Below are positions 1 to 64,000 of a stretch of DNA of 64,000 nt, one piece after another (the first letter of the stretch is position 1; each line of letters opens with the position of its first letter). This DNA is from Rhizobium sp. 007 (GTDB taxonomy: Bacteria > Pseudomonadota > Alphaproteobacteria > Rhizobiales > Rhizobiaceae), in the NCBI RefSeq assembly GCF_015353075.1, contig NZ_CP064187.1:2542001-2606000 (forward strand). The letters are read 5' to 3'. A program made the position numbers and the translations under genes. The notes under the pieces were generated by a model. The model saw only the letters and a list, made by a program, of their open reading frames with translations, made no database searches and had not been told where the DNA came from.

Positions 1-252
1 GCGGGCATCTACGGCGCGGTGGGTGCTGCGCTCTTTCTTGCGGCATGCGCCCTGCTGATCGGCATCGTCGTGCTGATCGTCATGAAGATCATGAACGCAC
101 AGGAAGCGCGTCGCGCGCAGGAGCGCCGCCTGGCGATCGAGTCGCTGGCAGCCGTCGGCATCAGCCTTGTCCGTTCACAGCCGCTTTTGACGGCTGGCGT
201 GCTTGCCGCGCTCGTTGCAACAAACCTGATGGGCTCCAAACACCGCGACTAG
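1..252 (+). CDS. Small membrane protein, 3' end only
   Basis: The reading frame is open from the first base, so the true start lies outside the window. About 83 residues are visible. One strong hydrophobic helix (roughly residues 5-27) is followed by a charged Arg/Glu/Gln-rich stretch and then a second hydrophobic segment near the end (LLTAGVLAALVATNLMG). This two-helix layout resembles small inner-membrane or holin-like proteins found beside rhizobial stress genes, but I do not recognise a family. It ends at TAG 250-252. Confidence 0.55.
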   Translation, partial: AGIYGAVGAALFLAACALLIGIVVLIVMKIMNAQEARRAQERRLAIESLAAVGISLVRSQPLLTAGVLAALVATNLMGSKHRD

Positions 253-264
253 GGATCCTGACCT

Positions 265-786
265 CTAGCCCGTTTCGCTCGCACTTTTCCGAATGCGGTC
301 CGGAAGTCCATCATGGGGGCCAAGTGGCCGCTTCGGCCAATCGTCCCACCAGTCGTCAATCAGCTCCTTCCTTTCCGGGTTGAGAGGATAGTGAATACGG
401 TTCTCCGGCTTGTGTCTCTCTCCGACCACGAGCAGCCGGACCTCCTCCTCGGTGTTATTGATGAAATTATGGGCTATGCCGGTGCCAGCCGGGAACCCCA
501 CGCCGTCGCCAGGTGCGAGCCGATGCAGATGGCCATCGATCCACACGTTGGGATATCCTTCAATAACGAAGACGAATTCCTCCTCCGCGCTTTCGGCATG
601 TGGAAGCGATGTGCGCCGGCCGGCCGGCAACCGCTCATGATGAATGCCGAGTTTCGAAAGGCTGAACGCCCGGCCAAAAGGCGCGCCAATGCTCATGCGT
701 TCATCGCGTCCTGAATAATGCGGCTCATCGGGTCGCTCGATATTGCGCCAGTGGGTGATAAATGGTGGGCGTTCGTTGCTGTCCAT
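265..786 (-). CDS. Cupin-fold protein
   Basis: A 173-residue protein starting at the ATG preceded by GGAGCAACTC. An upstream in-frame start lacks a ribosome binding site. The central cupin barrel is clear: the first metal-binding motif reads roughly LPHAESAEEEFVFVIEG (His and two Glu), and the second is the PAGTGIAHNF stretch with its His. The C-terminal tail is Trp- and Pro-rich (DDWWDDWPKRP). Such stand-alone cupins bind a metal or small ligand, and the substrate cannot be read from sequence. It is convergent with the membrane protein at the window start and upstream of no obvious operon partner. Confidence 0.75.
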   Translation of the reverse strand: MDSNERPPFITHWRNIERPDEPHYSGRDERMSIGAPFGRAFSLSKLGIHHERLPAGRRTSLPHAESAEEEFVFVIEGYPNVWIDGHLHRLAPGDGVGFPAGTGIAHNFINNTEEEVRLLVVGERHKPENRIHYPLNPERKELIDDWWDDWPKRPLGPHDGLPDRIRKSASETG

Positions 787-956
787 GAGTTGCTCCTCGG
801 GTAGCCCATGCCCGCAAGCCACGCTCAAATCCGCAACGAGCACCGGTCATGAAAACAGCTAGTGACCGCGCCTCAATCGTCAAGCATCCTGCGCAGCGGC
901 GCCACCGGCATATTTGCTGCCAAGTTTTCAGGGCTAGTCTTCATCTCTTGCACAAC

Positions 957-988
957 AAAAAGCCGGCGCCTGAGGCAGCCGGCCTTTT
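957..988 (-). terminator. Rho-independent terminator of nepR-ecfG
   Basis: GCCGGC pairs with GCCGGC across a ten-base loop, with an A-run on the + strand that reads as a T-run on the minus strand just after the stem. It lies 20 bases past the ecfG stop codon and so fits termination of the nepR-ecfG transcript. Confidence 0.75.
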
Positions 989-1008
989 CCTCCCATTCAA
1001 CGCGTGGA

Positions 1009-1563
1009 TCAGAAGGCGAAGGCCTTCGACGTCAGCGGCGCGGACGTCGAATCCGGGCCGAAATCCGCTTCGCCGGAAATCTGCAGAAGTTCCTGGAGCC
1101 GCTGGCGCGCACGATTGACGCGGCTCTTGATGGTGCCGACGGCGCATCCGCAGATCTCCGCGGCTTCTTCGTAGGAGAAGCCTGATGCGCCGACGAGAAT
1201 GATCGCCTCGCGCTGATCCGGCGGCAGTTGGTCAAGCGCCTTCTTGAAATCCTGCAGGTCGAGCGCGCCGTATTGCGCCGGATGCATCGCCATGGATTCG
1301 GTGAAAAGGCCGTCGCTGTCCTGGATCTCGCGGCCGCTCTTACGCATCTGGCTATAGAGTTCGTTGCGCAGGATTGTGAAAAGCCAGGCCTTCATGTTGG
1401 TGCCCATCTCGAAGTGATCCTGTTTTGCCCAGGCCTTCATGATGGTGTCCTGCACCAAGTCGTCGGCGCGATCGTGCCGGCCGATCAGCGAAATCGCGAA
1501 TGCACGCAGACTCGGCAAAGCCGCCAGCAGTTCGCGTTTGAAGCTTGGTTTAGCCTTATCCAT
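1009..1563 (-). CDS. ecfG: EcfG-type ECF sigma factor of the general stress response
   Basis: A 184-residue ECF sigma factor. Region 2 (about residues 10-75) contains the DDLVQDTIMKAW helix. Region 4 (about 105-165) has the DQREAIILVGASGFSYEEAAEICGC helix-turn-helix and the KSRVNRARQRL recognition helix. In alphaproteobacteria this class directs RNA polymerase to GGAAC-N16/17-CGTT promoters during stress. It is held inactive by NepR until phosphorylated PhyR takes NepR away. It follows nepR by 10 bases on the same strand, so the two are co-transcribed. A strong terminator follows. The assignment rests on both the sequence and the nepR/phyR neighbourhood. Confidence 0.95.
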   Translation of the reverse strand: MDKAKPSFKRELLAALPSLRAFAISLIGRHDRADDLVQDTIMKAWAKQDHFEMGTNMKAWLFTILRNELYSQMRKSGREIQDSDGLFTESMAMHPAQYGALDLQDFKKALDQLPPDQREAIILVGASGFSYEEAAEICGCAVGTIKSRVNRARQRLQELLQISGEADFGPDSTSAPLTSKAFAF

Positions 1564-1573
1564 CAGCTCGCCC

Positions 1574-1780
1574 TTACTCGGCCAGTTTGGCCGAAGCCAT
1601 CATCTCAGCCTGGTCCAGCTTCTCGAGCAGATCGAGAAAACGATCGGGGATCGCCTCGTCCTGTGCCGCCGCATAAAGGGACCGCAGTTTGACGCCGATC
1701 TGGTTGTTTGGATCGAGGATATCGCTCGCGCGCATTTCCAGCCGCCGCTGATTCTGTTCTTCGTTCTGCTGCTTTTTCAT
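1574..1780 (-). CDS. nepR: NepR anti-sigma factor
   Basis: A 68-residue, charged, helical protein. The conserved core (IGVKLRSLYAAAQDEAIPDRFLDLLEKLD) matches the NepR family, which binds EcfG and is sequestered by the sigma-like domain of PhyR. It lies directly upstream of ecfG and divergent from phyR, the standard alphaproteobacterial arrangement. Its promoter region contains a near-consensus EcfG site, which suggests autoregulation. Confidence 0.95.
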   Translation of the reverse strand: MKKQQNEEQNQRRLEMRASDILDPNNQIGVKLRSLYAAAQDEAIPDRFLDLLEKLDQAEMMASAKLAE

Positions 1781-1946
1781 AAACTCGTCGCTTCTCGCCG
1801 TTGTCTTTGTCTGAATGGACGATACGTTTGCGCTGCGGCGTGATATGCCAACAGCACCCTCCGCCGCTCGAGGCGGTTGGTGCTCAGATACTTGCCGGTT
1901 TATCGAGGCTCAAAATCGCGGTACGCCCTTCATTCGTCGCCACCAT

Positions 1947-1971
1947 AATGCAAGGCTGTGAAAAAAGTTCC
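1947..1971 (-). promoter_or_regulatory. Probable EcfG-dependent promoter of nepR-ecfG
   Basis: On the minus strand GGAAC is followed by 16 bases and CATT, one mismatch from GGAAC-N16-CGTT. It points at nepR, 170 bases away. Confidence 0.5.
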
Positions 1972-1980
1972 GCATATACT

Positions 1981-2005
1981 GGAACTTTTTTAATAGCGCG
2001 ACGTT
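1981..2005 (+). promoter_or_regulatory. EcfG-dependent promoter of phyR
   Basis: A perfect GGAAC-N16-CGTT match on the plus strand, ending 46 bases before the phyR start codon. It lies back to back with the probable nepR site, so both arms of the divergent region appear to be under EcfG control. Confidence 0.8.
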
Positions 2006-2050
2006 TCCACTGCATTAGAGCCAGTTATGGCCTACGGACGGGAGTTTTTA

Positions 2051-2845
2051 ATGACACTTTCTACTCGAATTGCGCCGCATCTTCCTTATTTGCGTCGCTA
2101 TTCCCGCGCGCTTACCGGCACCCAGACTTCGGGTGATGCTTACGTTGCCGCAGTTTTGGAAGCGATCATCGCCGATATATCCATTTTCCCGGATACCGAG
2201 AACGACCGCGTCGCACTCTACAAACTGTTCACGAAACTGTTTGGTTCCACTGCCATCCAGATTCCCGAGCCGGCGTCGCCTTACGCCTGGGAGCAGCGTG
2301 CGACCGTAAACCTCAGCAAGGTCTCGCCGCTTGCCCGCCAGGCCTTCATCCTCGCGTCGGTCGAGAATTTCCGCGTCGGCGAAATCGCCGACATACTCGA
2401 GACCGACGACCAGGAAGTGATGAGCCTGCTCGACAAGGCCTCGCAGGAGATCTCGCGCCAGGTGGCAACCGATATCATGATCATCGAAGACGAACCGCTG
2501 ATCGCGATGGATATCGAGCAGATGGTCGAAAGCCTCGGCCACAAGGTGACCGGAATCGCCCGCACGCATTCCGAGGCCGTGGCTCTTTACAACAAGACCA
2601 AGCCGAACATGGTCCTTGCGGATATCCAGCTTGCCGACGGCAGTTCCGGCATCGACGCCGTGAACGACATCCTGAAGACATCAAGCGTGCCCGTGATTTT
2701 CATCACCGCTTTTCCAGAGCGCCTTTTGACAGGTGAGCGGCCGGAACCGACGTTCCTGGTCACCAAGCCCTTCAATCCAGACATGGTCAAGGCTTTGATC
2801 AGCCAGGCGCTATTCTTCAATGAATCCACCAAGGTTGCGGCATGA
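2051..2845 (+). CDS. phyR: PhyR, anti-anti-sigma response regulator
   Basis: A 264-residue protein starting at the ATG after GGGAGTTTTTA. The N-terminal half (about 1-130) is an ECF-sigma-like domain (LPYLRRYSRALTGTQ; an RQAFILASVENF stretch where sigma region 4 would be). The C-terminal half is a receiver domain with the acidic pocket IIEDEP, the phospho-acceptor Asp in VLADIQLADGSSG, and the conserved Lys in VTKPF. Phosphorylated PhyR binds NepR through the sigma-like half and frees EcfG. It is divergent from nepR-ecfG and followed by a histidine kinase gene. Confidence 0.96.
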   Translation: MTLSTRIAPHLPYLRRYSRALTGTQTSGDAYVAAVLEAIIADISIFPDTENDRVALYKLFTKLFGSTAIQIPEPASPYAWEQRATVNLSKVSPLARQAFILASVENFRVGEIADILETDDQEVMSLLDKASQEISRQVATDIMIIEDEPLIAMDIEQMVESLGHKVTGIARTHSEAVALYNKTKPNMVLADIQLADGSSGIDAVNDILKTSSVPVIFITAFPERLLTGERPEPTFLVTKPFNPDMVKALISQALFFNESTKVAA

Positions 2846-2865
2846 AGCTGAACCGTCAAAGCGAC

Positions 2866-2890
2866 GGAACAAAGCCAATAGCGAGGCGTT
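2866..2890 (+). promoter_or_regulatory. EcfG-dependent promoter of the HWE kinase
   Basis: A perfect GGAAC-N16-CGTT match just past the phyR stop, 60-80 bases before the kinase start. The kinase therefore probably has its own stress promoter in addition to read-through from phyR. Confidence 0.75.
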
Positions 2891-2972
2891 CCCAGCTAGC
2901 TGGGCCGCTCCGGCAACAGCTTTAACGGTTTCTCCAACGCTTGGTCATAATATGACCAGCGGGGTTCCTGAA

Positions 2973-4037
2973 ATGGCAACCTCTTTCCAGCTGCGCAAGA
3001 AGGATCGAAGGAAAGGCGGCCTGGTGAATACGACAGAACCATTAACCGGCAAGCCTTTCGCGCTGGAGGGCAAGTCCGCGATGATGGAGCGGGCGCTGAG
3101 CAGCGCCGGAATTTCGATTCTCTTCCAGGATTCCACCCTGACACATTCCTACGCCGAAAATCTTCCCCGCCATTTCGCCGAACTGTTTTTCGCCGGCGGC
3201 AGCGACAGCGACCTCTTCGGCAAGGCGCACGGCGATTATCTGAGGACACTCAAGTTCAAGGTGCTCGAAACCGGGACGGCGACGAATGCCGAGATCGATA
3301 TGGACGTCGATGGCGAGGTCCGGACCTACGAACTCAAAGTACAGCGCATCAATAACGGCGGCTCGCTCGGCATTCTTTCGGTCATCTCCGAAGTCACCGA
3401 GATGCGACACCGTGAAAAAGTGCTGAAATCGCTGCTGCGCGAACTGTCGCACCGCTCGAAGAACCTGCTCGCGATCATTCAGGGCATCGCGACGCAAACG
3501 GCCCGCAATACGCTGTCGCTCGACAGCTTCCTTGCAAAGTTCCGCGGTCGCCTTCAATCGCTTTCCAACTCGCAGGATCTGATTACGGATTCCAGCTGGC
3601 GCGGCGCCTATCTCTTCGACCTTGCGGAAAAGCAGTTCGCACCCTATTGGCCGGAAACGGCAGGTTCCATGCCGATCTTCGGCATCAATGCGCATATGAC
3701 GCCAAATGCCGCCGTACATCTCGGATTGGCGCTTCATGAGCTGATCGTCAATTCGGCCTCCTATGGCGCAATTGCCGGCGGCGCGTCTTCGATCACCCTG
3801 AACTGCAAGGAAGCGAAGCACAACGGCAAGAAGGCGATCGAGATCGCCTGGGTGGAAATCCTGCCGAACCGGACAGAGATTCACGAGTTCAGTGAAAACA
3901 GCTTCGGCAAGACCGTGCTGGAACGCGTCGTTCCCTCGTCCATGAGCGGCAAGGCGGAGCTCCGGCTCGTTCCTGGCCGTATCGAATATTACCTGCAGAT
4001 CCCCGAGACGGAATTCGAAATCCTCAAGCGCCCCTGA
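2973..4037 (+). CDS. HWE-family sensor histidine kinase, probable PhyR partner
   Basis: About 354 residues from the ATG at 2973; the ATG at 2952 is an alternative and neither has a strong ribosome binding site. A PAS-like sensory region comes first. The HWE kinase core follows, with phospho-acceptor His in ELSHRSKNLLAIIQ, the N-box HELIVNSASYGAI, and the diagnostic W-x-E in EIAWVEI. There is no transmembrane segment, so it should be cytoplasmic. HWE kinases next to phyR usually phosphorylate PhyR. A long open frame on the opposite strand here is an artefact of the base composition. Confidence 0.88.
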   Translation: MATSFQLRKKDRRKGGLVNTTEPLTGKPFALEGKSAMMERALSSAGISILFQDSTLTHSYAENLPRHFAELFFAGGSDSDLFGKAHGDYLRTLKFKVLETGTATNAEIDMDVDGEVRTYELKVQRINNGGSLGILSVISEVTEMRHREKVLKSLLRELSHRSKNLLAIIQGIATQTARNTLSLDSFLAKFRGRLQSLSNSQDLITDSSWRGAYLFDLAEKQFAPYWPETAGSMPIFGINAHMTPNAAVHLGLALHELIVNSASYGAIAGGASSITLNCKEAKHNGKKAIEIAWVEILPNRTEIHEFSENSFGKTVLERVVPSSMSGKAELRLVPGRIEYYLQIPETEFEILKRP

Positions 4038-4062
4038 GTTTCGCCGTTGCTGGCCAGAACAA

Positions 4063-4099
4063 AAAACAGCCAGTGCGAGGGCGGCGCACTGGCTGTTTT
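4063..4099 (+). terminator. Terminator of the phyR-kinase unit
   Basis: A 15-bp perfect stem (AAAACAGCCAGTGCG with CGCACTGGCTGTTTT) around a 7-base loop, 26 bases past the kinase stop. A-rich and T-rich flanks on both sides mean it could work in either direction. The remaining 4100-4434 is AT-rich and gene-free and holds the preT control region. Confidence 0.85.
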
Positions 4100-4410
4100 C
4101 ACTCATCGGGAGGGGACCGTGAGTAATCCGGATGATGGGTTGGGGGCGCGCATGTTGGGTCGATGCGATCATCATCCGGATGCCGCAATAACGACCGCGT
4201 TGACCTTTGGTTCCGCCGGATCCGAAAAAAATTGAATTTTTATGAATCTTTTTTGCAACGTGGCGAATGGCTGCCTTCGTGAATGATGGGCACAGGTGCT
4301 CCACGGCGCGACTTAAAATAACAAAAACAAATACTTATGCGAATATACGTTTCAAAATTTTACCGTTTGATAAATTTTTTATCCTGAGTTACGCTTTCCC
4401 TCACTAGCCG

Positions 4411-4426
4411 TTTACCAATAATGAGG
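4411..4426. promoter_or_regulatory. Candidate TetR-family operator before preT
   Basis: TTTACCAATAATGAGG lies 8 bases before the preT start codon. The first nine bases are identical to the left part of the better palindrome at 58467-58482 in front of the TetR gene and hyuC. A shared half-site suggests that the TetR regulator controls preTA too. It is a half-site match only. Confidence 0.4.
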
Positions 4427-4434
4427 GAACTTCA

Positions 4435-5796
4435 ATGGAACGACTGGAAACTGGGATTCATTCCGGCCGGCTCTCGACCGCCGAGTATGAAACTAATTTT
4501 TCCGATCTGCATCCGCGCCTCGACAAGCATGAGGCGCTGGTGGCCGCCGACCGCTGCTATTTTTGCTATGATGCGCCGTGCATGACGGCCTGTCCCACCT
4601 CCATCGACATCCCGCTCTTCATCCGTCAGATTGCAACCGGCAACCCGATCGGTTCGGCCAAGACGATCTTCGACCAGAACATCCTGGGCGGCATGTGCGC
4701 CCGCGTCTGTCCCACCGAAGAGCTCTGCGAACAGGCCTGCGTGCGCAATACCGCAGAGGAGAAGCCCGTGGAGATCGGCCGCCTTCAGCGTTACGCGACT
4801 GATACGGCCATTCAGGCAGGCAGGCAGTTTTATGAACGCGCCGCCTCGACCGGTAAGAAGATCGCCGTTGTCGGCGCCGGCCCGGCCGGCCTTGCCGCCG
4901 CTCACCGCCTTGCGGTGAAAGGCCACGACGTCGCCATCTACGACAGCAAGTCGAAATCCGGCGGCCTGAATGAATATGGTATCGCCACTTATAAAACGGT
5001 CGACGACTTTGCCCAGAAGGAAGTGGATTACGTGCTTTCGATCGGCGGTATCGAAGTCCGCCACGGCCAGCAGCTTGGCCGTGATTTCTCGCTTGCCGAT
5101 CTGCAGTCTCAGTACGACGCCGTCTTCCTCGGCATCGGCCTTGCCGGTGTCAATGCGTTGCGCGTCGATGGTGAGAACCTGCCGGGTGTCGATGACGCGG
5201 TCGATTTCATCGCCGGTCTCCGTCAAGCCACGAACAAGGCGGACGTTGCCGTCGGCCGCCGCGTCGTCGTTCTCGGCGGCGGCATGACCGCCATCGATGC
5301 GGCCGTTCAGGCCAAACTGCTTGGCGCCGAAGAAGTGACGATTTGCTACCGCCGGGGCAAGGAGCACATGAACGCCTCGGAGTTCGAGCAGGACCTCGCG
5401 ACGTCCAAGGGCGTCATCATCCGCCACTGGTTGGCGCCGAAGTCAATCCTGTCGCAGGACGGCAAGGTCGCCGCGATCGAGGTGGAATATACCAAGCTCG
5501 CCAACGGCCGTCTCGTCACGACCGGCGAAACCGGCGTCATCGCCGCCGATCAGATTTTCAAGGCGATCGGCCAGACCTTTGAAGCATCCGGTCTCGGTTC
5601 GCTGCGCATGGAATCCGGCCGGATCGCCATCGACGGCGAAGGCCGCACCTCGCTCGACGGCGTCTGGGCGGGCGGCGACTGCGTCTTCGGCGGCGATGAC
5701 CTGACCGTATCTGCCGTCGCGCAAGGCCGCGATGCTGCCGAATCCATCAACCGTACGCTTGCTGCCGGTGCGCAGCCAGCCGTCGTCGTCGCGTGA
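4435..5796 (+). CDS. preT: Dihydropyrimidine dehydrogenase subunit PreT
   Basis: A 453-residue flavoprotein related to the small subunit of glutamate synthase. The N-terminus carries cysteine clusters for two Fe-S centres (CYFCYDAPCMTACP; CARVCPTEELCEQACV). An FAD-binding GAGPAGLAAA motif follows at about residue 145, and an NAD(P)H-binding VLGGGMTAIDAA motif at about 280. In PreTA enzymes this subunit takes electrons from NAD(P)H and passes them to PreA for reduction of uracil or thymine, the first step of reductive pyrimidine breakdown. Twelve bases separate it from preA. The later steps are encoded at 58-61 kb, beyond the inserted transposon. Confidence 0.93.
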   Translation: MERLETGIHSGRLSTAEYETNFSDLHPRLDKHEALVAADRCYFCYDAPCMTACPTSIDIPLFIRQIATGNPIGSAKTIFDQNILGGMCARVCPTEELCEQACVRNTAEEKPVEIGRLQRYATDTAIQAGRQFYERAASTGKKIAVVGAGPAGLAAAHRLAVKGHDVAIYDSKSKSGGLNEYGIATYKTVDDFAQKEVDYVLSIGGIEVRHGQQLGRDFSLADLQSQYDAVFLGIGLAGVNALRVDGENLPGVDDAVDFIAGLRQATNKADVAVGRRVVVLGGGMTAIDAAVQAKLLGAEEVTICYRRGKEHMNASEFEQDLATSKGVIIRHWLAPKSILSQDGKVAAIEVEYTKLANGRLVTTGETGVIAADQIFKAIGQTFEASGLGSLRMESGRIAIDGEGRTSLDGVWAGGDCVFGGDDLTVSAVAQGRDAAESINRTLAAGAQPAVVVA

Positions 5797-5808
5797 GGAG
5801 AATGAACA

Positions 5809-7122
5809 ATGGCTGATCTCCGCAACAATTTCGTCGGCATCAAGTCGCCCAACCCGTTCTGGCTCGCCTCCGCGCCGCCGACCGACAAGGCCTATAACGT
5901 CGAGCGCGCCTTCAAAGCGGGCTGGGGCGGCGTCGTCTGGAAGACGCTCGGCGAGGAAGGCCCGCCCGTCGTCAACGTCAACGGCCCGCGCTACGGCGCG
6001 ATCTGGGGCGCCGACCGCCGCCTTTTGGGTCTCAACAATATCGAGCTCATTACCGACCGCGACCTTTACACCAACCTTCGCGAAATGAAGCAGGTGAAGA
6101 TGAACTGGCCGGACCGCGCCCTGATCGCCTCGATCATGGTTCCCTGCGAGGAAGACGCCTGGAAGGCGATCCTGCCGCTCGTGGAGGAAACCGGCGCCGA
6201 CGGCATCGAACTCAATTTCGGCTGTCCTCACGGAATGTCCGAGCGCGGCATGGGCTCGGCGGTCGGGCAGGTGCCGGAATATATCGAGATGGTCGTGCGC
6301 TGGTGCAAGCAGTACACGCGCATGCCGGTCATCACCAAGCTGACGCCGAACATCACCGACATCCGCAAGCCGGCACGCGCCGCCAAGGCCGGCGGTACGG
6401 ACGCCGTCTCGCTGATCAACACCATCAACTCGATCACCGCAGTCAATCTCGACACGTTTTCTCCTGAACCGTCGATCGATGGCCGCGGCAGCCATGGCGG
6501 CTATTGCGGCCCGGCGGTGAAGCCGATTGCGCTCAACATGGTGGCCGAGATCGCCCGCGATCCGGAAACCTACGGCCTGCCGATCTCCGGTATCGGCGGC
6601 GTGACCACCTGGCGCGATGCTGCCGAGTTCCTGGCGCTCGGCGCCGGCAACGTGCAGGTCTGCACCGCGGCCATGACCTACGGCTTCAAGATCGTGCAGG
6701 AGATGATCACCGGGCTCTCCGACTGGATGGACGCCAAGGGCCACAGGTCGCTCGACGATATCACCGGCCGCGCCGTTCCGAACGTCTCCGACTGGCAGTA
6801 TCTGAACCTCAACTATGTCGCCAAGGCGAAGATCGACCAAGACGCCTGCATCAAATGTGGCCGCTGTCACATCGCCTGCGAGGACACCTCGCATCAGGCG
6901 ATCACGCAGTTCGTCAACGGCATACGCCATTTCGAGGTGATGGAAGACGAATGCGTCGGCTGCAATCTTTGCGTCAACGTCTGCCCGGTCGAAAACTGCA
7001 TCACCCTGGAAGCCCTGCCCGCCGGCGCGCTTGACAAGCGCACGGGCCGTCCCGTCGACCCGAACTACGCCAACTGGACGACCCACCCGAACAATCCGAT
7101 GGCAAGACAGGCGGCAGAGTAG
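5809..7122 (+). CDS. preA: Dihydropyrimidine dehydrogenase subunit PreA
   Basis: A 437-residue protein with a GAGGAGAATGAACA leader. The first 330 residues form a dihydroorotate-dehydrogenase-like FMN barrel (ELNFGCPHGMSERGMGSAVGQ region; VITKLTPNITD; SGIGGVTTW). The C-terminus carries two 4Fe-4S clusters (CIKCGRCHIAC and CVGCNLCVNVCP). It is the catalytic subunit that reduces the pyrimidine ring using electrons from PreT. The length and domain order match PreA. Rhizobial-type palindromic repeats follow the stop codon. Confidence 0.94.
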   Translation: MADLRNNFVGIKSPNPFWLASAPPTDKAYNVERAFKAGWGGVVWKTLGEEGPPVVNVNGPRYGAIWGADRRLLGLNNIELITDRDLYTNLREMKQVKMNWPDRALIASIMVPCEEDAWKAILPLVEETGADGIELNFGCPHGMSERGMGSAVGQVPEYIEMVVRWCKQYTRMPVITKLTPNITDIRKPARAAKAGGTDAVSLINTINSITAVNLDTFSPEPSIDGRGSHGGYCGPAVKPIALNMVAEIARDPETYGLPISGIGGVTTWRDAAEFLALGAGNVQVCTAAMTYGFKIVQEMITGLSDWMDAKGHRSLDDITGRAVPNVSDWQYLNLNYVAKAKIDQDACIKCGRCHIACEDTSHQAITQFVNGIRHFEVMEDECVGCNLCVNVCPVENCITLEALPAGALDKRTGRPVDPNYANWTTHPNNPMARQAAE

Positions 7123-7164
7123 AAGGCGGTCGCGACCTCGCAAGACTGCGGCGATGCCCTCATC

Positions 7165-7290
7165 CGGCTGCCGCCACCTTCTCCCCGCAGGCGGGGAGAA
7201 GGAAGTATGCCGCACCGTTTGGGCATTCGACCTTGAGGATGGTACGTACCCTCTCCCCGCATACGAGGGTGAGGGTGAGGGGCAGCAACA
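7165..7290. repeat. Rhizobial palindromic intergenic repeat (RIME-like)
   Basis: A near-perfect hairpin, CCTTCTCCCCGC with GCGGGGAGAAGG (7177-7202), is followed about 45 bases later by a second CTCTCCCCGC...GAGGGTGAGGG block. This paired C-rich/G-rich layout is typical of short interspersed repeats between rhizobial genes. It may also terminate preTA transcription. Confidence 0.6.
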
Positions 7291-7303
7291 TGGCGCCCCG
7301 CAA

Positions 7304-8230
7304 CTAAACCCCGAACGACTTCCTGTAGGCACTCGGGCTTGTCCCGAGCCGCTTGCGGAAATGATGCCGCATCGTCGCCAGTGTGCCGAAGCCGCTGGCG
7401 GCGGCGATATCGTCAAGCGATGCGGCGAGTTCCTTTTCCAGGAGATTGCGGGCGTGGCGAAGCCGCTCTTTGAGCAGCCATTCGCCCACGCTGAGGCCCG
7501 TCGTCGTTTCGAAGCGGCGCTGGAAGGTGCGCAGGCTCATGCCCGCCTTTTGCGCCAGCAGGCTGATCGACTGCTCCTCGTCCAGCCGCTCCCGCATCCA
7601 TTGGAGCAGCGGCCCGAGCCGTATTCCCTCCCGCTCTTCGAGCGCGGGCGCGCTGATGAATTGCGCCTGCCCGCCTTCGCGATGCGGCGGAAGCACCAGA
7701 CGGCGCGCCACACTGTTTGCGGCTTCTGCGCCAAAATCACCGCGCACGACGTGCAGGCAGAGATCAATGCCGGCCGCACTGCCCGCGGCCGTCAGGATAC
7801 TGCCCTCGTCCATGTAGAGAACGTTCGCATCGAAGGCGATCTGCGGATAGCGCGCTGCGAGCGACGCGACATAGCGCCAATGCGTCGTGGCACGCCGGCC
7901 GCTCAAAAGACCGGAAGCGGCAAGCACGGCAACTCCGGAGCAGAGCGACATGATACGGGCACCGCGCTCATGAGCCTGACGCAGCGCATCAATCAGCGGC
8001 TCCGGCACCGGCGCATCGATCGACCGCCAGCCCGGCACGACGATGAGATCGGCTTCGGCCAGAACCTCCAGGCCCCGATCGACCGAAACGCTCAATCCGC
8101 CCGCAGCACGGAGCGGCCCCGGTTCGACGCCGCAGACCGAATAATGATACCAGCCCTCGCCCATTTCGGGACGTGGAAGACCGAAGACTTCGTAAGCAAT
8201 ACCGAATTCGAAAGTGCATAGCCCGTCATA
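7304..8230 (-). pseudogene. GlxA-type AraC-family regulator, 3' part of a split gene
   Basis: Codons 16-322 of a regulator with an N-terminal DJ-1/PfpI-like domain and a C-terminal AraC helix-turn-helix (SLLAQKAGMSLRTFQRRFE; SLDDIAAASGFGTLATMRHHFRK). The frame runs cleanly through DGLCTFEFGIAYEVFGLP to the transposon edge at 8231 and then becomes unrelated. The missing first codons, MPNSPRRPHVVVLAYD, are at 52251-52297. Joined across the 5-bp duplication they give a continuous protein of about 322 residues, normal for this family. Re-initiation at the internal ATG at 8164 would give only part of the ligand domain. Its targets are unknown, though it sits beside preTA. Confidence 0.9.
8226..8230. 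repeat. Left target-site duplication of the Tn7-like element
   Basis: TCATA, repeated exactly at 52251-52255. The bases on either side of the two copies differ, so the repeat is exactly 5 bp, the length made by Tn7-like transposases. Confidence 0.9.
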
Positions 8231-8343
8231 TATCGGTACCGGCCGAAACCGTTCTACTACACAGTTGATTTTGCTTCACCGACGAATGAAGAATCGATTC
8301 TATCGCCTAGGGTTAAACTGATTCTACCAGCGCCCGGGATCAT
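8231..8343. repeat. Left end of the Tn7-like transposon
   Basis: The terminal 12 bp is followed by candidate transposase sites of the form ACCG(G)-NCGAA-N7-ATTC/GTTC: one at 8238-8256 and one at 8277-8296. A shorter GATTCTA(T/C)C motif recurs at 8296 and 8320, and a related GTTCTACTAC at 8251. Spaced left-end sites are characteristic of Tn7-like elements. The tniQ stop codon is 114 bases from the tip. Confidence 0.7.
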
Positions 8344-9699
8344 CTAAGCCCGGCAAGCCAAGCGTTCTCCGAAATGCCCTTCAACGACTTGCCGTTCATA
8401 AATCATTGCCGTGCCTCGCCCAACACCTTGGTAGACTTTCAATTCTCCGGCGAACTTTTTATGGTGTTTTAACAAGTGCCCATTCATCGCAGCGCGACGC
8501 GTAATTTCGGGCGCCATGATGAACATCTCATGAAACAACCACAAATTCTTCATACTGAGGTCTCGCTGAAGTAGATAGGTATTGTGCAACCTCACCAGGG
8601 CGCTGTAGCCCAAACCCATAACCACGCACGCAGTGCGATTTTCTACAGGGAGGTCATCTAAATGTCCTGCGACCTCGGCGACTTCGAGTATTGACCGTAG
8701 CTTATCAAAATCTCGCACGCGCAAGCGTGTCATGAGTGGGCCTTTTTCTTGCGCGTGCCAAAACTCCAAAGAGCCTTGCAACATAGCGTCCAAGGTCACC
8801 ACGAAGGGGTTGATCCTTCGACCGGATAGAGCAGTCAGAGCAGCGCCCAATGGCAGCGTTAGCGAGGGCATTTCTCGATGCGATGCACGTAATAGAATGC
8901 GTTTTTCGAAAGGCACTTCAGGGGGTCTGTGGCTGCGCCCAAGATAAGGATCGATGGCATGATCTAAAACCTCAATGAAGTTCCCCGCAAAGAAGTCGAC
9001 GAGAAAAGGAAGCGGAATACCGGAATGCTTAGCGAATGACCGAGTTGTCTTCGAACTTGAAAGCATCACGTATCTAGCATCCGGAAGTTTAACGTAAGCA
9101 TCTTCCTGGCGGCTCAAAACGGTAACGCCATTGGCGCGCCTTAATCCGTTAGTGCCGCCTGAACGAAAGATTGGGGAAGTTGAAAGCTTGAAGTGCGTGC
9201 CGGCGTAATCGGACTGCGCTGTTATTGAGGCAAGCGATCTGAAGGCCAGACGCCGCCGCTCTTCATGAGATTTGGAAAGTAGTAGCCTTTGAAAGTCTCT
9301 ATCAAGCAGAGACACGACTTCACGTATAGGCGGATGTACGCGGGCGTTTTGTTTTTCGCCGGTTGTTGCGGACTTGGTTCTCTGGTCGTTGAGCATTCTT
9401 TCATGGAGCAGATTAAGCCCCTCCGGCCAAGACATCACCGCCCGCGTTGCCTTCGCCATATCGTCAGGGAATGGCGTCCGGTACTGTAGCAAGAGGTCGC
9501 GACTAGCTGATCCTTGCTCCCGGTAGCGGCTCAATAACCGCGCTATGTTGCTTATCAGTTCAAAGACAGCGCCCGGGCCGAAGGCTCGAATTGCATCGGG
9601 TACCTTCGAGAGGTCTAACACAGCAACCCTTACAGCCGGATCGATGAGCGCAATACAAAATCGCAAGGCTTCCTCGTCATCAACCTCAACAGAAGGCTG
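8344..9699 (-). pseudogene. tniQ: TniQ, C-terminal part, cut by IS66
   Basis: Codons 96-543 of the transposon's TniQ protein. The native frame begins at QPSVEVDDEEALRF; residues before that in the open frame come from the inserted IS. Removing the IS and one copy of its 8-bp duplication joins this part in frame to the N-terminal part at 12517-12800 (DFPQPS|VEVDD), restoring about 543 residues. TniQ proteins link the target site to TnsC. I see no clear zinc-finger Cys/His cluster in this half. The stop lies next to the transposon's left end. Confidence 0.75.
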
Positions 9700-9721
9700 G
9701 TATCCCCACGGTGACGGCCGC
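9692..9721. repeat. IS66 left inverted repeat and 8-bp target duplication
   Basis: GAAGGCTG (9692-9699) is the duplication. The IS begins at 9700 with GTATCCCCACGGTGACGGCC. The right end read inward begins GTACCCGTCCGGTGAAGGCC; over 22 bases the two agree at 17. Confidence 0.9.
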
Positions 9722-9777
9722 CTTGCTGAAGAGGGCTGAAGACTGCAAGTCCTAGTGCAAGCACTAGGGATAGTCTT

Positions 9778-10170
9778 ATGACAAAGCAGCTTGTTGAGGT
9801 TATCACATCGGTCGAGCGACGTCGGCGCTGGTCTCGGGAGGATAAAGAGCGGCTGGTCGCGGCAACGTTTGAGCCAGGAGCCAGCGTGTCGGAGATCGCG
9901 CGATCTGCTGGTATCCATTCCGGCCAGTTGTTCCGCTGGCGAAAGGAACTGTGCCAGGTATCGGCGCCCTCAATCTCACGGTTTATCCCTGTCGAAGTTG
10001 TCGCGAGCTTGCCAGCGCCTGATGCGGTGGAAACGGCCCCGCCTGCACGGTCGCGCAAGAAGACGAGCATCGTGACGATCGAGCTTGGCCGCAGCCGGCG
10101 CCTTCGCGTCGAGAGTGACATTGACACCGAAGCCCTGGTTCGGATCCTCGATATCCTGGAGCGGCGATGA
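9778..10170 (+). CDS. tnpA: IS66 TnpA, helix-turn-helix protein
   Basis: 130 residues, the usual size for IS66 OrfA. The N-terminal helix-turn-helix is clear (RRRWSREDKERLVAATFEPG, then VSEIARSAGIHSGQLFRWRKEL). The C-terminal half is conserved in this family. The frame overlaps tnpB by four bases (ATGA), suggesting coupled translation. Confidence 0.93.
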   Translation: MTKQLVEVITSVERRRRWSREDKERLVAATFEPGASVSEIARSAGIHSGQLFRWRKELCQVSAPSISRFIPVEVVASLPAPDAVETAPPARSRKKTSIVTIELGRSRRLRVESDIDTEALVRILDILERR

Positions 10171-10514
10171 TCCCGGTTCCGAGCGGCGTGAAGGTCTGGC
10201 TGGCAACAGGTTACACGGACATGCGAAAGGGTTTTCCCGGCCTTGCCCTGATGGTGCAGGAGACGTTGAAGCGCGATCCTCACAGCGGCCATTTGTTCTG
10301 CTTCCGCGGACGTCAGGGTGGATTGATCAAGGTGATCTGGCATGATGGCCAGGGTGCCTGCCTGTTCACCAAGAAGCTGGAACGGGGTCGCTTCTTATGG
10401 CCGTCGGCGGCCGATGGCACGCTGGTGATTACGCCGGCGCAGCTCGGTTATTTGCTCGAAGGCATCGATTGGCGGATGCCGCAAAAAACCTGGCGGCCGA
10501 CGTCGGCTGGATGA
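10167..10514 (+). CDS. tnpB: IS66 TnpB accessory protein
   Basis: 115 residues with the family signature near the N-terminus (TDMRKGFPGLALMVQETL) and FCFRGRQGGLIKVIWHDGQG after it. TnpB is required for IS66 transposition though its role is poorly defined. It overlaps tnpA and is followed after 45 bases by tnpC. Confidence 0.95.
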   Translation: MIPVPSGVKVWLATGYTDMRKGFPGLALMVQETLKRDPHSGHLFCFRGRQGGLIKVIWHDGQGACLFTKKLERGRFLWPSAADGTLVITPAQLGYLLEGIDWRMPQKTWRPTSAG

Positions 10515-10559
10515 GCAAAACCGCTGGCATGACGGGAGCGAATATGATTCCATCTCGTC

Positions 10560-12197
10560 ATGACCGACGCGGCCGATCAGCTTCCCGACGACCTTGCCAG
10601 CGCTCACGCGATGATCCTCGCGGAACGTGCCGCCCGTCGTGAAGCCGAGGCCGTTGCTGCTCGTGCGCAAGCTGTGAACTCGCATTCCGATGCGCTGATC
10701 GCCCGGCTGAGACTGGAGATCGAGAAGCTCAAGCGCGACATCCATGGCAGCCGCTCGGAGCGGAAGGCCCGGCTTCTCGAACAGATGGAATTGCAGCTCG
10801 AAGAGCTGGAAGCCGACGCCAGCCAAGACGAACTGGCGGCAGAGATGGCGGCACGATCATCGACAGTCAGGGCCTTCGAGCGCAAGCGTCCATCGCGCAA
10901 ACCGTTTCCCGAGCATCTGCCGCGCGAGCGCGTCGTCATTGCCGCGCCGACAAATTGCCCGTGCTGTGGCTCGGCCAGGCTGGCGAAACTGGGCGAGGAC
11001 ATCACTGAGACGCTGGAGGTAATCCCGCGCCAGTGGAAGGTGATCCAGACGGTGCGCGAGAAATTCTCCTGCCGCGAATGCGAGAAGATTACTCAGCCGC
11101 CTGCGCCCTTCCATGTGACGTCGCGTGGCTTTGCCGGGCCAAACCTGCTGGCGATGATCCTGTTTGAGAAGTTCGGTCAGCATCAGCCGCTGAACCGGCA
11201 AAGTGAGCGCTATGCCCGCGAGGGCATCGATCTCAGCCTGTCGACGCTTGCCGACCAGGTTGGCGCTTGCGCCGCGGTCTTGAAGCCAGTGCATGGATTG
11301 ATCGAGGCACATGTGCTGGCTGCCGAGCGGCTGCACGGCGATGACACCACGGTGCCGATCCTGGCGACGGGAAAGACCGAAACTGGCCGCATATGGACCT
11401 ATGTCAGGGATGACCGGCCGTTCGGCGGAACATCGCCACCGGCAGCCCTCTACTATGCCTCGCGAGATCGTCGCCAGGAGCATCCCGAGAGGCATCTCAA
11501 GACCTTCACCGGCATTCTGCAGGCAGACGCATACGGCGGCTACAATCCCCTGTTCAAAGTGGATCGCAATCCAGGTCCGCTGACGCAGGCGCTGTGTTGG
11601 GCGCATGCCCGTCGCAAGTTTTTTGTGCTTGCCGACATTGCCACTAATGCGAAACGGGGAAAGAACGCAGCAACGATCTCGCCGGCTGCGCTCGAAGCGG
11701 TCAGCCGCATCGACATGCTGTTCGACATCGAGCGCGAGATCAATGGCTTATCTGCCGGTGAACGACTGGCACGACGGCAACAAGACAGTCGTCCTCTCGT
11801 CGACGAGCTTGAGGAATGGCTTCGTTCTGAACGAACAAAGCTGTCGCGCAGCTCACCGGTCACCGAGCCCATCGATTACATGCTGAAGCGTTGGGAGGGC
11901 TTCACGTCCTTCCTCAACGACGGCCGCATCTGCCTCAGCAACAATGCTGCTGAGCGGGCCCTGCGTGGCTTTGCTCTCGGCAGAAAAGCGTGGCTCTTTG
12001 CAGGCTCTGACCGGGGTGCGGATCGCGCCGCCTTCATGGCGACGCTGATCATGACAGCCAAGCTCAACGACATTGATCCGCAAGCTTGGCTCGCCGACGT
12101 GCTCGCCCGCATCGCCGACACCCCCATCACTAAGTTGGAGCAACTGCTCCCTTGGAATTGGTCGGCCGTGGGGGCGATTGCCGAAAAGGCGGCGTGA
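10560..12197 (+). CDS. tnpC: IS66 TnpC, DDE transposase
   Basis: A full-length 545-residue transposase. The N-terminus is a Glu/Lys-rich coiled coil (about 35-95). A zinc-binding stretch follows (CPCCGSARL and FSCRECEKI, about 135-180). The catalytic DDE domain begins with LHGDDTTVPIL, continues with LQADAYGGYNPLF, and ends in the NNAAERALRGFALGRK block with the catalytic Glu. No frameshift or internal stop is seen. Confidence 0.95.
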   Translation: MTDAADQLPDDLASAHAMILAERAARREAEAVAARAQAVNSHSDALIARLRLEIEKLKRDIHGSRSERKARLLEQMELQLEELEADASQDELAAEMAARSSTVRAFERKRPSRKPFPEHLPRERVVIAAPTNCPCCGSARLAKLGEDITETLEVIPRQWKVIQTVREKFSCRECEKITQPPAPFHVTSRGFAGPNLLAMILFEKFGQHQPLNRQSERYAREGIDLSLSTLADQVGACAAVLKPVHGLIEAHVLAAERLHGDDTTVPILATGKTETGRIWTYVRDDRPFGGTSPPAALYYASRDRRQEHPERHLKTFTGILQADAYGGYNPLFKVDRNPGPLTQALCWAHARRKFFVLADIATNAKRGKNAATISPAALEAVSRIDMLFDIEREINGLSAGERLARRQQDSRPLVDELEEWLRSERTKLSRSSPVTEPIDYMLKRWEGFTSFLNDGRICLSNNAAERALRGFALGRKAWLFAGSDRGADRAAFMATLIMTAKLNDIDPQAWLADVLARIADTPITKLEQLLPWNWSAVGAIAEKAA

Positions 12198-12216
12198 TCA
12201 AAGGACTGGATCGGCG

Positions 12217-12489
12217 ATGGGATACCGCAACACCACGCTCTACACCCTTAAATATGTGGCTGAGATGCTCGACGAGGACGAGGACTTTCTCCACGATTGC
12301 TCTATCGAGATGTTCTCAGAAGATGGACGCTTGAGTGCCTACGACACCTATCCGGCATCTGAACTGAGCGAAACCATCGTCGTCTTCACTGAAGACGGAA
12401 TCGATAATCTTCAGCACATCGTCAATGTACGTAGAGAAATGGGTGACGCTCCACCCAAGCCTGCCGCTATCAAACCGCCGGAGCCGTAG
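12217..12489 (+). CDS. IS66 fourth small protein
   Basis: A 90-residue acidic protein that starts 20 bases after tnpC and ends just inside the right inverted repeat. Small proteins of this type accompany tnpC in several rhizobial IS66 elements. Function is unknown, and no catalytic motif is visible. Confidence 0.65.
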   Translation: MGYRNTTLYTLKYVAEMLDEDEDFLHDCSIEMFSEDGRLSAYDTYPASELSETIVVFTEDGIDNLQHIVNVRREMGDAPPKPAAIKPPEP

Positions 12490-12494
12490 CTGCT

Positions 12495-12524
12495 GCGGCC
12501 TTCACCGGACGGGTACGAAGGCTG
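12495..12524. repeat. IS66 right inverted repeat and 8-bp target duplication
   Basis: The right inverted repeat occupies 12495-12516. GAAGGCTG at 12517-12524 is identical to 9692-9699. Confidence 0.9.
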
Positions 12525-12800
12525 CGGGAAATCTCTGAGATCAACTATGCGGCCGCCATTGTAGCAGATGAGGAAAGCGATCCGCTGCGGGTCAATCGCT
12601 TTGCCGGCGAGTGCCAAATGCGTGAGCTTCTGCCCACTCAAGCCCGCCAGAGCCATCACCACCGAGGTCCTAACATAGCCGTTCTCGGCAGAAGCTCGAA
12701 ACAGAAGGTCAGCAAGCCCCTCTCCTGGCATTAACCTGACGGGATACGATAGTTCGCCCGCGTCGTAATCAGCGGCGTTTTTCTTCACTCCGCTTGGCAT
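12517..12800 (-). pseudogene. tniQ: TniQ, N-terminal part, cut by IS66
   Basis: Codons 1-95 of TniQ. The family's opening motif is visible (LMPGEGLADLLFRASAENGY, near residue 23). It starts 17 bases after the tnsC stop and is broken by the IS66 element after DFPQPS. The rest is at 8344-9691. As it stands the fragment runs into IS sequence and stops. Confidence 0.75.
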
Positions 12801-12817
12801 TTCATCCCTCCTTGAAC

Positions 12818-13816
12818 TCAGTGTTTTTTTAGCGGCATCGTTGACCTGGGTCCTTCTCTGAAAGGATTGTAATCGATGTATTTTTTGCGAATCGCGAACA
12901 TATCAGTAGCCCTCTCGAGGTGTGTACGTTCGACGCGCATAGCGCCTTCCTCGAAAGCGATCTCGGCCGCCTTCCACAGAAGGCGCACCATCGATCCGAG
13001 TAGCCCTTTTCCCGCCAGAAAAAAGCACTGCAAAGTGTCGCCACTCAGGAAATCACTCCACTCGCGCATAATTCCTTTTTCCTTCAAGATGATCCCCAGA
13101 TCGGCTGCAAAGTCCATGAGCAGCTTGAAGTCCTTCTCGTTGGCATAATCGAGCGCATCTGGACTGATCGGGTATAAATCCCGCTCCAGCATTTGATCTT
13201 CACTGAAAAGCTTACCGTGTGCTTCAGGAATCCCGACGAACATGATTGGGTATCCCGCTATCAACAGGCTCTTTAGGTGGTTGTGCACCGAGGTGGCTTC
13301 ATCACGCTTTGTGGTGCTTCGTGGAGGTGGAACCCGGAGGTGATCGACTTCATCGATAATAAGTAACTCCACCTTATGTTGCCGCATTAACTTTTCCGCA
13401 CTGTATATCTGCGCATCTACATTTGGCCCTGAGTCGGGCCGAGGGTCTCCAAGAGCGCTAAGCAGCTTTTGCATAAGGCCCTTCATTCTGGTATTCGACG
13501 GAAGGCTCACGTGGAGCACCAACCTCTGCCTATCCATTACTCGTTCGCGCGGCGTACTTCGGGTAAACAGTCCGCGCTCGTAACACTCGTTTACGACCTG
13601 CCGCTCAAGGTACATTCGAATGATGGTAGATTTTCCATAGCCACTATCGGCGAAGTAAGTTCCAGCGACCATCTCGTTTCTACCGGGCGTAAGTCGCCTT
13701 CCTTCCCGCATGGCGTCGAAAGTTTCATAAACTAAATCCGCGCGCGGGTGGTCTATGCGCATGGCAAGAAACCGAGCCGCTATTTGCCCTTTTGATCTCA
13801 CCAGATCCATCACCAA
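12818..13816 (-). CDS. tnsC: TnsC/TniB-type AAA+ transposition regulator
   Basis: 332 residues. A Walker A motif (FADSGYGKST, about residue 55), a Walker B motif (ELLIIDEVDHLR, about 150) and a sensor-like GIPEAHGKL region give the AAA+ fold of TnsC-family regulators. These bind target DNA through TniQ and activate the TnsB transposase. The gene lies between tnsB and tniQ in the standard order, 39 bases after the tnsB 3' end. It is the only transposition gene here that looks undamaged. Confidence 0.85.
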   Translation of the reverse strand: MVMDLVRSKGQIAARFLAMRIDHPRADLVYETFDAMREGRRLTPGRNEMVAGTYFADSGYGKSTIIRMYLERQVVNECYERGLFTRSTPRERVMDRQRLVLHVSLPSNTRMKGLMQKLLSALGDPRPDSGPNVDAQIYSAEKLMRQHKVELLIIDEVDHLRVPPPRSTTKRDEATSVHNHLKSLLIAGYPIMFVGIPEAHGKLFSEDQMLERDLYPISPDALDYANEKDFKLLMDFAADLGIILKEKGIMREWSDFLSGDTLQCFFLAGKGLLGSMVRLLWKAAEIAFEEGAMRVERTHLERATDMFAIRKKYIDYNPFREGPRSTMPLKKH

Positions 13817-13855
13817 CGTCCCCCCTTCTCTGCAGCACGCCGCCGCATGTATTCT

Positions 13856-16101
13856 TCAATATTCCACCACCATCGAGGACTGATCCGCCTCCTGAAGGAT
13901 GGAATGTGGCGACAAGTCGTCATTGAAGTGCGGAGTATCTTGAGCCGCTGACGATGCGCGCTCCTCATTGCGAGTTTTTTCAACGGAGCTTTTGGTTGAT
14001 TTCTTTGAGGTGCCGCCGCGCCGCGGCCCGATGGGTGCGGGACCGTGATTTCGGCGCAGCGTCACCGGCGCGGTATTGGGGATGTTAGGTCCGTTCATTC
14101 CAGTAACGGAAGGATCGACCGCAACCTCGACGACTTCGTCGCCAGGAACCAACGTGAGCGCTTCTGCGTGATAGCTACGAAGATCCTTTCGGTTATTCTT
14201 CTTCCTTTCACCCAATTTCTCTTCCAGGTGTTCCAGCATCTTCCAGCGCGCCTGAGCCCGCTCTATGTCGGAGTGGAATGCAAGGTCCTCTTCTCTCGCA
14301 TAGCGACGAAGCTGCTTTGACATCTCGAACGACAAGCCCTTGGTCGACACGGGGTAGCGATGCCTATCCTCATCAGTTGTCCGGTCCCCTCATTGAGGAC
14401 GTTCAAGAAGGAGCAATCGAGCGGATCGCGAAAGGTGTTCACCCTTAGAACGATCGACTGTCCGGGCGCGCGCTGCTCGCGCTTTTTCGCGAACCGCGCC
14501 ATATCCCGTATCAGTATCGAAGTGACGGCTTGCTCATGGTACTCCTCTCCCATCAATTTAATGCCACTTGTGGTCAGAACTGCGCGGCCGTATTGGCCAA
14601 TCTTCCGGTCGAGGACGTTCACGTCGTCAACCGTGTTCCTTCCATACTCGACAATACCGTTCGCCCATTTCCTTGCAGGTGCTTTGCCGCCTTTCGGGCG
14701 CTCCACGTGGTATGAGCACACTATAAATTCGCTGAGTTTGCGCATTGCCTGCGGAAGAGTGTACTCGGCATCTTCGCGAACATCGTGGTCAGGCATCTTA
14801 CGCTTGTCTAAACCACCTGGCCGTCCTCCCGGTAACTGATGCCACAGACCATTGGTGGTGCCGAAAATGCGTTCCACCCTCGTTTTGTGCTCTGGCGTTC
14901 GCAGAGCAGCGTATTCGATATCGATGCCTACGCCCTCCATGACGGTCTGCAAGGAAACACCGATGTTTTCGAGTCCATTGTCCAAAATAAGGACGGCCGG
15001 CTTTCCCCAGCCGTCGGTCGCACCCTTGTATAGCCCAAAGCGCTCCTCGAGTTCCGCCTTCGGCCGCAAGACGTGCCTTATGCACTTCATCAAGCTGTAG
15101 ACCGAGGGTGGTTCGAATGTCAGGAAGAAGCCGAGAACCATTCCGGAATAAACATCGAGCGCGTAAACCAAGTAGGCTCGCATCGTGCCGACGACGACGC
15201 CTTTGCTATTAGTCACCTGCAGCGATAGGTCGACTTGCGTTTGATCGAGGACGACATATTCAAGAGGCTTTGAGGCCTTTATGCTGTCCACGGTGCCGAC
15301 ATGCCGTTTATGGGCATTCCGGCTGCCATATTTTTTAGCGTACCGGTCTTGGGTTTCAGACTCCCGCATCCATCCGTTAAGGGTTTCTGGGGCGGGTGGC
15401 TTGATTAGAGTAAGACCTCTTCTCTTCCGTTCTTCCTCAAACTTCGTGATGTAGAAATTGCGAGCGGTATCGACTGTGACCGAGCGTGCCGACCAATACA
15501 GCTCGATCATCTTTGACTTCAGTTCGTCCATCCAGTCTGGCCAACGGCTAACCCGATGCTTTCCTGAAGTGGCCAGGATCTGTCCGAGGGTCCGATTTCC
15601 GGGCTCACCAAAGTAATTCAAAAAGATGCGAAACTGGCTCTCAGAAATTCTCCATTCGAACCGATACTCATCCCATGCCCGCCTTGCAGTTTGATCCAGA
15701 AACCGACCGAGCTTTGGTCCGTAGGTTGTTACATCGGGCGCCGCATCGTACTGTTTAAGAAAGTAGAGAATAGTGCGCGCTCGCACTATTTTCTTGGCCG
15801 CTGCAAGACGCCTTTGGCGCTCCTTCTTGCCGATTTCTTTGTCATCCGCGTCGAGCAAATGATAGGAGCCGAGTGCATCTGTGTACGTCGGAACGCCTTT
15901 GCGAACCGTTCTAATCGCAACACCCAATCCACGCATGATTGTAAATGACGCATAGGAAACGACCCGTTCCTTGCCCGTTTCACGATCGCGTAGAACAATC
16001 GACCCATCGCCATTCGTTCGAACAAACTTGAAATGGCCCGCCAAGTCCGGGTCTGAGATGCTGTATTCATCTCCTTCGTTTGCGTCGACAATTTTTGCCA
16101 T
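13856..16101 (-). pseudogene. tnsB: TnsB/TniA-type DDE transposase, frameshifted
   Basis: The first frame gives about 583 good residues. They include the catalytic triad: Asp in YVVLDQTQVDLSL, Asp in AVLILDNGLENIG, and Glu in HKTRVERIFGT. At a run of four C (minus strand; 14351-14354) the frame is lost. The adjacent frame continues naturally (GIATP, then VSTKGLSFEMSKQLRRYARE) for 164 residues. Together about 747 residues are restored, normal for TnsB. The lost tail is where TnsB contacts TnsC. The second frame has a GTG that could start a separate product. A one-base deletion or a sequencing error are both possible. Confidence 0.8.
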
Positions 16102-16259
16102 CAGGTACGGCCTATCTCGAATGCGGGGACGTTGGGGTTGGGGGTCAAGGGCGACAGATCGACATTGATCATCCGAGCCGCGAAAACGGGTCGAGCCAGT
16201 GTTGCGGCACCGATCCGGAGGTCACAGCTTTTCCTTACTCTCGCGAGCTTTGGCATCAT
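16101..16259 (-). CDS. Possible 52-residue protein between tnsA and tnsB
   Basis: An open frame that starts at ATG 16259, overlapping the tnsA stop (TGATG), and ends with TGA overlapping the tnsB start (TGATG). Start and stop are thus both set for translational coupling. The product is basic at the N-terminus (MMPKLARVRKS) and has no recognisable domain. The tight overlaps are the only evidence that it is real. Confidence 0.35.
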   Translation of the reverse strand: MMPKLARVRKSCDLRIGAATLARPVFAARMINVDLSPLTPNPNVPAFEIGRT

Positions 16260-16752
16260 CACCGTCCCGGGAAGTTGATCAGGCTGTCATCCCCGAGTTC
16301 ATCGCGGAGATCGATTGAAAGAACCCGACGGACTTGGAACGCGGCGACTTTTGCAAAGCCTACCGGACCGCCCCCCAAAGCCTGGACGACTTCGGCATAC
16401 GTAAGTCGCATCTGCCTGCGCAGATAAATCGAACGCAGAACGTCGAAATCCCGCAGCGTGACCGTTGTGTGCCGAGCATCAGTAATTCTCTTCAGACGGA
16501 TGTGTAGCTCACTTGGGATTTCATCACTGCGGACCGTCAGAAAAGGCTGTCCAAGACGCGCGTAGATTTGGCCAGCCAGATCGAGCTTGGTCAGATACCA
16601 GGGGTCATCAAGACGCGGGTCGTTATCGCGCTTCACTTCGATCACTATCCTGCGGCACCTCGACCGTGGAGTTATGGTCGTCCTCGGTTTCAACGCCAGT
16701 TCCCAGAGCGGGGCACCGCGGCGCAGTTCCGCCCTGAGTTCATCGTCCACCC
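16259..16752 (-). pseudogene. tnsA: TnsA-like endonuclease, N-terminus lost
   Basis: The retained part begins near RGAPLWELAL and contains RIVIEVKRDNDP, matching the E-V-K active-site strand of TnsA-type endonucleases. The rest of the domain (KLDLAGQIYARLGQPFLTVRSDEI) and a helical C-terminal domain follow. The earlier acidic catalytic residues are absent because the sequence changes at about 16753 into a truncated histidine kinase gene on the other strand. TnsA cuts the 5' ends of the element so that it moves by cut-and-paste. The open frame continues into the junction but is not native there. Confidence 0.6.
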
Positions 16753-17721
16753 ACCTCGCAGCTTCTGGCGTTCGGAAGGCGGCAAGCTCTCGCACCGAAG
16801 GTGCTGGACGTCGGCGCCCTCCTTGGAGAATTTTCAGACCTCGTCCAGCGAACGCTCGGCGACTCCGTCGAGTTCCGGACGATCATTCCTGGACGGCGGC
16901 TGAGCGCAATGGCAGACAAGGCGCAGCTCCAAAGCGCGCTTCTCAACCTTTCGATCAACGCTAGGGACGCGATGCCTGCCGGGGGCCGTCTGACGATCGA
17001 GATATCCGGCGTCGAGATCGACTCCGACTACGTCGGGATGTACCCGGCGATCCGCCCCGGCAGATACGTCCTCATTTCGGTCACCGATACCGGCACCGGA
17101 ATGACATCCGAGGTGATGGAGAGGGCTTTCGAACCGTTCTTCACCACCAAACCGACGGGCTCGGGAACGGGGCTTGGACTCAGCATGGTCTACGGTTTCG
17201 CAAAGCAATCCGCAGGGCACCTGCAGCTCTACAGCGAACCTGGCGAGGGGACGACGGTGCGCCTCTTTCTTCCACGCGCCGACGCCGGAAAGGATTCCCA
17301 TCCGGACGAGCAGCAGGCCAAGGACGCCCCGTCTCGCGGAACCGAAACCATTCTCGTGGTCGAAGACGACGCGAGAGTTCGCCGAGTGACGGTCAGCCGT
17401 CTGCAGACGCTTGGCTACTTCGTGATCGAAGCTACGAACGGGATCGACGCGTTGAAGGAGCTGGAGGCGGGGCATGACGTTGCGCTCCTGTTCAGTGATG
17501 TGGCTATGCCGGGAATGAACGGCGACGAACTGGCCCGGAAGGTCCGCGAGCGCTGGCCGAGGGTGAAAATTCTCCTCACGTCGGGCTTTTCGGAGCCCCA
17601 TGCTGCGGAGAAGGAGATCGAAGCAGGCGCCGGCTGGCTAAAGAAGCCGTACACGGCGTCGGAGATGTCGACCCGCCTCAGGCTGTTGCTCGACGCGAGA
17701 CATGGTGGCGATCCTGCGTGA
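16753..17721 (+). pseudogene. Hybrid histidine kinase, 5'-truncated
   Basis: The native frame starts at TSQLLAFGRRQALAPKVLDV, the end of a dimerisation helix. The sensor and phospho-acceptor His are gone. An ATPase domain follows (NLSINARDAMPAGG; VTDTGTGM; GSGTGLGLSMVYGF), then a receiver domain with phospho-acceptor Asp in LLFSDVAMPGMNG and Lys in LKKPYT. Upstream the frame hits a stop at 16735 inside the tnsA remnant. A GTG at 16801 could restart translation but would give a kinase without its His. It cannot autophosphorylate as a normal kinase. Confidence 0.8.
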
Positions 17722-17840
17722 CGGCGGGATTCCAACTCAACTTAGAGGAATTGAGAAGGATCATACTGTCGCAATTCGCATACGCGACATCGAGTCGGTG
17801 TCCGTCTTCGTAGAAGATCCAGTCAACGTCCCACTGATAG

Positions 17841-18029
17841 ATCGGCTCTCCGGACAACAAGTACGTTCCCGACGCTCGCGACGGAGCTCTGCATTGGCAG
17901 GCAGAAGGTTCGTTCGAAGACGAGATTGACGCGGCAGTCGGGCAAGGCCGAAGAGACGCTCTGATCTTCGATCTCGGGATTGGTGGCGTATGCGAGGGCG
18001 CTCGCAGCGGCGCCCTTGCTGCTGAGTGA
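17841..18029 (+). pseudogene. Fragment of an unrecognised small protein
   Basis: A 62-codon stretch with protein-like composition (DGALHWQAEGSFEDEIDAAV, then RRDALIFDLGIGG) that begins right after an in-frame stop and has no start codon. It is probably the tail of a decayed gene. The rest of 17722-18064 holds nothing else I can support. Confidence 0.3.
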
Positions 18030-18064
18030 GCGGAGCGGCTAACGTCCAGCCGCCCGATATTCGA

Positions 18065-18712
18065 TCACCCGACCGTCAGCCGATCGTCGAGAGTGCTGAT
18101 CCCCGGAGCGGACCATGCAGCGCGCTCCGCAGCCTGCCGTTCCGACCAGGTCTTCACCTTGCCGGAGAGGATAACCTTTCTGCCTTTGACGTCGATCCTG
18201 ATTGCATCGGCCTCAAGAGCGGCGTCGCGCTGGAACGCATCCTCTATGCGCTTCTTGACGTCCACGGCCGTAACGCGGGGCTTCAGCTCCACGAGGTTGG
18301 ATACCCCCACCACGCCGGCGAGATCGCGCACTGCGTCGTAAGCTGCGTTCTTTTGATATTGCCACTCGACCTCGCCCCGCAGGGTGACCCACCCCTTGAG
18401 GACCCGCACCTGCACCGAATTCTTTGGCAGGGAGACGTTCCAGTCGAGCATCTTGACAGCCCGCCGGGCGATGTCGTCGTCGCCTGTTTCCTTGGGGCCG
18501 AAGATTCGCACTTCAATTTCGGCAGCTATTCCGCGTACGCCCTTGACGCGACTGGCCACCCGCTCGGCTGTTTCCTTCTCCGCGTAGGTGCGCACATGAC
18601 CAGTCAGGGTTACAATCCCGCTGTCGACCGCGACTCCAATATCAGCCGCGTCGATGCTGGGCTCGAATTCCATTTCGTCGAGAATGCTCTGTCTGAGATG
18701 AATGTCGTTCAT
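18065..18712 (-). CDS. Triple-BON-domain protein
   Basis: 215 residues starting at the ATG after a perfect AAGGAGGTTGTC. Three BON repeats are visible (about 5-70, 78-145, 150-215), each with the V-x-L-x-G-x-V core: GIVTLTGHVRTYAEKETAE, GWVTLRGEVEWQYQ and KVILSGKVKTWSERQAAE. BON domains bind phospholipid or stabilise membranes and are common in stress and osmotic response genes. No signal peptide is visible, so it may be cytoplasmic. A perfect FixK-type box lies 59 bases before the start. Confidence 0.85.
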   Translation of the reverse strand: MNDIHLRQSILDEMEFEPSIDAADIGVAVDSGIVTLTGHVRTYAEKETAERVASRVKGVRGIAAEIEVRIFGPKETGDDDIARRAVKMLDWNVSLPKNSVQVRVLKGWVTLRGEVEWQYQKNAAYDAVRDLAGVVGVSNLVELKPRVTAVDVKKRIEDAFQRDAALEADAIRIDVKGRKVILSGKVKTWSERQAAERAAWSAPGISTLDDRLTVG

Positions 18713-18770
18713 GACAACCTCCTTCAGGTTTGCGACGTGCCGACCGTGCCAGCGCCGTAGAATTTCGTCG

Positions 18771-18784
18771 TTGATCTTCATCAA
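18771..18784. promoter_or_regulatory. FixK/FNR-type box (BON gene)
   Basis: TTGATCTTCATCAA, a perfect match to TTGAT-N4-ATCAA, upstream of the BON-domain gene. Confidence 0.75.
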
Positions 18785-18836
18785 GCACGAGAGCGACCTT
18801 GAGATTTCGGCGGACAGAACACCGTCTACGGGGCTG

Positions 18837-19616
18837 CTACTGGGTCTGCACGTCGGCCACGAAGAGGTGATGGCCGTTCCTCACGACGGTGACGAGAGCG
18901 CGGGCATGCTCCTTCACGAGAATTGCGAGCAGTTGCCCGACGTCCGTCACCGCGCTGTTGATCCCGACGACGACGCCGTCCTCGTTTACAAGCGCGCCGC
19001 CGGAGTTGCCGGGATTGGTCGACGCGTCCGTCTGAATGAATCCTTCGTACCCCTCCGATCCAACGGCGCGGCGTCCCAGCGCGCTGACGATGCCCATCGT
19101 GGCGGTCTGGCCCAGCCCGAAGGGATTCCCGATCGCGACCACGACGTCGCCCACATGCAGGGACGACGCGCTTCCGAAATCGGCCTGGACAAGATGATCG
19201 GGTGGAATTTGAACGACAGCGACATCCGTCTCGGGATCGGCGCCGACGAGTTTCGCCTTGAAGCGGCGGCCGTCGGAGAGCGCCACCTCGATCTTGGAGG
19301 CGCTTTCTATGACATGCTGGTTGGTGACGATGTACCCGTGGACCTGGTCGATGACTACCCCCGAGCCGGCCGATTGGAAGCCGTGCTCTGTCGGCGCGGC
19401 GTCATCAGGGAGTCCGAAGAACTTTCTGTAGAAGGGATCGGCGAGCGTCGCATCCGCGTCGTCGAGTTCCTTGCCCTGCACCGAGACGCTGACGACGCTC
19501 GGCACGACACGCTGGAGCATCGGCGCGAGGGACAGGCTATTTGCGACGGCGGGCACCGATAGCAGGCTTTCACCTGCGATGAAGAGCGCCGCCAAGGCTT
19601 GCAACGAACGGGACAT
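18837..19616 (-). CDS. Trypsin-like serine protease (HtrA/DegP type) without a full PDZ domain
   Basis: 259 residues from the ATG that begins a signal peptide (MSRSLQALAALFIAGESLLS). The catalytic triad is present: His in VTNQHVIES, Asp in PETDVAVVQI, Ser in PGNSGGALV. Soon after the Ser (GINSAVTDVGQLLAIL) the sequence jumps to what looks like the last third of a PDZ domain (LLAILVKEHARALVTVVRNG). Normal family members have one or two complete PDZ domains and 350-480 residues. It should be periplasmic. A FixK-type box lies about 80 bases upstream. Confidence 0.85.
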   Translation of the reverse strand: MSRSLQALAALFIAGESLLSVPAVANSLSLAPMLQRVVPSVVSVSVQGKELDDADATLADPFYRKFFGLPDDAAPTEHGFQSAGSGVVIDQVHGYIVTNQHVIESASKIEVALSDGRRFKAKLVGADPETDVAVVQIPPDHLVQADFGSASSLHVGDVVVAIGNPFGLGQTATMGIVSALGRRAVGSEGYEGFIQTDASTNPGNSGGALVNEDGVVVGINSAVTDVGQLLAILVKEHARALVTVVRNGHHLFVADVQTQ

Positions 19617-19697
19617 GTCTGATCTCCTCGCGAAAGCGCCGACGGCTGTCGACGGACGTGTGACGGAGAAGCTTCTGTGTTGCGCGGACAATCCGCA

Positions 19698-19711
19698 TTG
19701 ATCCTCGTCAA
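19698..19711. promoter_or_regulatory. FixK/FNR-type box (protease gene)
   Basis: TTGATCCTCGTCAA, one base from the perfect palindrome, 82 bases before the protease start. Confidence 0.7.
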
Positions 19712-19723
19712 GGAGGACGTCGG

Positions 19724-20707
19724 CTACGGAACGATCACGGCGGCGCCGGTGAGGCGGCCTGCGCGCAGGTCGTCGAGGGCATCGTTCGCGTGCTCGAGAG
19801 CGTAGACACTGGTGACGCATCGGACGCCGGCCGCCTTCGCGATCGAGAAGAATTGTGCTCCGTCTTTCCGGGTCAGGTTCGCCACCGAGACCACACGCCG
19901 CTCGCCCCAGAGCAGGCGGTAGGGCATCCTCGGAATGTCTGACATGTGGATGCCGCCGCAGACCACCGTTCCGCCCTTCCGCACCACGTCGAGCGCCATT
20001 GGCACGAGCTCGCCGGCCGGCGCGAAGATGATGGCGGCGTCGAGCGGTACCGGCGGCCTTTCACCGGAGAACCCGGCCCAGACGGCGCCAAGATCTAGCG
20101 CGAACTTCCGTCCGACCTCGTCTCCGGGGCGCACGAATGCATAGACGCTCTGACCTCGATGTTTGCAAACCTGAACGAGGATGTGGGCGGCCGCGCCGAA
20201 CCCGTAGATGCCGATCGTCCTCCCCTCGCCCACCATCTTCAGGGATCGCCACCCGATGAGGCCCGCGCACAGAAGAGGCGCGGTCGCCACCGGGTCCGTA
20301 TCGTCAGGCAGTTCGAACGCGTAGCCCGCCTCGACCACCGCATGCGTCGCGAAGCCGCCGTCGATGGTGTACCCCGTGAAGCCAGGGTCGTCGCACAGGT
20401 TCTCGCGACCCTCGCGGCAATATTCACAGTGCCCGCAGGTGTGGCCCAGCCACGGTATCCCGACCCTGCGACCGATAAGTCGAGCAGGAGCGCCCTCGCC
20501 TGTTGCGATCACGGTTCCCACAATCTCATGCCCTGGAACGAGAGGAAGCTTTGGCTGGGAGAGGTCTCCGTCGCAGACGTGAAGGTCCGTCCGGCAGACG
20601 CCGCAGGCCTCCACCTTGACGACGACCTGGCCGGGCGGCGCTGGCGGGTCCGGCCGCTCCACGAGATGAAGCGGCCGCCCCACCTGTTCGAGTACCATCG
20701 CCCTCAC
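19724..20707 (-). CDS. Zinc-dependent alcohol dehydrogenase
   Basis: About 327 residues. I choose the GTG at 20707 because GGAGGG sits just before it and the protein then begins VRAMVLEQVG, as in relatives; ATGs at 20719 and 20698 are alternatives. Catalytic zinc ligands are seen in EACGVCRTDLHV and PGHEIVG. The structural zinc is held by CGHCEYCREGRENLC. The nucleotide-binding fold is present but its glycine motif (YGFGAAAH) is unusual. It probably interconverts alcohols and aldehydes with NAD(P). Two FixK-type boxes lie upstream, shared with the divergent small gene. Confidence 0.88.
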   Translation of the reverse strand: MRAMVLEQVGRPLHLVERPDPPAPPGQVVVKVEACGVCRTDLHVCDGDLSQPKLPLVPGHEIVGTVIATGEGAPARLIGRRVGIPWLGHTCGHCEYCREGRENLCDDPGFTGYTIDGGFATHAVVEAGYAFELPDDTDPVATAPLLCAGLIGWRSLKMVGEGRTIGIYGFGAAAHILVQVCKHRGQSVYAFVRPGDEVGRKFALDLGAVWAGFSGERPPVPLDAAIIFAPAGELVPMALDVVRKGGTVVCGGIHMSDIPRMPYRLLWGERRVVSVANLTRKDGAQFFSIAKAAGVRCVTSVYALEHANDALDDLRAGRLTGAAVIVP

Positions 20708-20767
20708 GTTACCCTCCATCGGCATATACCACTGCGCTAGTCGTATCACCACCTTCCCGGCCTCGAC

Positions 20768-20781
20768 TTGATTCCGGTCAA
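20768..20781. promoter_or_regulatory. FixK/FNR-type box (alcohol dehydrogenase side)
   Basis: TTGATTCCGGTCAA in the divergent region between the alcohol dehydrogenase and the 99-residue protein. Confidence 0.7.
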
Positions 20782-20790
20782 ACATCCGGA

Positions 20791-20804
20791 TTGATGCTCG
20801 TCAA
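20791..20804. promoter_or_regulatory. FixK/FNR-type box (small gene side)
   Basis: TTGATGCTCGTCAA, 23 bases from the previous box and 67 bases before the + strand gene. The paired boxes suggest one site per divergent promoter. Confidence 0.7.
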
Positions 20805-20870
20805 AGACGAAATGCCTTGGGGCAGATAGGCTCCTGGACAGCGCCACGACCTCGTCCAAAGGAGACGGAC

Positions 20871-21170
20871 ATGCGCGAACAAGAAAAGACCCGTAAGGGA
20901 GCAACCGATGTAGCCACGATCATTCCTCCGGTCGAGCGAACGTCCGCAGACCTTGTTCTCGAGCGTCGGGACGAGGATCGCTGGGAGGTGACGGCGACGA
21001 CGCCGCGAGGCCTGGCGTGGGCGAGAGACCATTTCTGCTGCGCGCTGCGGCAATCCTTCAGTGGCACCATGTGCCTCGACATCATGAGTGCAGATCGGCT
21101 GCTCAAGGAAGCGCATGGCGATGGACTGACCACCGAGTTCGTCAGCCTGTCTGGAAAGGACATATACTGA
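20871..21170 (+). CDS. Uncharacterised 99-residue protein of the hypoxia block
   Basis: It starts at the ATG after AAAGGAGACGGAC. The protein is charged at the N-terminus, then has RWEVTATTPRGLAWARDHFCCALRQ, where two adjacent Cys stand out, and ends TEFVSLSGKDIY. No signal peptide or transmembrane helix is visible. I do not recognise a family. The strong ribosome binding site and two FixK-type boxes upstream support a real, oxygen-regulated gene. The 160 bases after it, to 21332, contain nothing recognisable. Confidence 0.65.
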   Translation: MREQEKTRKGATDVATIIPPVERTSADLVLERRDEDRWEVTATTPRGLAWARDHFCCALRQSFSGTMCLDIMSADRLLKEAHGDGLTTEFVSLSGKDIY

Positions 21171-21332
21171 CATGTTCGCCACCATCGTCTGCGCCATCGG
21201 CCGGGGATCCAGGCAACGCGATACAGCTCGTCGAAACGGTCGCGCCTACGCACCGCCACGAATAACGGCTTCGAGGTGGAAGGTAAGAGCCCGTGACCTA
21301 TAATTCGGGATTTCAACGCGCGGGACAGCGGA

Positions 21333-21797
21333 TCAGTCCGCCTTGACCGCGCTCCGTCCCGACACGGCCGTTACGACTATGCCGTAGAAGACGTGAGGAG
21401 AGCTATCGACCATGGGGAGTTCGTGGGGCTTCATGGAGCCGATCTCCCACCAGTCCGAATACTTTTGGAGAAGCGACCATGCATGGAGCCTTTCGCTTCC
21501 TCGCGCGTCGCTGTCCGGAAACTCCGCGAACCTGCCTTCGACGACGACGCTCGTCCACCCACCGCCGCTCGAACGCTGCTCGACGTGAAGGCAGACCCTG
21601 TCGTTCGCTCGCATCCAGTCGAGCTTCTTGCCGGGCATCGTGAAGCTATAGGCGACGCCGCTGGAAAAGGCGAAATAGATCGCCGCCACGTAAGGCTGCC
21701 CATCCTTGCAGCATGCTAGATGACCGAAGCGCTCGTTCTCAAGGATCCGGTAGCACTCAGCGGGGTTGATCTCTGTCAGCTTGATCGTCATGGCCAT
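21333..21797 (-). CDS. Pyridoxamine-phosphate-oxidase-like flavin-binding protein
   Basis: 154 residues from the ATG after GCTGGAGAAC. The split-barrel flavin-binding fold is recognisable (LENERFGHLACCKDGQPYVAAIYFAF, then GKKLDWMRANDRVCLHVEQ and WTSVVVEGRF). Relatives include NimA-like and other small FMN-binding proteins that occur with universal stress proteins in hypoxia regulons. The substrate is unknown. It is divergent from a universal stress protein gene, with a weak FixK-like site between. Confidence 0.8.
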   Translation of the reverse strand: MAMTIKLTEINPAECYRILENERFGHLACCKDGQPYVAAIYFAFSSGVAYSFTMPGKKLDWMRANDRVCLHVEQRSSGGGWTSVVVEGRFAEFPDSDARGSERLHAWSLLQKYSDWWEIGSMKPHELPMVDSSPHVFYGIVVTAVSGRSAVKAD

Positions 21798-21850
21798 GTT
21801 CTCCAGCTCTAGTGAAGGCACGATCATAAGAGCTTCGTTGCGTCGCGGCC

Positions 21851-21864
21851 TTGACAAAGCGCAA
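21851..21864. promoter_or_regulatory. Weak FixK/FNR-like site
   Basis: TTGACAAAGCGCAA has a good left half and an imperfect right half. It lies between the divergent flavin-binding and stress protein genes, in the same position as the better boxes nearby. Confidence 0.35.
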
Positions 21865-21920
21865 TGCGAACTCTCTCTGCGGCATGCATCATGACGGCTG
21901 TTTAACCTCAGGAGGCCAGC

Positions 21921-22742
21921 ATGAAGCCGCAGTTCCATCTTCCATTGTCGACCTATCCCGACGCGAGTTCCTTCACCATAATCGAAAATGCTATCGACCT
22001 CGCTCGGCAGAATGACGCCCATCTCGTCGCCAGTATCCCGCAAGTCCGAATCCCCCAGGTCCATCCGCCCTTTCCCACCGTTATCGATGTCGACACATGG
22101 CGGGGACAAGCAGAGCGATATAGCCGGGACAGCGGGACTTCGCTGCGGGAACATCTCACCCACGCTGTTTCGGAGACTGGCGTCCAGGTGCGAATCCATG
22201 GATTCGAGGCCAAGGAGCCGTTCGTGTATGAACGCTTTTCCGAAATTGCCAGGTGCCACGACCTGTCCATCGTCGAGGCCTCGGAGCTTTCCCGCCAGCT
22301 TTCCGAGACGCTGCTGTTCGGGAGCGGCCGTCCACTCGTCCTATTTCCCACGACGAGCGTCTGCTCTCTTGTAGATACGATCGCCTTCGCCTGGGACGGC
22401 AGCGCCACCGCGGCGCGTGCCCTATCCTGCGCCCGCATCTTCATCGAGCGCGCGACCAAGGTGCAGGTCATCTCGATCACCGACGACAAGGAGATCGACG
22501 ACGCCAACCGCGCGCTACTGATCTCATCTTTGAAGCACTCGGGATTCGACGTGGAAGACGTATCGATTCAGGCAGGCGGAGAGACCGCGACCGCTGCCAT
22601 CCAATCGGCCGCGCTGGAACGAAAAGCGGACCTCCTGGTCGCGGGCGGATTTGGCCATTCCCGGCTTCGTGAATTCATCCTTGGCGGCGTGACTCGGGAA
22701 CTGCTCGTCAAGGCCGAGCTGCCGGTGCTTCTCGCCCATTAG
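21921..22742 (+). CDS. Tandem universal stress protein
   Basis: 273 residues after CAGGAGGCCAGC. Two UspA domains are fused. The second has the ATP-binding G-x2-G-x9-G(S/T) type ending (DLLVAGGFGHSRLREFILGGVTRELL), followed by a short C-terminal strand. The first domain is more diverged and lacks a clear nucleotide loop. Such proteins accumulate on energy or oxygen stress. The gene is convergent with the P-type ATPase, overlapping its 3' end by four bases. Confidence 0.9.
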   Translation: MKPQFHLPLSTYPDASSFTIIENAIDLARQNDAHLVASIPQVRIPQVHPPFPTVIDVDTWRGQAERYSRDSGTSLREHLTHAVSETGVQVRIHGFEAKEPFVYERFSEIARCHDLSIVEASELSRQLSETLLFGSGRPLVLFPTTSVCSLVDTIAFAWDGSATAARALSCARIFIERATKVQVISITDDKEIDDANRALLISSLKHSGFDVEDVSIQAGGETATAAIQSAALERKADLLVAGGFGHSRLREFILGGVTRELLVKAELPVLLAH

Positions 22743-24601
22743 AGGGCGCGAAGGGCATTGAGGATGACGGCCACGTCGATGGCCTCCTGAAGCAATGCGC
22801 CGCCAACTGGCGGAAGGTATCCCGCTCCCGCGAACCCCATCGCGAGGAGCGAGAGACCTATGCCGGCATAGATGCTTTGAAGCGCGATCTTGCGGGAACG
22901 ACGCGCAATGCCAATCGCCGTCGCTATCTTGGTGAGGTCGTCCCGGACGAGCACGATATCCGCAGCCTCCGCGGCCGCCGCAAGGTTCTCGACGCCGACC
23001 GCAATTCCGACGTCGGCTGCCGCCAGCGCTGGCGCGTCGTTCACGCCGTCGCCAACCATCAGCACTTTCCCGTGCACGCGCTCCTTTTCGACGACTGCGA
23101 CTTTGTCTGCGGGAGCGAGCCTCGCCGCGACGTCGTCCAAGCCAAGCGAGCGAGCGATGGCTGTCGCGATAGCCAACTCGTCACCAGAAGCTAGGACTAC
23201 TCGAGAGATTCCTGACGCCCTGAGCTGGGTGACGAGTTGGACAGCGTCTTCGCGAAGCCGGTCTTCGAGCGTGATCGTGCCAGCCGGCGTGCCGTCAAAC
23301 AGCACCTTGACACGCATTGCGCTGCCTGCCCCGTTAGGCCCGGACGGCGGCCCCTCTCCGAAATACGTGTCTCCTCCGACGCCGACACGCACGCCATCGA
23401 CGATCCCGGAAATTCCGGATCCCGCGGTCTCGGTCACCTCCGATGGGCGGCTCAGTACCAACCCACGTCTATGCGCCTCGTCCACCAGCGCGCGTCCGAC
23501 CACGTGCCCCGACGCCTGGTCCAGCGAGGCGGCCAGCCGCAGGATCCTGTCGGGATGTTCCGGTCCCTCGATGTGGCCGACTTCCGGCTGTCCCGCAGTG
23601 AGCGTCCCCGTCTTGTCGAACACCGCCACGGTGGCCTGGGCGAGCGCCTCGAGAGGTCCCGCGCCCTTCACCAGAACGCCCTCCTTGGCGGCTTTTGAAG
23701 TACCTGCCGCAAGTGCGACGGGTACCGCCAGGATCAACGGACAGGGCGTGGCGACGACCAGCACCGCCACGATCCTTGCCATGTCTCCGGATATGAATGC
23801 CGAGACTCCTGCAATCGCTACCGTGGCGAACAGGAACCAGATCGAGAACCTGTCGGCCAGGCGCATCAGCTTCGCCTTGGAGCGCCTCGATGCTTCCACG
23901 AGCCTGACTATTCCTGCATAGGTGCTGTCCTCGGCGCGGCTTAGAACGCGGATTTCGATCACGTCCCCCTCGTTCGTGGCGCCGCTCGAAATGTTGCCAC
24001 CCCTGGCGATGCGCACCGGGAAAGGCTCTCCGGTCAGCACCGCCTGATCAATCGTCGCGACTTCGCCGACGAGGGCTCCGTCGGCCGGTACGACGTCGCC
24101 CTTGCGTATCAGGAGCACGTCGCCGACCGCGACCGTCTCGATCGGAATTTCTTCGAAACCGGTTCCGGCAAGCCGCAGGGCCGTCCGCGGAACTTGCGCC
24201 AGCAAAGCCGACATACCCTCGTCGGCGCGACGATGTGCGTATGCCTCCAGAAACTGACCGCCGGAATACATGAGACCGACGATCGCGCCGGCAAGATATT
24301 CGCCGAACCACAAGGAGGACCCCATCGCCAGGGCCGCGATAAGGTCCAGGCCGTATTCCCCTTTTCGCACCTTCTTGGCGATCTCAACGCAAAGGGCCGC
24401 GAGAATCAGACTGGTGCAGCCGATGAGGATTGACTTATATCCAAGGCCGTTGCCCGCGAGATAGAAGGCAAATGCGATCATAAGTGCAAAAAGCGACGAC
24501 AGCACCAGAAGGCCGGACCGGGATCTCCCGTCCGTTAGACGCGAGAGGCTGCCCTGAGGGTGCGTCCACCTATCAGCCCACCAAGCCGCCGCTGTAGCCA
24601 C
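22739..24601 (-). CDS. P1B-type heavy-metal-transporting ATPase
   Basis: 620 residues. Actuator domain TGEP at about residue 190. The metal-binding membrane motif reads TPCPL at about 285, a Pro-flanked single Cys. The phosphorylation site DKTGT and the hinge GDGVNDAP are present. No N-terminal metal-binding domain is present. The nucleotide-binding His is in SGHVVGRALV, where most family members have SEHP. It should pump a metal ion out of the cytoplasm. TPC variants are seen in cobalt- or zinc-type pumps, but I cannot fix the ion. It follows the DksA-like gene by 15-28 bases and may share its FixK-controlled transcript. Confidence 0.88.
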   Translation of the reverse strand: MATAAAWWADRWTHPQGSLSRLTDGRSRSGLLVLSSLFALMIAFAFYLAGNGLGYKSILIGCTSLILAALCVEIAKKVRKGEYGLDLIAALAMGSSLWFGEYLAGAIVGLMYSGGQFLEAYAHRRADEGMSALLAQVPRTALRLAGTGFEEIPIETVAVGDVLLIRKGDVVPADGALVGEVATIDQAVLTGEPFPVRIARGGNISSGATNEGDVIEIRVLSRAEDSTYAGIVRLVEASRRSKAKLMRLADRFSIWFLFATVAIAGVSAFISGDMARIVAVLVVATPCPLILAVPVALAAGTSKAAKEGVLVKGAGPLEALAQATVAVFDKTGTLTAGQPEVGHIEGPEHPDRILRLAASLDQASGHVVGRALVDEAHRRGLVLSRPSEVTETAGSGISGIVDGVRVGVGGDTYFGEGPPSGPNGAGSAMRVKVLFDGTPAGTITLEDRLREDAVQLVTQLRASGISRVVLASGDELAIATAIARSLGLDDVAARLAPADKVAVVEKERVHGKVLMVGDGVNDAPALAAADVGIAVGVENLAAAAEAADIVLVRDDLTKIATAIGIARRSRKIALQSIYAGIGLSLLAMGFAGAGYLPPVGGALLQEAIDVAVILNALRAL

Positions 24602-24629
24602 CTCTCACCCTCCCATCAATCCAGAAGCC

Positions 24630-24954
24630 TTAGCGGAACGATTTTGCGCAATCGATGCAGAACGGCGTATAGGGAACGGCAGTCAGCCGCTCCTTGCCGA
24701 TTGGATGGTGGCCATTTGGCGCATTGTCCATATGTGCCGTCGTTCAGCCGGTCGATCGCCGCGTCGATGGCTGCGATCTGGTCGCGCCCCTCGGCTTGCA
24801 TCTCGCGAAGAACCTCATCGTTCTCAACCTGGGTCGCGCGCTCCTCGCTGTCCTTCTCGAGCGCGACGCAGAGGTCCGCATCGATAGCTCCGAGACGACG
24901 GACAAGGTCATCCTTCATCGTCTGCAACATGGTCTGCACCGAGCTTTTATTCAT
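24630..24954 (-). pseudogene. DksA/TraR-type zinc-finger protein, frameshifted
   Basis: The frame begins well (helical N-terminus to YGQCAKW) but then runs into unrelated sequence to 24616. Adding one base near 24713-24718 restores CAKCGHHPIGKERLTAVPY and CIDCAKSF, the four-Cys zinc finger of this family, with a stop at 24630-24632 giving a normal ~108-residue protein. DksA/TraR proteins bind the RNA polymerase secondary channel. As written, the second half of the finger is lost. A one-base deletion or a sequencing error would both explain it. A FixK-type box lies upstream. Confidence 0.75.
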
Positions 24955-25105
24955 TTAAATCGCCTTTCAATCTTGCCGGATCAATCTGGGTCCACACGCG
25001 ACGTCGTCGGAACACCGATCCAAACGCACCGCCTTCGAAACGCTGTGCCGCATATGCCGCGGCCCACAAATCGTCTGCAGCATATCTCAGTCCGATCGAA
25101 GCTCC

Positions 25106-25119
25106 TTGATCCCGGTCAA
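25106..25119. promoter_or_regulatory. FixK/FNR-type box (divergent ATPase genes)
   Basis: TTGATCCCGGTCAA lies between the DksA-like/heavy-metal ATPase unit (minus) and the cation ATPase (plus). It is 76 bases before the latter's start. Confidence 0.7.
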
Positions 25120-25194
25120 TGCCGCGTGCGCGGGTGCTCATAGGCTGTTGCGCGAGCTTTCAATGAAATCGTTGCGACAAGCCCGGAGCCCATC

Positions 25195-27873
25195 ATGAAT
25201 CTCACGGCGCAGACACCCACCCCCGCGACGCCTAAGGCGAACGGACTGACGAGCGTCGAGGCCGAGGAACGCCTTGCCGCGCTCGGACCAAACACGTTGC
25301 CCGAGCCTGAGCCGCCATCGCCGCTGAAGGTATTCCTCGTTCAATTTCGCAACCCGATCATCTACATTCTTTTGCTGGCCTCGGCGCTCTCGTTTGCGAC
25401 CGGCAGGATCGAAGACGCCCTGTTCATTCTCGTCGTGCTTCTGATCAATGCCTCCATCGGCACGTATCAGGAGTATTCTGCGGATCGAGCTGCCGCAGCC
25501 CTTCGAAAGCTCGAGCAGCCGTCGGCCAGGGTCATCCGGGATGGCGTGGCTTGCAGGATCGAGGCCAAGCGGCTGGTCGTGGGCGATCTCGTTCTTCTGG
25601 AATCCGGCGACAGAATCCCTGCCGATCTGGCGCTTGTCGATGCAAGTGACCTCCGGTGCGACGAGTCGCTTCTGACCGGCGAGTCGATGCCAGTCCCCAA
25701 GGGGCGGACGGTCGAAGGCTCGTCGGATGAAAACCGCAATTCCTTGCTGTTGCTCGCAGGTTCCCTGGTGACGCGCGGGCGAGCTAAAGGCGTTGTGACC
25801 GCTACGGGCCCCGCGACGATGCTTGGCAGCATCGCCGTCGAGTTGGGAAGAGCCAGCTCGTCGCAGCCCCCGCTCGTCGCCCGTCTAGCGAAGTTCACGA
25901 ACGCGCTCGCGGTTTTCGTAGGATTGGCAGCATTGGTGCTGGTGCTAGCAGGCTTCCTGCGGGGCCTCCCTTTGCACGATCTTGTCATGATGTCCGTAGG
26001 TCTGGCAGTGAGCGCTGTTCCGGAAGGGCTTCCGATCGCCATCTCCGTCGCGCTTGCCGTCAGCATGCGGCGGATGGCCGCCCGCAACGTCATCGTCCGA
26101 AGCATGCCGGCCGTGGAGGCTCTAGGTTCGACAACGATGATCGCCACGGACAAGACGGGGACATTGACCAGCAACGTGCAGACGGTGACCGAAATTCGCC
26201 TGCCGGACGGCACGGACATCGCCCTGGACGCCCATGCCGATCTCGACAGGTGCGAGATCAGGGCGAGCGGCCTGGACGGCGACCTGGTCCGCGAGAGGGC
26301 GCGCAGGCTGCTACGCGCTGCACTGCTCGCAAACGAAGGAACCCTCGTTCGCCGGGACAACCTCTGGGTCGCCGCCGGAGACACGGTCGACGTGGCGCTT
26401 CTTGCAGCGGGGCGAAAGGCGGGGCTGGGACAGGAAGAGCTGAACGACCGATACCCGCTGGCTGCAAGGATCGCCTACGAGCCCGAGCACAAATACGCTG
26501 CATCTTTCCACCACGGCAGCGATCGGATCCATGTCTTCGTCAAGGGGGCGTCGGAGGTGCTCATCGAGATGGCGGATCGAATGGACGTCGCGGGCCGCGC
26601 CGTCGAGATCGACCGCGCGTCGCTTTTGGCGCAGAAGGAAGAAATGGCCGCTCGATGCCTCAGGGTGCTCGCCTTCGCCGAAGGAGAGGTCGGCGCGACG
26701 CTCGCCGGAAGTCTCGGACACGGTCACCTTGTCGATCTCGTGTTCTTGGGGCTGGCAGGACTGCAGGACCCGGTCCGGCCCGAAGTGCCGAACGCTATGA
26801 AAGAATGCCGCGCGGCGGGCGTGGAGGTCGTGATGGTGACCGGGGACGACCCGCGGACCGCTGCCGCAATCGCCAGAGATGCCGGTTTGAGCTTTCACGC
26901 CAGCCAGGTGGTTTCGGGCCACGACATCGATGAAGCTGCACGAGCGGGCGACCAACGCCTGGACGAGATCACGAGAGGAGCTCGCATCTATGCCCGCGTG
27001 CAGCCGGCGCAGAAATCGGCGATCGTCGGATCCCTGATCCGCAACGGCCACATCGTCGCCGTCACGGGAGACGGCGTGAACGACGGTCCGGCTTTGAAGA
27101 AGGCGCATGTCGGTGTCGCGATGGGGCTCAGGGGAACCGAGGTGGCGAAGGAAAGCGCCGATCTCGTGGTCACGGACGACAATTTTGCATCCATCGTCAC
27201 GGGGATCGCCGAAGGCCGGGCGGCCTATCGCAACATCCGCAAGGTGGTGCTGATGACGGTCGCAACGGGCGCCGCCGAGGTCCTGCTCTTCATGCTCGCG
27301 CTGCCGTTCGGCCTGCCCATGCCGCTCCTCCCTGTTCAGCTCTTATGGCTCAATCTCGTGACAAACGGCATCCAGGACGTTGCCCTTGCGGGCGGAAGGC
27401 CGGAAGGAGACGAGCTGGCGGGGCCGCCGCGTTCTCCGCTCGAGCCCATCCTCGACCGGACGATGATCCGGCGCGTCGTCCAATCGACGGTCGTCATCGG
27501 CGGGGCAGCGTTCCTCGCCTTCCAGTGGATGGTTGCGCATGGATATGGCGTTCCCGAAGCCCGCAACATAACGCTTCTCATCTTCGTGCTGTTCGAGAAC
27601 GTCCAGACTCTGGCATGCTCCTCCGAAAGACGATCGATATTCTCCATCGATATCCTTCGAAACCGCTTCCTGCTCCTCAGCGTGCTCGCCGCCCAGACGA
27701 TCCACATCTCTGCGATGTACATACCCTGGCTCAGCAGAACTCTTGGCCTTTCGCCCATCACTCCGCTTGAATGGGGTCTCAGCATGCTGGTGGCGAGCTC
27801 CCTCGTTCTCGTGAGCGAACTCGACAAGTTCTTCTCCCGGAAACGCCGCGATCGTTCATCCCGTGTTGCTTGA
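25195..27873 (+). CDS. P2-type cation-transporting ATPase
   Basis: 892 residues. The N-terminal cation ATPase domain is followed by the TGES actuator loop (LLTGESMPV), the ion-binding M4 motif VPEGLP, phosphorylation site DKTGTLTS and hinge GDGVNDGPALK. About ten membrane segments are apparent, with the last six after residue 690. VPEGLP places it with calcium- or sodium/potassium-type pumps rather than heavy-metal pumps. Similar genes accompany universal stress proteins in bacterial hypoxia regulons. A FixK-type box lies just upstream. Confidence 0.92.
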   Translation: MNLTAQTPTPATPKANGLTSVEAEERLAALGPNTLPEPEPPSPLKVFLVQFRNPIIYILLLASALSFATGRIEDALFILVVLLINASIGTYQEYSADRAAAALRKLEQPSARVIRDGVACRIEAKRLVVGDLVLLESGDRIPADLALVDASDLRCDESLLTGESMPVPKGRTVEGSSDENRNSLLLLAGSLVTRGRAKGVVTATGPATMLGSIAVELGRASSSQPPLVARLAKFTNALAVFVGLAALVLVLAGFLRGLPLHDLVMMSVGLAVSAVPEGLPIAISVALAVSMRRMAARNVIVRSMPAVEALGSTTMIATDKTGTLTSNVQTVTEIRLPDGTDIALDAHADLDRCEIRASGLDGDLVRERARRLLRAALLANEGTLVRRDNLWVAAGDTVDVALLAAGRKAGLGQEELNDRYPLAARIAYEPEHKYAASFHHGSDRIHVFVKGASEVLIEMADRMDVAGRAVEIDRASLLAQKEEMAARCLRVLAFAEGEVGATLAGSLGHGHLVDLVFLGLAGLQDPVRPEVPNAMKECRAAGVEVVMVTGDDPRTAAAIARDAGLSFHASQVVSGHDIDEAARAGDQRLDEITRGARIYARVQPAQKSAIVGSLIRNGHIVAVTGDGVNDGPALKKAHVGVAMGLRGTEVAKESADLVVTDDNFASIVTGIAEGRAAYRNIRKVVLMTVATGAAEVLLFMLALPFGLPMPLLPVQLLWLNLVTNGIQDVALAGGRPEGDELAGPPRSPLEPILDRTMIRRVVQSTVVIGGAAFLAFQWMVAHGYGVPEARNITLLIFVLFENVQTLACSSERRSIFSIDILRNRFLLLSVLAAQTIHISAMYIPWLSRTLGLSPITPLEWGLSMLVASSLVLVSELDKFFSRKRRDRSSRVA

Positions 27874-27883
27874 CGAAGATCAA
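27870..27883. promoter_or_regulatory. FixK/FNR-type box (second stress protein)
   Basis: TTGACGAAGATCAA overlaps the last bases of the cation ATPase gene and lies 56 bases before the stress protein start. The second gene may thus be induced alone. Confidence 0.65.
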
Positions 27884-27939
27884 AGACGTCGCCGCAGGTG
27901 CCGGTATCCTCTCAATATTCAACAAGAGAGGTGATCGAA

Positions 27940-28773
27940 ATGTCCATTCGCACGGTATTGAGCATTCTGACTTCCAAATATTTCGACGAAGACCTGGAGG
28001 CCGCCGTGGAGTTTTGCGGAGCCTCCGGAGCGCATCTCAGCGCGGTCGTGATCTGCATGGGCGCGTCGCCGATGATGGGAGAATACAACTCCCTGTCGAC
28101 CGTCTGGCTCGAAGAACGCCAGCGCGAAATCGAAGAGCTCGTCAAGAAAGCCGAAGAGATCAAGGCATACCTTTCGCGCACCGACCTGTCCTACGACGTG
28201 CAGGACGTCTATACGGAATATGCTTTTGCGCGGGAGGATATTGCAGAACGGGCGCTCTATGCCGACGTCGTTCTCGTCGGCCGCCAAGCGTGCAAGGACG
28301 AGGAACTGCAGAAACGGGTCATGGATGGCGCTCTGTTCCAGACGCCGACGCCGGTCATCATCAACCGCGGACGGCGGCCGCTCTCTTCAACTTCAAAATC
28401 GATCGTACTGGCGTGGGATTCGAGCGACGAGGCGTCGCGTGCCGCAAGGCAGGCCCTAGATCTGTTGAAGATGGCTGACTGCGTCTACGTGACGATGGTC
28501 GATCCAGTCTCGCGAGAGCGGGTGAATGGAGAAGAACCAGGCGCCGACATCGCGAGCTTCCTCTCCCGTCACGGTGTCAAGGTTCAGGTGGATCGTGTGG
28601 CCAGCGGCGGAAACAGGGCTGACGAGATCTTGAGGCAGCATGCGACGGATGTGAATGCCGACTTGGTCGTCATGGGCGCATACAATCACCCTCGCTGGCA
28701 GCAGACGCTCTTCGGAGGCGTGACGCGCAACATGATCGAGCAAAGCAGCATGCCAATATTCATGGCGCATTGA
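27940..28773 (+). CDS. Tandem universal stress protein
   Basis: 277 residues from the ATG after AAGAGAGGTGATCGAA. It has two UspA domains. The second ends with an intact nucleotide loop (DLVVMGAYNHPRWQQTLFGGVTRNMIEQS) and a C-terminal strand MPIFMAH. The first has DVVLVGRQA. It shares the end motif with the other stress protein at 21.9 kb, so the two are paralogues. The promoter contains a FixK-type box. Confidence 0.92.
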   Translation: MSIRTVLSILTSKYFDEDLEAAVEFCGASGAHLSAVVICMGASPMMGEYNSLSTVWLEERQREIEELVKKAEEIKAYLSRTDLSYDVQDVYTEYAFAREDIAERALYADVVLVGRQACKDEELQKRVMDGALFQTPTPVIINRGRRPLSSTSKSIVLAWDSSDEASRAARQALDLLKMADCVYVTMVDPVSRERVNGEEPGADIASFLSRHGVKVQVDRVASGGNRADEILRQHATDVNADLVVMGAYNHPRWQQTLFGGVTRNMIEQSSMPIFMAH

Positions 28774-28846
28774 GGGGGGAAGGACACTGCCGCGCTCCAT
28801 GCGCGGCCGTGCTGGAGTACACGACGAGAGCCCTTCGCTTGTCGCC

Positions 28847-29581
28847 TTAGCCCGGCACCACCGTCCCCCAGTTGCGATACAAGATGTAAGCAGCAACCAT
28901 GAAGATGAGCGCTGCGAACAGGCGGTTGAGGATGTTCGTGTACGCGCTGAGCCGCGTCGCGAGCAGCATGCCAAAAACGCCGCCGACAATGCCGCCGCCG
29001 ATGAACTCGGCGGCAAGCCACCAGTCCACAAGGCCTGAACTGGCATAGTTCAGGGCGGTCGCCAGTCCGAACGCACCGACGGAGAGGAGAGATGTGCCGA
29101 TCGCGTTGATCATCGGCATGCCCGTCGCCAGCATGAGGCCGGGCATGATCAGGAAGCCCCCGCCGATCCCGGAGAAACCGGATGCAGCGCCGGCGGCGAG
29201 TGCCACGGCCGCGGTGGCGAGGCACATCCTGAGGTCGACCGGGCGGCAATCGACGGCCAACGCCTTCCGGGGTTCCAGCATCAGAGCGCCAACGACCACC
29301 ATCACGATCCCGAAGAAAAAGATCAGGCGATCTCCGTCCATCGCCTTGCCGAGGCTGGAACCGCCGACGGCGCCGAGTGCGCAGAAGACGGCCGCGCAGC
29401 GCCACCATACGTGACCCTTGATCGCGTGGCTGGCAAAATTTGCGAAACGCGTTCGCCGCCAGACTGAGACTGACCGACCGGCTGCCGCCGAACAAGCCGT
29501 ATGGAAGACCGCATGCTCGGAAACCACCGATACCGATGCGGACTGCGCGCAACCGATCAAAGTCAGAAGGACTCGGCGCAT
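28847..29581 (-). pseudogene. TauE/SafE (TSUP) membrane transporter with damaged 5' end
   Basis: From about FANFASHAIKGHVWWRC onward this is a normal TSUP exporter. It has the repeat motif GFSGIGGGFLIMPGLML and several membrane helices up to the C-terminus (NRLFAALIFMVAAYILY). The upstream 50 residues of the frame are not family-like. A neighbouring frame contains SVSLSLAANAF, which would lead directly into FANFAS, so at least one frameshift lies near 29440-29455. The very N-terminus is also missing. TSUP proteins export sulfur compounds or organic anions. Confidence 0.65.
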
Positions 29582-29625
29582 TTACCCTCCGGAGGCTCCG
29601 CGCCAGCGCCTTCGGGTCGCCTCCG

Positions 29626-30123
29626 CTACGGTCCCCAGAACGTCTGCATTTCTTCGGGCGTGACCTTGCCGTCCTTGTTGGCGTCCACGCTACCGAAGAT
29701 CCGCCTGTGGATCGCCGTCACCTCCTCGAAGGACAGCGCGCCATCCCCGTCGGTGTCGGCGATTGCGGACATGATCTTCATCATGGATCCGCGCACACCC
29801 ATCGTCGGCATGCCCCCCATCATGCCGGGCTGCATCGGCATGCCCCCGGCTGCGCCTGGCTGCATCATCATGCACTGCATTCCGCCTGGCATCGTATTGC
29901 ATTGGCCTTGTCCCATCATGCCGGGCTGCATCATGCCTGATCCGCCCGGCATTGCGCCCTGGCCTTGCGCGGTCGTGTCCTCCATTCCCGACGGCTGGGT
30001 CGCCTGCGCCGAGTTCGCAGGATGATGGGGATCCGCCCCACTCGTCTGCGCAAGGGCGAGCCCTGCACTGCTGACGGCGATCGCCGCGGCCAGCAGGATA
30101 ACATTTGCAATTGTCGTTCCCAT
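29626..30123 (-). CDS. Secreted EF-hand protein with Met/Gly-rich segment
   Basis: 165 residues. A signal peptide ends near ALA-QTS. A low-complexity stretch of repeated Met-Pro-Gly and Met-Met-Gln-Pro-Gly units (about 60-108) follows, including a single Cys pair in GQCNTMPGGMQCMMM. Two EF-hand loops close the protein (DTDGDGALSFEE and DANKDGKVTPEE). It should be periplasmic and bind calcium. The Met-rich stretch could bind copper, which would suit its place next to metal ATPase genes, but this is inference. Confidence 0.8.
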   Translation of the reverse strand: MGTTIANVILLAAAIAVSSAGLALAQTSGADPHHPANSAQATQPSGMEDTTAQGQGAMPGGSGMMQPGMMGQGQCNTMPGGMQCMMMQPGAAGGMPMQPGMMGGMPTMGVRGSMMKIMSAIADTDGDGALSFEEVTAIHRRIFGSVDANKDGKVTPEEMQTFWGP

Positions 30124-30220
30124 GTCGTTGCTCCTTTAGTTGGGTCTATCCGCGCCTGCTTCCCGAGGTGGGAACAGGATGGATTCAAATGTCGTGACCG
30201 CGCATACGCCGCCGGGCCAC

Positions 30221-30931
30221 CTAGTCGATTGCCGAACGGCGCAGCCTGAGCGAGTTGCCGATGACGCTGACCGATGACAGCGCCATGGCCGCGGCAGCGA
30301 TGATCGGCGAGAGCAGCAGCCCGAAGGCGGGATAGAGTACGCCTGCAGCGATGGGCACGCCCGCCGCGTTGTAGATGAAGGCGAAAAATAGGTTCTGGCG
30401 GATGTTGCTCATGGTCGCATGGCTGAGCTTGCGCGCCCTGGCGATGCCCTGCAGGTCGCCCTTCAGCAGCGTGACGCCCGCGCTCTCGATAGCCACGTCG
30501 GTTCCCGTGCCCATCGCGATGCCTATGTCGGCGGCGGCAAGTGCTGGCGCGTCGTTGACCCCGTCTCCCGCCATTGCGACGACCCGTCTCTCGCTGCGAA
30601 GCCGTGCCACCACCTTACCCTTGTCCTCCGGCAGGATCTCGGCCTCGACCTCGTCGATGCCGAGCCTTCTCGCCACCGCCTGAGCCGTAGTTTTGTTATC
30701 CCCAGTCAGCATGACGACGCGGATGTCCGCCTCCTTCAGCGAGCGCAGCGCCGCCGGCGTTGTCGCCTTGACCGGATCGGCAATGGCCATAAGGCCGCCG
30801 ACCTTGCCGTCAACGGCGACGTAGATCACCGTCGGCTTGACGACCGCCCGCGCGGCGGGCTTCCTCTCTTCATGATGATGTTGACCGCCATGCGAGCGCG
30901 CATGGCCTTCGTGCATGTGACGATCAGTCAT
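30221..30931 (-). CDS. C-terminal half of a CopB-type P-ATPase fused to a His-rich leader
   Basis: 236 residues from the ATG after GGGGAGGAGCGGTCC. The first 35 residues are His-rich ([17 protein letters not shown]), as in the N-terminus of CopB-type copper ATPases. The sequence then enters the late catalytic domain ([41 protein letters not shown]) and two final membrane helices. The actuator, the first six membrane helices, CPx motif and DKTGT site are missing. It cannot pump ions. It has an excellent ribosome binding site and a perfect FixK-type box, so it is probably expressed. It is either an in-frame deletion product or a repurposed domain. Confidence 0.8.
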
Positions 30932-31041
30932 GGACCGCTCCTCCCCGATGACTGCCCACTGCATCCGCTCCGCTGCCGAGCCGTGGAACACATGCAGCCA
31001 CCTTGACAAGCGAACAATTCACCTGCCGGTCGCTTGCTTCC

Positions 31042-31055
31042 TTGATCTACATCAA
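31042..31055. promoter_or_regulatory. FixK/FNR-type box (ATPase-half gene)
   Basis: TTGATCTACATCAA, a perfect palindrome 111 bases upstream of the ATPase-half start. Confidence 0.75.
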
Positions 31056-31089
31056 GAACGCAACACATTGTCTCCGAGGGTGGCCCGCG

Positions 31090-32034
31090 TCACAGGCTCT
31101 CGCGACTTTCGATGAATTCTTCGAGGCTTTCCGCACGCTCTTCGGCAAGCGCCTGTCGCCATTCCGCCACCAGCATGGGGTGAAGCGTTCCATCTTCGGC
31201 GAAGGAGGCAAAGAACGCCGCGTCGCGCTTGCAGAATTCTTCCCACGCAGCCTGGCTCTCTTCCAACAGTTGGAGATTGATACCCGGAATTTCACGGATG
31301 GTTGCCAGCAGGGAGGCGACCTCATCCTCGGCGGCTTGAAGATTTTGGACAGCGTCCATTGTCATCTGCGTCTGCGTGAATGGAAGCGTGCCCTCGATAT
31401 GCTTGACGGTAATCCAGTCGCAGGCTTCGATAAAAGCCGCGGCCGCGCTGCAGAAGTTGGCGACGTCCTCGTCCCCGTAGGGCCTTTGCCCCGAGAGTTC
31501 GTGCACCAGGATGTGCCGGGCCATGAAGATCCCGCTCAACAGGCGCATAGTTGCGTCGATGTCTTTGATTATCGGCTCCAGCGGAAAGCGTTCCTGATCC
31601 TCCGTCCAACGTCGATGGGATGTCCGAAGCTCCTCCTTGGCGTTCGGCAGCAAGGCCGTCAGAACTTTCATGATGGCGTCCACGCTGCTCAGGCTGATCG
31701 CGTGCGCGACGATGTCGCCAGGGCTGAACTTTTGCCTCTCGATGCCGTCGGCGAAGATGAAGTCCAGTTTCAGATCCTTGACCAGCAGCCTCGACCTTTC
31801 GGTGAAAGCCTCTTCGCTGGAGTCGACCATTTGTCCGACCATGGATCGCACGAATACTTCGAGGATGGTCGCAAGCCTGACTACCACATGGTCGCCGATG
31901 AAAGTTTCGCCCGGGGGCCTGGCCTCCCAGGCTTTAGCCAGTTCGGAGATCTGGGAAACAAGATCCGATCCCCGCCGCGGCTTCCCGTGGCGCTCCTTCC
32001 ACTCGATGATTTGCTGCGGGTCGAGATATTTCAT
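31090..32034 (-). CDS. Uncharacterised protein with a C-terminal helical domain
   Basis: 314 residues from the ATG at 32034; the frame is open to 32220 but the extra N-terminus looks non-native. There is no signal peptide. The middle contains LPLEPIIKDIDATMRLLSGIFMARHILVHEL, resembling a HEPN/MAE-like helical bundle with R-x-x-LVHE. The last 45 residues (AWEEFCKRDAAFFASFAEDGTLHPML) resemble a lysozyme-inhibitor LprI-type motif. No function can be assigned. The start codon has no clear ribosome binding site. Confidence 0.55.
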   Translation of the reverse strand: MKYLDPQQIIEWKERHGKPRRGSDLVSQISELAKAWEARPPGETFIGDHVVVRLATILEVFVRSMVGQMVDSSEEAFTERSRLLVKDLKLDFIFADGIERQKFSPGDIVAHAISLSSVDAIMKVLTALLPNAKEELRTSHRRWTEDQERFPLEPIIKDIDATMRLLSGIFMARHILVHELSGQRPYGDEDVANFCSAAAAFIEACDWITVKHIEGTLPFTQTQMTMDAVQNLQAAEDEVASLLATIREIPGINLQLLEESQAAWEEFCKRDAAFFASFAEDGTLHPMLVAEWRQALAEERAESLEEFIESRESL

Positions 32035-32220
32035 GCCGAATAAGTACCAAATCTGCCGCGGTGGGCAATCCAAGAGATCGCGCAGGCGAACACCAGTGGC
32101 GCGGTGAATTCTTTCTCGGCCGAATCCTGCGCGGGTTGATATGATGCCCTCGCCCTTGTTTCCAGTTGAGCAACGCCCGCATATGCACCGGAATGATTGA
32201 TCAACCGCATTTGATCGCAT

Positions 32221-32651
32221 CCCTTCCCGGACCGTTAAGAGCCTCTCGGATTGGACTGAGGCCGAGCGCTGCTTCCGGAAGGCCTATGAAGGCGGTACAG
32301 GTTCGGCGGCACTTTCTGTGATCATTCCCGGCTCCCTGGCAATGATTACAAAATCCACGTTTTGGCCACGGAAGCCGTCTACATTGTGATTTCGTGGAGT
32401 GGCAATACGAGCTGCATCTGCACCAAGATGCAAAGAAGGCGTCGGTCAGGATGACCTCGTCGCAACAAAAAAGGCCGGGGCGAAACCGCACCGACCTTCC
32501 TCATCATCGCCAACTACCAGTGCCAGTACATCCGTGGTCAAAAGCATTCTAGCGATGCGGCGTTGCGAGCAGCGAATTTCAGCGCTCGTCAGCAATGCCG
32601 ATGAAAGTGTTCTACCTAGCAAATGTGTTCGCAACAAGCCGTAACTAGAAA
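32221..32651. other. Gene-poor stretch
   Basis: About 430 bases with only short non-coding frames. A weak GC-rich hairpin (AAGGCCGGGGCG with CCGACCTT, about 32470-32500) might be a terminator. I see no other structure. It separates the FixK-controlled block from the Ku block. Confidence 0.4.
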
Positions 32652-32855
32652 TCAGGCACTAGGCCAGTCGTTGGCGGGCTCCTCGACCACGCTCGGATCA
32701 TCTGCTGGATCCGGATCCCGGTCACAGCCCGCCTTCATTTCAGCCAGCTCTTTTTCGAGCGCGGCTATGACCTCCGGAGCCTTCGCTCCTGAAGTGACGT
32801 ACTCATCGACGAGCTGCTCGAGTCGAAGGCGGAGCTGGCCGGAAATGTCGGTCAT
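32652..32855 (-). CDS. Small acidic protein beside ku
   Basis: 67 residues: a helical N-terminus (ISGQLRLRLEQLVDEYVTSG, then EVIAALEKELAEMKAG) and an Asp/Pro-rich tail. No family is recognised. It lies 10 bases after the next small gene on the same strand, so the two probably form one transcript. Confidence 0.5.
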   Translation of the reverse strand: MTDISGQLRLRLEQLVDEYVTSGAKAPEVIAALEKELAEMKAGCDRDPDPADDPSVVEEPANDWPSA

Positions 32856-32865
32856 CAGCCTGGCC

Positions 32866-33051
32866 TCAGTGTTTTGAGGTGCGACGGTCGCCCTTGTCGC
32901 CCTCGCCCGGCTTGGCTACCGTCTTCGCCTTTTGACGCTTGTCGGCGGACAGCGAGCGGCCGACATCGACGCTTTCCTTGAACTGCCCTTGTTCGTCGCG
33001 GCGTACGTAGCGCTTGTCGGTCCCTGTGTCGATCATTTCACGCTTGGTCAT
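32866..33051 (-). CDS. Small basic hydrophilic protein beside ku
   Basis: 61 residues from the ATG after GGAGGATCTC. It is Lys/Arg/Asp-rich throughout (RYVRRDEQGQFKESVDVGRSLSADKRQKAK), with no hydrophobic core, so probably disordered. Proteins with this D-E-Q-G-Q-F-K-E-S motif are common near rhizobial DNA repair genes in my memory, with no assigned function. It is divergent from the first ku gene. Confidence 0.6.
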   Translation of the reverse strand: MTKREMIDTGTDKRYVRRDEQGQFKESVDVGRSLSADKRQKAKTVAKPGEGDKGDRRTSKH

Positions 33052-33317
33052 GAGATCCTCCATTGGTTGGAAGAGAAAGAACGCGTGGGATTCTAAAAAG
33101 ATGCGTGAGCAGCGTGAACGTGGATTGGACCACCCGTCGCGGCCGGGAAACTTCCCGCAGAACAGGACCGGAAACCCGCCACCGCAACTCTGAAAGGAAA
33201 TTGAATCGAACTCGGAAGAAGATTCCATAAGTCATTGAAAAATGATTCGCTTTGAGTCGGAACGAATCACCTTCGCACGTCTTTGAGTCGCGACTTAGTG
33301 ATTCGGAGGATGCGTCC

Positions 33318-34235
33318 ATGGCATCGGGACATCGCGCGCAGTGGAAGGGCTTCTTACGGTTTGGCGAGGTAAGCTGCGGCGTGGCGCTCTACACAGCCGC
33401 GAGTACATCCGAGCGCATCACGTTCAATACGATCAATGCGAAGACAGGCAACCGGGTCAACCGCGTGTTCATCGACAGCGAGACCGAAGAGCGCGTGGAG
33501 CGCGAGGCACAGACGAAGGGCTTCGAGATCGACAACGGGCAATACATCATTATCGATCCCGAGGAAGTGGCCGCGACCATCCCGCAAAGCAACAAGACGC
33601 TCGAAGTGCAGGCGTTCATCCCCTGCAGCGAGATCGACGACATTTTCTTCGACAAGCCGTACTACCTCACACCGGACAAGATGAACGCCGACGCCTTCGT
33701 CGCCCTCCGCGAGGCCATGAAGAATTCCAAGGTCGCGGCAATCGCGCGTGCCGTCCTCTTCCGGCGAGTCCGGACGGTGCTCATTCGCCCGCACGGCAAG
33801 GGGTTGATCGCCACCACGCTTAACTACGACTACGAAGTTCGCTCCTCGAAAAAGGCTTTCGAAGAGATGCCGAAGCTGAAGATCGAAGGCGAGATGCTCG
33901 ACCTCGCAAAGCACATCATTTCGACGAAGAGAGGCGAGTTCGACCCGGCCACATTTGACGACCGCTACGAAGCCGCCTTGGCCGAGCTCGTGAAGGCGAA
34001 GTTGGAAGGCAAGGTGCTTCCGAAGCCGAAGAAGGTCGAGATTTCGAAGCCGAACGATCTGTTGGCCGCCCTTCGCGAGAGCGCCGGGATTCTCAAGGCT
34101 GGCGCGGCCGCAGACAACAAACCGAAACGCACCGCCGCCAACGCCAACAAAGGCACTGGTCGGGAGCGCGCCGCGCGCGGAGTGGCCTCGAAGGCCGCCT
34201 CGTCCGGAGCTGCTCCGCGTCGCAAGGCAAGCTAA
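33318..34235 (+). CDS. ku: Non-homologous end-joining protein Ku (copy 1)
   Basis: 305 residues from the ATG after CGGAGGATGCGTCC. The bacterial Ku core is complete: WKGFLRFGEVSCGVALYTA at the N-terminus, DPEEV, and RTVLIRPHGKGLIATTLNYDYEV. The C-terminal 60 residues are a Lys/Ala/Arg-rich tail as in other extended rhizobial Ku proteins. Ku forms a dimeric ring on DNA ends and recruits LigD. No ligD gene is in the window. It lies 15 bases upstream of a second, different ku gene. Confidence 0.95.
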   Translation: MASGHRAQWKGFLRFGEVSCGVALYTAASTSERITFNTINAKTGNRVNRVFIDSETEERVEREAQTKGFEIDNGQYIIIDPEEVAATIPQSNKTLEVQAFIPCSEIDDIFFDKPYYLTPDKMNADAFVALREAMKNSKVAAIARAVLFRRVRTVLIRPHGKGLIATTLNYDYEVRSSKKAFEEMPKLKIEGEMLDLAKHIISTKRGEFDPATFDDRYEAALAELVKAKLEGKVLPKPKKVEISKPNDLLAALRESAGILKAGAAADNKPKRTAANANKGTGRERAARGVASKAASSGAAPRRKAS

Positions 34236-34250
34236 CAGGAGACCGTGACT

Positions 34251-35063
34251 ATGGCCCCTCGCTACTATTGGAAAGGGTATCTGAAGCTATCGCTGGTCAC
34301 GTGCCCCGTTGCGATGACCCCGGCCACTTCGGAATCCGAGAAGGTTCGCTTCCACACGCTGAACAAGGCGACCGGGAACCGAGTGGTTTCGCAGTACGTC
34401 GACTCCGTGACCGGCAAGCCAGTCAAGGACGAGAACGAGGCCAAGGGCTACGCGCGCGGCGAGAACGACTATGTCATCCTGACGGACGACGATCTCGACC
34501 GGGTCGCACTGGACACCGTGAAGACGATCGACATCGAGAAGTTTGTGCCCGCCGACTCAATCGAGTGGACCTATCTCGAGAAGGCCCATTACCTCATGCC
34601 TGACGACCCGGTTGGCAATGAGGCGTTCGCCGTCATCCGCGATGCCATGAAGGCGGACAAGGTATTTGGCGTCTCGAAGCTGGTGATGGGCCGCCGCGAA
34701 CGCGCCGTCATCCTGGAACCGCGCGATGAAGGCATCGTTCTTTGGAGCCTGCGGTTTGGCGACGAGGTGCGGCCAGAGGATTCGTACTTCGAAGATATAG
34801 ACGAAGATGCGGATCCCGACATCGTTCCTCTCGTGCAGAAGCTCATCAAGCAGAGGTCGGCGCACTGGTCGCCGGAAATGGCCAGCGATCCGATCCAGAC
34901 CAGCCTACTCAAGCTCATTGAGGAGAAGAGGAAGGCGCTGAAGCCGAAGAAGGTGGCGAAGGGCAAGCCGGCCGAGTTCACACCGAAATCCAACGTCGTC
35001 AACATCATGGACGCTCTCCGGAAGAGCCTCGAAGCCGATCTCAATGGTAGGAAGGCAGGGTGA
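34251..35063 (+). CDS. ku: Non-homologous end-joining protein Ku (copy 2)
   Basis: 270 residues. The same Ku core is visible (YWKGYLKLSLVTCPVAMTP; ILTDDDLDRV; AVILEPRDEGIVLWSLRFGDEV), but the sequence is clearly diverged from copy 1, and the C-terminal tail is short. Two adjacent ku genes allow a heterodimer, as described in Sinorhizobium meliloti. It is translated close behind copy 1. Confidence 0.95.
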   Translation: MAPRYYWKGYLKLSLVTCPVAMTPATSESEKVRFHTLNKATGNRVVSQYVDSVTGKPVKDENEAKGYARGENDYVILTDDDLDRVALDTVKTIDIEKFVPADSIEWTYLEKAHYLMPDDPVGNEAFAVIRDAMKADKVFGVSKLVMGRRERAVILEPRDEGIVLWSLRFGDEVRPEDSYFEDIDEDADPDIVPLVQKLIKQRSAHWSPEMASDPIQTSLLKLIEEKRKALKPKKVAKGKPAEFTPKSNVVNIMDALRKSLEADLNGRKAG

Positions 35064-35067
35064 TCTC

Positions 35068-35316
35068 ATGCATCTGACGAACACTAAAATTGCCCACGAG
35101 AACGGCGGTTGGCGCGTCGACTTCGTCGGAGACGACGGCGATTCAGTCACCGTTCATGTAGCCGACGCCGGCAATAGCGATGAGGAGGCTGCGGTCGAAC
35201 GCGCACGCGCCATCATGGTGAAGTTAACGGCGTCGGTACGCGAAGCGGTGGTCGAGCGTGAACACTTACGATGCCGCCAGCAATGGGAATTTCGACGACG
35301 ATCTGCCCCTGCTTGA
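35068..35316 (+). CDS. Small protein after ku, possible 3' frameshift
   Basis: 82 residues starting 4 bases after the ku stop. The N-terminal 65 residues look native (NGGWRVDFVGDDGDSVTVHVADAGN). The last residues (CRQQWEFRRRSAPA) do not; a +1 change near 35265 would instead give an acidic tail, YDAASNGNFDDDLPLLDTRH, ending at 35329. Function unknown. Position suggests co-transcription with the ku pair. Confidence 0.5.
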   Translation: MHLTNTKIAHENGGWRVDFVGDDGDSVTVHVADAGNSDEEAAVERARAIMVKLTASVREAVVEREHLRCRQQWEFRRRSAPA

Positions 35317-35395
35317 TACTCGGCACTGATTACTCCGCCGCGGCAAGACAGGCAGCCCGTTGACGCTCGCCCCTTCCGATCCCATCTGCCCCAGT

Positions 35396-36028
35396 ATGCC
35401 CAAGACGAAAACGAAGAGCGATGATCCTGAGCTGATCAGAGAGTGGTCGCTCCCGGTGGAGGCGACGCTCGGATCGGCTGTCAGGGTGAAGGGAATCCTG
35501 CAGGAAATCCGATCTCGACTGCCTCCCGCCGTCAGGAGGTCGCTGGATATGCAGTCAGGCGAGCTTACTCTCGTCATGCCGGAAACTTCGAAGACAGCGT
35601 TTCGCGCGACCTCGTCGATTATCTCGGAATCGGTGCAGGGGATCGCAGATCTTCCGATCATCCCTCGTGAGATCAAGGACATCCTGGCGATCACGGCTTC
35701 TGAGCGGAAGCGCTGGCTGGAGGACGGGCGCCTTCCCCGCGCCGGAACCCGAACTGTCAGGCTTCAGGGCCGAGCGCGGCGGATAACCTTCCACGTATTC
35801 GACCCGCGGGTTGTCGAAGACCTGTTCGATCGCGGGGCCGTGGACGAATGGCGCGAGGAAGACGCGGCGGCCAAAGAAGAAAACCGGAGGCGCGCCGCGT
35901 ACCAGGCGAAGCTGACGCGTTCACTGAAAAAACAAGAGAAAGTCAAACAAGCCGATCCGAACGCTGAAGACGTTGCGACCGGGTTGAGCGGTTGGGACGA
36001 GTTCGTGAGCGAAGGCCTGCTTCGCTGA
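35396..36028 (+). CDS. Uncharacterised protein downstream of ku
   Basis: 210 residues. The middle resembles a compact mixed domain (LTLVMPETSKTAFRATSSII). The C-terminal third is a long charged helix rich in Glu, Lys and Arg (EEDAAAKEENRRRAAYQAKL), probably coiled coil. No catalytic motif is visible. It may belong to the same transcript as the ku genes. The 247 bases after it hold nothing recognised. Confidence 0.55.
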   Translation: MPKTKTKSDDPELIREWSLPVEATLGSAVRVKGILQEIRSRLPPAVRRSLDMQSGELTLVMPETSKTAFRATSSIISESVQGIADLPIIPREIKDILAITASERKRWLEDGRLPRAGTRTVRLQGRARRITFHVFDPRVVEDLFDRGAVDEWREEDAAAKEENRRRAAYQAKLTRSLKKQEKVKQADPNAEDVATGLSGWDEFVSEGLLR

Positions 36029-36275
36029 AGCGTCGAGCGCGCGTCCGGCTCTAAACTCACTGTCCCAAGCGACGCTTCGCGGGCTGTCGCGCTTTTAAGC
36101 CTCGGCCGAGACTTAGATGAACAACACTGTGCGCTGGGCCGGATCCACGCCATGCGCCAGGGCAGAGACGCTGGCGCAAAACCGCAACGCGATCCCGGCA
36201 ACTCCGGCAATTTGACCGCCGTGCCGCAGGATGCAATCGAGCCAGTGACGATGTTTGAACCGTGCCCTGAGCGAA

Positions 36276-37720
36276 CTACCCCTCTATCTTACAACTTCCG
36301 ATGGTATTGCCTTCCCGGGAAAGTGTCCCGTTGGCGTCAATGACAAACTCACGCTGAGGTTCAAAGAGGTATGGGGTCCTTATCTTCACGATCAACTTTC
36401 CTCGGGCTCCGCGCGTCACCGTTCCACTTTCGACGCCAGTCAGCTTCAGGTTGGGCTCGACGTAAAACCACCCGTGTTCGTCAGCGCCATTGCATTGGAG
36501 CCTATTGCCACGGGCCGTTATGTCCGGAGCAGGGCTTGCCTGTGACGGCTTCTTTTGCTTGTCGGCCTCCGGTTTCTTGGAGCGGGGTGCGAGCGTCGGC
36601 TTGACGAGAGCCTCTTTGACCGCTTTGCCGTATACGACCTCGGATGTGAATGGGGGATTGGCCCCGACATTGGTGAGCACCACGGTCGGCGTCTTGTGCG
36701 GGATGCTTTTACCCTTAGGAAGGTCCCATGTCAGAACCCACTGATTGTCCAGGATGGGGATCGCCTCCATCTCAGGCAGTTTGGAAATTTTTGTCATGAA
36801 GGCGGTCTTCTTCTCCTCCGCCGATTGCGCGATGCTCGTAAATCTGCCCACCAACTGATTGGGATCAAGCTCTTGAGGGTCTACACGCGGCTGCCCATTT
36901 TCATCGAAGAGGATCCTGCCCTTCGCATCCCGTGCCCATGTCGTGTTTGAGACGCAGTCCACATCTTGAGCGGATATGCATTGCACCGTGTCGGCGGCGT
37001 CCGTGAGATCCGGGGAATAGGCCTCAGCTTTGTCTCTGCCAGCCTGGATCAACACTGCGCCGGCCGACTTGAGAAATCCGTCGGTGATAGCCTGCTCATC
37101 ACCTCCGGCCGCTGCTACGGAAATGCCTCCTGCCGCACCCGACAAGGCGGCTTTCTTGACGATCTCTGACGTCGTATCGGACGGCAGGCTGGCGCTTGAT
37201 CCACCATATTGTGAGGCAAGCCCAGCCGCTATCCCGGCTCTCAAGGCCATGTCTGCGTCGCCGGTGCGGCGATAGGTTGACCAGGCGGCGTATGCCGCCG
37301 CACCTGCGGGTCCGCCGTAAGCTGCGGCCACGGATGCAGCCGCTTGATTGAGCAACTCGCTCTCTTGTGTGGCTTTGGCAAAATTCTCTTCGCCGGCCTG
37401 AGCCGGCTCAATTGCCATTCCCCACATAGAGTCGACGACCTTCCCGTCAGTCAGTCGCTTTTCCGCAGCCTTCAATGCGTCCAAATGCGCCTTGGTCTGG
37501 TTCTCGGCGAAGCGGGCGACGGCTTTGCCAGCGTCGACCACATCCTCGAAGGCTTTCTTGCCCCCGTTTCCCACGTCGCGCCACGCCTTGCGATAGGTTG
37601 CGGCCGCATCGTCTGCCGCCTTCACGACCGTTTCGACGCTGTCTTTCCCCGCCTTTTCGATCGTGGTGACGGTGTCCTTGCCCGCCCTTTCGAGCGTGCG
37701 GACTCTGGCGAAATCTTCAT
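36276..37720 (-). pseudogene. Large uncharacterised protein, 5' end probably lost
   Basis: A frame of about 450-480 residues. An N-terminal helical region contains a repeat (RAGKDTVTTIEKAGKDSVETVVKAADD in two units) that extends upstream of the first GTG (37625), so the annotated start is not the natural one. A Gly/Ala-rich hydrophobic stretch (about 90-190) follows, then a Lys/Pro-rich linker and a C-terminal domain with two Cys (RLQCNGADEHGWFYVEP; NTIGSCKIEG). The natural N-terminus appears to be cut where the HNH gene begins on the other strand. No function is known. Confidence 0.5.
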
Positions 37721-37724
37721 TGCA

Positions 37725-38678
37725 ATGACCGGGGATGCCAACGAGTTGTGGGCGGACTGCCTGCAGCGTGGCGTGGTCGCTCTCGGCTACGACAAGCTCT
37801 ATTTCGATGCGTGGCAGGCGGGGGACAGGGATGAGTTCCTCAGAATAGAGATGCAGTCAGCTCCCAAAGGAACAAGCGAAAGTGATGTCAAGGCAAGATC
37901 CACACTCTGGTTCAACCGAGCAACGCGGATAGCCGAGAGCGAGAATGACATCTGGCTCCACCGCGCGGGCAATGATCTCTACTGGGCTGTGACCACGGAT
38001 GCTTCGCCGATCTTCGAGGAATACGACGGCAAGGTTATGATCGCGAAGCCTGTCTCCGGATGGTCGCGCCGCAGCAGAAGAACCGCCGCCCTGACGTGGA
38101 ATTCCGTCCACCCGAAGGCAAGGGACTATCTGACGAGCCAGCAGGCGGTTTTCAGAGTGTCTGATGAGACCATGAAGGACTACATTCAGGCTCTCATCGG
38201 TGGAGACGACCTTGAACGCTGGCACGGGCAACCTGAATGGCGGGAACGTCTTGGCGAGGGCAAGGGGCGCACACTCGGCCGCAATGTCGAGCTGTCTGAA
38301 CTTGTCATCACCCGGATGATGATGACGATCAGGGACACGGTAAAAAACTCAAATGGCCAACAAGTTTTGAGGACTCTTCGAGAGAAGAGGCTGCTCTGCT
38401 CGGAAGCCGAGATGAAGGCGCACCTGGTGGATCTGATGATCAAGCAAGAGGGGCTGTGTGCGATCACGAAGCTTCCGATGCATATCGACGGCCAGGATGA
38501 CCTGGATTACGACATGCTCGCGTCTGCGGATCGAATTGACAGCAATGGCCATTACGAGCCGAAAAACGTGCAGCTCGTCTGCCGTTTCGTGAATTTCTGG
38601 AAGTGCTCGCAGGAAAACGGGAAATTCATGGAACTGCTCGATAAGGTCGTGAACCATCGACTTAAGGCCGCGTACTGA
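37725..38678 (+). CDS. HNH endonuclease with PUA/EVE-like N-terminal domain
   Basis: 317 residues from the ATG at 37725, which has no good ribosome binding site. The N-terminal half (LWADCLQRGVVALGYD, then STLWFNRATRIAESENDIWLHR) looks like the PUA/EVE fold that reads modified bases. The C-terminal 100 residues are an HNH-type module (KQEGLCAITKLPM, ASADRIDSNGHYEPKNVQLVC, then FVNFWK). This architecture is typical of modification-dependent restriction enzymes in phage defence. The role is inferred from domain layout only. The 5' end lies at a rearrangement point and may be trimmed. Confidence 0.65.
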   Translation: MTGDANELWADCLQRGVVALGYDKLYFDAWQAGDRDEFLRIEMQSAPKGTSESDVKARSTLWFNRATRIAESENDIWLHRAGNDLYWAVTTDASPIFEEYDGKVMIAKPVSGWSRRSRRTAALTWNSVHPKARDYLTSQQAVFRVSDETMKDYIQALIGGDDLERWHGQPEWRERLGEGKGRTLGRNVELSELVITRMMMTIRDTVKNSNGQQVLRTLREKRLLCSEAEMKAHLVDLMIKQEGLCAITKLPMHIDGQDDLDYDMLASADRIDSNGHYEPKNVQLVCRFVNFWKCSQENGKFMELLDKVVNHRLKAAY

Positions 38679-38755
38679 CAGGACGTTTGACGGTGAACTG
38701 AGCCCTATTGGAAGTTCCTCGCCTTTACCTTCAGCGTGTCGATATGCAGATCCCT

Positions 38756-38840
38756 GACTTATCCCGAGCAAGACACTATGCCGAGCCAGTTCCCGAAAGC
38801 CCGCGACTTCCGATTGGGCCAGATCGCAAGCTCGGCATAA
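38756..38840 (-). repeat. 85-bp inverted repeat, copy A, left of the cbb3 cassette
   Basis: The reverse complement of this stretch matches 46718-46802 over 85 bases without gaps, 13 mismatches by my count. Within it TTATGCCGAGC and GCTCGGCATA form an internal inverted pair about 45 bases apart. Together with copy B it encloses the cbb3 operon. Confidence 0.85.
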
Positions 38841-39026
38841 TAAGTAGCCTCCGCACAGCAAACCTAGCGGAGACATCTATGACTACTACTCAATTGGAGA
38901 ACTCGGCGCGCGTAGGTTTTGCTCGATCGTGACGCGAGGCACGAATGGCGAATTGACTTGCAACGAGCTGGCATTCTCGGCCGCGGTCCTCCGGTTTCCG
39001 GGGCCGAACTGGCGATCCGCAGGCTG

Positions 39027-39236
39027 ATGAGCAAGAGCGAGGATTTCTTCGATGTGTGTGCCGACCTCGCCGAAGCGGAGCGGGACCTCGTAGACGTCCC
39101 TGAAGTGTCGCCAGCAATACGGGAAGCGCGGCGGCAGGAATGGCAGGAGATGATCGAAAAACCTCGTCTCCGAGATCGGGCGAGGTACCGAGGGAGAGCC
39201 AGGGCCGGGAGGTTCAGGGCTGATTGCCTTTCATAA
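39027..39236 (+). CDS. Small helical protein fragment
   Basis: 69 residues, starting SKSEDFFDVCADLAEAERDL. It has a helical, acidic N-terminus and an Arg-rich tail that does not look native. It may be the start of a small conserved gene with a broken 3' end. It lies 40 bases before ccoN with no clear ribosome binding site. Confidence 0.35.
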   Translation: MSKSEDFFDVCADLAEAERDLVDVPEVSPAIREARRQEWQEMIEKPRLRDRARYRGRARAGRFRADCLS

Positions 39237-39278
39237 TATTATGGCGCACGATAATCGGCACAGCCGGGGGATGGAACA

Positions 39279-40922
39279 ATGGGACAGCTCACGAGCGCGG
39301 AGCGGGGGTTCGCGGCAGCTATACTTATCGCTTTGATGGTTGTCGGCGTCGCGATGGCCGCCGCTGGGCGCTTTGATCCCATCGGCATACACGGCGTTAT
39401 CGTCCTCGTGTATTGCGGGGCATTGTTCTGCTACATCCTAACTTTGGCTTTCGGCGAAGAGCCGGATGCTTCGCGCTTTTCCAGCTACTATGACGATCCG
39501 ATCAAGGTGGGCGTGGCCCTCACATTGGCGTGGGCGATCTTTGGCATGTTCATCGGCGTCTGGGCGGCCGCCCAGCTTGCCTGGCCGAGCCTGAATTTCG
39601 ATACGGCGTGGTCGAGCTTCGGCCGCATACGGCCCGCCCATACGACAGGGGTGATCTTCGGCTTCGGCGGAAACGCGTTGATCGCGACATCATTCCATGT
39701 CGTTCAGCGAACATCGCGCGCAAGGCTGGCCGATCAACTCTCGCCGTGGTTCGTGATCTTCGGCTTCAACCTTTTCTGTCTGATCGCGGTCAGCGGGTAT
39801 TTCATGGGTGTTACCCAGTCCAAGGAATACGCGGAAGCGGAATGGTACGCCGACCTCTGGCTTGTGATCGTTTGGATCGCCTATTTCGCGCTTTTCGTAC
39901 GCACCTTGGCGCGGCGCAAGGAACCTCACATCTACGTTGCCAACTGGTATTATCTTGCCTTCATCATCGTGGTGGCGATCCTCCATATCGTCAACAACCT
40001 GGCAGTGCCCGTATCGTTCGGACACGCCAAAAGCTACACGGTCTGGCCCGGTGTACAGGATGCGATGGTCCAGTGGTGGTACGGGCATAACGCCGTGGCG
40101 TTTTTTCTGACGTCGGGCTTCCTAGGGATGCTCTACTACTACCTGCCGATCCGCGCTGAGCGGCCAATTTTTTCCTATCGATTGTCAATTCTCAGCTTCT
40201 GGGGGATCACCTTCTTCTACATGTGGGCGGGGTCCCACCATCTCCATTACACCGCGCTGCCTATCTGGGTGCAAAACCTTGGAATGACGTTCTCGGTCAT
40301 GCTGCTTGTTCCGTCGTGGGCGTCCGCCGGAAATGCAATGCTCACCTTAAATGGGGCTTGGCACCGCGTGCGTGATGACGCCACTCTCCGTTTCATGATG
40401 ATGGCGGCGTTCTTCTACGGGCTGTCGACATTCGAAGGGTCTTTCATGGCAATCAGACCCGTGAACTCACTGTCCCATTATACCGATTGGACGGTCGGAC
40501 ACGTCCATGCGGGTGCGCTGGGCTGGGTAGCCATGATGACTTTCGGGTCGCTCTACACGCTCATTCCATCGATATGGAAGCGCGAAAGGATGTATTCTGC
40601 AGCCCTGGTCGAAGTCCATTTCTGGTTGGCGCTCGCAGGCACGCTCATCTACGTCTTCGCCATGTGGAATTCCGGCATTATCCAGGGATTGATGTGGCGC
40701 ACATATTCAGCCGACAACACCTTGGTCTATTCATTCGTCGACAGTCTGCTGGCGATGTATCCCTACTACATCGCACGCGCTTTCGGAGGGCTGCTTTTCC
40801 TCCTTGGGGCGATCGTGGCGAGCTTCAATATCTGGATGACCGTCCGAACGGCTCCCGCCGCGGAAGCAGTTCACGACGCGCCCCTGACTTCGGGCGTGCT
40901 CGAAAACGCGCCGGCGGAGTGA
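39279..40922 (+). CDS. ccoN: cbb3-type cytochrome oxidase subunit I
   Basis: 547 residues with twelve or more membrane helices. Haem and copper ligands are in conserved positions: His in RPAHTTGVIFGFG, the WWYGHNAVAFFLT segment, and WAGSHHLHYTALP with the CuB His pair. HVHAGALGW near residue 410 supplies the haem ligands. It is the catalytic subunit that reduces oxygen to water at very low oxygen, pumping protons. It is first of an operon ccoNOQP-(two small genes)-ccoIS. No FixK-type box was found just upstream, although the neighbouring block is full of them. Confidence 0.96.
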   Translation: MGQLTSAERGFAAAILIALMVVGVAMAAAGRFDPIGIHGVIVLVYCGALFCYILTLAFGEEPDASRFSSYYDDPIKVGVALTLAWAIFGMFIGVWAAAQLAWPSLNFDTAWSSFGRIRPAHTTGVIFGFGGNALIATSFHVVQRTSRARLADQLSPWFVIFGFNLFCLIAVSGYFMGVTQSKEYAEAEWYADLWLVIVWIAYFALFVRTLARRKEPHIYVANWYYLAFIIVVAILHIVNNLAVPVSFGHAKSYTVWPGVQDAMVQWWYGHNAVAFFLTSGFLGMLYYYLPIRAERPIFSYRLSILSFWGITFFYMWAGSHHLHYTALPIWVQNLGMTFSVMLLVPSWASAGNAMLTLNGAWHRVRDDATLRFMMMAAFFYGLSTFEGSFMAIRPVNSLSHYTDWTVGHVHAGALGWVAMMTFGSLYTLIPSIWKRERMYSAALVEVHFWLALAGTLIYVFAMWNSGIIQGLMWRTYSADNTLVYSFVDSLLAMYPYYIARAFGGLLFLLGAIVASFNIWMTVRTAPAAEAVHDAPLTSGVLENAPAE

Positions 40923-40926
40923 AGAG

Positions 40927-41679
40927 ATGAGCGACCCTCTGCACAGAAGACTGGAACGAACGGCCGTCGGGTTCATGCTGGCGATCGTTGTGGCGGGAAG
41001 CGTCGGCGGGCTTGTCGAGATCGCTCCGCTGTTCACGATCCACGAGACGGTCGAGGACGCCCCCGACATGAGAGTGTACACACCCCTCGAGGCGGCGGGC
41101 CGGAACATCTATGTTCGCGAAGGCTGTTACGCCTGCCACAGCCAGATGATCAGAACGCTGCGGGACGAGGTCGAGCGGTACGGTCCTTATTCTCTTGCGG
41201 TCGAATCCAAGTACGACCATCCCATGTTGTGGGGATCAAAGCGCACGGGTCCCGATCTGGCGCGCATCGGCGGGAAGTATTCCGATCTTTGGCACGTGGC
41301 CCATTTGATCAACCCTCGCGAGGTCGTGCCGGAATCCAACATGCCGTCCTATCAATGGTTGGCAACAACCCCGCTCGATCTGGCCGATCTGCGCGACCAA
41401 CTGGCGGCGCTGAGAGCCGTGGGAGTGCCTTATACGGACGACATGGTCGCGAACGCGTCTGCCGATGGCTTCGGCCAAGCCAATCCAGACAGCGAACAGT
41501 CCTCTGGCGTCACGGAACGCTATGGGCAAGACACGCAGGTCTCTGCGTTTGACGGCGTAAAAACCAGCGTGACGGAAATGGACGCCATGGTCGCGTATCT
41601 GCAGGTGCTTGGCCGGCTCACAAAGGCTGCCTACCAGAACACTGCGGCACCGGAGCAGATGCCGAACCCCAACAATTGA
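40927..41679 (+). CDS. ccoO: cbb3-type oxidase monohaem subunit II
   Basis: 250 residues with an N-terminal membrane anchor (about 15-37) and a periplasmic haem c site CYACHSQ near residue 66. The axial Met is probably in the NMPSYQWL stretch. CcoO passes electrons from CcoP to the catalytic subunit. It starts 4 bases after ccoN. Confidence 0.95.
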   Translation: MSDPLHRRLERTAVGFMLAIVVAGSVGGLVEIAPLFTIHETVEDAPDMRVYTPLEAAGRNIYVREGCYACHSQMIRTLRDEVERYGPYSLAVESKYDHPMLWGSKRTGPDLARIGGKYSDLWHVAHLINPREVVPESNMPSYQWLATTPLDLADLRDQLAALRAVGVPYTDDMVANASADGFGQANPDSEQSSGVTERYGQDTQVSAFDGVKTSVTEMDAMVAYLQVLGRLTKAAYQNTAAPEQMPNPNN

Positions 41680-41697
41680 TTCCTCAGGGGATTTGAA

Positions 41698-41868
41698 ATG
41701 GATCTTACCCACGAAACCATGTTGGAACTGTCCAAGGTTTGGGGCCTGTTCTATCTCATTCTGTTTTCGATCGGGGTGATCATCTACACCTTCTGGCCTT
41801 CCAACAAGGCGCGTTTCGATCGGGCGGAAACGGACATATTCGATAAGGACGACACCCCATGGCGATAG
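41698..41868 (+). CDS. ccoQ: cbb3-type oxidase small subunit CcoQ
   Basis: A 56-residue protein after TCAGGGGATTTGAA. One membrane helix (VWGLFYLILFSIGVIIYTFW) is followed by a charged tail NKARFDRAETDIFDKDDTPWR, the standard CcoQ form. The 3' end overlaps the start of ccoP by ten bases. CcoQ stabilises the oxidase complex. Confidence 0.93.
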   Translation: MDLTHETMLELSKVWGLFYLILFSIGVIIYTFWPSNKARFDRAETDIFDKDDTPWR

Positions 41869-42737
41869 AGGAAGTCGATCCCGTAACAGGCCGGAAGACG
41901 ACGGGACACATTTGGAACGGTATCAAGGAACTCGATACTCCTGTACCGCGCGGGGTTCTGCTCTTCCTGATCATCACGCACCTGTTCGCCGCTCTCTGGT
42001 GGATACTGTATCCGACCTGGCCGCTTGGAAGCACGTATACGAGGGGCCTGATCGGCACGGGTCAAAAGCAGGCGGTAGAGCGAAAGATCATAGAAGCCGA
42101 TGCTTCGCGCGCGCTCTGGATCGAGAAGATCGAGACCAGTTCCTTTGATGAAATCCGTGCAGACGAAAAGCTGATGGAGAAGGTGGCCTCCAGCGGCCAC
42201 CAGTTGTTCGGAGATAACTGCGCCGCCTGTCATGGAAGGGACGGCAAGGGCGGACGAGACTTCCCCGATCTTACCGATGACGACTGGCTTTGGGGTGGAG
42301 GACCAGAAAAGATCGTCCAGACCATGACGGTGGGAGTCAATACGACGCACTCGCAAAGCCGCGTGTCGCAGATGCCTGCGTTCGGAACAGACGAAATGCT
42401 CAACCGAAAACAGGTGAGCGACGTCGCCGCCTATGTCTATTCGTTGAGCAATTCGTCCGCCGAAGCAGTAGACGCCAGCCAGATAGCTGCTGGCCGTCAG
42501 GTGTTCATGGCTAGCTGCGTGGCATGCCACGGCGAAGATGCCAAAGGCAAACAGGATGTCGGTGCGCCGAACTTGACTGATGGCCGCTGGATTTACGGCG
42601 GGGGTATCGAACGGATCGTCCAGTCGATCCATGGCGGACGGCAGGGACATATGCCGACCTGGGACGAACGCCTAAGTCTAGCTGAGATAAAGATACTCGC
42701 GCTTTATGTGAATAAGCTGGGTGGGGGTCAGCCGTGA
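41859..42737 (+). CDS. ccoP: cbb3-type oxidase dihaem subunit III
   Basis: 292 residues. An N-terminal membrane helix is near 30-50 (VLLFLIITHLFAALWWILYP). Two periplasmic cytochrome c domains follow, with haem sites CAACHGRDGKGG (about 124) and CVACHGEDAKGK (about 222), and axial Met in SQMPAFG and GHMPTW. It receives electrons from soluble cytochrome c. Start and stop overlap both neighbours. Confidence 0.96.
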   Translation: MAIEEVDPVTGRKTTGHIWNGIKELDTPVPRGVLLFLIITHLFAALWWILYPTWPLGSTYTRGLIGTGQKQAVERKIIEADASRALWIEKIETSSFDEIRADEKLMEKVASSGHQLFGDNCAACHGRDGKGGRDFPDLTDDDWLWGGGPEKIVQTMTVGVNTTHSQSRVSQMPAFGTDEMLNRKQVSDVAAYVYSLSNSSAEAVDASQIAAGRQVFMASCVACHGEDAKGKQDVGAPNLTDGRWIYGGGIERIVQSIHGGRQGHMPTWDERLSLAEIKILALYVNKLGGGQP

Positions 42738-42928
42738 CGTCCGAAGCGAAGAGACCCATACCACGCGTTTTCAAGTGGCTGCTGATCGGGCTGACCGGCG
42801 CGATCTTTGTCGGCGCTAACGCCCATTTTGTTTACATGGCGATCACCACTCAGCCCGCCTGCATCGAGCATATCAAGGAAAAAGGCCAGCAACCCAACCA
42901 ATTCAGGGCCGCCGCTTCAGCTTGCTGA
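42734..42928 (+). CDS. Small membrane protein in the cbb3 operon
   Basis: 64 residues, GTG start overlapping the ccoP stop by four bases. One membrane helix (WLLIGLTGAIFVGANAHFVYMAI), then a hydrophilic tail with two Cys. It occupies the place where FixG and FixH are normally encoded but is far shorter than either. It may be a reduced assembly factor; no family is recognised. Confidence 0.7.
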   Translation: MTSEAKRPIPRVFKWLLIGLTGAIFVGANAHFVYMAITTQPACIEHIKEKGQQPNQFRAAASAC

Positions 42929-42946
42929 ATGCGCAAGGAGGATCAG

Positions 42947-43753
42947 ATGCCGCAGGACGACACTTCCGGCCGATATCGGAGCGAGGTATCAGGGCTACAG
43001 GAGACGATGAATCCCAAGTGGCAGCGGCATATGCCCCTCGGCGCTCCTCTCGGTTGGCTTGGCCAAGGCTGGCAGGACTTGATCCGGCAACCCTGGCAAA
43101 GTCTGGCCTACGGGTTCGTGGTGTTCTTACTCGCGTTGGCGGCCACCGTGATGCTGTTTCGGCTCGAGCGCGACTATCTTCTCTTTCCCGCATTGGCGGG
43201 CATATTGATCGTCGCGCCGCTCTTTGCCGCAGGGCTCTATGTCAAGAGCAGGAGTTTGGCGAACGGGGAGCGCATCACGCTTCGTGAGATGTTATTCGTC
43301 CGGCCGAGAGCTGGGGGGCAGGTGTTTTTCACGGGAATGCTGCTGTGCATGGTGATGCTGCTCTGGATGAGGGCGGCGGTCATTATCTACGCGCTCTTTT
43401 TCGGCGTTAATCCGTTCCCCGGCCTTGACGGCGTAGCAAGGCTATTGGTCACCACCCCCTCGGGCTGGGGCATGCTGATCGTCGGCTTGTGTGTGGGCGC
43501 ATTGTTCGCTGGATTCGCTTTTGCAATCGGGGTGTTCTCAATCCCGATGCTGCTGGATGAGCGCATCGACGCCTTCACAGCGATGGGCGTCAGCGTTGTC
43601 ATGGTCTGGAACAACATGGGACCGTCAATGGTCTGGGGCGCGATCGTGCTCGCCCTCTTCCTCGCCAGCCTGCTGACGGGACTTGTCGGACTGATCGTCG
43701 TTTTTCCTTTGCTCGGCCACGCCACATGGCATGCCTACAAGGCAATGAGGTAG
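42947..43753 (+). CDS. DUF2189-type integral membrane protein
   Basis: 268 residues after AAGGAGGATCAG. Six membrane helices are apparent (starting near 50, 72, 118, 170 and 225). The WLGQGWQDLIRQPWQSLAYG opening and the FFGVNPFPG loop match the DUF2189 family, which occurs next to cbb3 and other oxidase genes but has no defined role. It sits between ccoP and ccoI. Confidence 0.8.
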   Translation: MPQDDTSGRYRSEVSGLQETMNPKWQRHMPLGAPLGWLGQGWQDLIRQPWQSLAYGFVVFLLALAATVMLFRLERDYLLFPALAGILIVAPLFAAGLYVKSRSLANGERITLREMLFVRPRAGGQVFFTGMLLCMVMLLWMRAAVIIYALFFGVNPFPGLDGVARLLVTTPSGWGMLIVGLCVGALFAGFAFAIGVFSIPMLLDERIDAFTAMGVSVVMVWNNMGPSMVWGAIVLALFLASLLTGLVGLIVVFPLLGHATWHAYKAMR

Positions 43754-43766
43754 CGAGGAACGGACA

Positions 43767-46031
43767 ATGACCTGCTGCGCGTCAATTGCGTCGTCGCTCC
43801 ACGAGCCCGGACCAAGAAGGCCGGGTGTGGATGAGGTTGCGTTGGCAAGCAGGGATTTGGGCAATGGTCTCAGGCAGATCACCTTGTCAGTTCCGGACAT
43901 GCGATGCGGCGCATGCATGGCGCTTTTGGAATCGACCCTTGGCAAGCACCCCGAAGTTCACATGGCGCGCGCCAATCTGACGGCAAAGCGCGTAACCATC
44001 CATTGGCACGCGGAAAATGGTTCGCCTCCCGATTTTGCCGCCCTGATCGGAACGATCGGTTACACGGCCGTCTTGCCGGCGGAAGGCCGCGATCAACCGG
44101 ACGGTGAGATATCAGGCCTGTTGCGCGCGCTGGCAGTCGCCGGCTTTTGCTCGATGAACATCATGGTGCTGTCCGTATCGGTCTGGGCGGGCGCGGACCC
44201 GGCAACACGTCAGACGCTCCACCTGATGTCGGCTGCGCTCGCACTACCGGCCGTGATCTACTCCGGGGCGACATTCTACCGGTCGGCGTGGCGGGCGCTC
44301 GTGCACGGTCGGGCAAACATGGATGTGCCGGTCAGCATCGGGGTCCTGCTCTCGTTCGGTCTCAGCGTATACGACACGTTCGCCGAAGGACGGCAAGCCT
44401 ACTTCGAGGCCAGTACCTCGTTGATCTTCATTTTGCTCGTCGGACGCACGCTGGACCATCTGATGCGACGGCGGGCGCGATCGGCAGCGGCATCTCTGGC
44501 CGACATGATGCCGAAAGGCGCGAATGTGATCCGCGCGGATGGACGGATCGAATATGTTCCACTGAGCGACATCGTTTCCGGCACCCGCACCCTGATTGCA
44601 GCCGGCGATAGAATTCCGGCCGACGGGACGATTCTCTCCGGCCTGTCGGAACTTGACCGTTCATTGCTGACGGGAGAGAGCCGTTGGGAGACGGTTGGAC
44701 CAGGCGGACAGGTTCGCGCGGGAGATTTGAACGTCGGCCATCCCCTGACTGTCGAAGCCGCCGCCGCACCGGGAGATTCGACAGTCGCCGAGCTGCATAG
44801 GATGCTGGAAGCCGTCGAGGACGGCCGGTCCCAATACCGGATACTCGCCGACAGGGCCGCGCGTCTTTATGCTCCCGTTATCCACGGACTGTCGGTGCTG
44901 ACATTCCTTTCGTGGTTTGCGGTGATACGGGACATCCACCTCTCCCTGACGATCTCGATTTCGGTCTTGATCATCGCGTGCCCTTGTGCGCTGGGGCTGG
45001 CGGTTCCGATGGTTCAGGTCGTTGCAGCACGCAGATTGTTCACCCAGGGCATCGTGGCACGGGACGGATCGGCATTGGAACGTTTGGCGGAAATCGACAC
45101 CGTCGTTTTCGACAAGACCGGTACGCTGACGCAATACGAGCCGACGCTGTTGACCGGGAACTGGACCGGTCCATTGGAATTTTCATTGGCTGCATCGCTG
45201 TCACGGTTTTCGAGCCATCCGATGTCGAGAGCGATCGCGGATTACGCCTCACGGCGCGAGTGGGAGGCGCTCGCGCTCGATGACGTCAGGGAGATACCCG
45301 GCAACGGTCTCGAGGCGTCTTTCCGAGGGGAGGTTTATCGACTTGGGCGAGCGGCATGGGCGGCGAGCGGCGATGCAGACCGGACTGCCGCAGCTTCTAC
45401 TGTCGTCCTGACGCGACAGGGAGAAATCCTCGCCTCTTTCTTTTTTGGAGAGAAGGTTCGAGCCGGGTCGGCGATGGCCGTCCAGTTCTTGAAGAGCCGC
45501 GGCATCGCCGTCGAAATGCTGACGGGCGATGTCCCCGAAGCGGCTCTTGCAGTGGCACGGGAAATCGGAATCGACTCCGTAAAAGCAGCCGCCCTCCCCA
45601 AGGATAAGGCCGAGGCGATCGATGCGCTGCGCAGTCTCGGACGCAAGGTGATGATGATTGGTGACGGAATAAACGACGCGGTCGCGCTGAAGACCGCGCA
45701 TGTTTCCATGGCTCCGGCGTCAGGAAGCGACATCGGTCGCAGCGCCGCAGATTTCATCCTGCTCAATGGAGACATGGACGGAATAAAGGTCGCGCTGACG
45801 ACGGCGGGTCGTGCGGCCGTGCTGATCCGCCAAAATTTCGCTTTGGCTATCGTCTACAATGCGTGCAGCATTCCTCTCGCGCTGTTGGGTTATGCCAATC
45901 CGCTCATCGCCGCGATAGCGATGTCGACGTCGTCGATATTGGTCGTCGCGAATGCGATGAGGCTTGAGATTGACGGCACGCCACCAGAGCGCGAAATGCG
46001 GCGGATAAATAAGCTGGCGGGAGTGGGATAA
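43767..46031 (+). CDS. ccoI: Copper-transporting P1B-ATPase for cbb3 assembly
   Basis: 754 residues. The N-terminus holds MTCCAS and a heavy-metal-associated domain with MRCGACM (about residue 48). The metal path CPCALGL, phosphorylation site DKTGTLTQ and hinge GDGINDAVALK are all intact, and the nucleotide His is in SSHPMSRAI. CcoI/FixI exports copper to the periplasmic side for the CuB centre of CcoN. It overlaps ccoS, whose ATG follows its stop directly. Confidence 0.95.
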   Translation: MTCCASIASSLHEPGPRRPGVDEVALASRDLGNGLRQITLSVPDMRCGACMALLESTLGKHPEVHMARANLTAKRVTIHWHAENGSPPDFAALIGTIGYTAVLPAEGRDQPDGEISGLLRALAVAGFCSMNIMVLSVSVWAGADPATRQTLHLMSAALALPAVIYSGATFYRSAWRALVHGRANMDVPVSIGVLLSFGLSVYDTFAEGRQAYFEASTSLIFILLVGRTLDHLMRRRARSAAASLADMMPKGANVIRADGRIEYVPLSDIVSGTRTLIAAGDRIPADGTILSGLSELDRSLLTGESRWETVGPGGQVRAGDLNVGHPLTVEAAAAPGDSTVAELHRMLEAVEDGRSQYRILADRAARLYAPVIHGLSVLTFLSWFAVIRDIHLSLTISISVLIIACPCALGLAVPMVQVVAARRLFTQGIVARDGSALERLAEIDTVVFDKTGTLTQYEPTLLTGNWTGPLEFSLAASLSRFSSHPMSRAIADYASRREWEALALDDVREIPGNGLEASFRGEVYRLGRAAWAASGDADRTAAASTVVLTRQGEILASFFFGEKVRAGSAMAVQFLKSRGIAVEMLTGDVPEAALAVAREIGIDSVKAAALPKDKAEAIDALRSLGRKVMMIGDGINDAVALKTAHVSMAPASGSDIGRSAADFILLNGDMDGIKVALTTAGRAAVLIRQNFALAIVYNACSIPLALLGYANPLIAAIAMSTSSILVVANAMRLEIDGTPPEREMRRINKLAGVG

Positions 46032-46190
46032 ATGAGCGCATTGTCGTTTCTGATACCCATAGCTCTGTTCATGGGCATCGCCGGGCTTGGCGCCTTCCTT
46101 TGGTCCCTGCGCACCGGTCAGTACGAAGATCTGGATGGCGCAGCAGAAAGGATATTGTCCGAAAAGGACGACAAGCCTCTCGGCGGCTGA
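46032..46190 (+). CDS. ccoS: cbb3 maturation protein CcoS
   Basis: A 52-residue protein starting right after the ccoI stop. One membrane helix (LIPIALFMGIAGLGAFLWSL) is followed by RTGQYEDLDGAAERIL, the CcoS/FixS signature. It is needed for metal insertion into the oxidase and ends the conserved part of the operon. Confidence 0.94.
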   Translation: MSALSFLIPIALFMGIAGLGAFLWSLRTGQYEDLDGAAERILSEKDDKPLGG

Positions 46191-46224
46191 AGGATCGATT
46201 GTAAATGCTTTGAAGGAGGGTCGA

Positions 46225-46536
46225 ATGGAAGACACGGATCGCCAGTCTCCGCCGGTTGAAAATGATACCGCCCAAGCGCCACGCAGCCCTACCATTGATC
46301 CATCGGAGGCTGTGACGGGGGTTGCCATTGGCTTAGGCATCCTTGGCGGAGCAATCGGCGTCGTTTCCACGTTGTTCCTGGCCGATGCATCCAGTGTTGG
46401 CTCCTGGATCGTCTACTGCCTCATTGCAGCGTTGGCGGGCGGCTCTGCAGGTATCGTCGTTGGCGGAATGTTTGGAGCGATTTTCGCGGTAACCAGGGGA
46501 ATAATGGTACCCGCCCGCAGTGATCGGGGGGGCTAA
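46225..46536 (+). CDS. Small Gly-rich membrane protein after ccoS
   Basis: 103 residues after GAAGGAGGGTCGA. A hydrophilic N-terminus is followed by two membrane helices (VAIGLGILGGAIGVVSTLFL; IVYCLIAALAGGSAGIVVGG), giving a hairpin. It resembles small general-stress membrane proteins. No family is recognised. It is the last gene inside the repeat-bounded cbb3 cassette. Confidence 0.65.
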   Translation: MEDTDRQSPPVENDTAQAPRSPTIDPSEAVTGVAIGLGILGGAIGVVSTLFLADASSVGSWIVYCLIAALAGGSAGIVVGGMFGAIFAVTRGIMVPARSDRGG

Positions 46537-46717
46537 AGAGATTAGATCGGCCGCGTGGCACGAGAGAGCCTGCGAGTGTGCTCCTTCCATGCCGGGCGAC
46601 TGTTCGGGTGGCATTTGCAACCTCACCGCTGAGCCTGGACAATCGGACTACAAGGGCACGATTTTGCTATTGCGGGTGCCTGCTTATGACGCGATTCAGC
46701 CGGGCGCAGAGCGAGGT

Positions 46718-46802
46718 TTATGCCGAGCTTTCAATCTGGAACTATCGGAAATCGCGGGCTTTAGGGAATGGGCTCGGCATAGTATCGGGCTCGGGATAAA
46801 TC
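46718..46802 (+). repeat. 85-bp inverted repeat, copy B, right of the cbb3 cassette
   Basis: Matches the reverse complement of 38756-38840. The TTATGCCGAGC end of each copy faces the cassette interior. Confidence 0.85.
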
Positions 46803-46828
46803 CCGTTATGCCGGACGCGGCATAACGG
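46803..46828. repeat. Perfect 11-bp palindrome beside copy B
   Basis: CCGTTATGCCG and CGGCATAACGG surround a GACG centre. It shares the TTATGCCG core with the 85-bp repeats and touches the start of the truncated dinB. Confidence 0.8.
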
Positions 46829-46842
46829 AATGAATATGTGCC

Positions 46843-47534
46843 GCCGCGCGAGGATCAAGGCGGCGACGGGGCTCAACGCGTCGGCGGGAATCTCGTACAA
46901 TAAGTTCCTGGCCAAGATGGCCAGCGACCTCAACAAGCCGAACGGCCAAGCCGTCATCACCCCGAAGAACGGCCCCGCCTTCGTCGAACAGCTTCCCGTC
47001 AAGAAATTCCATGGCGTGGGACCGGCAACGGCCGAGAAGATGCATCGGCTCGGGATCGAAACGGGCGCGGACCTGAAGGAGAAAACGCTCGACTTCCTCG
47101 TCGAACATTTCGGGAAGTCAGGACCGTATTTCTATGGGATTGCTCGCGGGATCGACAATCGCCAGGTCAAGCCTGACCGGGTGCGGAAATCCATCGGAGC
47201 GGAAGACACGTTTTCGCAGGACATCCATTCCTATGAACCTGCGCGCGCAGGGCTTCAGCCGCTAATCGAAAAAGTCTGGAGCTACTGCGAGGCCAATGAG
47301 ATCGGCGCCAAGACGGTGACCCTCAAGGTCAAATATGCCGACTTCAGCCAGATCACCCGCAGCAAGACCGTTCCCGCACCTCTGCCGGCGATCGGCGAAC
47401 TTGAAGACGTGGTCGATATGCTTCTCGCGTCAATCTTCCCGCCGCGAAAAGGCAAACGCCTGCTTGGCGTGTCGCTGTCTTCGCTGGAACGGCGGAGATC
47501 TGAAGCGACGCCGCAGTTGCGGATGGCGCTTTAG
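46843..47534 (+). pseudogene. dinB: DNA polymerase IV (DinB), N-terminal part lost
   Basis: The frame is family-like from ARIKAATGLNASAGIS onward, through the helix-hairpin-helix (KFHGVGPATAEKMHRLGIE) and the little-finger domain to the end. The first ~110-120 residues, with the metal-binding Asp residues and the SIDE active-site motif, are absent. The visible ATG at 46830 starts in the neighbouring repeat. Without the catalytic residues it cannot polymerise DNA. The 250 bases that follow, to 47784, hold nothing recognised. Confidence 0.85.
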
Positions 47535-47784
47535 ACATGCGCAATGCCTTGCGAAGCTAACCGCTGGACGCGCGTCGTCAAACACTGGTGGATCGAGATG
47601 ACCGCAATTGGCGCAAAAGCGGCCGAGGCTCGTCGGCGATCGGTCGCAAGCAGCCAGCGGCTAGCCATCGCGAAATGCTGCGTTTTAATCGTCGCTGGCC
47701 CCCCGGGGCTGGAGGTCGTCCTCAATAGACGAAGTGCCGCCGCCTCATCTGTGCAGCGCACGGGAACTGTGGCATAACTGGGCC

Positions 47785-48756
47785 ATGGCGATACATGTCT
47801 TGGCGGTCCATCGCGACACGGTCGGGACGGGACAGGCGGCGGGCGGTTCGCTTGCAGCCGCCTATTCCGTGGGGGTTTTCTGCTGGCTCCTGTCGGCTGG
47901 CGTCTATATCGCCGCGAAATGGGTCTCTTCGGAGATGCCGCCCTGGGCGCTTTGCTTCTGGCGCGTGCTGATCGCCTGGGCGATCCTGATGCCGATCGTG
48001 TACCATCATTTCGGCGCCATGGTCGCGCTCGTGCGGGCGCGCGGCCTCGAGTTGCTCGCCATCGGCGGTATGGGGCTTGCGATCTGCCAGGGCCTGATTT
48101 TTGTCGGCCTCGAACATGCCGATGCCACTACCGCCGGCATCATCATCGCCCTGATCCCGATCATCACCATGATTCTTGCCCGTTTCATTCTGGCTGAGCC
48201 GATGGGACGCTGGCAGGTGATCGGATCGATCCTCGCCTTTCTCGGGATCGTGGTCATCATCGTCAAGGGCAGCCCGGCTGCGCTCTTGCGTCTCGACCTC
48301 AATCCCGGAGAGCTGTGGATCGTCGCTGGCGCGTTCTGTTTCAGCCTCTATACTGTCCTGCTCCGCCGGGCGAAATTCGATGTGAGTCGCCTTGCGCTCC
48401 TGGTACTCCTCCTCGGTGCGGCGGTGCTGACGGCCCTGCCCTTCTACCTGTTTGAGCTTGTCTCCGACGAGCGCTCGACGCTGAATACCAGCGGCCTTAT
48501 CGCGCTCGGCTATGTCGCGATCCCGGGCGGCGCGGTTATGTATTATCTCTTCAATCGCAGCATCGAGGCCTTGGGGGCGGCGCGGGCGGGCGTGCTGCTT
48601 TACATCCAGACGATCTTTATCGCCGTGCTCGCCTACCTGTTCCTCGGCGAACAGTTGCAACGCTATCATCTCGAAGGCGCGGCACTCATAGTCGCCGGCT
48701 TGCTTCTCATCATCCTGCTGAAGCCAACGACCAGAGCGGAGGCGACCAAAGCCTGA
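47785..48756 (+). CDS. EamA-family (DMT) transporter
   Basis: 323 residues with ten membrane helices in two EamA repeats. The first ends near VVIIVKGSP (about 155), the second runs from GELWIVAGAFCFSLYTVLLRR to LLLIILLKP. These inner-membrane proteins export small metabolites such as amino acids. The substrate is unknown. It looks undamaged although its left neighbour is a broken dinB. Confidence 0.9.
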   Translation: MAIHVLAVHRDTVGTGQAAGGSLAAAYSVGVFCWLLSAGVYIAAKWVSSEMPPWALCFWRVLIAWAILMPIVYHHFGAMVALVRARGLELLAIGGMGLAICQGLIFVGLEHADATTAGIIIALIPIITMILARFILAEPMGRWQVIGSILAFLGIVVIIVKGSPAALLRLDLNPGELWIVAGAFCFSLYTVLLRRAKFDVSRLALLVLLLGAAVLTALPFYLFELVSDERSTLNTSGLIALGYVAIPGGAVMYYLFNRSIEALGAARAGVLLYIQTIFIAVLAYLFLGEQLQRYHLEGAALIVAGLLLIILLKPTTRAEATKA

Positions 48757-48843
48757 TGACGAACGCAATGGCTTTCCTAGTGACCGCTTCTGGCGCGAAG
48801 CGCCTCTTGTAGGTTTGGGGGATTCATCGGCGAATCCCGCGCC

Positions 48844-49356
48844 TCAGCAGGCCGCCCGCCGCTTTAAGCGCGCTGCCCTCGCCTCACATGGAATTTCGAA
48901 CGACCCACGCCAAACCCCGGTACGCGCCCCCTGGGCTATTGCCTGATCGCCCCGGAACACGCCCTTCGAGTATCGGAGCCAGTCGATCGCCCAGCCCTGC
49001 CTGACCAGCCAGGAATTCACGCTCTGCCCATCTGCCCTGAAGCAATCGGCAACAACGCGCCGATATCTGTCCTTGCCGTGGCCCACGCAGCGGATCGGGC
49101 GCGATTTCGAAAGGAACTCGTCGAGTGCGAACGCGGCATCCTCGCCACAACGGTACGGCCTCCCTGCCGCGTCACGACAGGCCTGCCAGCTTTCCGGAGC
49201 ATCGATCCCATTCAGCCGGATCCGCTGCCCGGCGATCTCAATCGTGTCGCCGTCGATGACCGACGCGCGGCCGATAAATTGCTCTGCTCCGGCAGATACG
49301 GATGAGAAAACCAGCCCGGCCAAGAGCAGCGGAAACAGCGGGATTCGCTTACGCAT
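48844..49356 (-). CDS. Secreted thermonuclease-like protein
   Basis: 170 residues. The signal peptide (LFPLLLAGLVFSSVSAGAEQ) is clear. The staphylococcal-nuclease fold follows: VIDGDTIEIAGQRIRLNGIDAPE, GKDRYRRVVADCF and NSWLVRQGWA. The Asp, Arg and Glu active-site positions are present. Five Cys in the mature part suggest disulfides. It probably cuts nucleic acid in the periplasm or outside the cell. Confidence 0.85.
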   Translation of the reverse strand: MRKRIPLFPLLLAGLVFSSVSAGAEQFIGRASVIDGDTIEIAGQRIRLNGIDAPESWQACRDAAGRPYRCGEDAAFALDEFLSKSRPIRCVGHGKDRYRRVVADCFRADGQSVNSWLVRQGWAIDWLRYSKGVFRGDQAIAQGARTGVWRGSFEIPCEARAARLKRRAAC

Positions 49357-49497
49357 CGACTTCAAAATATCAATACAGAACAGCAGGTTGGCGACAATGG
49401 AATCACTCCTTGGTCAAAACTGTTGACATCGATGCATATCAGAACATCCAGGTGACAGAAGTCGCCAATCTGAAAAATTGCAGGTGGGAGAACGACG

Positions 49498-49953
49498 ATG
49501 CAGAAGCATTCGAACGGCGGCGGAGCTGTGCTCATTGGTGTGCCCCTAGCTCCGATGACCGAGCTTTACTGGGGGCCGCTCGCCCCGTTTAAGATAGTCG
49601 AAGCCCACGACGAGATGGTGAAGGCGATCCAGGGTAGACCCGACATCCAGCTTCTGACGGCAAATGTTTACAACAAGCACTCGGGCGCTCCGTCGGGCAG
49701 GTTCGATATCGCAATCGATGGTCGCTCGGGTGACGGATGCGGAATGTACCGCTCCCTCATGATGGTGAAATCGACTGGCGAAATGCATGACCTCGCTACG
49801 CCGCCCCTTTGGTACCAGTTTAAAGATCCTCAGGATGTGATCGCGAAGGTCTATAAATTCCTCACAGGCATGCAGTTCTTCGAGAACCTCGACGCCTTCG
49901 CCGATCACGCGATCAATCTCAATGAGGCAGAGGCAAGCGGACAGATCCATTGA
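49498..49953 (+). CDS. Uncharacterised protein
   Basis: 151 residues with a protein-like composition throughout (VLIGVPLAPMTELYWGPLAPF; ATPPLWYQFKDPQDVIAKVYKF). No signal peptide, membrane helix or catalytic motif is visible. Several aromatic residues suggest a folded domain. It may be a small phage- or plasmid-type gene; I do not recognise the family. Confidence 0.5.
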   Translation: MQKHSNGGGAVLIGVPLAPMTELYWGPLAPFKIVEAHDEMVKAIQGRPDIQLLTANVYNKHSGAPSGRFDIAIDGRSGDGCGMYRSLMMVKSTGEMHDLATPPLWYQFKDPQDVIAKVYKFLTGMQFFENLDAFADHAINLNEAEASGQIH

Positions 49954-50050
49954 CTGCCTTCCAGCGTGAACCCGACCTGGGTTGACAAACGTCACCGACG
50001 GCAAGGATTCTGGCGCTCGCAACTGACGTGCCGGAGGAGGTTCGGGCGAG

Positions 50051-50668
50051 ATGTGCAACTTGTACCGCATGGATGACAAAGACTGGATTCGGAAGTGGGC
50101 GATCGATGCCGAGAGCATGATCAACTTGATGCCCAGTTATCAAATGAACCCTGACCAGATGGGGCCGATCGTCCGCAACACTGCCGACGGCAGCAAGCGG
50201 CTCGTCCATGCCCGCTGGGGTCTGCCATCTCCGACGCGCGTCCAAGAGGAAGCTGCCAAAGGCCGTGCCGCGAAACTCGCGGCCAAGGGGAAGTCTTTCG
50301 ATATGGACGAACTCCTGCGGATGGAGCCTGATCGCGGCGTGACGAATGTCCGGAAGCTCAATCTCAAGCATTGGAGGCAATGGTTTGGCGTCGAGCATAG
50401 ATGCATCGTTCCGGTGACAACTTTCGCTGAACCCGATCCCGACAGTCAGGAGCCGGGAGGGAAAGTCCGGAATGCCTGGTTCGGGCGAGACGAAAGCAAA
50501 GAGCTTATGTTCTTCGCCGGGATCCACGTGCCGCAGTGGACAAGCGTACGGAAGGTGAAGGACGGGCGGACGACAGACGATCTATACGGTTTCCTCACGA
50601 CGAACCCAAACGACATCGTGAAGCCCATTCACTGGAAGGCGATGCCCGTCCTGCTGCTGACGAAGTAG
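50051..50668 (+). pseudogene. SRAP-family DNA-protein crosslink sensor, premature stop
   Basis: The protein starts MCNLYRM, with the catalytic Cys2 that bonds to abasic sites in single-stranded DNA after Met removal. It continues through ARWGLPSP and RCIVPVTTFAEPD to KPIHWKAMPVLLLTK. A TAG follows at 50666-50668, yet the same frame goes on ETDVWMNAPWEVE, which is the normal next family motif. One base change (CAG to TAG) explains it. Soon after, at about 50705, the sequence runs into the inverted ABC-3C gene. The core active site remains, so the truncated protein might still work. Confidence 0.8.
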
Positions 50669-50705
50669 GAGACGGATGTCTGGATGAATGCGCCCTGGGA
50701 GGTCG

Positions 50706-51124
50706 AACGTTCTTGCAAGCCATTGCGACCGTGCGCGCAGCGCTTCCGCATAAGGGGACGTCAGCAGGCGGACAAACGCCGTCGTCAGCTCCGATCCGAC
50801 GAAATAAATGCCGCTCCCAGTTAGCTTTTTCTCGACGAGGTCGCGCGCGAACATCAGGCCTAGTCCCATATTGATTACATCCCGCTTCACCACCCATTCG
50901 GAACCGCGGTTCGGGACGGCGGGATGAAGGCTGTGGAATTCGCTGGAGACGTCACCGGAATGTACGAGCAGGTAGTCGTAGCTGATCAACCGCTGCAGGT
51001 CGCATGGTTCCGGACGGCATTCGGAGAGAATGAACAAGAGCCTAAAACCGGCTTCGAGCGGCGTGTTGAAGAGTCGAACCGGCGGCCTCGGTTGTAGGGG
51101 CGTCCGACCTGCATTCTCAATCAT
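50706..51124 (-). pseudogene. ABC-3C system middle component, 3'-truncated
   Basis: About 140 native residues (LFNTPLEAGFRLLFILSE; DLQRLISYDYLLVHSGDV; LHPAVPNRGSEWVVKRDVINMGLGLM) match the small middle component of ABC three-component defence systems. The frame leaves the family after SQWLARTFD near 50706, where it meets the SRAP gene tail to tail. The ATG overlaps the stop of the upstream effector gene. The third component, a P-loop ATPase normally next in line, is missing. Confidence 0.65.
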
Positions 51125-52094
51125 GATCGCACCACGTCAGGCTCTCGTCGTTTGCGAGATGATGGCAGATCCCCTCCCTGTCGAAGGCCGTCAGATGCGG
51201 TCCTAGGACATGGCCGTCGACCTGCTGCACCTGTGCGGCCTGCACCGTGCTCCTGATCCGTTCGTGGCCGCTCGCTGCCGGAGCCGTATAGGTGTAGTAC
51301 AGGCCGGTTCGAAACTGGCCCAGCAAGTCGTCGAAGAATTCGACCTGATCCATCTGGTCGCGAGCAAGCTCCTTGAGTCCTTCGGCGCTGTAGAAGCTCG
51401 CACGGGAGCGTTCGAAGAGATGCGCAGGCTTCTGCTGTCCCTTGAAGTCGGATTCCTGCTGGATCGGCGAGCCCGTCATTTCTTCAATGACCTCGAATAA
51501 CTGTCGGACATAGCTTCGCTCTTTCTCCGCAATCGACGACGGCGGCGCCGATGGCTTCGGCCGCTCGATCAGCGGCTTTCCGAACACGACCAGATGGTAA
51601 GCAGTCTGACCGTGCTCCTTAATGAGCTCAAGGTGCTGTTTCGCCCGAACGATAGGAAACTCCGGTCCGTTGATGAGAGCCAGAAGACTGTCGTCGAGCG
51701 GAACTTTGTGCTTCGTGGTGATCGTCGTTTCGCAGTTTTTCACCCACGTCTCGACCAACGTTTTCTTGAGCTTCTCCGGATCGTCGAGCAGGTCCTGCAA
51801 CCCGTTCGTGACGCCTTTCCGGGTTACGAACCAGTATTCTCTGGGCAGGGTGAAGTCGCCTTGCGAGGCGAAGTAGAGCACTTTGCCGATCTCCGCTAGG
51901 GCCGACGCCTCGCCTAGGGCACTGCTATACCGCTTGCACTGGTAGAGGTGCCAGTAACGGTCCGAAGCGCCCGGCTCGCCAAACCAGACGACAATGTCGC
52001 GCCCTTTGTCGCCGGCTCCGCCGCGCTGCTGAAGCTCGCTCACGCCAAGGACCTTCTCCGCTGCGTCAGCAGCAACGTTGTAGGCATCTGACCC
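51117..52094 (-). pseudogene. ABC-3C system effector component, 5'-truncated
   Basis: About 325 residues. The N-terminal part resembles a restriction-endonuclease fold (GAGDKGRDIVVWFG, then YWHLYQCKRY: the D, then Q-x-K motif). The C-terminal half (about 210-308) is the ABC-3C-type partner domain. The frame is open upstream of the GTG at 52043 (DAYNVAADAAEKVLGV) to a stop near 52095, without a start codon, so the beginning is lost. The gene ends about 150 bases inside the transposon right end. Confidence 0.65.
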
Positions 52095-52139
52095 GCGAAT
52101 TCACAAAAATTGGCCAGAACCGGTCAAAGCACTGGAATA

Positions 52140-52250
52140 CCTGAATTTTCGAATAATTTGTGCCGGGTAGATTCGATTCTAGGATCGTTTTTCGCCCGGT
52201 TTAGACCTGCTTTTGTCCCGATTTGGAATTGTCTTTGTCCGGTGCCAATA
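52140..52250. repeat. Right end of the Tn7-like transposon
   Basis: Read inward from 52250 the terminal TATTGGCACCGG is followed by a run of related sites about 20-30 bases apart: ACCGGACAAAGACAATTCC, ATCGGGACAAAAGCAGGTC, ACCGGGCGAAAAACGATCC and CCCGGCACAAATTATTCG. Closely packed right-end sites and spaced left-end sites are the Tn7-like pattern. Confidence 0.75.
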
Positions 52251-52255
52251 TCATA
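52251..52255. repeat. Right target-site duplication of the Tn7-like element
   Basis: TCATA, identical to 8226-8230. Confidence 0.9.
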
Positions 52256-52297
52256 GGCAAGCACGACGACATGCGGACGTCTGGGCGAATTTGGCAT
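52251..52297 (-). pseudogene. GlxA-type AraC-family regulator, 5' part of a split gene
   Basis: ATG at 52297 followed by PNSPRRPHVVVLAYD, the first beta strand of the DJ-1/PfpI-like domain, then the transposon. It continues exactly in frame at 8225. The promoter of the split gene therefore lies here (52298-52387), shared divergently with the rhodanese gene. Confidence 0.88.
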
Positions 52298-52387
52298 GAT
52301 CTTTACGCTAACCGTCATTAAAGCCAATTTCGCCATGCCATAACATCGGCGATGGTCGGCGGCAACTCGAACCGTGAAAGGAAAACC

Positions 52388-52804
52388 ATGGCGAGCCCCG
52401 TCAGCGAAACACCCGCCGCCTCCCCGGAGGAAACCGCCGCCTACTACGCCCGCAAGCTCGCCTTCGAAACGGACTGCTGGGACGTCCAGGCCTCCATTTC
52501 CTCGGGCAAGGCTGACTTCGTCCTTATCGACGTTCGATCCCCGGCGCTCTTTTCCCGCTCGCATGTGCCGGGCGCGATCAACCTGCCGCATGGCAAGATG
52601 ACCGCCCACCGCATGTCGGCGTGGCCGGCCGATACGCTCTTCGTCGTCTATTGCGCCGGGCCCCATTGCAACGGCACCGACAAGGCGGCGCTGCGCCTGG
52701 CGCGGCTCGGCCTCTCCGTCAAGGTCATGATCGGTGGCATGACCGGCTGGGCTGACGAGGGCTTCGCCTTTACGGACGGTGAAGCCCCAATGGCCGCGCA
52801 GTGA
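52388..52804 (+). CDS. Rhodanese-like sulfurtransferase
   Basis: 138 residues. A single rhodanese domain with DVRSPALFSRSHVPGAINLPH and the active-site loop YCAGPHCNGTDKAA, whose first Cys would carry the persulfide. There is no signal peptide. It is the first intact core gene right of the transposon and was originally divergent from the split regulator, so its promoter region is now only 137 bases from the element. Confidence 0.9.
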   Translation: MASPVSETPAASPEETAAYYARKLAFETDCWDVQASISSGKADFVLIDVRSPALFSRSHVPGAINLPHGKMTAHRMSAWPADTLFVVYCAGPHCNGTDKAALRLARLGLSVKVMIGGMTGWADEGFAFTDGEAPMAAQ

Positions 52805-52915
52805 CGGACCTCCTTTAACGCTATTGCGGATGCGTATTTCGCAAAATGGAGCTATGGTTCTTTGCGTTTGGGCAGGTATCGGCCGGGGATGCCGCAGTGG
52901 GAGGAATAGACGGTT

Positions 52916-53968
52916 TTGGAACGAACCAAAGATCTGAACAGCACCTCCGCTCGCGCGGAAACCGGCGCGGTTGCGCCGGCATCGTCGTCCTCTGCCCGTC
53001 CGGGGGTCGTGGCAGCTGCCGTTTACCAGCAGGGACAGCGCATCCGCGATATCCGGATAGAAGAGGCCGGCGAATGGCGAACGCACGAGAATGCAGTCGT
53101 CTGGATCGGATTGCACGAGCCGGACGAGATGCTGCTGCACCAGGTACAGGCCGAATTCAATCTCCACCCACTGGCGATCGAGGATGCTGCCCAGCCGCAT
53201 CAGCGCCCGAAGCTGGAGATTTATGGCGACGCCATGTTCATTGTTGCCCGTACCGCCCACATGAAGGACGGCGAAATCGTCTTCGGCGAAACCCATCTTT
53301 TCGTCGGCCGGGGCTATGTCGTTTCCGTGCGCCATGGCGCATCGTCCTCTTACCTGGCGGTGCGGCAGCGGTGCGAGGCGACGCCGGCCGCGCTCGCCCA
53401 TGGGGAGAACTACATTCTCTATTCCATCCTCGATTTCATCGTCGACAACTACATGCCGGTGATCGAAGTGGTGCAGGAAGAAGTCGAGACGCTCGAAGAT
53501 CTGATGCTGCGCGAACAGCTTACAAAGGTCGACATCGAGCGCCTCTACATGCTACGGCGCAAGCTGCTGCGGCTGCGCAATGCCGTCGTGCCGCTCGTGG
53601 ACGTCTGTCGCCGCTATGAGCATATCGACCTTCCGGGTATGGACTCGACGCTTCAATCGCTGTTTCGCGACGTCACAGACCATGTGCGCCGGGTCCAGGA
53701 GGATATCGACGCGCTGCGTGAAGTCCTCGCCTTCGCCTTCGAAGCCAGCGTGATGATCGGCCAGACCGAACAGACCGCGATTGCCCGCAAGCTCGCCGCC
53801 TGGGCGGCGATCCTTGCTGTTCCGACGGCGATCGCCGGTATCTACGGGATGAATTTCAACGATATGCCGGAACTGAAATTCCAGTACGGCTATTTCGTGG
53901 TGCTGGGCGTGATCGCAACCTTATGCGTAACGCTCTTCGCCTTGTTCCGCCGGGCGAAGTGGCTGTAG
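52916..53968 (+). CDS. corA: CorA-family magnesium/cobalt transporter
   Basis: 350 residues with a TTG start after GGGAGGAATAGACGGT. A large cytoplasmic domain contains the long charged stalk helix (EVVQEEVETLEDLMLREQLTK region). Two C-terminal membrane helices follow, the first ending in the YGMNF selectivity motif. CorA forms pentameric channels for Mg2+ and related ions. A short hairpin without a T-run (53975-54000) follows the stop and may be a shared terminator with the convergent dehydrogenase gene. Confidence 0.93.
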   Translation: MERTKDLNSTSARAETGAVAPASSSSARPGVVAAAVYQQGQRIRDIRIEEAGEWRTHENAVVWIGLHEPDEMLLHQVQAEFNLHPLAIEDAAQPHQRPKLEIYGDAMFIVARTAHMKDGEIVFGETHLFVGRGYVVSVRHGASSSYLAVRQRCEATPAALAHGENYILYSILDFIVDNYMPVIEVVQEEVETLEDLMLREQLTKVDIERLYMLRRKLLRLRNAVVPLVDVCRRYEHIDLPGMDSTLQSLFRDVTDHVRRVQEDIDALREVLAFAFEASVMIGQTEQTAIARKLAAWAAILAVPTAIAGIYGMNFNDMPELKFQYGYFVVLGVIATLCVTLFALFRRAKWL

Positions 53969-54012
53969 CCGCGGCTCCCGCCAGAATGCTCTGACGGGAG
54001 TGGAGAGCCGGC

Positions 54013-55023
54013 TCAAAACTCGATGACGATCTTTCCGAAAGGGCCGCGATCGAGGTGCTGAAGCGCCTTTGGCAGTTCGTCGAAGCTGTAGCGCTTGTCG
54101 ATCACCGGCTTCAGGCCGGTGCGGTCGACGGCGCGGACCAGGTCCTCCAGCGCGCGGCGGTGTCCCACACTGAGGCCCTGTACCGTCGGCGACTTCAATA
54201 GCAGCGATTGCACCGGCGCAGATAGATCGAAGCCATCCATGACACCGATCACCGAAATCCGGCCGTTGACCGCCACAGCCTTTAGGGACTCGCCGAAATT
54301 GGCGCCGGCTGCGATTTCGAAGATGTGGTCGGCGCCGTAATCCTCCGTCAGTTCGAGGACGCTTTCGGCCCAATTCTCCCTGCCGATCCCATGATCGGCG
54401 CCGAGAGCACGGGCGCGCTCGAGCTTCTCGGCATTTGCCGAGGTGATGATGACTTCGGCACCGTGCATCTTGGCAAGTTGAAGACCGAAGAGCGCCACCC
54501 CTCCGGTTCCCTGAATGACCACCTTGTCGCCCGCCTTCAGCCTGCCGAGTTCGATGAGCGCGAACCACGCCGTCAGACCTGCGCACGGCAGCGTGCTCGC
54601 CTCAACGGCATCGAGCGTCTTGGGCGCGTGAACGAACCAGTCCTCGGAAAAGGTCACATACTCGGAAAGCACGCCCGGGTAATATCCGCCGAGCGTCTTG
54701 TAGGGCGGATGGCGGGCATCGCCGAGGCCTGGCCCGTTGATGCGCCCGGGAAGAAAGGTCGTGATGACGCGGTCGCCCGGCTTGAAGCGCGTGACGCCGG
54801 GGCCGACAGCTTCGACCACGCCGGCAAGGTCCGATGCCGGAACGAACGGAAACTGCAGCGGCAGACCCATTCCGGTCTCCAGCACCAGCTTGTCGCGATA
54901 GTTCAGCGATACGGCCTCGGCACGGACCAGCACCTTGTTGCCGCTCGCCTCTTCGACCGCCGCTTCACGCACCATCAGATTCGTCGGTCCGATATTGTCG
55001 ATCGACCATTGCTTTGCCAACAT
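54013..55023 (-). CDS. Zinc-independent MDR-family NAD(P)-dependent oxidoreductase
   Basis: 336 residues from the ATG after GAGTGAGAAG. The GroES-like N-terminal domain has LNYRDKLVLETG and PASDLAGVVEAVG. The nucleotide-binding domain has VVIQGTGGVALFGLQLAK. The zinc ligands of true alcohol dehydrogenases are absent, placing it among quinone-reductase-like or enoyl-reductase MDR proteins. It is divergent from a LysR gene, a frequent regulator-target pair. Confidence 0.9.
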   Translation of the reverse strand: MLAKQWSIDNIGPTNLMVREAAVEEASGNKVLVRAEAVSLNYRDKLVLETGMGLPLQFPFVPASDLAGVVEAVGPGVTRFKPGDRVITTFLPGRINGPGLGDARHPPYKTLGGYYPGVLSEYVTFSEDWFVHAPKTLDAVEASTLPCAGLTAWFALIELGRLKAGDKVVIQGTGGVALFGLQLAKMHGAEVIITSANAEKLERARALGADHGIGRENWAESVLELTEDYGADHIFEIAAGANFGESLKAVAVNGRISVIGVMDGFDLSAPVQSLLLKSPTVQGLSVGHRRALEDLVRAVDRTGLKPVIDKRYSFDELPKALQHLDRGPFGKIVIEF

Positions 55024-55125
55024 TCTTCTCACTCCATTCGGTTGACGGAGCCGAAGCATATCGTTGAAATTTGATCGACAGTTGCGTTATTAATTCCACA
55101 AAATGTTGCCCTAAAGGATCCAATA

Positions 55126-56025
55126 ATGGAACAACTCAAAGGCATATCGGTGTTTGTCGAGGTCGCGGAAGCAGGCGGCTTTTCCGCAGCCGCCGAGCGG
55201 CTTCATTTGACGCGCTCAGCCGTCGGAAAGACGATCGCACGGCTGGAACAGAGGCTTGGTGTGCGCCTGTTTCACCGCACGACCAGAGCGCAGAGCCTGA
55301 CGGAGGAAGGCCAGTTCTTTTACGAGCACTGCCTGCGCGCGGTCGAGGAGATCACGCGTGGCGAAGCGCTTCTCGAAAGCGGCAAGCGGGAGGTGCGCGG
55401 GCGCCTGCGGGTCACAATGCCGGTTCTTTTCGGCCGTCAGTGTGTGGCGCCGATACTCATCAAGCTGCTCGACGAACATCCCCATCTCGAACTTGATCTT
55501 TCCTTCAACGACCGAATCGTGGATCTGGTCGAAGACGGCTTCGATATTGCCGTGCGCAACGGCCCTCTTGGGGACTATCCCGGCCTGATGGTGCGCGTCA
55601 TCGCCCAGCAGCGCATGACGGTTTGCGCCTCGCCGGGCTACCTCGAACGCCGCGGCATTCCAGCCAAGCTCGAAGACCTCGAAACCCATGACGGCATCGT
55701 CTATGGGAGGCAGGATCGAAACCGCACCTGGATATTCCCGACAAACGCCGAACCCTTCCGGCAGGTGTTGCCGCGATCGCGGCTGCGACTCGACGATCTT
55801 GCCACCATCGCCGACGCCGCGGCACAAGGCGTCGGCCTTGCCTGGCTACCGTGCTGGCTCGTGCGGGACCGCGTTGCATCCGGCGAGCTTCGCCGGGTCC
55901 TGACCGATATTGCGGCTGTTGCCTTTGACGCCAATGTCGTCTGGGTAAAGTCGCCTGCAATGCAGCCGAAGGTTCGGCTCGTAATCGACACCTTGGCCGC
56001 GAAGCTCCCGGCTCTCATGAGTTAG
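55126..56025 (+). CDS. LysR-family transcription regulator
   Basis: 299 residues. The N-terminal winged helix is typical (FVEVAEAGGFSAAAERLHLTRSAVGKTIARLE), followed by the substrate-binding domain (RGRLRVTMPVLFGRQ; DIAVRNGPLGDYPGL). It is divergent from the MDR oxidoreductase with a 102-base AT-richer gap, so it probably controls that gene in response to an unknown ligand. Confidence 0.92.
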   Translation: MEQLKGISVFVEVAEAGGFSAAAERLHLTRSAVGKTIARLEQRLGVRLFHRTTRAQSLTEEGQFFYEHCLRAVEEITRGEALLESGKREVRGRLRVTMPVLFGRQCVAPILIKLLDEHPHLELDLSFNDRIVDLVEDGFDIAVRNGPLGDYPGLMVRVIAQQRMTVCASPGYLERRGIPAKLEDLETHDGIVYGRQDRNRTWIFPTNAEPFRQVLPRSRLRLDDLATIADAAAQGVGLAWLPCWLVRDRVASGELRRVLTDIAAVAFDANVVWVKSPAMQPKVRLVIDTLAAKLPALMS

Positions 56026-56153
56026 CGAAGAAAGTCTCGGAACCCTCTGAATTTTTTGGTGTATTCACTGGAAATAGTGCGTTTCCGCCGTATATCCCTT
56101 TCCTTGTTACGCCGAAATGGGGTAACTGAAACGGAACCGGAGTCTCCTGTCTC

Positions 56154-57662
56154 GTGAGCAAAGCCTGCAACGGTGCGGACCTGACGAATTGCGACGGGGG
56201 AGCTATCCTTCAGCGCGCCGCCATCCAGCCCTTCGGTTTCCTGCTTGCAGCTTCCGCCGACTGGAGAATCGTCCGCGCGTCGGCCAATCTCGAACAGTTT
56301 CTTGGCGTAGGCTGCGAACAGGTGCTTCGGCAGCCCCTCTCCGGCATCATCATGTCCAGGACGCTGCACACGATCCGCAACCGGCTGACCGTCATCCGAG
56401 GTCCGGTCATGTTCGAGCGGCTGTCCGGCATCGCCTTTGCGGAGGGCGGCCCCATTTTCGACGTGGCTCTGCACTGCAGCGAGGGTGAGTTCGTCATCGA
56501 GGCCGAACCGTCGCAGCGCGAGGGCCAAGGCGGCTCGACGCTGTCGATGCCCGCCATGATGGCGCGCATCGACCAAGCGCAGACCCTGGAAGCCTTTTTC
56601 CGCGAGAGCGCCCGGCAAGCGCGCGGCATTACCGGCTTCGACCGCGTGATGGTCTACCGCTTCGATGACGAAGGGTCCGGCGAAATCGTGGCGGAAGCCG
56701 CGAGATCCGGCATAGGATCCTTGCTTGGCCTTCACTTTCCGGCCACCGACATTGCGGCCCAGGAGCGCGCCTTCTATGCCCGCAATCTCTTCCGCATCAT
56801 CGCCGATGTCGATGCCGCGCCGGTTCCGGTCGTGCCGGAACTCGACGCGCACGGCCGGGCGATCGATCTTTCCCTGTCGCTCCTGCGTGCGAGCCCGTCG
56901 GGCCATATCGACCACCTGAAGGACATGGGCGTCGCCGCCTCGTTTTCGGTTCCGATCGTCGTGGATGGCAGGCTCTGGGGCCTGTTTGCCTGCCATCATT
57001 ATGCTGCCCGCCTGCTCCCCGTCGAACGGCGCTTGACGGCGGAACTCTTCGCCCAGATGTTCGCCTCGCGGCTCGAAACCCGGGAGTGCCGGCTAGCGCT
57101 GGAATTCGAAACCGGGGCGCGAAAGATCGTCGAGCGGCTGTTGGCCGCCGTTGCGGACAATACCGGCCTGCCCGATGATCCGGCCTGGCTGGCCGAAGTG
57201 ATCGCGGGCGCTGTTCCGGCAGACGGCATCGGCGTCTGGATCGGTGGCCGCACGGCGCTTTCAGGGCTCGCTCCCACTCAGCAGCAATTCTCTGCGCTGA
57301 TCGATACGCTGAACCGCAAGGTATCCGGCCATGTATTCGCGACCGATCGTGTTGCCGAACTCTGGCCCGAGGCGGAATTGAATGGCGACGTCGCCGGATT
57401 GATGGCCATTCCGACCTCGCAGCCACCGCGCGATTATATCGTATTCTTCCGCCAGGAAATGCTGCGAACGGTTCATTGGGCTGGCGGTTCGCCAGGGCCA
57501 GCAGAACACGACGCCGACAGCCACGCCCTCACCTTCCACAAGAGCTTCCAGGCCTGGTCTGAACTGATGCGCGGACGATCGCTGCCGTTTTCCGCGACGC
57601 AACGCCATGGCGCGGAGACGATCGGCGTGACGCTTGAAGCCATTCGCCGCCTGACCGGGTGA
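56154..57662 (+). CDS. Bacteriophytochrome photosensory core without output domain
   Basis: 502 residues in the order PAS, GAF, PHY. The chromophore Cys is residue 13 (LTNCDGGA). The GAF domain has the FPATDIAAQERAFY motif (PASDIP in most family members), RIIADVD and GLFACHH, the residues around biliverdin. The PHY domain ends ELMRGRSLPFSATQRHG. The protein then stops where a histidine kinase would normally begin, so it has no phospho-acceptor or ATPase domain. No haem oxygenase or response regulator gene is adjacent. It could act by binding a separate partner. Confidence 0.85.
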   Translation: MSKACNGADLTNCDGGAILQRAAIQPFGFLLAASADWRIVRASANLEQFLGVGCEQVLRQPLSGIIMSRTLHTIRNRLTVIRGPVMFERLSGIAFAEGGPIFDVALHCSEGEFVIEAEPSQREGQGGSTLSMPAMMARIDQAQTLEAFFRESARQARGITGFDRVMVYRFDDEGSGEIVAEAARSGIGSLLGLHFPATDIAAQERAFYARNLFRIIADVDAAPVPVVPELDAHGRAIDLSLSLLRASPSGHIDHLKDMGVAASFSVPIVVDGRLWGLFACHHYAARLLPVERRLTAELFAQMFASRLETRECRLALEFETGARKIVERLLAAVADNTGLPDDPAWLAEVIAGAVPADGIGVWIGGRTALSGLAPTQQQFSALIDTLNRKVSGHVFATDRVAELWPEAELNGDVAGLMAIPTSQPPRDYIVFFRQEMLRTVHWAGGSPGPAEHDADSHALTFHKSFQAWSELMRGRSLPFSATQRHGAETIGVTLEAIRRLTG

Positions 57663-57685
57663 GGCAGCACCACTGACGAGGGCTG

Positions 57686-58330
57686 TCAGGCCGGGCGAAC
57701 CATCAGCCCGCCGATGAAGAGCTGCTCGAGGAAGCGCGCCGCATCCTCGAAGCGCCCTGCCCCGGCATGCTCCTGTCCGAGCACGGCGCGCACCTGGACG
57801 TCGAAGTCGGCATAATGCTGCGTTGTCGACCAGATCGAAAAGATCAGATGGTAGGGATCGCATTTGGCGATCTTGCCGGCCTTCGCCCAGGCGCGGATGA
57901 CCTCGGCCTTCTCATCGACGAGCTGCTTCAGCGGACCCTTCAGCTCGTCTTCGATATGCGGCGCGCCCTGCAGCACCTCGTTTGCAAACAGCCGGCTTTC
58001 TCGAGGAAAGTCGCGCGCCAATTCCAGCTTGCGGCGAATATAGCTGCGGATTTCGGTCTCCGGATTGCCCTCGGCATTGAAGGCGCGAAGCGGCTCAAGC
58101 CAAGTATAGAGCACCCGGTCGATCAGCGCCCGGTGCATCGCCTCCTTGGTACGGAAGTAATAGAGCAGGTTCGGCTTCGACATGCCGGCCACCTCAGCGA
58201 TCTGGTCGATCGTCGAGCCGCGGAAACCCCTGGCGGAAAACACATCGAGCGCAGCTTCCAGAATCTGCTCTTCCTTCTCCTCCTGGATCCGCGTGCGCCG
58301 CTGGGTCTTCGCTGCTCTCGGAATTGCCAT
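57686..58330 (-). CDS. TetR-family regulator, RutR-like, of pyrimidine breakdown
   Basis: 214 residues. The N-terminal helix-turn-helix is clear (STIDQIAEVAGMSKPNLLYYFRTKEAM). The C-terminal ligand domain has LARDFPRESRLFANEVLQGAPHI and FSIWSTTQHYADFDVQ, as in RutR-type regulators that sense uracil or related pyrimidines. It is divergent from the amidohydrolase operon, with a palindromic candidate operator between them. Confidence 0.88.
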   Translation of the reverse strand: MAIPRAAKTQRRTRIQEEKEEQILEAALDVFSARGFRGSTIDQIAEVAGMSKPNLLYYFRTKEAMHRALIDRVLYTWLEPLRAFNAEGNPETEIRSYIRRKLELARDFPRESRLFANEVLQGAPHIEDELKGPLKQLVDEKAEVIRAWAKAGKIAKCDPYHLIFSIWSTTQHYADFDVQVRAVLGQEHAGAGRFEDAARFLEQLFIGGLMVRPA

Positions 58331-58466
58331 CTGGCTCTCGTTTCCCCTTGAAATTCAATTGCTTCAGTCGAACGGTTCCTTCTGCCGTCCTTTTGAGCAA
58401 CTCCCTGCAATTTTGTCTGAATTTTTCCTGATTTTCGTCTTGAGCCCGGCGCGGGAAGCTGTAATG

Positions 58467-58482
58467 TTTACCAATCGGTCAA
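58467..58482. promoter_or_regulatory. Candidate RutR-like operator
   Basis: TTTACCAATCGGTCAA is a near-palindrome with two differences from TTGACCA-N2-TGGTCAA, the RutR-type site as I remember it. It lies between the divergent TetR gene and hyuC, and its left part recurs before preT. Confidence 0.6.
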
Positions 58483-58621
58483 ATTATCTGTCAGATGCAA
58501 AACAAAGGCAACTGGCGATTTTCCGGCGTAACAAAACAAACAAGCGCGCCGGGAATTGACGATGGGAACAGACGGCGCATGTTCTTTGCATGACCGTAAA
58601 AAACAGGTGAGGATTTCAGAC

Positions 58622-59875
58622 ATGGTGGCAGCACCAGGCGAGAATATGCGCGTCAACGGAGACCGTCTCTGGGACAGTCTCATGGACATGGCAAAGATCG
58701 GCCCCGGAATTGCCGGCGGCAATAATCGCCAGACGCTGACGGACTCCGATGCCGAAGGCCGCAGCCTCTTCCGCACATGGTGCGAAGCCGCAGGCCTGAC
58801 CGTCGGCGTCGACAAGATGGGCACGATGTTCGCAACCCGTCCTGGCACCGATCCCGATGCGCTCCCCGTTTATGTCGGCTCGCATCTCGACACCCAGCCA
58901 ACCGGCGGCAAATATGATGGTGTGCTCGGCGTGCTCGGTGCGCTCGAAGTCGTCCGTACGATGAACGACCTCGGCATCAGGACGAAGCACCCGATCGTCG
59001 TCACCAACTGGACCAATGAGGAAGGCGCCCGTTTCGCCCCGGCCATGCTTGCCTCCGGCGTTTTCGCCGGCGTTCACACGCTAGACTATGCCTATGGCCG
59101 CAAGGATCCCGAGGGCAAGACGTTCGGCGACGAGCTGAAGCGCATTGGCTGGCTCGGCGACGAAGAAGTCGGCGCCCGCAAGATGCACGCCTATTTCGAA
59201 TATCACATCGAGCAGGGTCCGATCCTCGAAGCCGAGGAGAAGCAGATCGGCGTCGTCACCCACTGTCAGGGGCTCTGGTGGCTCGAATTCACGCTGACCG
59301 GCAGGGAAGCCCATACGGGCTCGACGCCGATGAACATGCGCGTCAATGCCGGGCTTGCCATGGCGCGCATCTTCGAGATGGTACAAGGGGTTGCCATGAG
59401 CGAGCAGCCGGGCGCCGTCGGCGGCGTCGGCCAGGTGCTCTTCTCGCCGAACTCCCGCAACGTGCTGCCCGGCAAGGTGATCTTTACCGTCGACATCCGC
59501 TCGCCTGACAAGGAAAAGCTCGACCGCATGCGCGCCAAGATCGAGGCCGAAGCGCCGAAGATCGCCGATGCACTGGGCGTCGGCTGTTCGATCGAGGCGA
59601 TCGGCCATTTCGAACCGGTGACCTTCGATCCGAAGCTCGTCACCGCCGTGCGCGACGCCGCCGAAAGGCTCGGCTACAGCCACATGAACCTCATCTCCGG
59701 CGCCGGCCACGACGCCTGCTGGGCTGCCAAGGTCGCGCCGACGACGATGATCATGTGCCCCTGCGTCGGCGGCCTGTCGCACAACGAGGCGGAGGAGATT
59801 TCCAAGGAATGGGCGACCGCCGGTGCGGACGTGCTGTTTCATGCCGTAGCCGAGACGGCGGAGATCGTCAGATGA
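58622..59875 (+). CDS. hyuC: M20-family N-carbamoyl amino acid amidohydrolase
   Basis: 417 residues. Metal ligands of the dinuclear site are visible: His and Asp in GSHLDTQPTGGKYDGVLG, the Glu pair in TNEEGARF, His in EYHIEQGP and His in GLSHNEAEE. GAGHDACW is also conserved. In the reductive pathway this enzyme releases CO2 and ammonia from N-carbamoyl-beta-alanine, the third step. Allantoate or hydantoin-derived substrates cannot be excluded. Its stop overlaps the next gene (ATGA). Confidence 0.9.
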   Translation: MVAAPGENMRVNGDRLWDSLMDMAKIGPGIAGGNNRQTLTDSDAEGRSLFRTWCEAAGLTVGVDKMGTMFATRPGTDPDALPVYVGSHLDTQPTGGKYDGVLGVLGALEVVRTMNDLGIRTKHPIVVTNWTNEEGARFAPAMLASGVFAGVHTLDYAYGRKDPEGKTFGDELKRIGWLGDEEVGARKMHAYFEYHIEQGPILEAEEKQIGVVTHCQGLWWLEFTLTGREAHTGSTPMNMRVNAGLAMARIFEMVQGVAMSEQPGAVGGVGQVLFSPNSRNVLPGKVIFTVDIRSPDKEKLDRMRAKIEAEAPKIADALGVGCSIEAIGHFEPVTFDPKLVTAVRDAAERLGYSHMNLISGAGHDACWAAKVAPTTMIMCPCVGGLSHNEAEEISKEWATAGADVLFHAVAETAEIVR

Positions 59876-60153
59876 CGGCCGATGCGGATGCCGATCTGAA
59901 TACCATGACGCATGCGGAATTGCTTTCGGCAGCCCGCGCCATGCGCCGTGCGATCCGCACCCACCGGGATACGTCCATGCACGAGCTCTGTTGGCATCAC
60001 CCCGACATGTGGGCGCTTCTGCCGGATTCACCCACAGGCGGCCAGATCGTGCCGGATTGGCCCCAGTTCATGCGCGGCTGCATCCGCTACCGCCAGTCAT
60101 TGGATAAACAGCTTGCGCAGGCACCGCGCAGCGCCAGGGAGTTCGGAGAATGA
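59872..60153 (+). CDS. Small conserved protein of the pyrimidine operon
   Basis: 93 residues, coupled by ATGA overlaps to hyuC upstream and hydA downstream. It contains a long basic helix (LLSAARAMRRAIRTHRD) and an aromatic segment with HELCWHHPDMWALLP. No family name is known to me. The position, locked between two enzymes of one pathway, suggests a role in that pathway. Confidence 0.75.
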   Translation: MTADADADLNTMTHAELLSAARAMRRAIRTHRDTSMHELCWHHPDMWALLPDSPTGGQIVPDWPQFMRGCIRYRQSLDKQLAQAPRSAREFGE

Positions 60154-61604
60154 GCACAGTCATCAAGGGCGGAACCATCGTCACGGCCGACCTCACCTAC
60201 ACGGCCGATGTGAAGATCGAAGACGGCAGGATTGTCGAGATCGGACCGAACCTTTCCGGCAATGAGACGCTGGATGCGTCCGGTTGCTACGTGATGCCGG
60301 GCGGCATCGACCCACATACGCATCTCGAAATGCCGTTCATGGGCACCTACTCCTCCGACGATTTCGAGAGCGGCACGCGCGCGGCCCTTTCCGGCGGCAC
60401 GACGATGGTGGTCGATTTCGCCCTGCCCTCGCCCGGCCAGTCGCTACTTGAAGCGCTGACGATGTGGGATAACAAATCGACCCGCGCCAACTGCGACTAT
60501 TCCTTCCATATGGCGATCACCTGGTGGAGTGAGCAGGTCTTCAATGAGATGAAGACCGTCGTCCAGGATAAGGGCATCAACACCTTCAAGCATTTCATGG
60601 CCTACAAGGGTGCGCTGATGGTGGACGACGACGAGATGTATTCCTCCTTCCGGCGCTGCGCCGAACTCGGCGCGCTGCCGCTGGTCCACGCCGAAAACGG
60701 CGACGTCGTCGCGCAATTGCAGGCAAAGCTCATGGCCGAAGGCAACAACGGCCCGGAAGCGCACGCCTATTCCCGGCCGCCTGAAGTGGAAGGCGAGGCG
60801 ACCAACCGCGCCATCATGATTGCCGACATGGCCGGCTGCCCCGTCTATATCGTCCACACCTCCTGCGAACAGGCGCACGAAGCGATTCGCCGCGCCCGCC
60901 AGAAAGGCATCCGCGCCTATGGCGAGCCGCTCATCCAGCACCTGACGCTCGACGAGACGGAGTATTTCAACAAGGACTGGGATCACGCCGCCCGCCGCGT
61001 CATGTCACCGCCCTTCCGCAACAAGCAGCATCAGGATAGCCTCTGGGCTGGCCTTGCCTCCGGCTCGCTACAGGTCGTCGCGACCGACCATTGCGCTTTC
61101 ACGACCGACCAGAAGCGTTTCGGCGTCGGCGATTTCACCAAGATCCCGAACGGCACCGGCGGCCTTGAAGACCGCATGCCGATGCTCTGGACCTATGGCA
61201 TCAATACCGGCCGGCTGACGATGAACGAATTCGTCGCCGTGACCTCGACGAACATCGCGAAGATCCTCAACATCTATCCGAAGAAGGGCGCGATCCTCGT
61301 TGGTGCCGACGCGGATCTCGTCGTCTGGGACCCGAAGCGCGCAAAGACCATCACCTCGAAAAACCAGCAGTCGGCCATCGACTACAACGTCTTCGAAGGC
61401 AAGCAGGTCACCGGCCTGCCGCGCTACACGCTGACGCGCGGCGTCGTCGCCATTGAAGAGGACACGATCAAGACCCGCGAGGGCCATGGCGAATTCGTCA
61501 AGCGCGAACCGGTCACCGCCGTCAGCAAGGCGCTGTCGACCTGGAAGGAAGTCACCGCGCCGCGCAAGGTCGAGCGCACCGGCATTCCGGCAAGCGGCGT
61601 GTGA
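60150..61604 (+). CDS. hydA: Dihydropyrimidinase/hydantoinase
   Basis: 484 residues of the amidohydrolase superfamily. Metal ligands: HTH in GGIDPHTHLEMP, the carbamylated Lys in TFKHFMAYKGAL (one of its two Lys), His in LVHAENGD and IVHTSCEQ, and Asp in VATDHCAF. It opens the ring of dihydrouracil or dihydrothymine, the second step after PreTA. Full length with no damage. Confidence 0.94.
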   Translation: MSTVIKGGTIVTADLTYTADVKIEDGRIVEIGPNLSGNETLDASGCYVMPGGIDPHTHLEMPFMGTYSSDDFESGTRAALSGGTTMVVDFALPSPGQSLLEALTMWDNKSTRANCDYSFHMAITWWSEQVFNEMKTVVQDKGINTFKHFMAYKGALMVDDDEMYSSFRRCAELGALPLVHAENGDVVAQLQAKLMAEGNNGPEAHAYSRPPEVEGEATNRAIMIADMAGCPVYIVHTSCEQAHEAIRRARQKGIRAYGEPLIQHLTLDETEYFNKDWDHAARRVMSPPFRNKQHQDSLWAGLASGSLQVVATDHCAFTTDQKRFGVGDFTKIPNGTGGLEDRMPMLWTYGINTGRLTMNEFVAVTSTNIAKILNIYPKKGAILVGADADLVVWDPKRAKTITSKNQQSAIDYNVFEGKQVTGLPRYTLTRGVVAIEEDTIKTREGHGEFVKREPVTAVSKALSTWKEVTAPRKVERTGIPASGV

Positions 61605-61631
61605 TCGGAAGGGATGTCGAGCGTGCGGGAT

Positions 61632-61810
61632 ACTCCCTTCTGCCCCTTCGTGACATCTCCCCCACAAAAAGGGAGAGCGGGAACATGCGGCTACCGCATC
61701 ACCGTAGTTGAACGGCACAATGCGCCCGGCGCTTTCATGGGGATCGACGAGCGTCCTCCATCCGATCTGCCCCCTTGTGGGGGAGATGCCCGGAAGGGCA
61801 GAGGGGGGTA
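61632..61810. repeat. Long inverted repeat of rhizobial type
   Basis: Two arms of about 45 bases (61632-61677 and 61765-61810) are inverted and similar, each with CATCTCCCCCACAA and a run of G or C beside it. They could form a large hairpin between the convergent hydA and cupin genes and may act as a transcription end. Confidence 0.65.
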
Positions 61811-61814
61811 TTTT

Positions 61815-62228
61815 TCACCCCTCCACCAATCTATCCAGTTCCGGCAGCAGCACGACACTTTCCTGCTCGTTGGGATCTGTCCGCGCGATGATCGCGGTGC
61901 ACGGCGTGCTGCTGAAGTTCGCCGGCAGGTGCGGGACGCCCGCCGGAATGTAAAACAGCTCGCCGGCATGGACGACGACATGATGCTCCAGCTCGTCGCC
62001 GTACCAGGTGTGCGCTTCGCCGGAGAGCATGTAAATCGCCGTTTCATGCGCCTCGTGCAGATGCGCCTTGGCGCGTACGCCCGGTGGGATCGTCAGAAGA
62101 TGCATGCAGATGCCCTTCGCGCCGACCGTTTCCGCAGCGATGCCCTCGAAGTAGCTCAGCCCCTGCTTGCCGCTATAGGCGTGGCTGGGGCGAATGATGT
62201 GGCAGGTGGGCTTTGACTTCGCATCCAT
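61815..62228 (-). CDS. Cupin-domain protein
   Basis: 137 residues from the ATG after GGAGAATGACG. The cupin metal motif is present (KAHLHEAHETAIYMLSGEAH), with the second motif at FYIPAGVPHLPANF. It is convergent with hydA and divergent from the ABC ATPase gene. The substrate is unknown; proximity suggests a link to nitrogen compound breakdown. Confidence 0.85.
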   Translation of the reverse strand: MDAKSKPTCHIIRPSHAYSGKQGLSYFEGIAAETVGAKGICMHLLTIPPGVRAKAHLHEAHETAIYMLSGEAHTWYGDELEHHVVVHAGELFYIPAGVPHLPANFSSTPCTAIIARTDPNEQESVVLLPELDRLVEG

Positions 62229-62327
62229 CGTCATTCTCCATGAAATTTGCCGCGGCAAAGAAAACCGGCGATCATCATAGCACGCAAACCGCGGCGACGC
62301 GGGGAAAACAGGACTGGTAAAGCATCG

Positions 62328-63110
62328 ATGCAAGCATCCGTCGTATCCGCAAAGGATCTCTGTCTCACCTACCAGACGAATGACGGGCCGGTGCATGCGC
62401 TGAGCGATGTCAATCTCGATGTCCGCAAGGGCGATTTCGTTTCTTTCATCGGTCCATCCGGCTGTGGCAAGACGACGTTCCTGCGCGTCATCGCCGATCT
62501 GGAGAAGAAAACCTCAGGCGAGATCACCGTCAACGGCATGACGCCGGACGACGCCCGCAAGGCGCGCGCCTATGGCTACGTCTTCCAGGCGCCGGCGCTC
62601 TATCCTTGGCGGACGATCGAGAAGAACATCGCGCTCCCCCTGGAAATCATGAGTTATGCCGCCGCCGACCAGAAAAAGCGCATCGCCGAGGCACTGGATC
62701 TCGTCAACCTCTCCGGCTTCGAGAAGAAGTTTCCCTGGCAGCTTTCCGGCGGCATGCAGCAGCGTGCCTCGATCGCCCGCGCACTGGCTTTCGACGCCGA
62801 CCTGCTGTTGATGGATGAACCTTTCGGCGCACTCGACGAAATCGTCCGCGACCACCTGAACGAAGAGCTTCTGAAGCTTTGGGCGCGCACCAACAAGACG
62901 ATCTGCTTCGTCACCCACTCGATCCCCGAAGCCGTCTACCTCTCCACGAAGATCGTCGTCATGTCCCCGCGCCCCGGTCGCGTCACCGACGTCATCGACT
63001 CCACGCTCCCGGCGCAGCGCCCCCTCGGCATCCGCGAAACCCCGGAATTCCTGAAAATCGCCCACCGCGTGCGTGAGGGGCTAAGGGCGGGGCATAGCTA
63101 TGAGGAGTAG
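62328..63110 (+). CDS. ABC transporter ATP-binding protein (nitrate/taurine/pyrimidine type)
   Basis: 260 residues. Walker A GPSGCGKT, signature LSGGMQQRAS and Walker B LLLMDEPFGALDE are intact. The sequence fits the SsuB/TauB/ThiZ group that serves sulfonate, nitrate, thiamine-precursor and pyrimidine importers. Given hydA and hyuC upstream and the permease directly after, a pyrimidine or hydantoin importer is likely. Confidence 0.9.
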   Translation: MQASVVSAKDLCLTYQTNDGPVHALSDVNLDVRKGDFVSFIGPSGCGKTTFLRVIADLEKKTSGEITVNGMTPDDARKARAYGYVFQAPALYPWRTIEKNIALPLEIMSYAAADQKKRIAEALDLVNLSGFEKKFPWQLSGGMQQRASIARALAFDADLLLMDEPFGALDEIVRDHLNEELLKLWARTNKTICFVTHSIPEAVYLSTKIVVMSPRPGRVTDVIDSTLPAQRPLGIRETPEFLKIAHRVREGLRAGHSYEE

Positions 63111-63122
63111 GAGGGCAGGCCT

Positions 63123-64000
63123 ATGAAACCCGATACCCTCAAGGACAAATTTATCCCCGTCCTGACGATCCTGCTGGCGCTCATCGTCGTCTGGTACGTC
63201 GCGGCGATCTTCATGAACGCGACCTTCCAGCGGGACATGGATCAGCGCGGCAACGTCACCTCTACCGCGATGGAATTCGTCGAAAAGACGCTCTCGCAGC
63301 CGAAGCCGATCCTGCCGGCGCCGCATCAGGTGGCAAGCAATGTCTTCGAGAACACCTTCCTCAGAAAACTCTCCAGCAATCGCAGCCTCGTCTACCACGC
63401 CGGCGTGACACTGTCCTCGACGGTTCTCGGCTTTGCGCTCGGAACCCTGCTCGGCATCGCGATCGCCGTCGGCATCGTGCATATCAAGACGCTCGACCGT
63501 AGCCTGATGCCGTGGATCATCGCATCGCAGACGGTGCCGATCCTGGCGATCGCGCCGATGGTCATCGTGGTGCTCGGCGCCATCAACATCACCGGCCTGA
63601 TCCCGAAGGCGCTGATCTCGACCTATCTCTCCTTCTTTCCCGTCGCGGTCGGAATGGTGAAGGGTCTGCGCTCGCCGGAGATCATGCATCTCGACCTGAT
63701 GCGCACCTATAATGCGACCGCTTTGCAAACCTTCTGGAAGCTGCGCGTCCCGGCCTCGATCCCTTTCCTCTTCACGTCGATGAAGGTGGCGATTGCCGCG
63801 AGCCTCGTCGGCGCAATCGTCGGCGAACTCCCGACAGGCGCGGTCGCCGGCATCGGTTCGAAGCTGCTGGCGGGCTCCTATTATAGCCAGACGATCGATA
63901 TCTGGGCGGCACTCGTGGCAGGCTCCGTGCTGGCGGCCATGCTCGTTGCGATCGTCGGCCTCGTGTCGAAGTTCGTCGATCGCGCCATGGGAGGCAGGCC
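63123..64000 (+). CDS. ABC transporter permease, 3' end outside window
   Basis: At least 292 residues, open to the last base. One N-terminal membrane helix (ILLALIVVWYVAAIFM) is followed by a periplasmic loop and further helices. The cytoplasmic EAA-type loop (ALQTFWKLRVPASIPFLFTSMK) that contacts the ATPase is visible. It starts 12 bases after the ATPase gene. Confidence 0.9.
   Translation, partial: MKPDTLKDKFIPVLTILLALIVVWYVAAIFMNATFQRDMDQRGNVTSTAMEFVEKTLSQPKPILPAPHQVASNVFENTFLRKLSSNRSLVYHAGVTLSSTVLGFALGTLLGIAIAVGIVHIKTLDRSLMPWIIASQTVPILAIAPMVIVVLGAINITGLIPKALISTYLSFFPVAVGMVKGLRSPEIMHLDLMRTYNATALQTFWKLRVPASIPFLFTSMKVAIAASLVGAIVGELPTGAVAGIGSKLLAGSYYSQTIDIWAALVAGSVLAAMLVAIVGLVSKFVDRAMGGR

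Follow-up and report, generated by a model that had tools for sequence, protein, structure and literature searches.

The 64,000-nucleotide stretch of Rhizobium sp. 007 analysed here (the window; NZ_CP064187.1, positions 2,542,001 to 2,606,000) carries what is very likely a 44,020-bp Tn7-like transposon of a divergent family. In a single insertion it entered an ftrA-type regulator gene at codon 16, most likely with TA ends already in place, and it now seems incapable of moving by itself. The element spans positions 8231-52250, and its family has members in Rhizobium, Devosia, Aureimonas, Bradyrhizobium and their relatives. The borders and the interrupted gene are as follows:

8226..8230, no strand: left target-site duplication TCATA (from the sequence and the empty site)
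8231..8330, plus strand: TniQ-side transposon end, TATCGGTACCGG, with AGAATC-like inner repeats seen by eye
52150..52250, minus strand: far transposon end, TATTGGCACCGG, with repeated binding-site-like boxes seen by eye
52251..52255, no strand: right target-site duplication TCATA (from the sequence and the empty site)
52251..52297, minus strand: 5' end of the ftrA-type regulator gene, codons 1-16 (from the sequence)
7304..8225, minus strand: remainder of the regulator gene, DJ-1/PfpI and AraC HTH (NF006902)

The two TCATA copies form a direct repeat outside both element ends, and the termini, read from 8231 on the plus strand and from 52250 on the minus strand, are equal at 10 of 12 bases, both as described in the initial annotation. 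Repeat and ends alone were rejected as evidence for the borders, since chance yields many such pairs: in the window, 220 pairs of sites separated by over 5 kb share an identical 5-bp repeat and have ends that match at 10 or more of 12 bases, and three block shuffles of the window gave 116, 116 and 93. The genome-wide search for the 12-bp ends suggested in that annotation was equally uninformative, the pattern occurring 215 times with at most one mismatch vs 198 times for the reversed control. Nor were the ends picked out by an automatic scan for repeats.

What decides the matter is the empty site, which confirms that the insertion is real. In the genome G384, the left flank (1-8230) corresponds to positions 1310-9522 of locus L076 (96.9% identity over 8.2 kb) and the right flank, from 52251, to positions 9518-20000 (97.1% over 10.5 kb), the two matches overlapping by exactly 5 bp, TCATA. 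The same 5-bp overlap was found at the empty site in L033 of a second genome, G352, and the uninterrupted sequence over the insertion site in L031 and L033 reads GCCCGTCATAGGCAAGC. Thus, the search for an intact site in relatives succeeded in two genomes, and the overlap in G384 bears out the proposed Tn7-like element with a 5-bp duplication. When the flanks are joined with one TCATA, the regulator is whole again (322 aa, beginning MPNSPRRPHVVVLAYD), and the break lies within codon 16; the gene, initially called GlxA-type, is of the FtrA type (NF006902, above the cut-off). For the element that G384 itself carries, the right flank proved repetitive in the empty-site search of the window's genome.

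The regulator is present at E<=1e-80 in 90 of 100 genomes in the genus search and has no near matches in plasmids. Thirty of those loci were inspected, one being the window's own, and in all 29 others the first 60 residues of the joined regulator are matched from residue 1-8 onward. As for the neighbours expected in relatives, preA was present at 16 of these 29 loci and the rhodanese gene at 25; each locus spans just some 4 kb, which makes their absence elsewhere uninformative. Within the window, preTA is indeed parted, as claimed, from the side that holds the dihydropyrimidinase gene (60150-61604), which lies across the element.

The contents of the element, from the TniQ side to the far end, are:

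8344..9699, minus strand: larger C-terminal part of tniQ, TniQ2 clade; its ORF (8344-9918) runs into IS66
9692..9699, no strand: left copy of the IS66 target duplication, GAAGGCTG
9700..12516, plus strand: IS66-family element (TnpA 9778-10170, TnpB 10167-10514, TnpC 10560-12197)
12517..12524, no strand: right copy of the IS66 target duplication, GAAGGCTG
12517..12800, minus strand: N-terminal part of tniQ (ORF 12411-12800)
12818..13816, minus strand: tnsC, AAA ATPase (Pfam TniB 4.7e-13, AAA_22 4.3e-13)
13856..14350, minus strand: C-terminal part of tnsB, in a second frame
14263..16101, minus strand: tnsB, DDE transposase, with a frameshift near 14350-14371
16259..16795, minus strand: tnsA remnant (homology to relatives' genes)
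16801..50668, no strand: cargo region, holding a sensor kinase/response regulator, BON, trypsin-like protease, Usp, two Ku genes, cbb3 oxidase subunits, a truncated Y-family polymerase, ADH, P-type ATPases, TauE, EF-hand, EamA, SRAP and more
50582..52043, minus strand: Lamassu-type pair, LmuC (50582-51124) and LmuA (51117-52043); LmuB is absent from the 10 proteins scanned

The Tn7-like machinery thus consists of tnsA, tnsB, tnsC and tniQ, of which Pfam identifies only TnsC, as a TniB-type AAA ATPase. TnsB, without a Pfam match and with only a weak IS481 match below the cut-off in NCBIfam, is a DDE transposase whose residues D286, D374 and E410 are invariant in seven aligned sequences and which matches TnsB of CAST elements in the PDB at 2.5e-19 and 4.9e-19; its gene is frameshifted in the window. 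A programmed frameshift was considered and set aside, no slippery motif being seen by eye and an indel or assembly error being simpler. For TnsA, sequence searches, Pfam included, matched nothing. The window's remnant is homologous to the tnsA genes of relatives, and the top three fold matches of a relative's model are Tn7 TnsA (1t0f, 1f1z), at E values of 6e-5 to 1.2e-4 with low TM-scores (0.33-0.38). In the remnant the ExK motif survives; the N-terminal half is missing, and with it the first catalytic Glu column. TniQ likewise lacks a Pfam TniQ match, and a single TniQ1 protein finds nothing in the PDB; a profile built from 10 TniQ2 proteins of the family matches solved TniQ at 4.2e-5, which assigns them to the TniQ/TnsD type, and the window's protein groups with this TniQ2 clade on a long branch. 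The predicted TniQ2 model has a mean pLDDT of 80.5 and a pTM of 0.60 and does not enter this assignment.

With a truncation in tnsA, a frameshift in tnsB and IS66 inserted in tniQ, the element has apparently lost the ability to mobilise itself. The initial annotation ascribed every gene between 8.2 and 52.25 kb to a single event, which does not hold for IS66: flanked by its own 8-bp target duplication, it arrived after the Tn7-like insertion and is recent, and two further identical copies lie elsewhere in the genome. That annotation was silent on the three broken core genes and on the absence of a canonical TG.

Family TnsB matches occur in 22 of 148 genus genomes, the window's own counted. 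The best identity outside the element itself is 42%, and because no close relative was found the element's ends cannot be set against a sister copy. Among plasmids, 3701 records gave weak matches, none covering 80% of TnsB, and viral contigs held no close relatives. In the genus, 19 of 24 tnsB matches were placed at one locus, bounded by a GlxA-type (DJ-1/PfpI) regulator gene on one side and by a LysR gene on the other (10 with a mapped end, 9 by a neighbouring gene or flank). A DUF1127 label for the small gene beside LysR was dropped, as Pfam gives nothing. The window is one of four matches placed elsewhere: its genome has its own LysR gene at C1 1943554-1944492, and the element, at C1 2550231-2594250, does not occupy the regulator-LysR locus. 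Moreover, among 38 element-bearing contigs whose DNA was fetched, ftrA adjoins the element only in the window. The undescribed attachment preference proposed initially is therefore unsupported, the window being the sole ftrA case in a family that sits mostly at the other locus, and its site is best read as exceptional. Proteins of both the TniQ1 and TniQ2 clades are encoded in 14 of 39 family elements examined; a lone TniQ2 occurs in G779, G322 and the window, whose tniQ is broken.

The ends of the window's element read 5'-TA...TA-3', not TG...CA. Both ends are likewise TA in element A of G775 (R. leguminosarum USDA 2370), which is 66.7 kb long and flanked by the duplication ACTAT; in G303 the one end mapped, a candidate from the box pattern, is TA, vs TG in its sister G359. 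The 22 accepted family ends comprise 17 TG and 5 TA, several TG ends having first been chosen by eye with TG in mind. A box-pattern scan allowing any base at position 2 returned 13 candidates, 10 TG and 3 TA; ten of the 13 were previously accepted ends, and two yielded the TA calls for G775 A and G303. A candidate in G215 at 45705 (TAT) was dropped because it lies behind TniQ1, inside the element. In the window, with box spellings widened to include its own, the far-end box is at position 21 and the TniQ-side box at 20, the latter 1 bp closer to the terminus than in most relatives. Among the relatives scanned, automatic end searches yielded only four accepted pairs with both ends and a 5-bp duplication: G775 element B (ATAGG), G789 (TAGCA), G776 (CAATT) and G384 (GTAGT). 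G785, the sole relative compared with a homologous empty flank, has a 6-bp repeat, GCAGCC, not 5; its left end had been wrongly set at index 9090, and the homologous flank places it at 36724. A scan of 13 contigs for inverted-repeat clusters failed even on known elements, and family ends differ strongly between lineages.

As one or more further family elements with known borders also have TA, the TA ends were most likely already present when the window's element transposed. More broadly, it is somewhat more likely than not that the family transposase accepts, and in some lineages normally uses, TA...TA ends (TA in place of CA at the 3' end), with at least two switches within the family. We keep the element among the Tn7-like transposons despite its TA, because the perfect duplication and the second TA element show variation within the family. 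A staggered cut in ftrA codon 16 left the 5-bp duplication, as the empty site shows; it was probably made after the window's strain split from G384. By homology, TnsA and TnsB would have cut and joined the ends, TnsC would have served as ATPase go-between, and the TniQ-type protein would have chosen or tolerated the target.

Other histories were weighed against this one. Joining of the island by some other recombination, with the 5-bp repeat arising by chance, fits the finding that repeat and ends are no rarer than chance, and is already refuted by the exact overlap in two empty genomes, leaving it a negligible probability; the transposase genes adjoining one element end and the far-end box at the distance usual for the family also speak against it. 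It is improbable, too, that the termini were TG at insertion and both turned to TA afterwards, even if an element with decayed machinery may no longer be under selection for its ends: assuming 1.5-3% change per site in the window's lineage, the probability that both ends changed independently at the same position does not exceed 2e-4 to 9e-4 (at most about 1e-3 for the 3% divergence of the flanks), and a perfect duplication surrounds another, distantly related element of the family that is TA at either end.

The truncated tnsA may mean that the element was moved by another element's proteins, or that tnsA broke later. Another family member could have supplied TnsABC in trans to an already defective element, which would suit that truncation and the spread of family TnsB through the genus; this is a minority possibility, as the window's own genome has no second TnsB match and ends differ strongly between lineages. 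We hold it about equally doubtful that the lone TniQ2-like protein selects the conserved 5' region of ftrA/GlxA as a true attachment site. TniQ2-clade genes end 44-164 bp from the element end in ten elements (113 bp in the window), the window's tniQ groups with that clade, and the insertion struck where the DJ-1/PfpI domain begins. This is, however, a single case: of the 38 element contigs, only the window's has ftrA near the element, no other listed regulator match in 100 genus genomes starts at the break (late starts at residue 30 in G343 and 104 in G319 lie outside that comparison), and relatives such as the elements of G776, G782, G784, G785 and G789 map to non-coding DNA, close to the 3' end of a gene or near a tRNA. 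One insertion at an exceptional site, by an element with its own TA ends, remains our preferred reading.

If the family-wide reading of TA ends is true, a dinucleotide thought fixed from Mu to Tn7 has switched at least twice in one family, whose members would then form a naturally occurring set of TnsB/end combinations for locating the residues that read the terminal dinucleotide; with natural TA ends beside a TG sister (G303 vs G359), the reading of the last two bases is directly testable. Boundary-finding programs that demand TG should be used with caution. Furthermore, the regulator-LysR locus is a mapped Rhizobium hotspot whose cargo is varied and partly defence-like.

Tn7 encodes TnsABCD(E) and inserts at attTn7 beside glmS. 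The window's element resembles it in a TnsA-like fold, a DDE TnsB, a TniB-type TnsC, a TniQ/TnsD-type selector and a 5-bp duplication, and differs in its TA termini, coding-gene site and disrupted selector, in TnsA, TnsB and TniQ lacking Pfam matches, and in the absence of TnsE among the window ORFs scanned. CAST TnsB proteins (PseCAST, Tn6677, type V-K) are the closest solved sequence relatives of its TnsB, whereas no CRISPR-Cas gene occurs among the window ORFs scanned with Pfam. PMC10201428 reports that VchCAST requires the terminal TG and that this TG is highly conserved in IS3, Tn7, Mu and retrotransposons. As in the two-TniQ/TnsD Tn7-like elements described in the main text of PMC10293859, which mentions neither LysR nor Rhizobi, TniQ1 and TniQ2 occur together in the 14 family elements noted above; the window differs in having one broken tniQ of the TniQ2 type. 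Insertion of a Tn7-like element inside a protein-coding gene is not new: according to the same paper, Tn6022 (TnsF) inserts in comM, a conserved protein-coding gene, and the window's element shares this habit with a different target, ftrA.

The 44,020-bp element (window 8231–52250) had been interpreted in the initial annotation as a Tn7-like transposon interrupting a GlxA-type regulator gene at codon 16. TCATA repeats were located at 8226–8230 and 52251–52255, the termini agreed with that annotation, and joining the window flanks restored the reading of one intact regulator; the broken gene matched the NCBIfam model FtrA (NF006902) above its cut-off. Taken alone, the repeat and termini constitute weak evidence, because 220 pairs combining an exact 5-bp repeat with ends matching at no fewer than 10 of 12 positions were found in the window (93–116 in three shuffles). 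The insertion is settled by the unbroken site of the close relative G384, which matches 8.2 kb to the left of the element and 10.5 kb to its right (97%), the two matches overlapping by exactly five bases; the five-base overlap was also observed at the empty site of a second genome, G352. Furthermore, both empty genomes (loci L031 and L033) carry an intact regulator flanked by preA and, on the opposite side, by the rhodanese gene, as had been anticipated, and preA was present at 16 of the 29 regulator loci compared, each of which spans about 4 kb. The original observation is confirmed, and its first interpretation is borne out in part.

The transposition genes tnsA, tnsB, tnsC and tniQ adjoin the 8231 end on the minus strand, and the element further contains:

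9700–12516: IS66 element splitting tniQ, with an 8-bp duplication
33252–35063: two adjacent Ku-domain genes, cargo
39279–42737: cbb3-type oxidase subunits (COX1, FixO, FixP), cargo
43767–46031: heavy-metal P-type ATPase, cargo
46830–47534: Y-family DNA polymerase without most of its N-terminal catalytic part
50582–52043: LmuA and LmuC, Lamassu-type, adjoining the far end

LmuB was not found among the window proteins scanned, and the Lamassu-type pair is perhaps a truncated defence system. Past tniQ1 in relatives (loci L083, L085, L097, L098), the genes observed include those for HamA, an RNase_T exonuclease, ThiF/JAB and DUF6791-ThiF proteins, some of which look like defence cargo.

Within the machinery, only TnsC was recognized by Pfam (TniB, AAA_22). 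TnsB (612 aa) matched no Pfam family at E 0.05, and its best NCBIfam match, IS481, was weak (0.0018, far below cut-off); it matched the TnsB proteins of CAST complexes with solved structures (2.5e-19 and 4.9e-19), and its active-site D, D, E residues were invariant across seven aligned sequences. The solved TniQ was found at 4.2e-5 with a profile of ten TniQ2 proteins, one of two TniQ clades in the family of divergent relatives detected by TnsB match, and a search with a single TniQ1 protein gave no hit. TnsA could not be identified by sequence search alone; when the structure of a family TnsA was predicted (mean pLDDT 81), the three top-ranking folds were all Tn7 TnsA (E 6e-5 to 1.2e-4), with low TM-scores of 0.33–0.38.

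In the stop-to-stop frames of the relatives, homology to the window TnsA sets in at residues 101 to 248, and the window TnsA lacks the first catalytic glutamate column, the motif roles being those we take over from Tn7. The TnsB reading passes into a second frame near 14350–14371, and tniQ is split by the IS66 element. Given this damage to TnsA, TnsB and tniQ, in its assembled form the element is probably unable to transpose on its own. The IS66 insertion is recent, since two other identical copies are present elsewhere in the genome; consequently, the proposal that a single event brought in every gene of the interval does not hold. In relatives, family tnsB (G392, L095) or tnsC (G354) is interrupted by about 1–3 kb of other DNA, and several of them seem decayed as well.

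A scan of genome contigs recovered 21 loci, 20 of them from Rhizobium, Sinorhizobium, Devosia, Aureimonas, Bradyrhizobium and related records and one a distant match in a Silvanigrella bin. Among 297 genomes drawn family-wide, 72 had some TnsB match at E<=0.001, and only five reached 1e-70 besides the element's own genome; order-wide, 3 of 397 genomes reached 1e-40, the own one counted. Within the genus, 24 matches were obtained in 22 of 148 genomes at E<=1e-30, with a best identity of 42% besides the window itself. The comparison set comprised 39 elements on 38 contigs, several of the elements running off the end of their contig. By a midpoint-rooted FastTree phylogeny of TniQ, drawn without supports, a TniQ1-clade protein is encoded in 22 of the 39, and 14 of those 22 have a TniQ2-clade protein too; the TniQ2 gene stops 44–164 bp short of the element end in ten elements. 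In the tree, the window tniQ (C-terminal part only) groups with TniQ2 on a long branch; TniQ2 without TniQ1 also occurs in G779 and G322. The window TnsB is a lone deep branch.

The insertion had also been taken to suggest an undescribed attachment preference, which the relatives do not support. In nine of the 24 genus matches (G303, G354, G343, G388, G337, G359, G326, G830 and G344; the equivalences G784=G337, G785=G326 and G789=G344 were inferred), the last tniQ is followed by a LysR orthologue at a distance of no more than about 6.2 kb. Ten more (G391, G813, G795, the chromosomal G312 element, G390, G392, G384, G794 and both G798 elements, B directly beside A) were assigned to the same locus by DNA resembling the left flank of G775 element A, 2.8 to 60 kb upstream of tnsB, some of these matches being only about 72% over 200 bp. 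In G311 and G317, whose sites are empty, such DNA adjoins LysR, and its gene has a DJ-1/PfpI domain and best NCBIfam models GbdR and FtrA, both below cut-off. Thus, 19 of 24 matches, nine of them without a mapped end, are assigned to this regulator–LysR locus; four lie elsewhere (that of the window, one on a plasmid-sized G322 contig, one on a second G312 contig, and that of G342, with LysR about 236 kb off), and G307 was counted in neither group. Mapped ends there do not share one fixed base, those of G784, G785 and G359 falling within about 12 bp of one another. Across the DNA retrieved for the 38 element contigs, at E<=1e-30, ftrA stands beside the window element only, with a 33% match about 50 kb away in G322. 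Because of this distribution, the window site looks like an exception and not a family preference.

In other draws, the G215 and G269 elements sit immediately upstream of this LysR gene, that of G782 is 16 bp from a tRNA-Met gene, and that of G776 is 18 bp beyond the stop codon of a hydrolase gene of the beta-lactamase family. The element's own genome (G000, contig C1, 1944492–1984480) has 40 kb between the LysR gene and a weak match to the regulator-side DNA, which adjoin in empty genomes. In G775 (L110, L083, L113), a TA-ended and a TG-ended family element from different lineages lie end to end with 8 bases between them, and the G785 element (L093 with L146–L148) is flanked by a 6-bp repeat, GCAGCC, instead of 5 bp.

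Among the 22 accepted family ends, 17 start with TG (several initially chosen by eye, TG being expected) and five with TA: both window ends, both ends of the 66.7-kb G775 element A (TATGGACGGAAAAAAAGT and TATGGGCGGAAAAAAAGT, duplication ACTAT) and one G303 end, TATGGCCGG, against TGTGGACGG at the same place in its sister G359. A pattern scan allowing any base at position 2 gave 10 TG and three TA candidates, one of the latter, internal to the element, being dropped. By our reading, the duplication of G775 A is lost if its border is placed at the closest TG instead. Two later changes at the same end position are an unlikely origin of the window's TA ends, with a chance of at most about 1e-3 at 3% flank divergence. 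A GATTC-like box, its accepted spellings widened to take in the window's own, starts at position 21 in 15 of the 22 ends, including the window far end (AATTC), G775 A right and G303, at 20 in two (window TniQ side, G384 left) and at 28 in one, and is lacking in four.

Literature searches for Tn7-like transposons in rhizobial genomic islands found nothing related, and none was found with DUF1127. A survey of 6,549 delimited Tn7-like elements, the sole paper retrieved on TniQ-bearing Tn7-like elements and attachment sites in Rhizobium, names Rhizobium once in its available text (PMC8649781), and 'LysR' and 'Rhizobi' are absent from the main text of PMC10293859; some family relatives may already be catalogued in the supplements of published surveys. 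No report of TA-ended Tn7-like elements was found in a search that covered few subscription journals. According to the available text of PMC10201428, the sole paper retrieved on TnsB and the terminal dinucleotide of Tn7, the terminal TG is highly conserved and required in VchCAST. The element is a further member of the known Tn7-like kind with one unusual trait, TA termini, which recurs in the family and merits testing.
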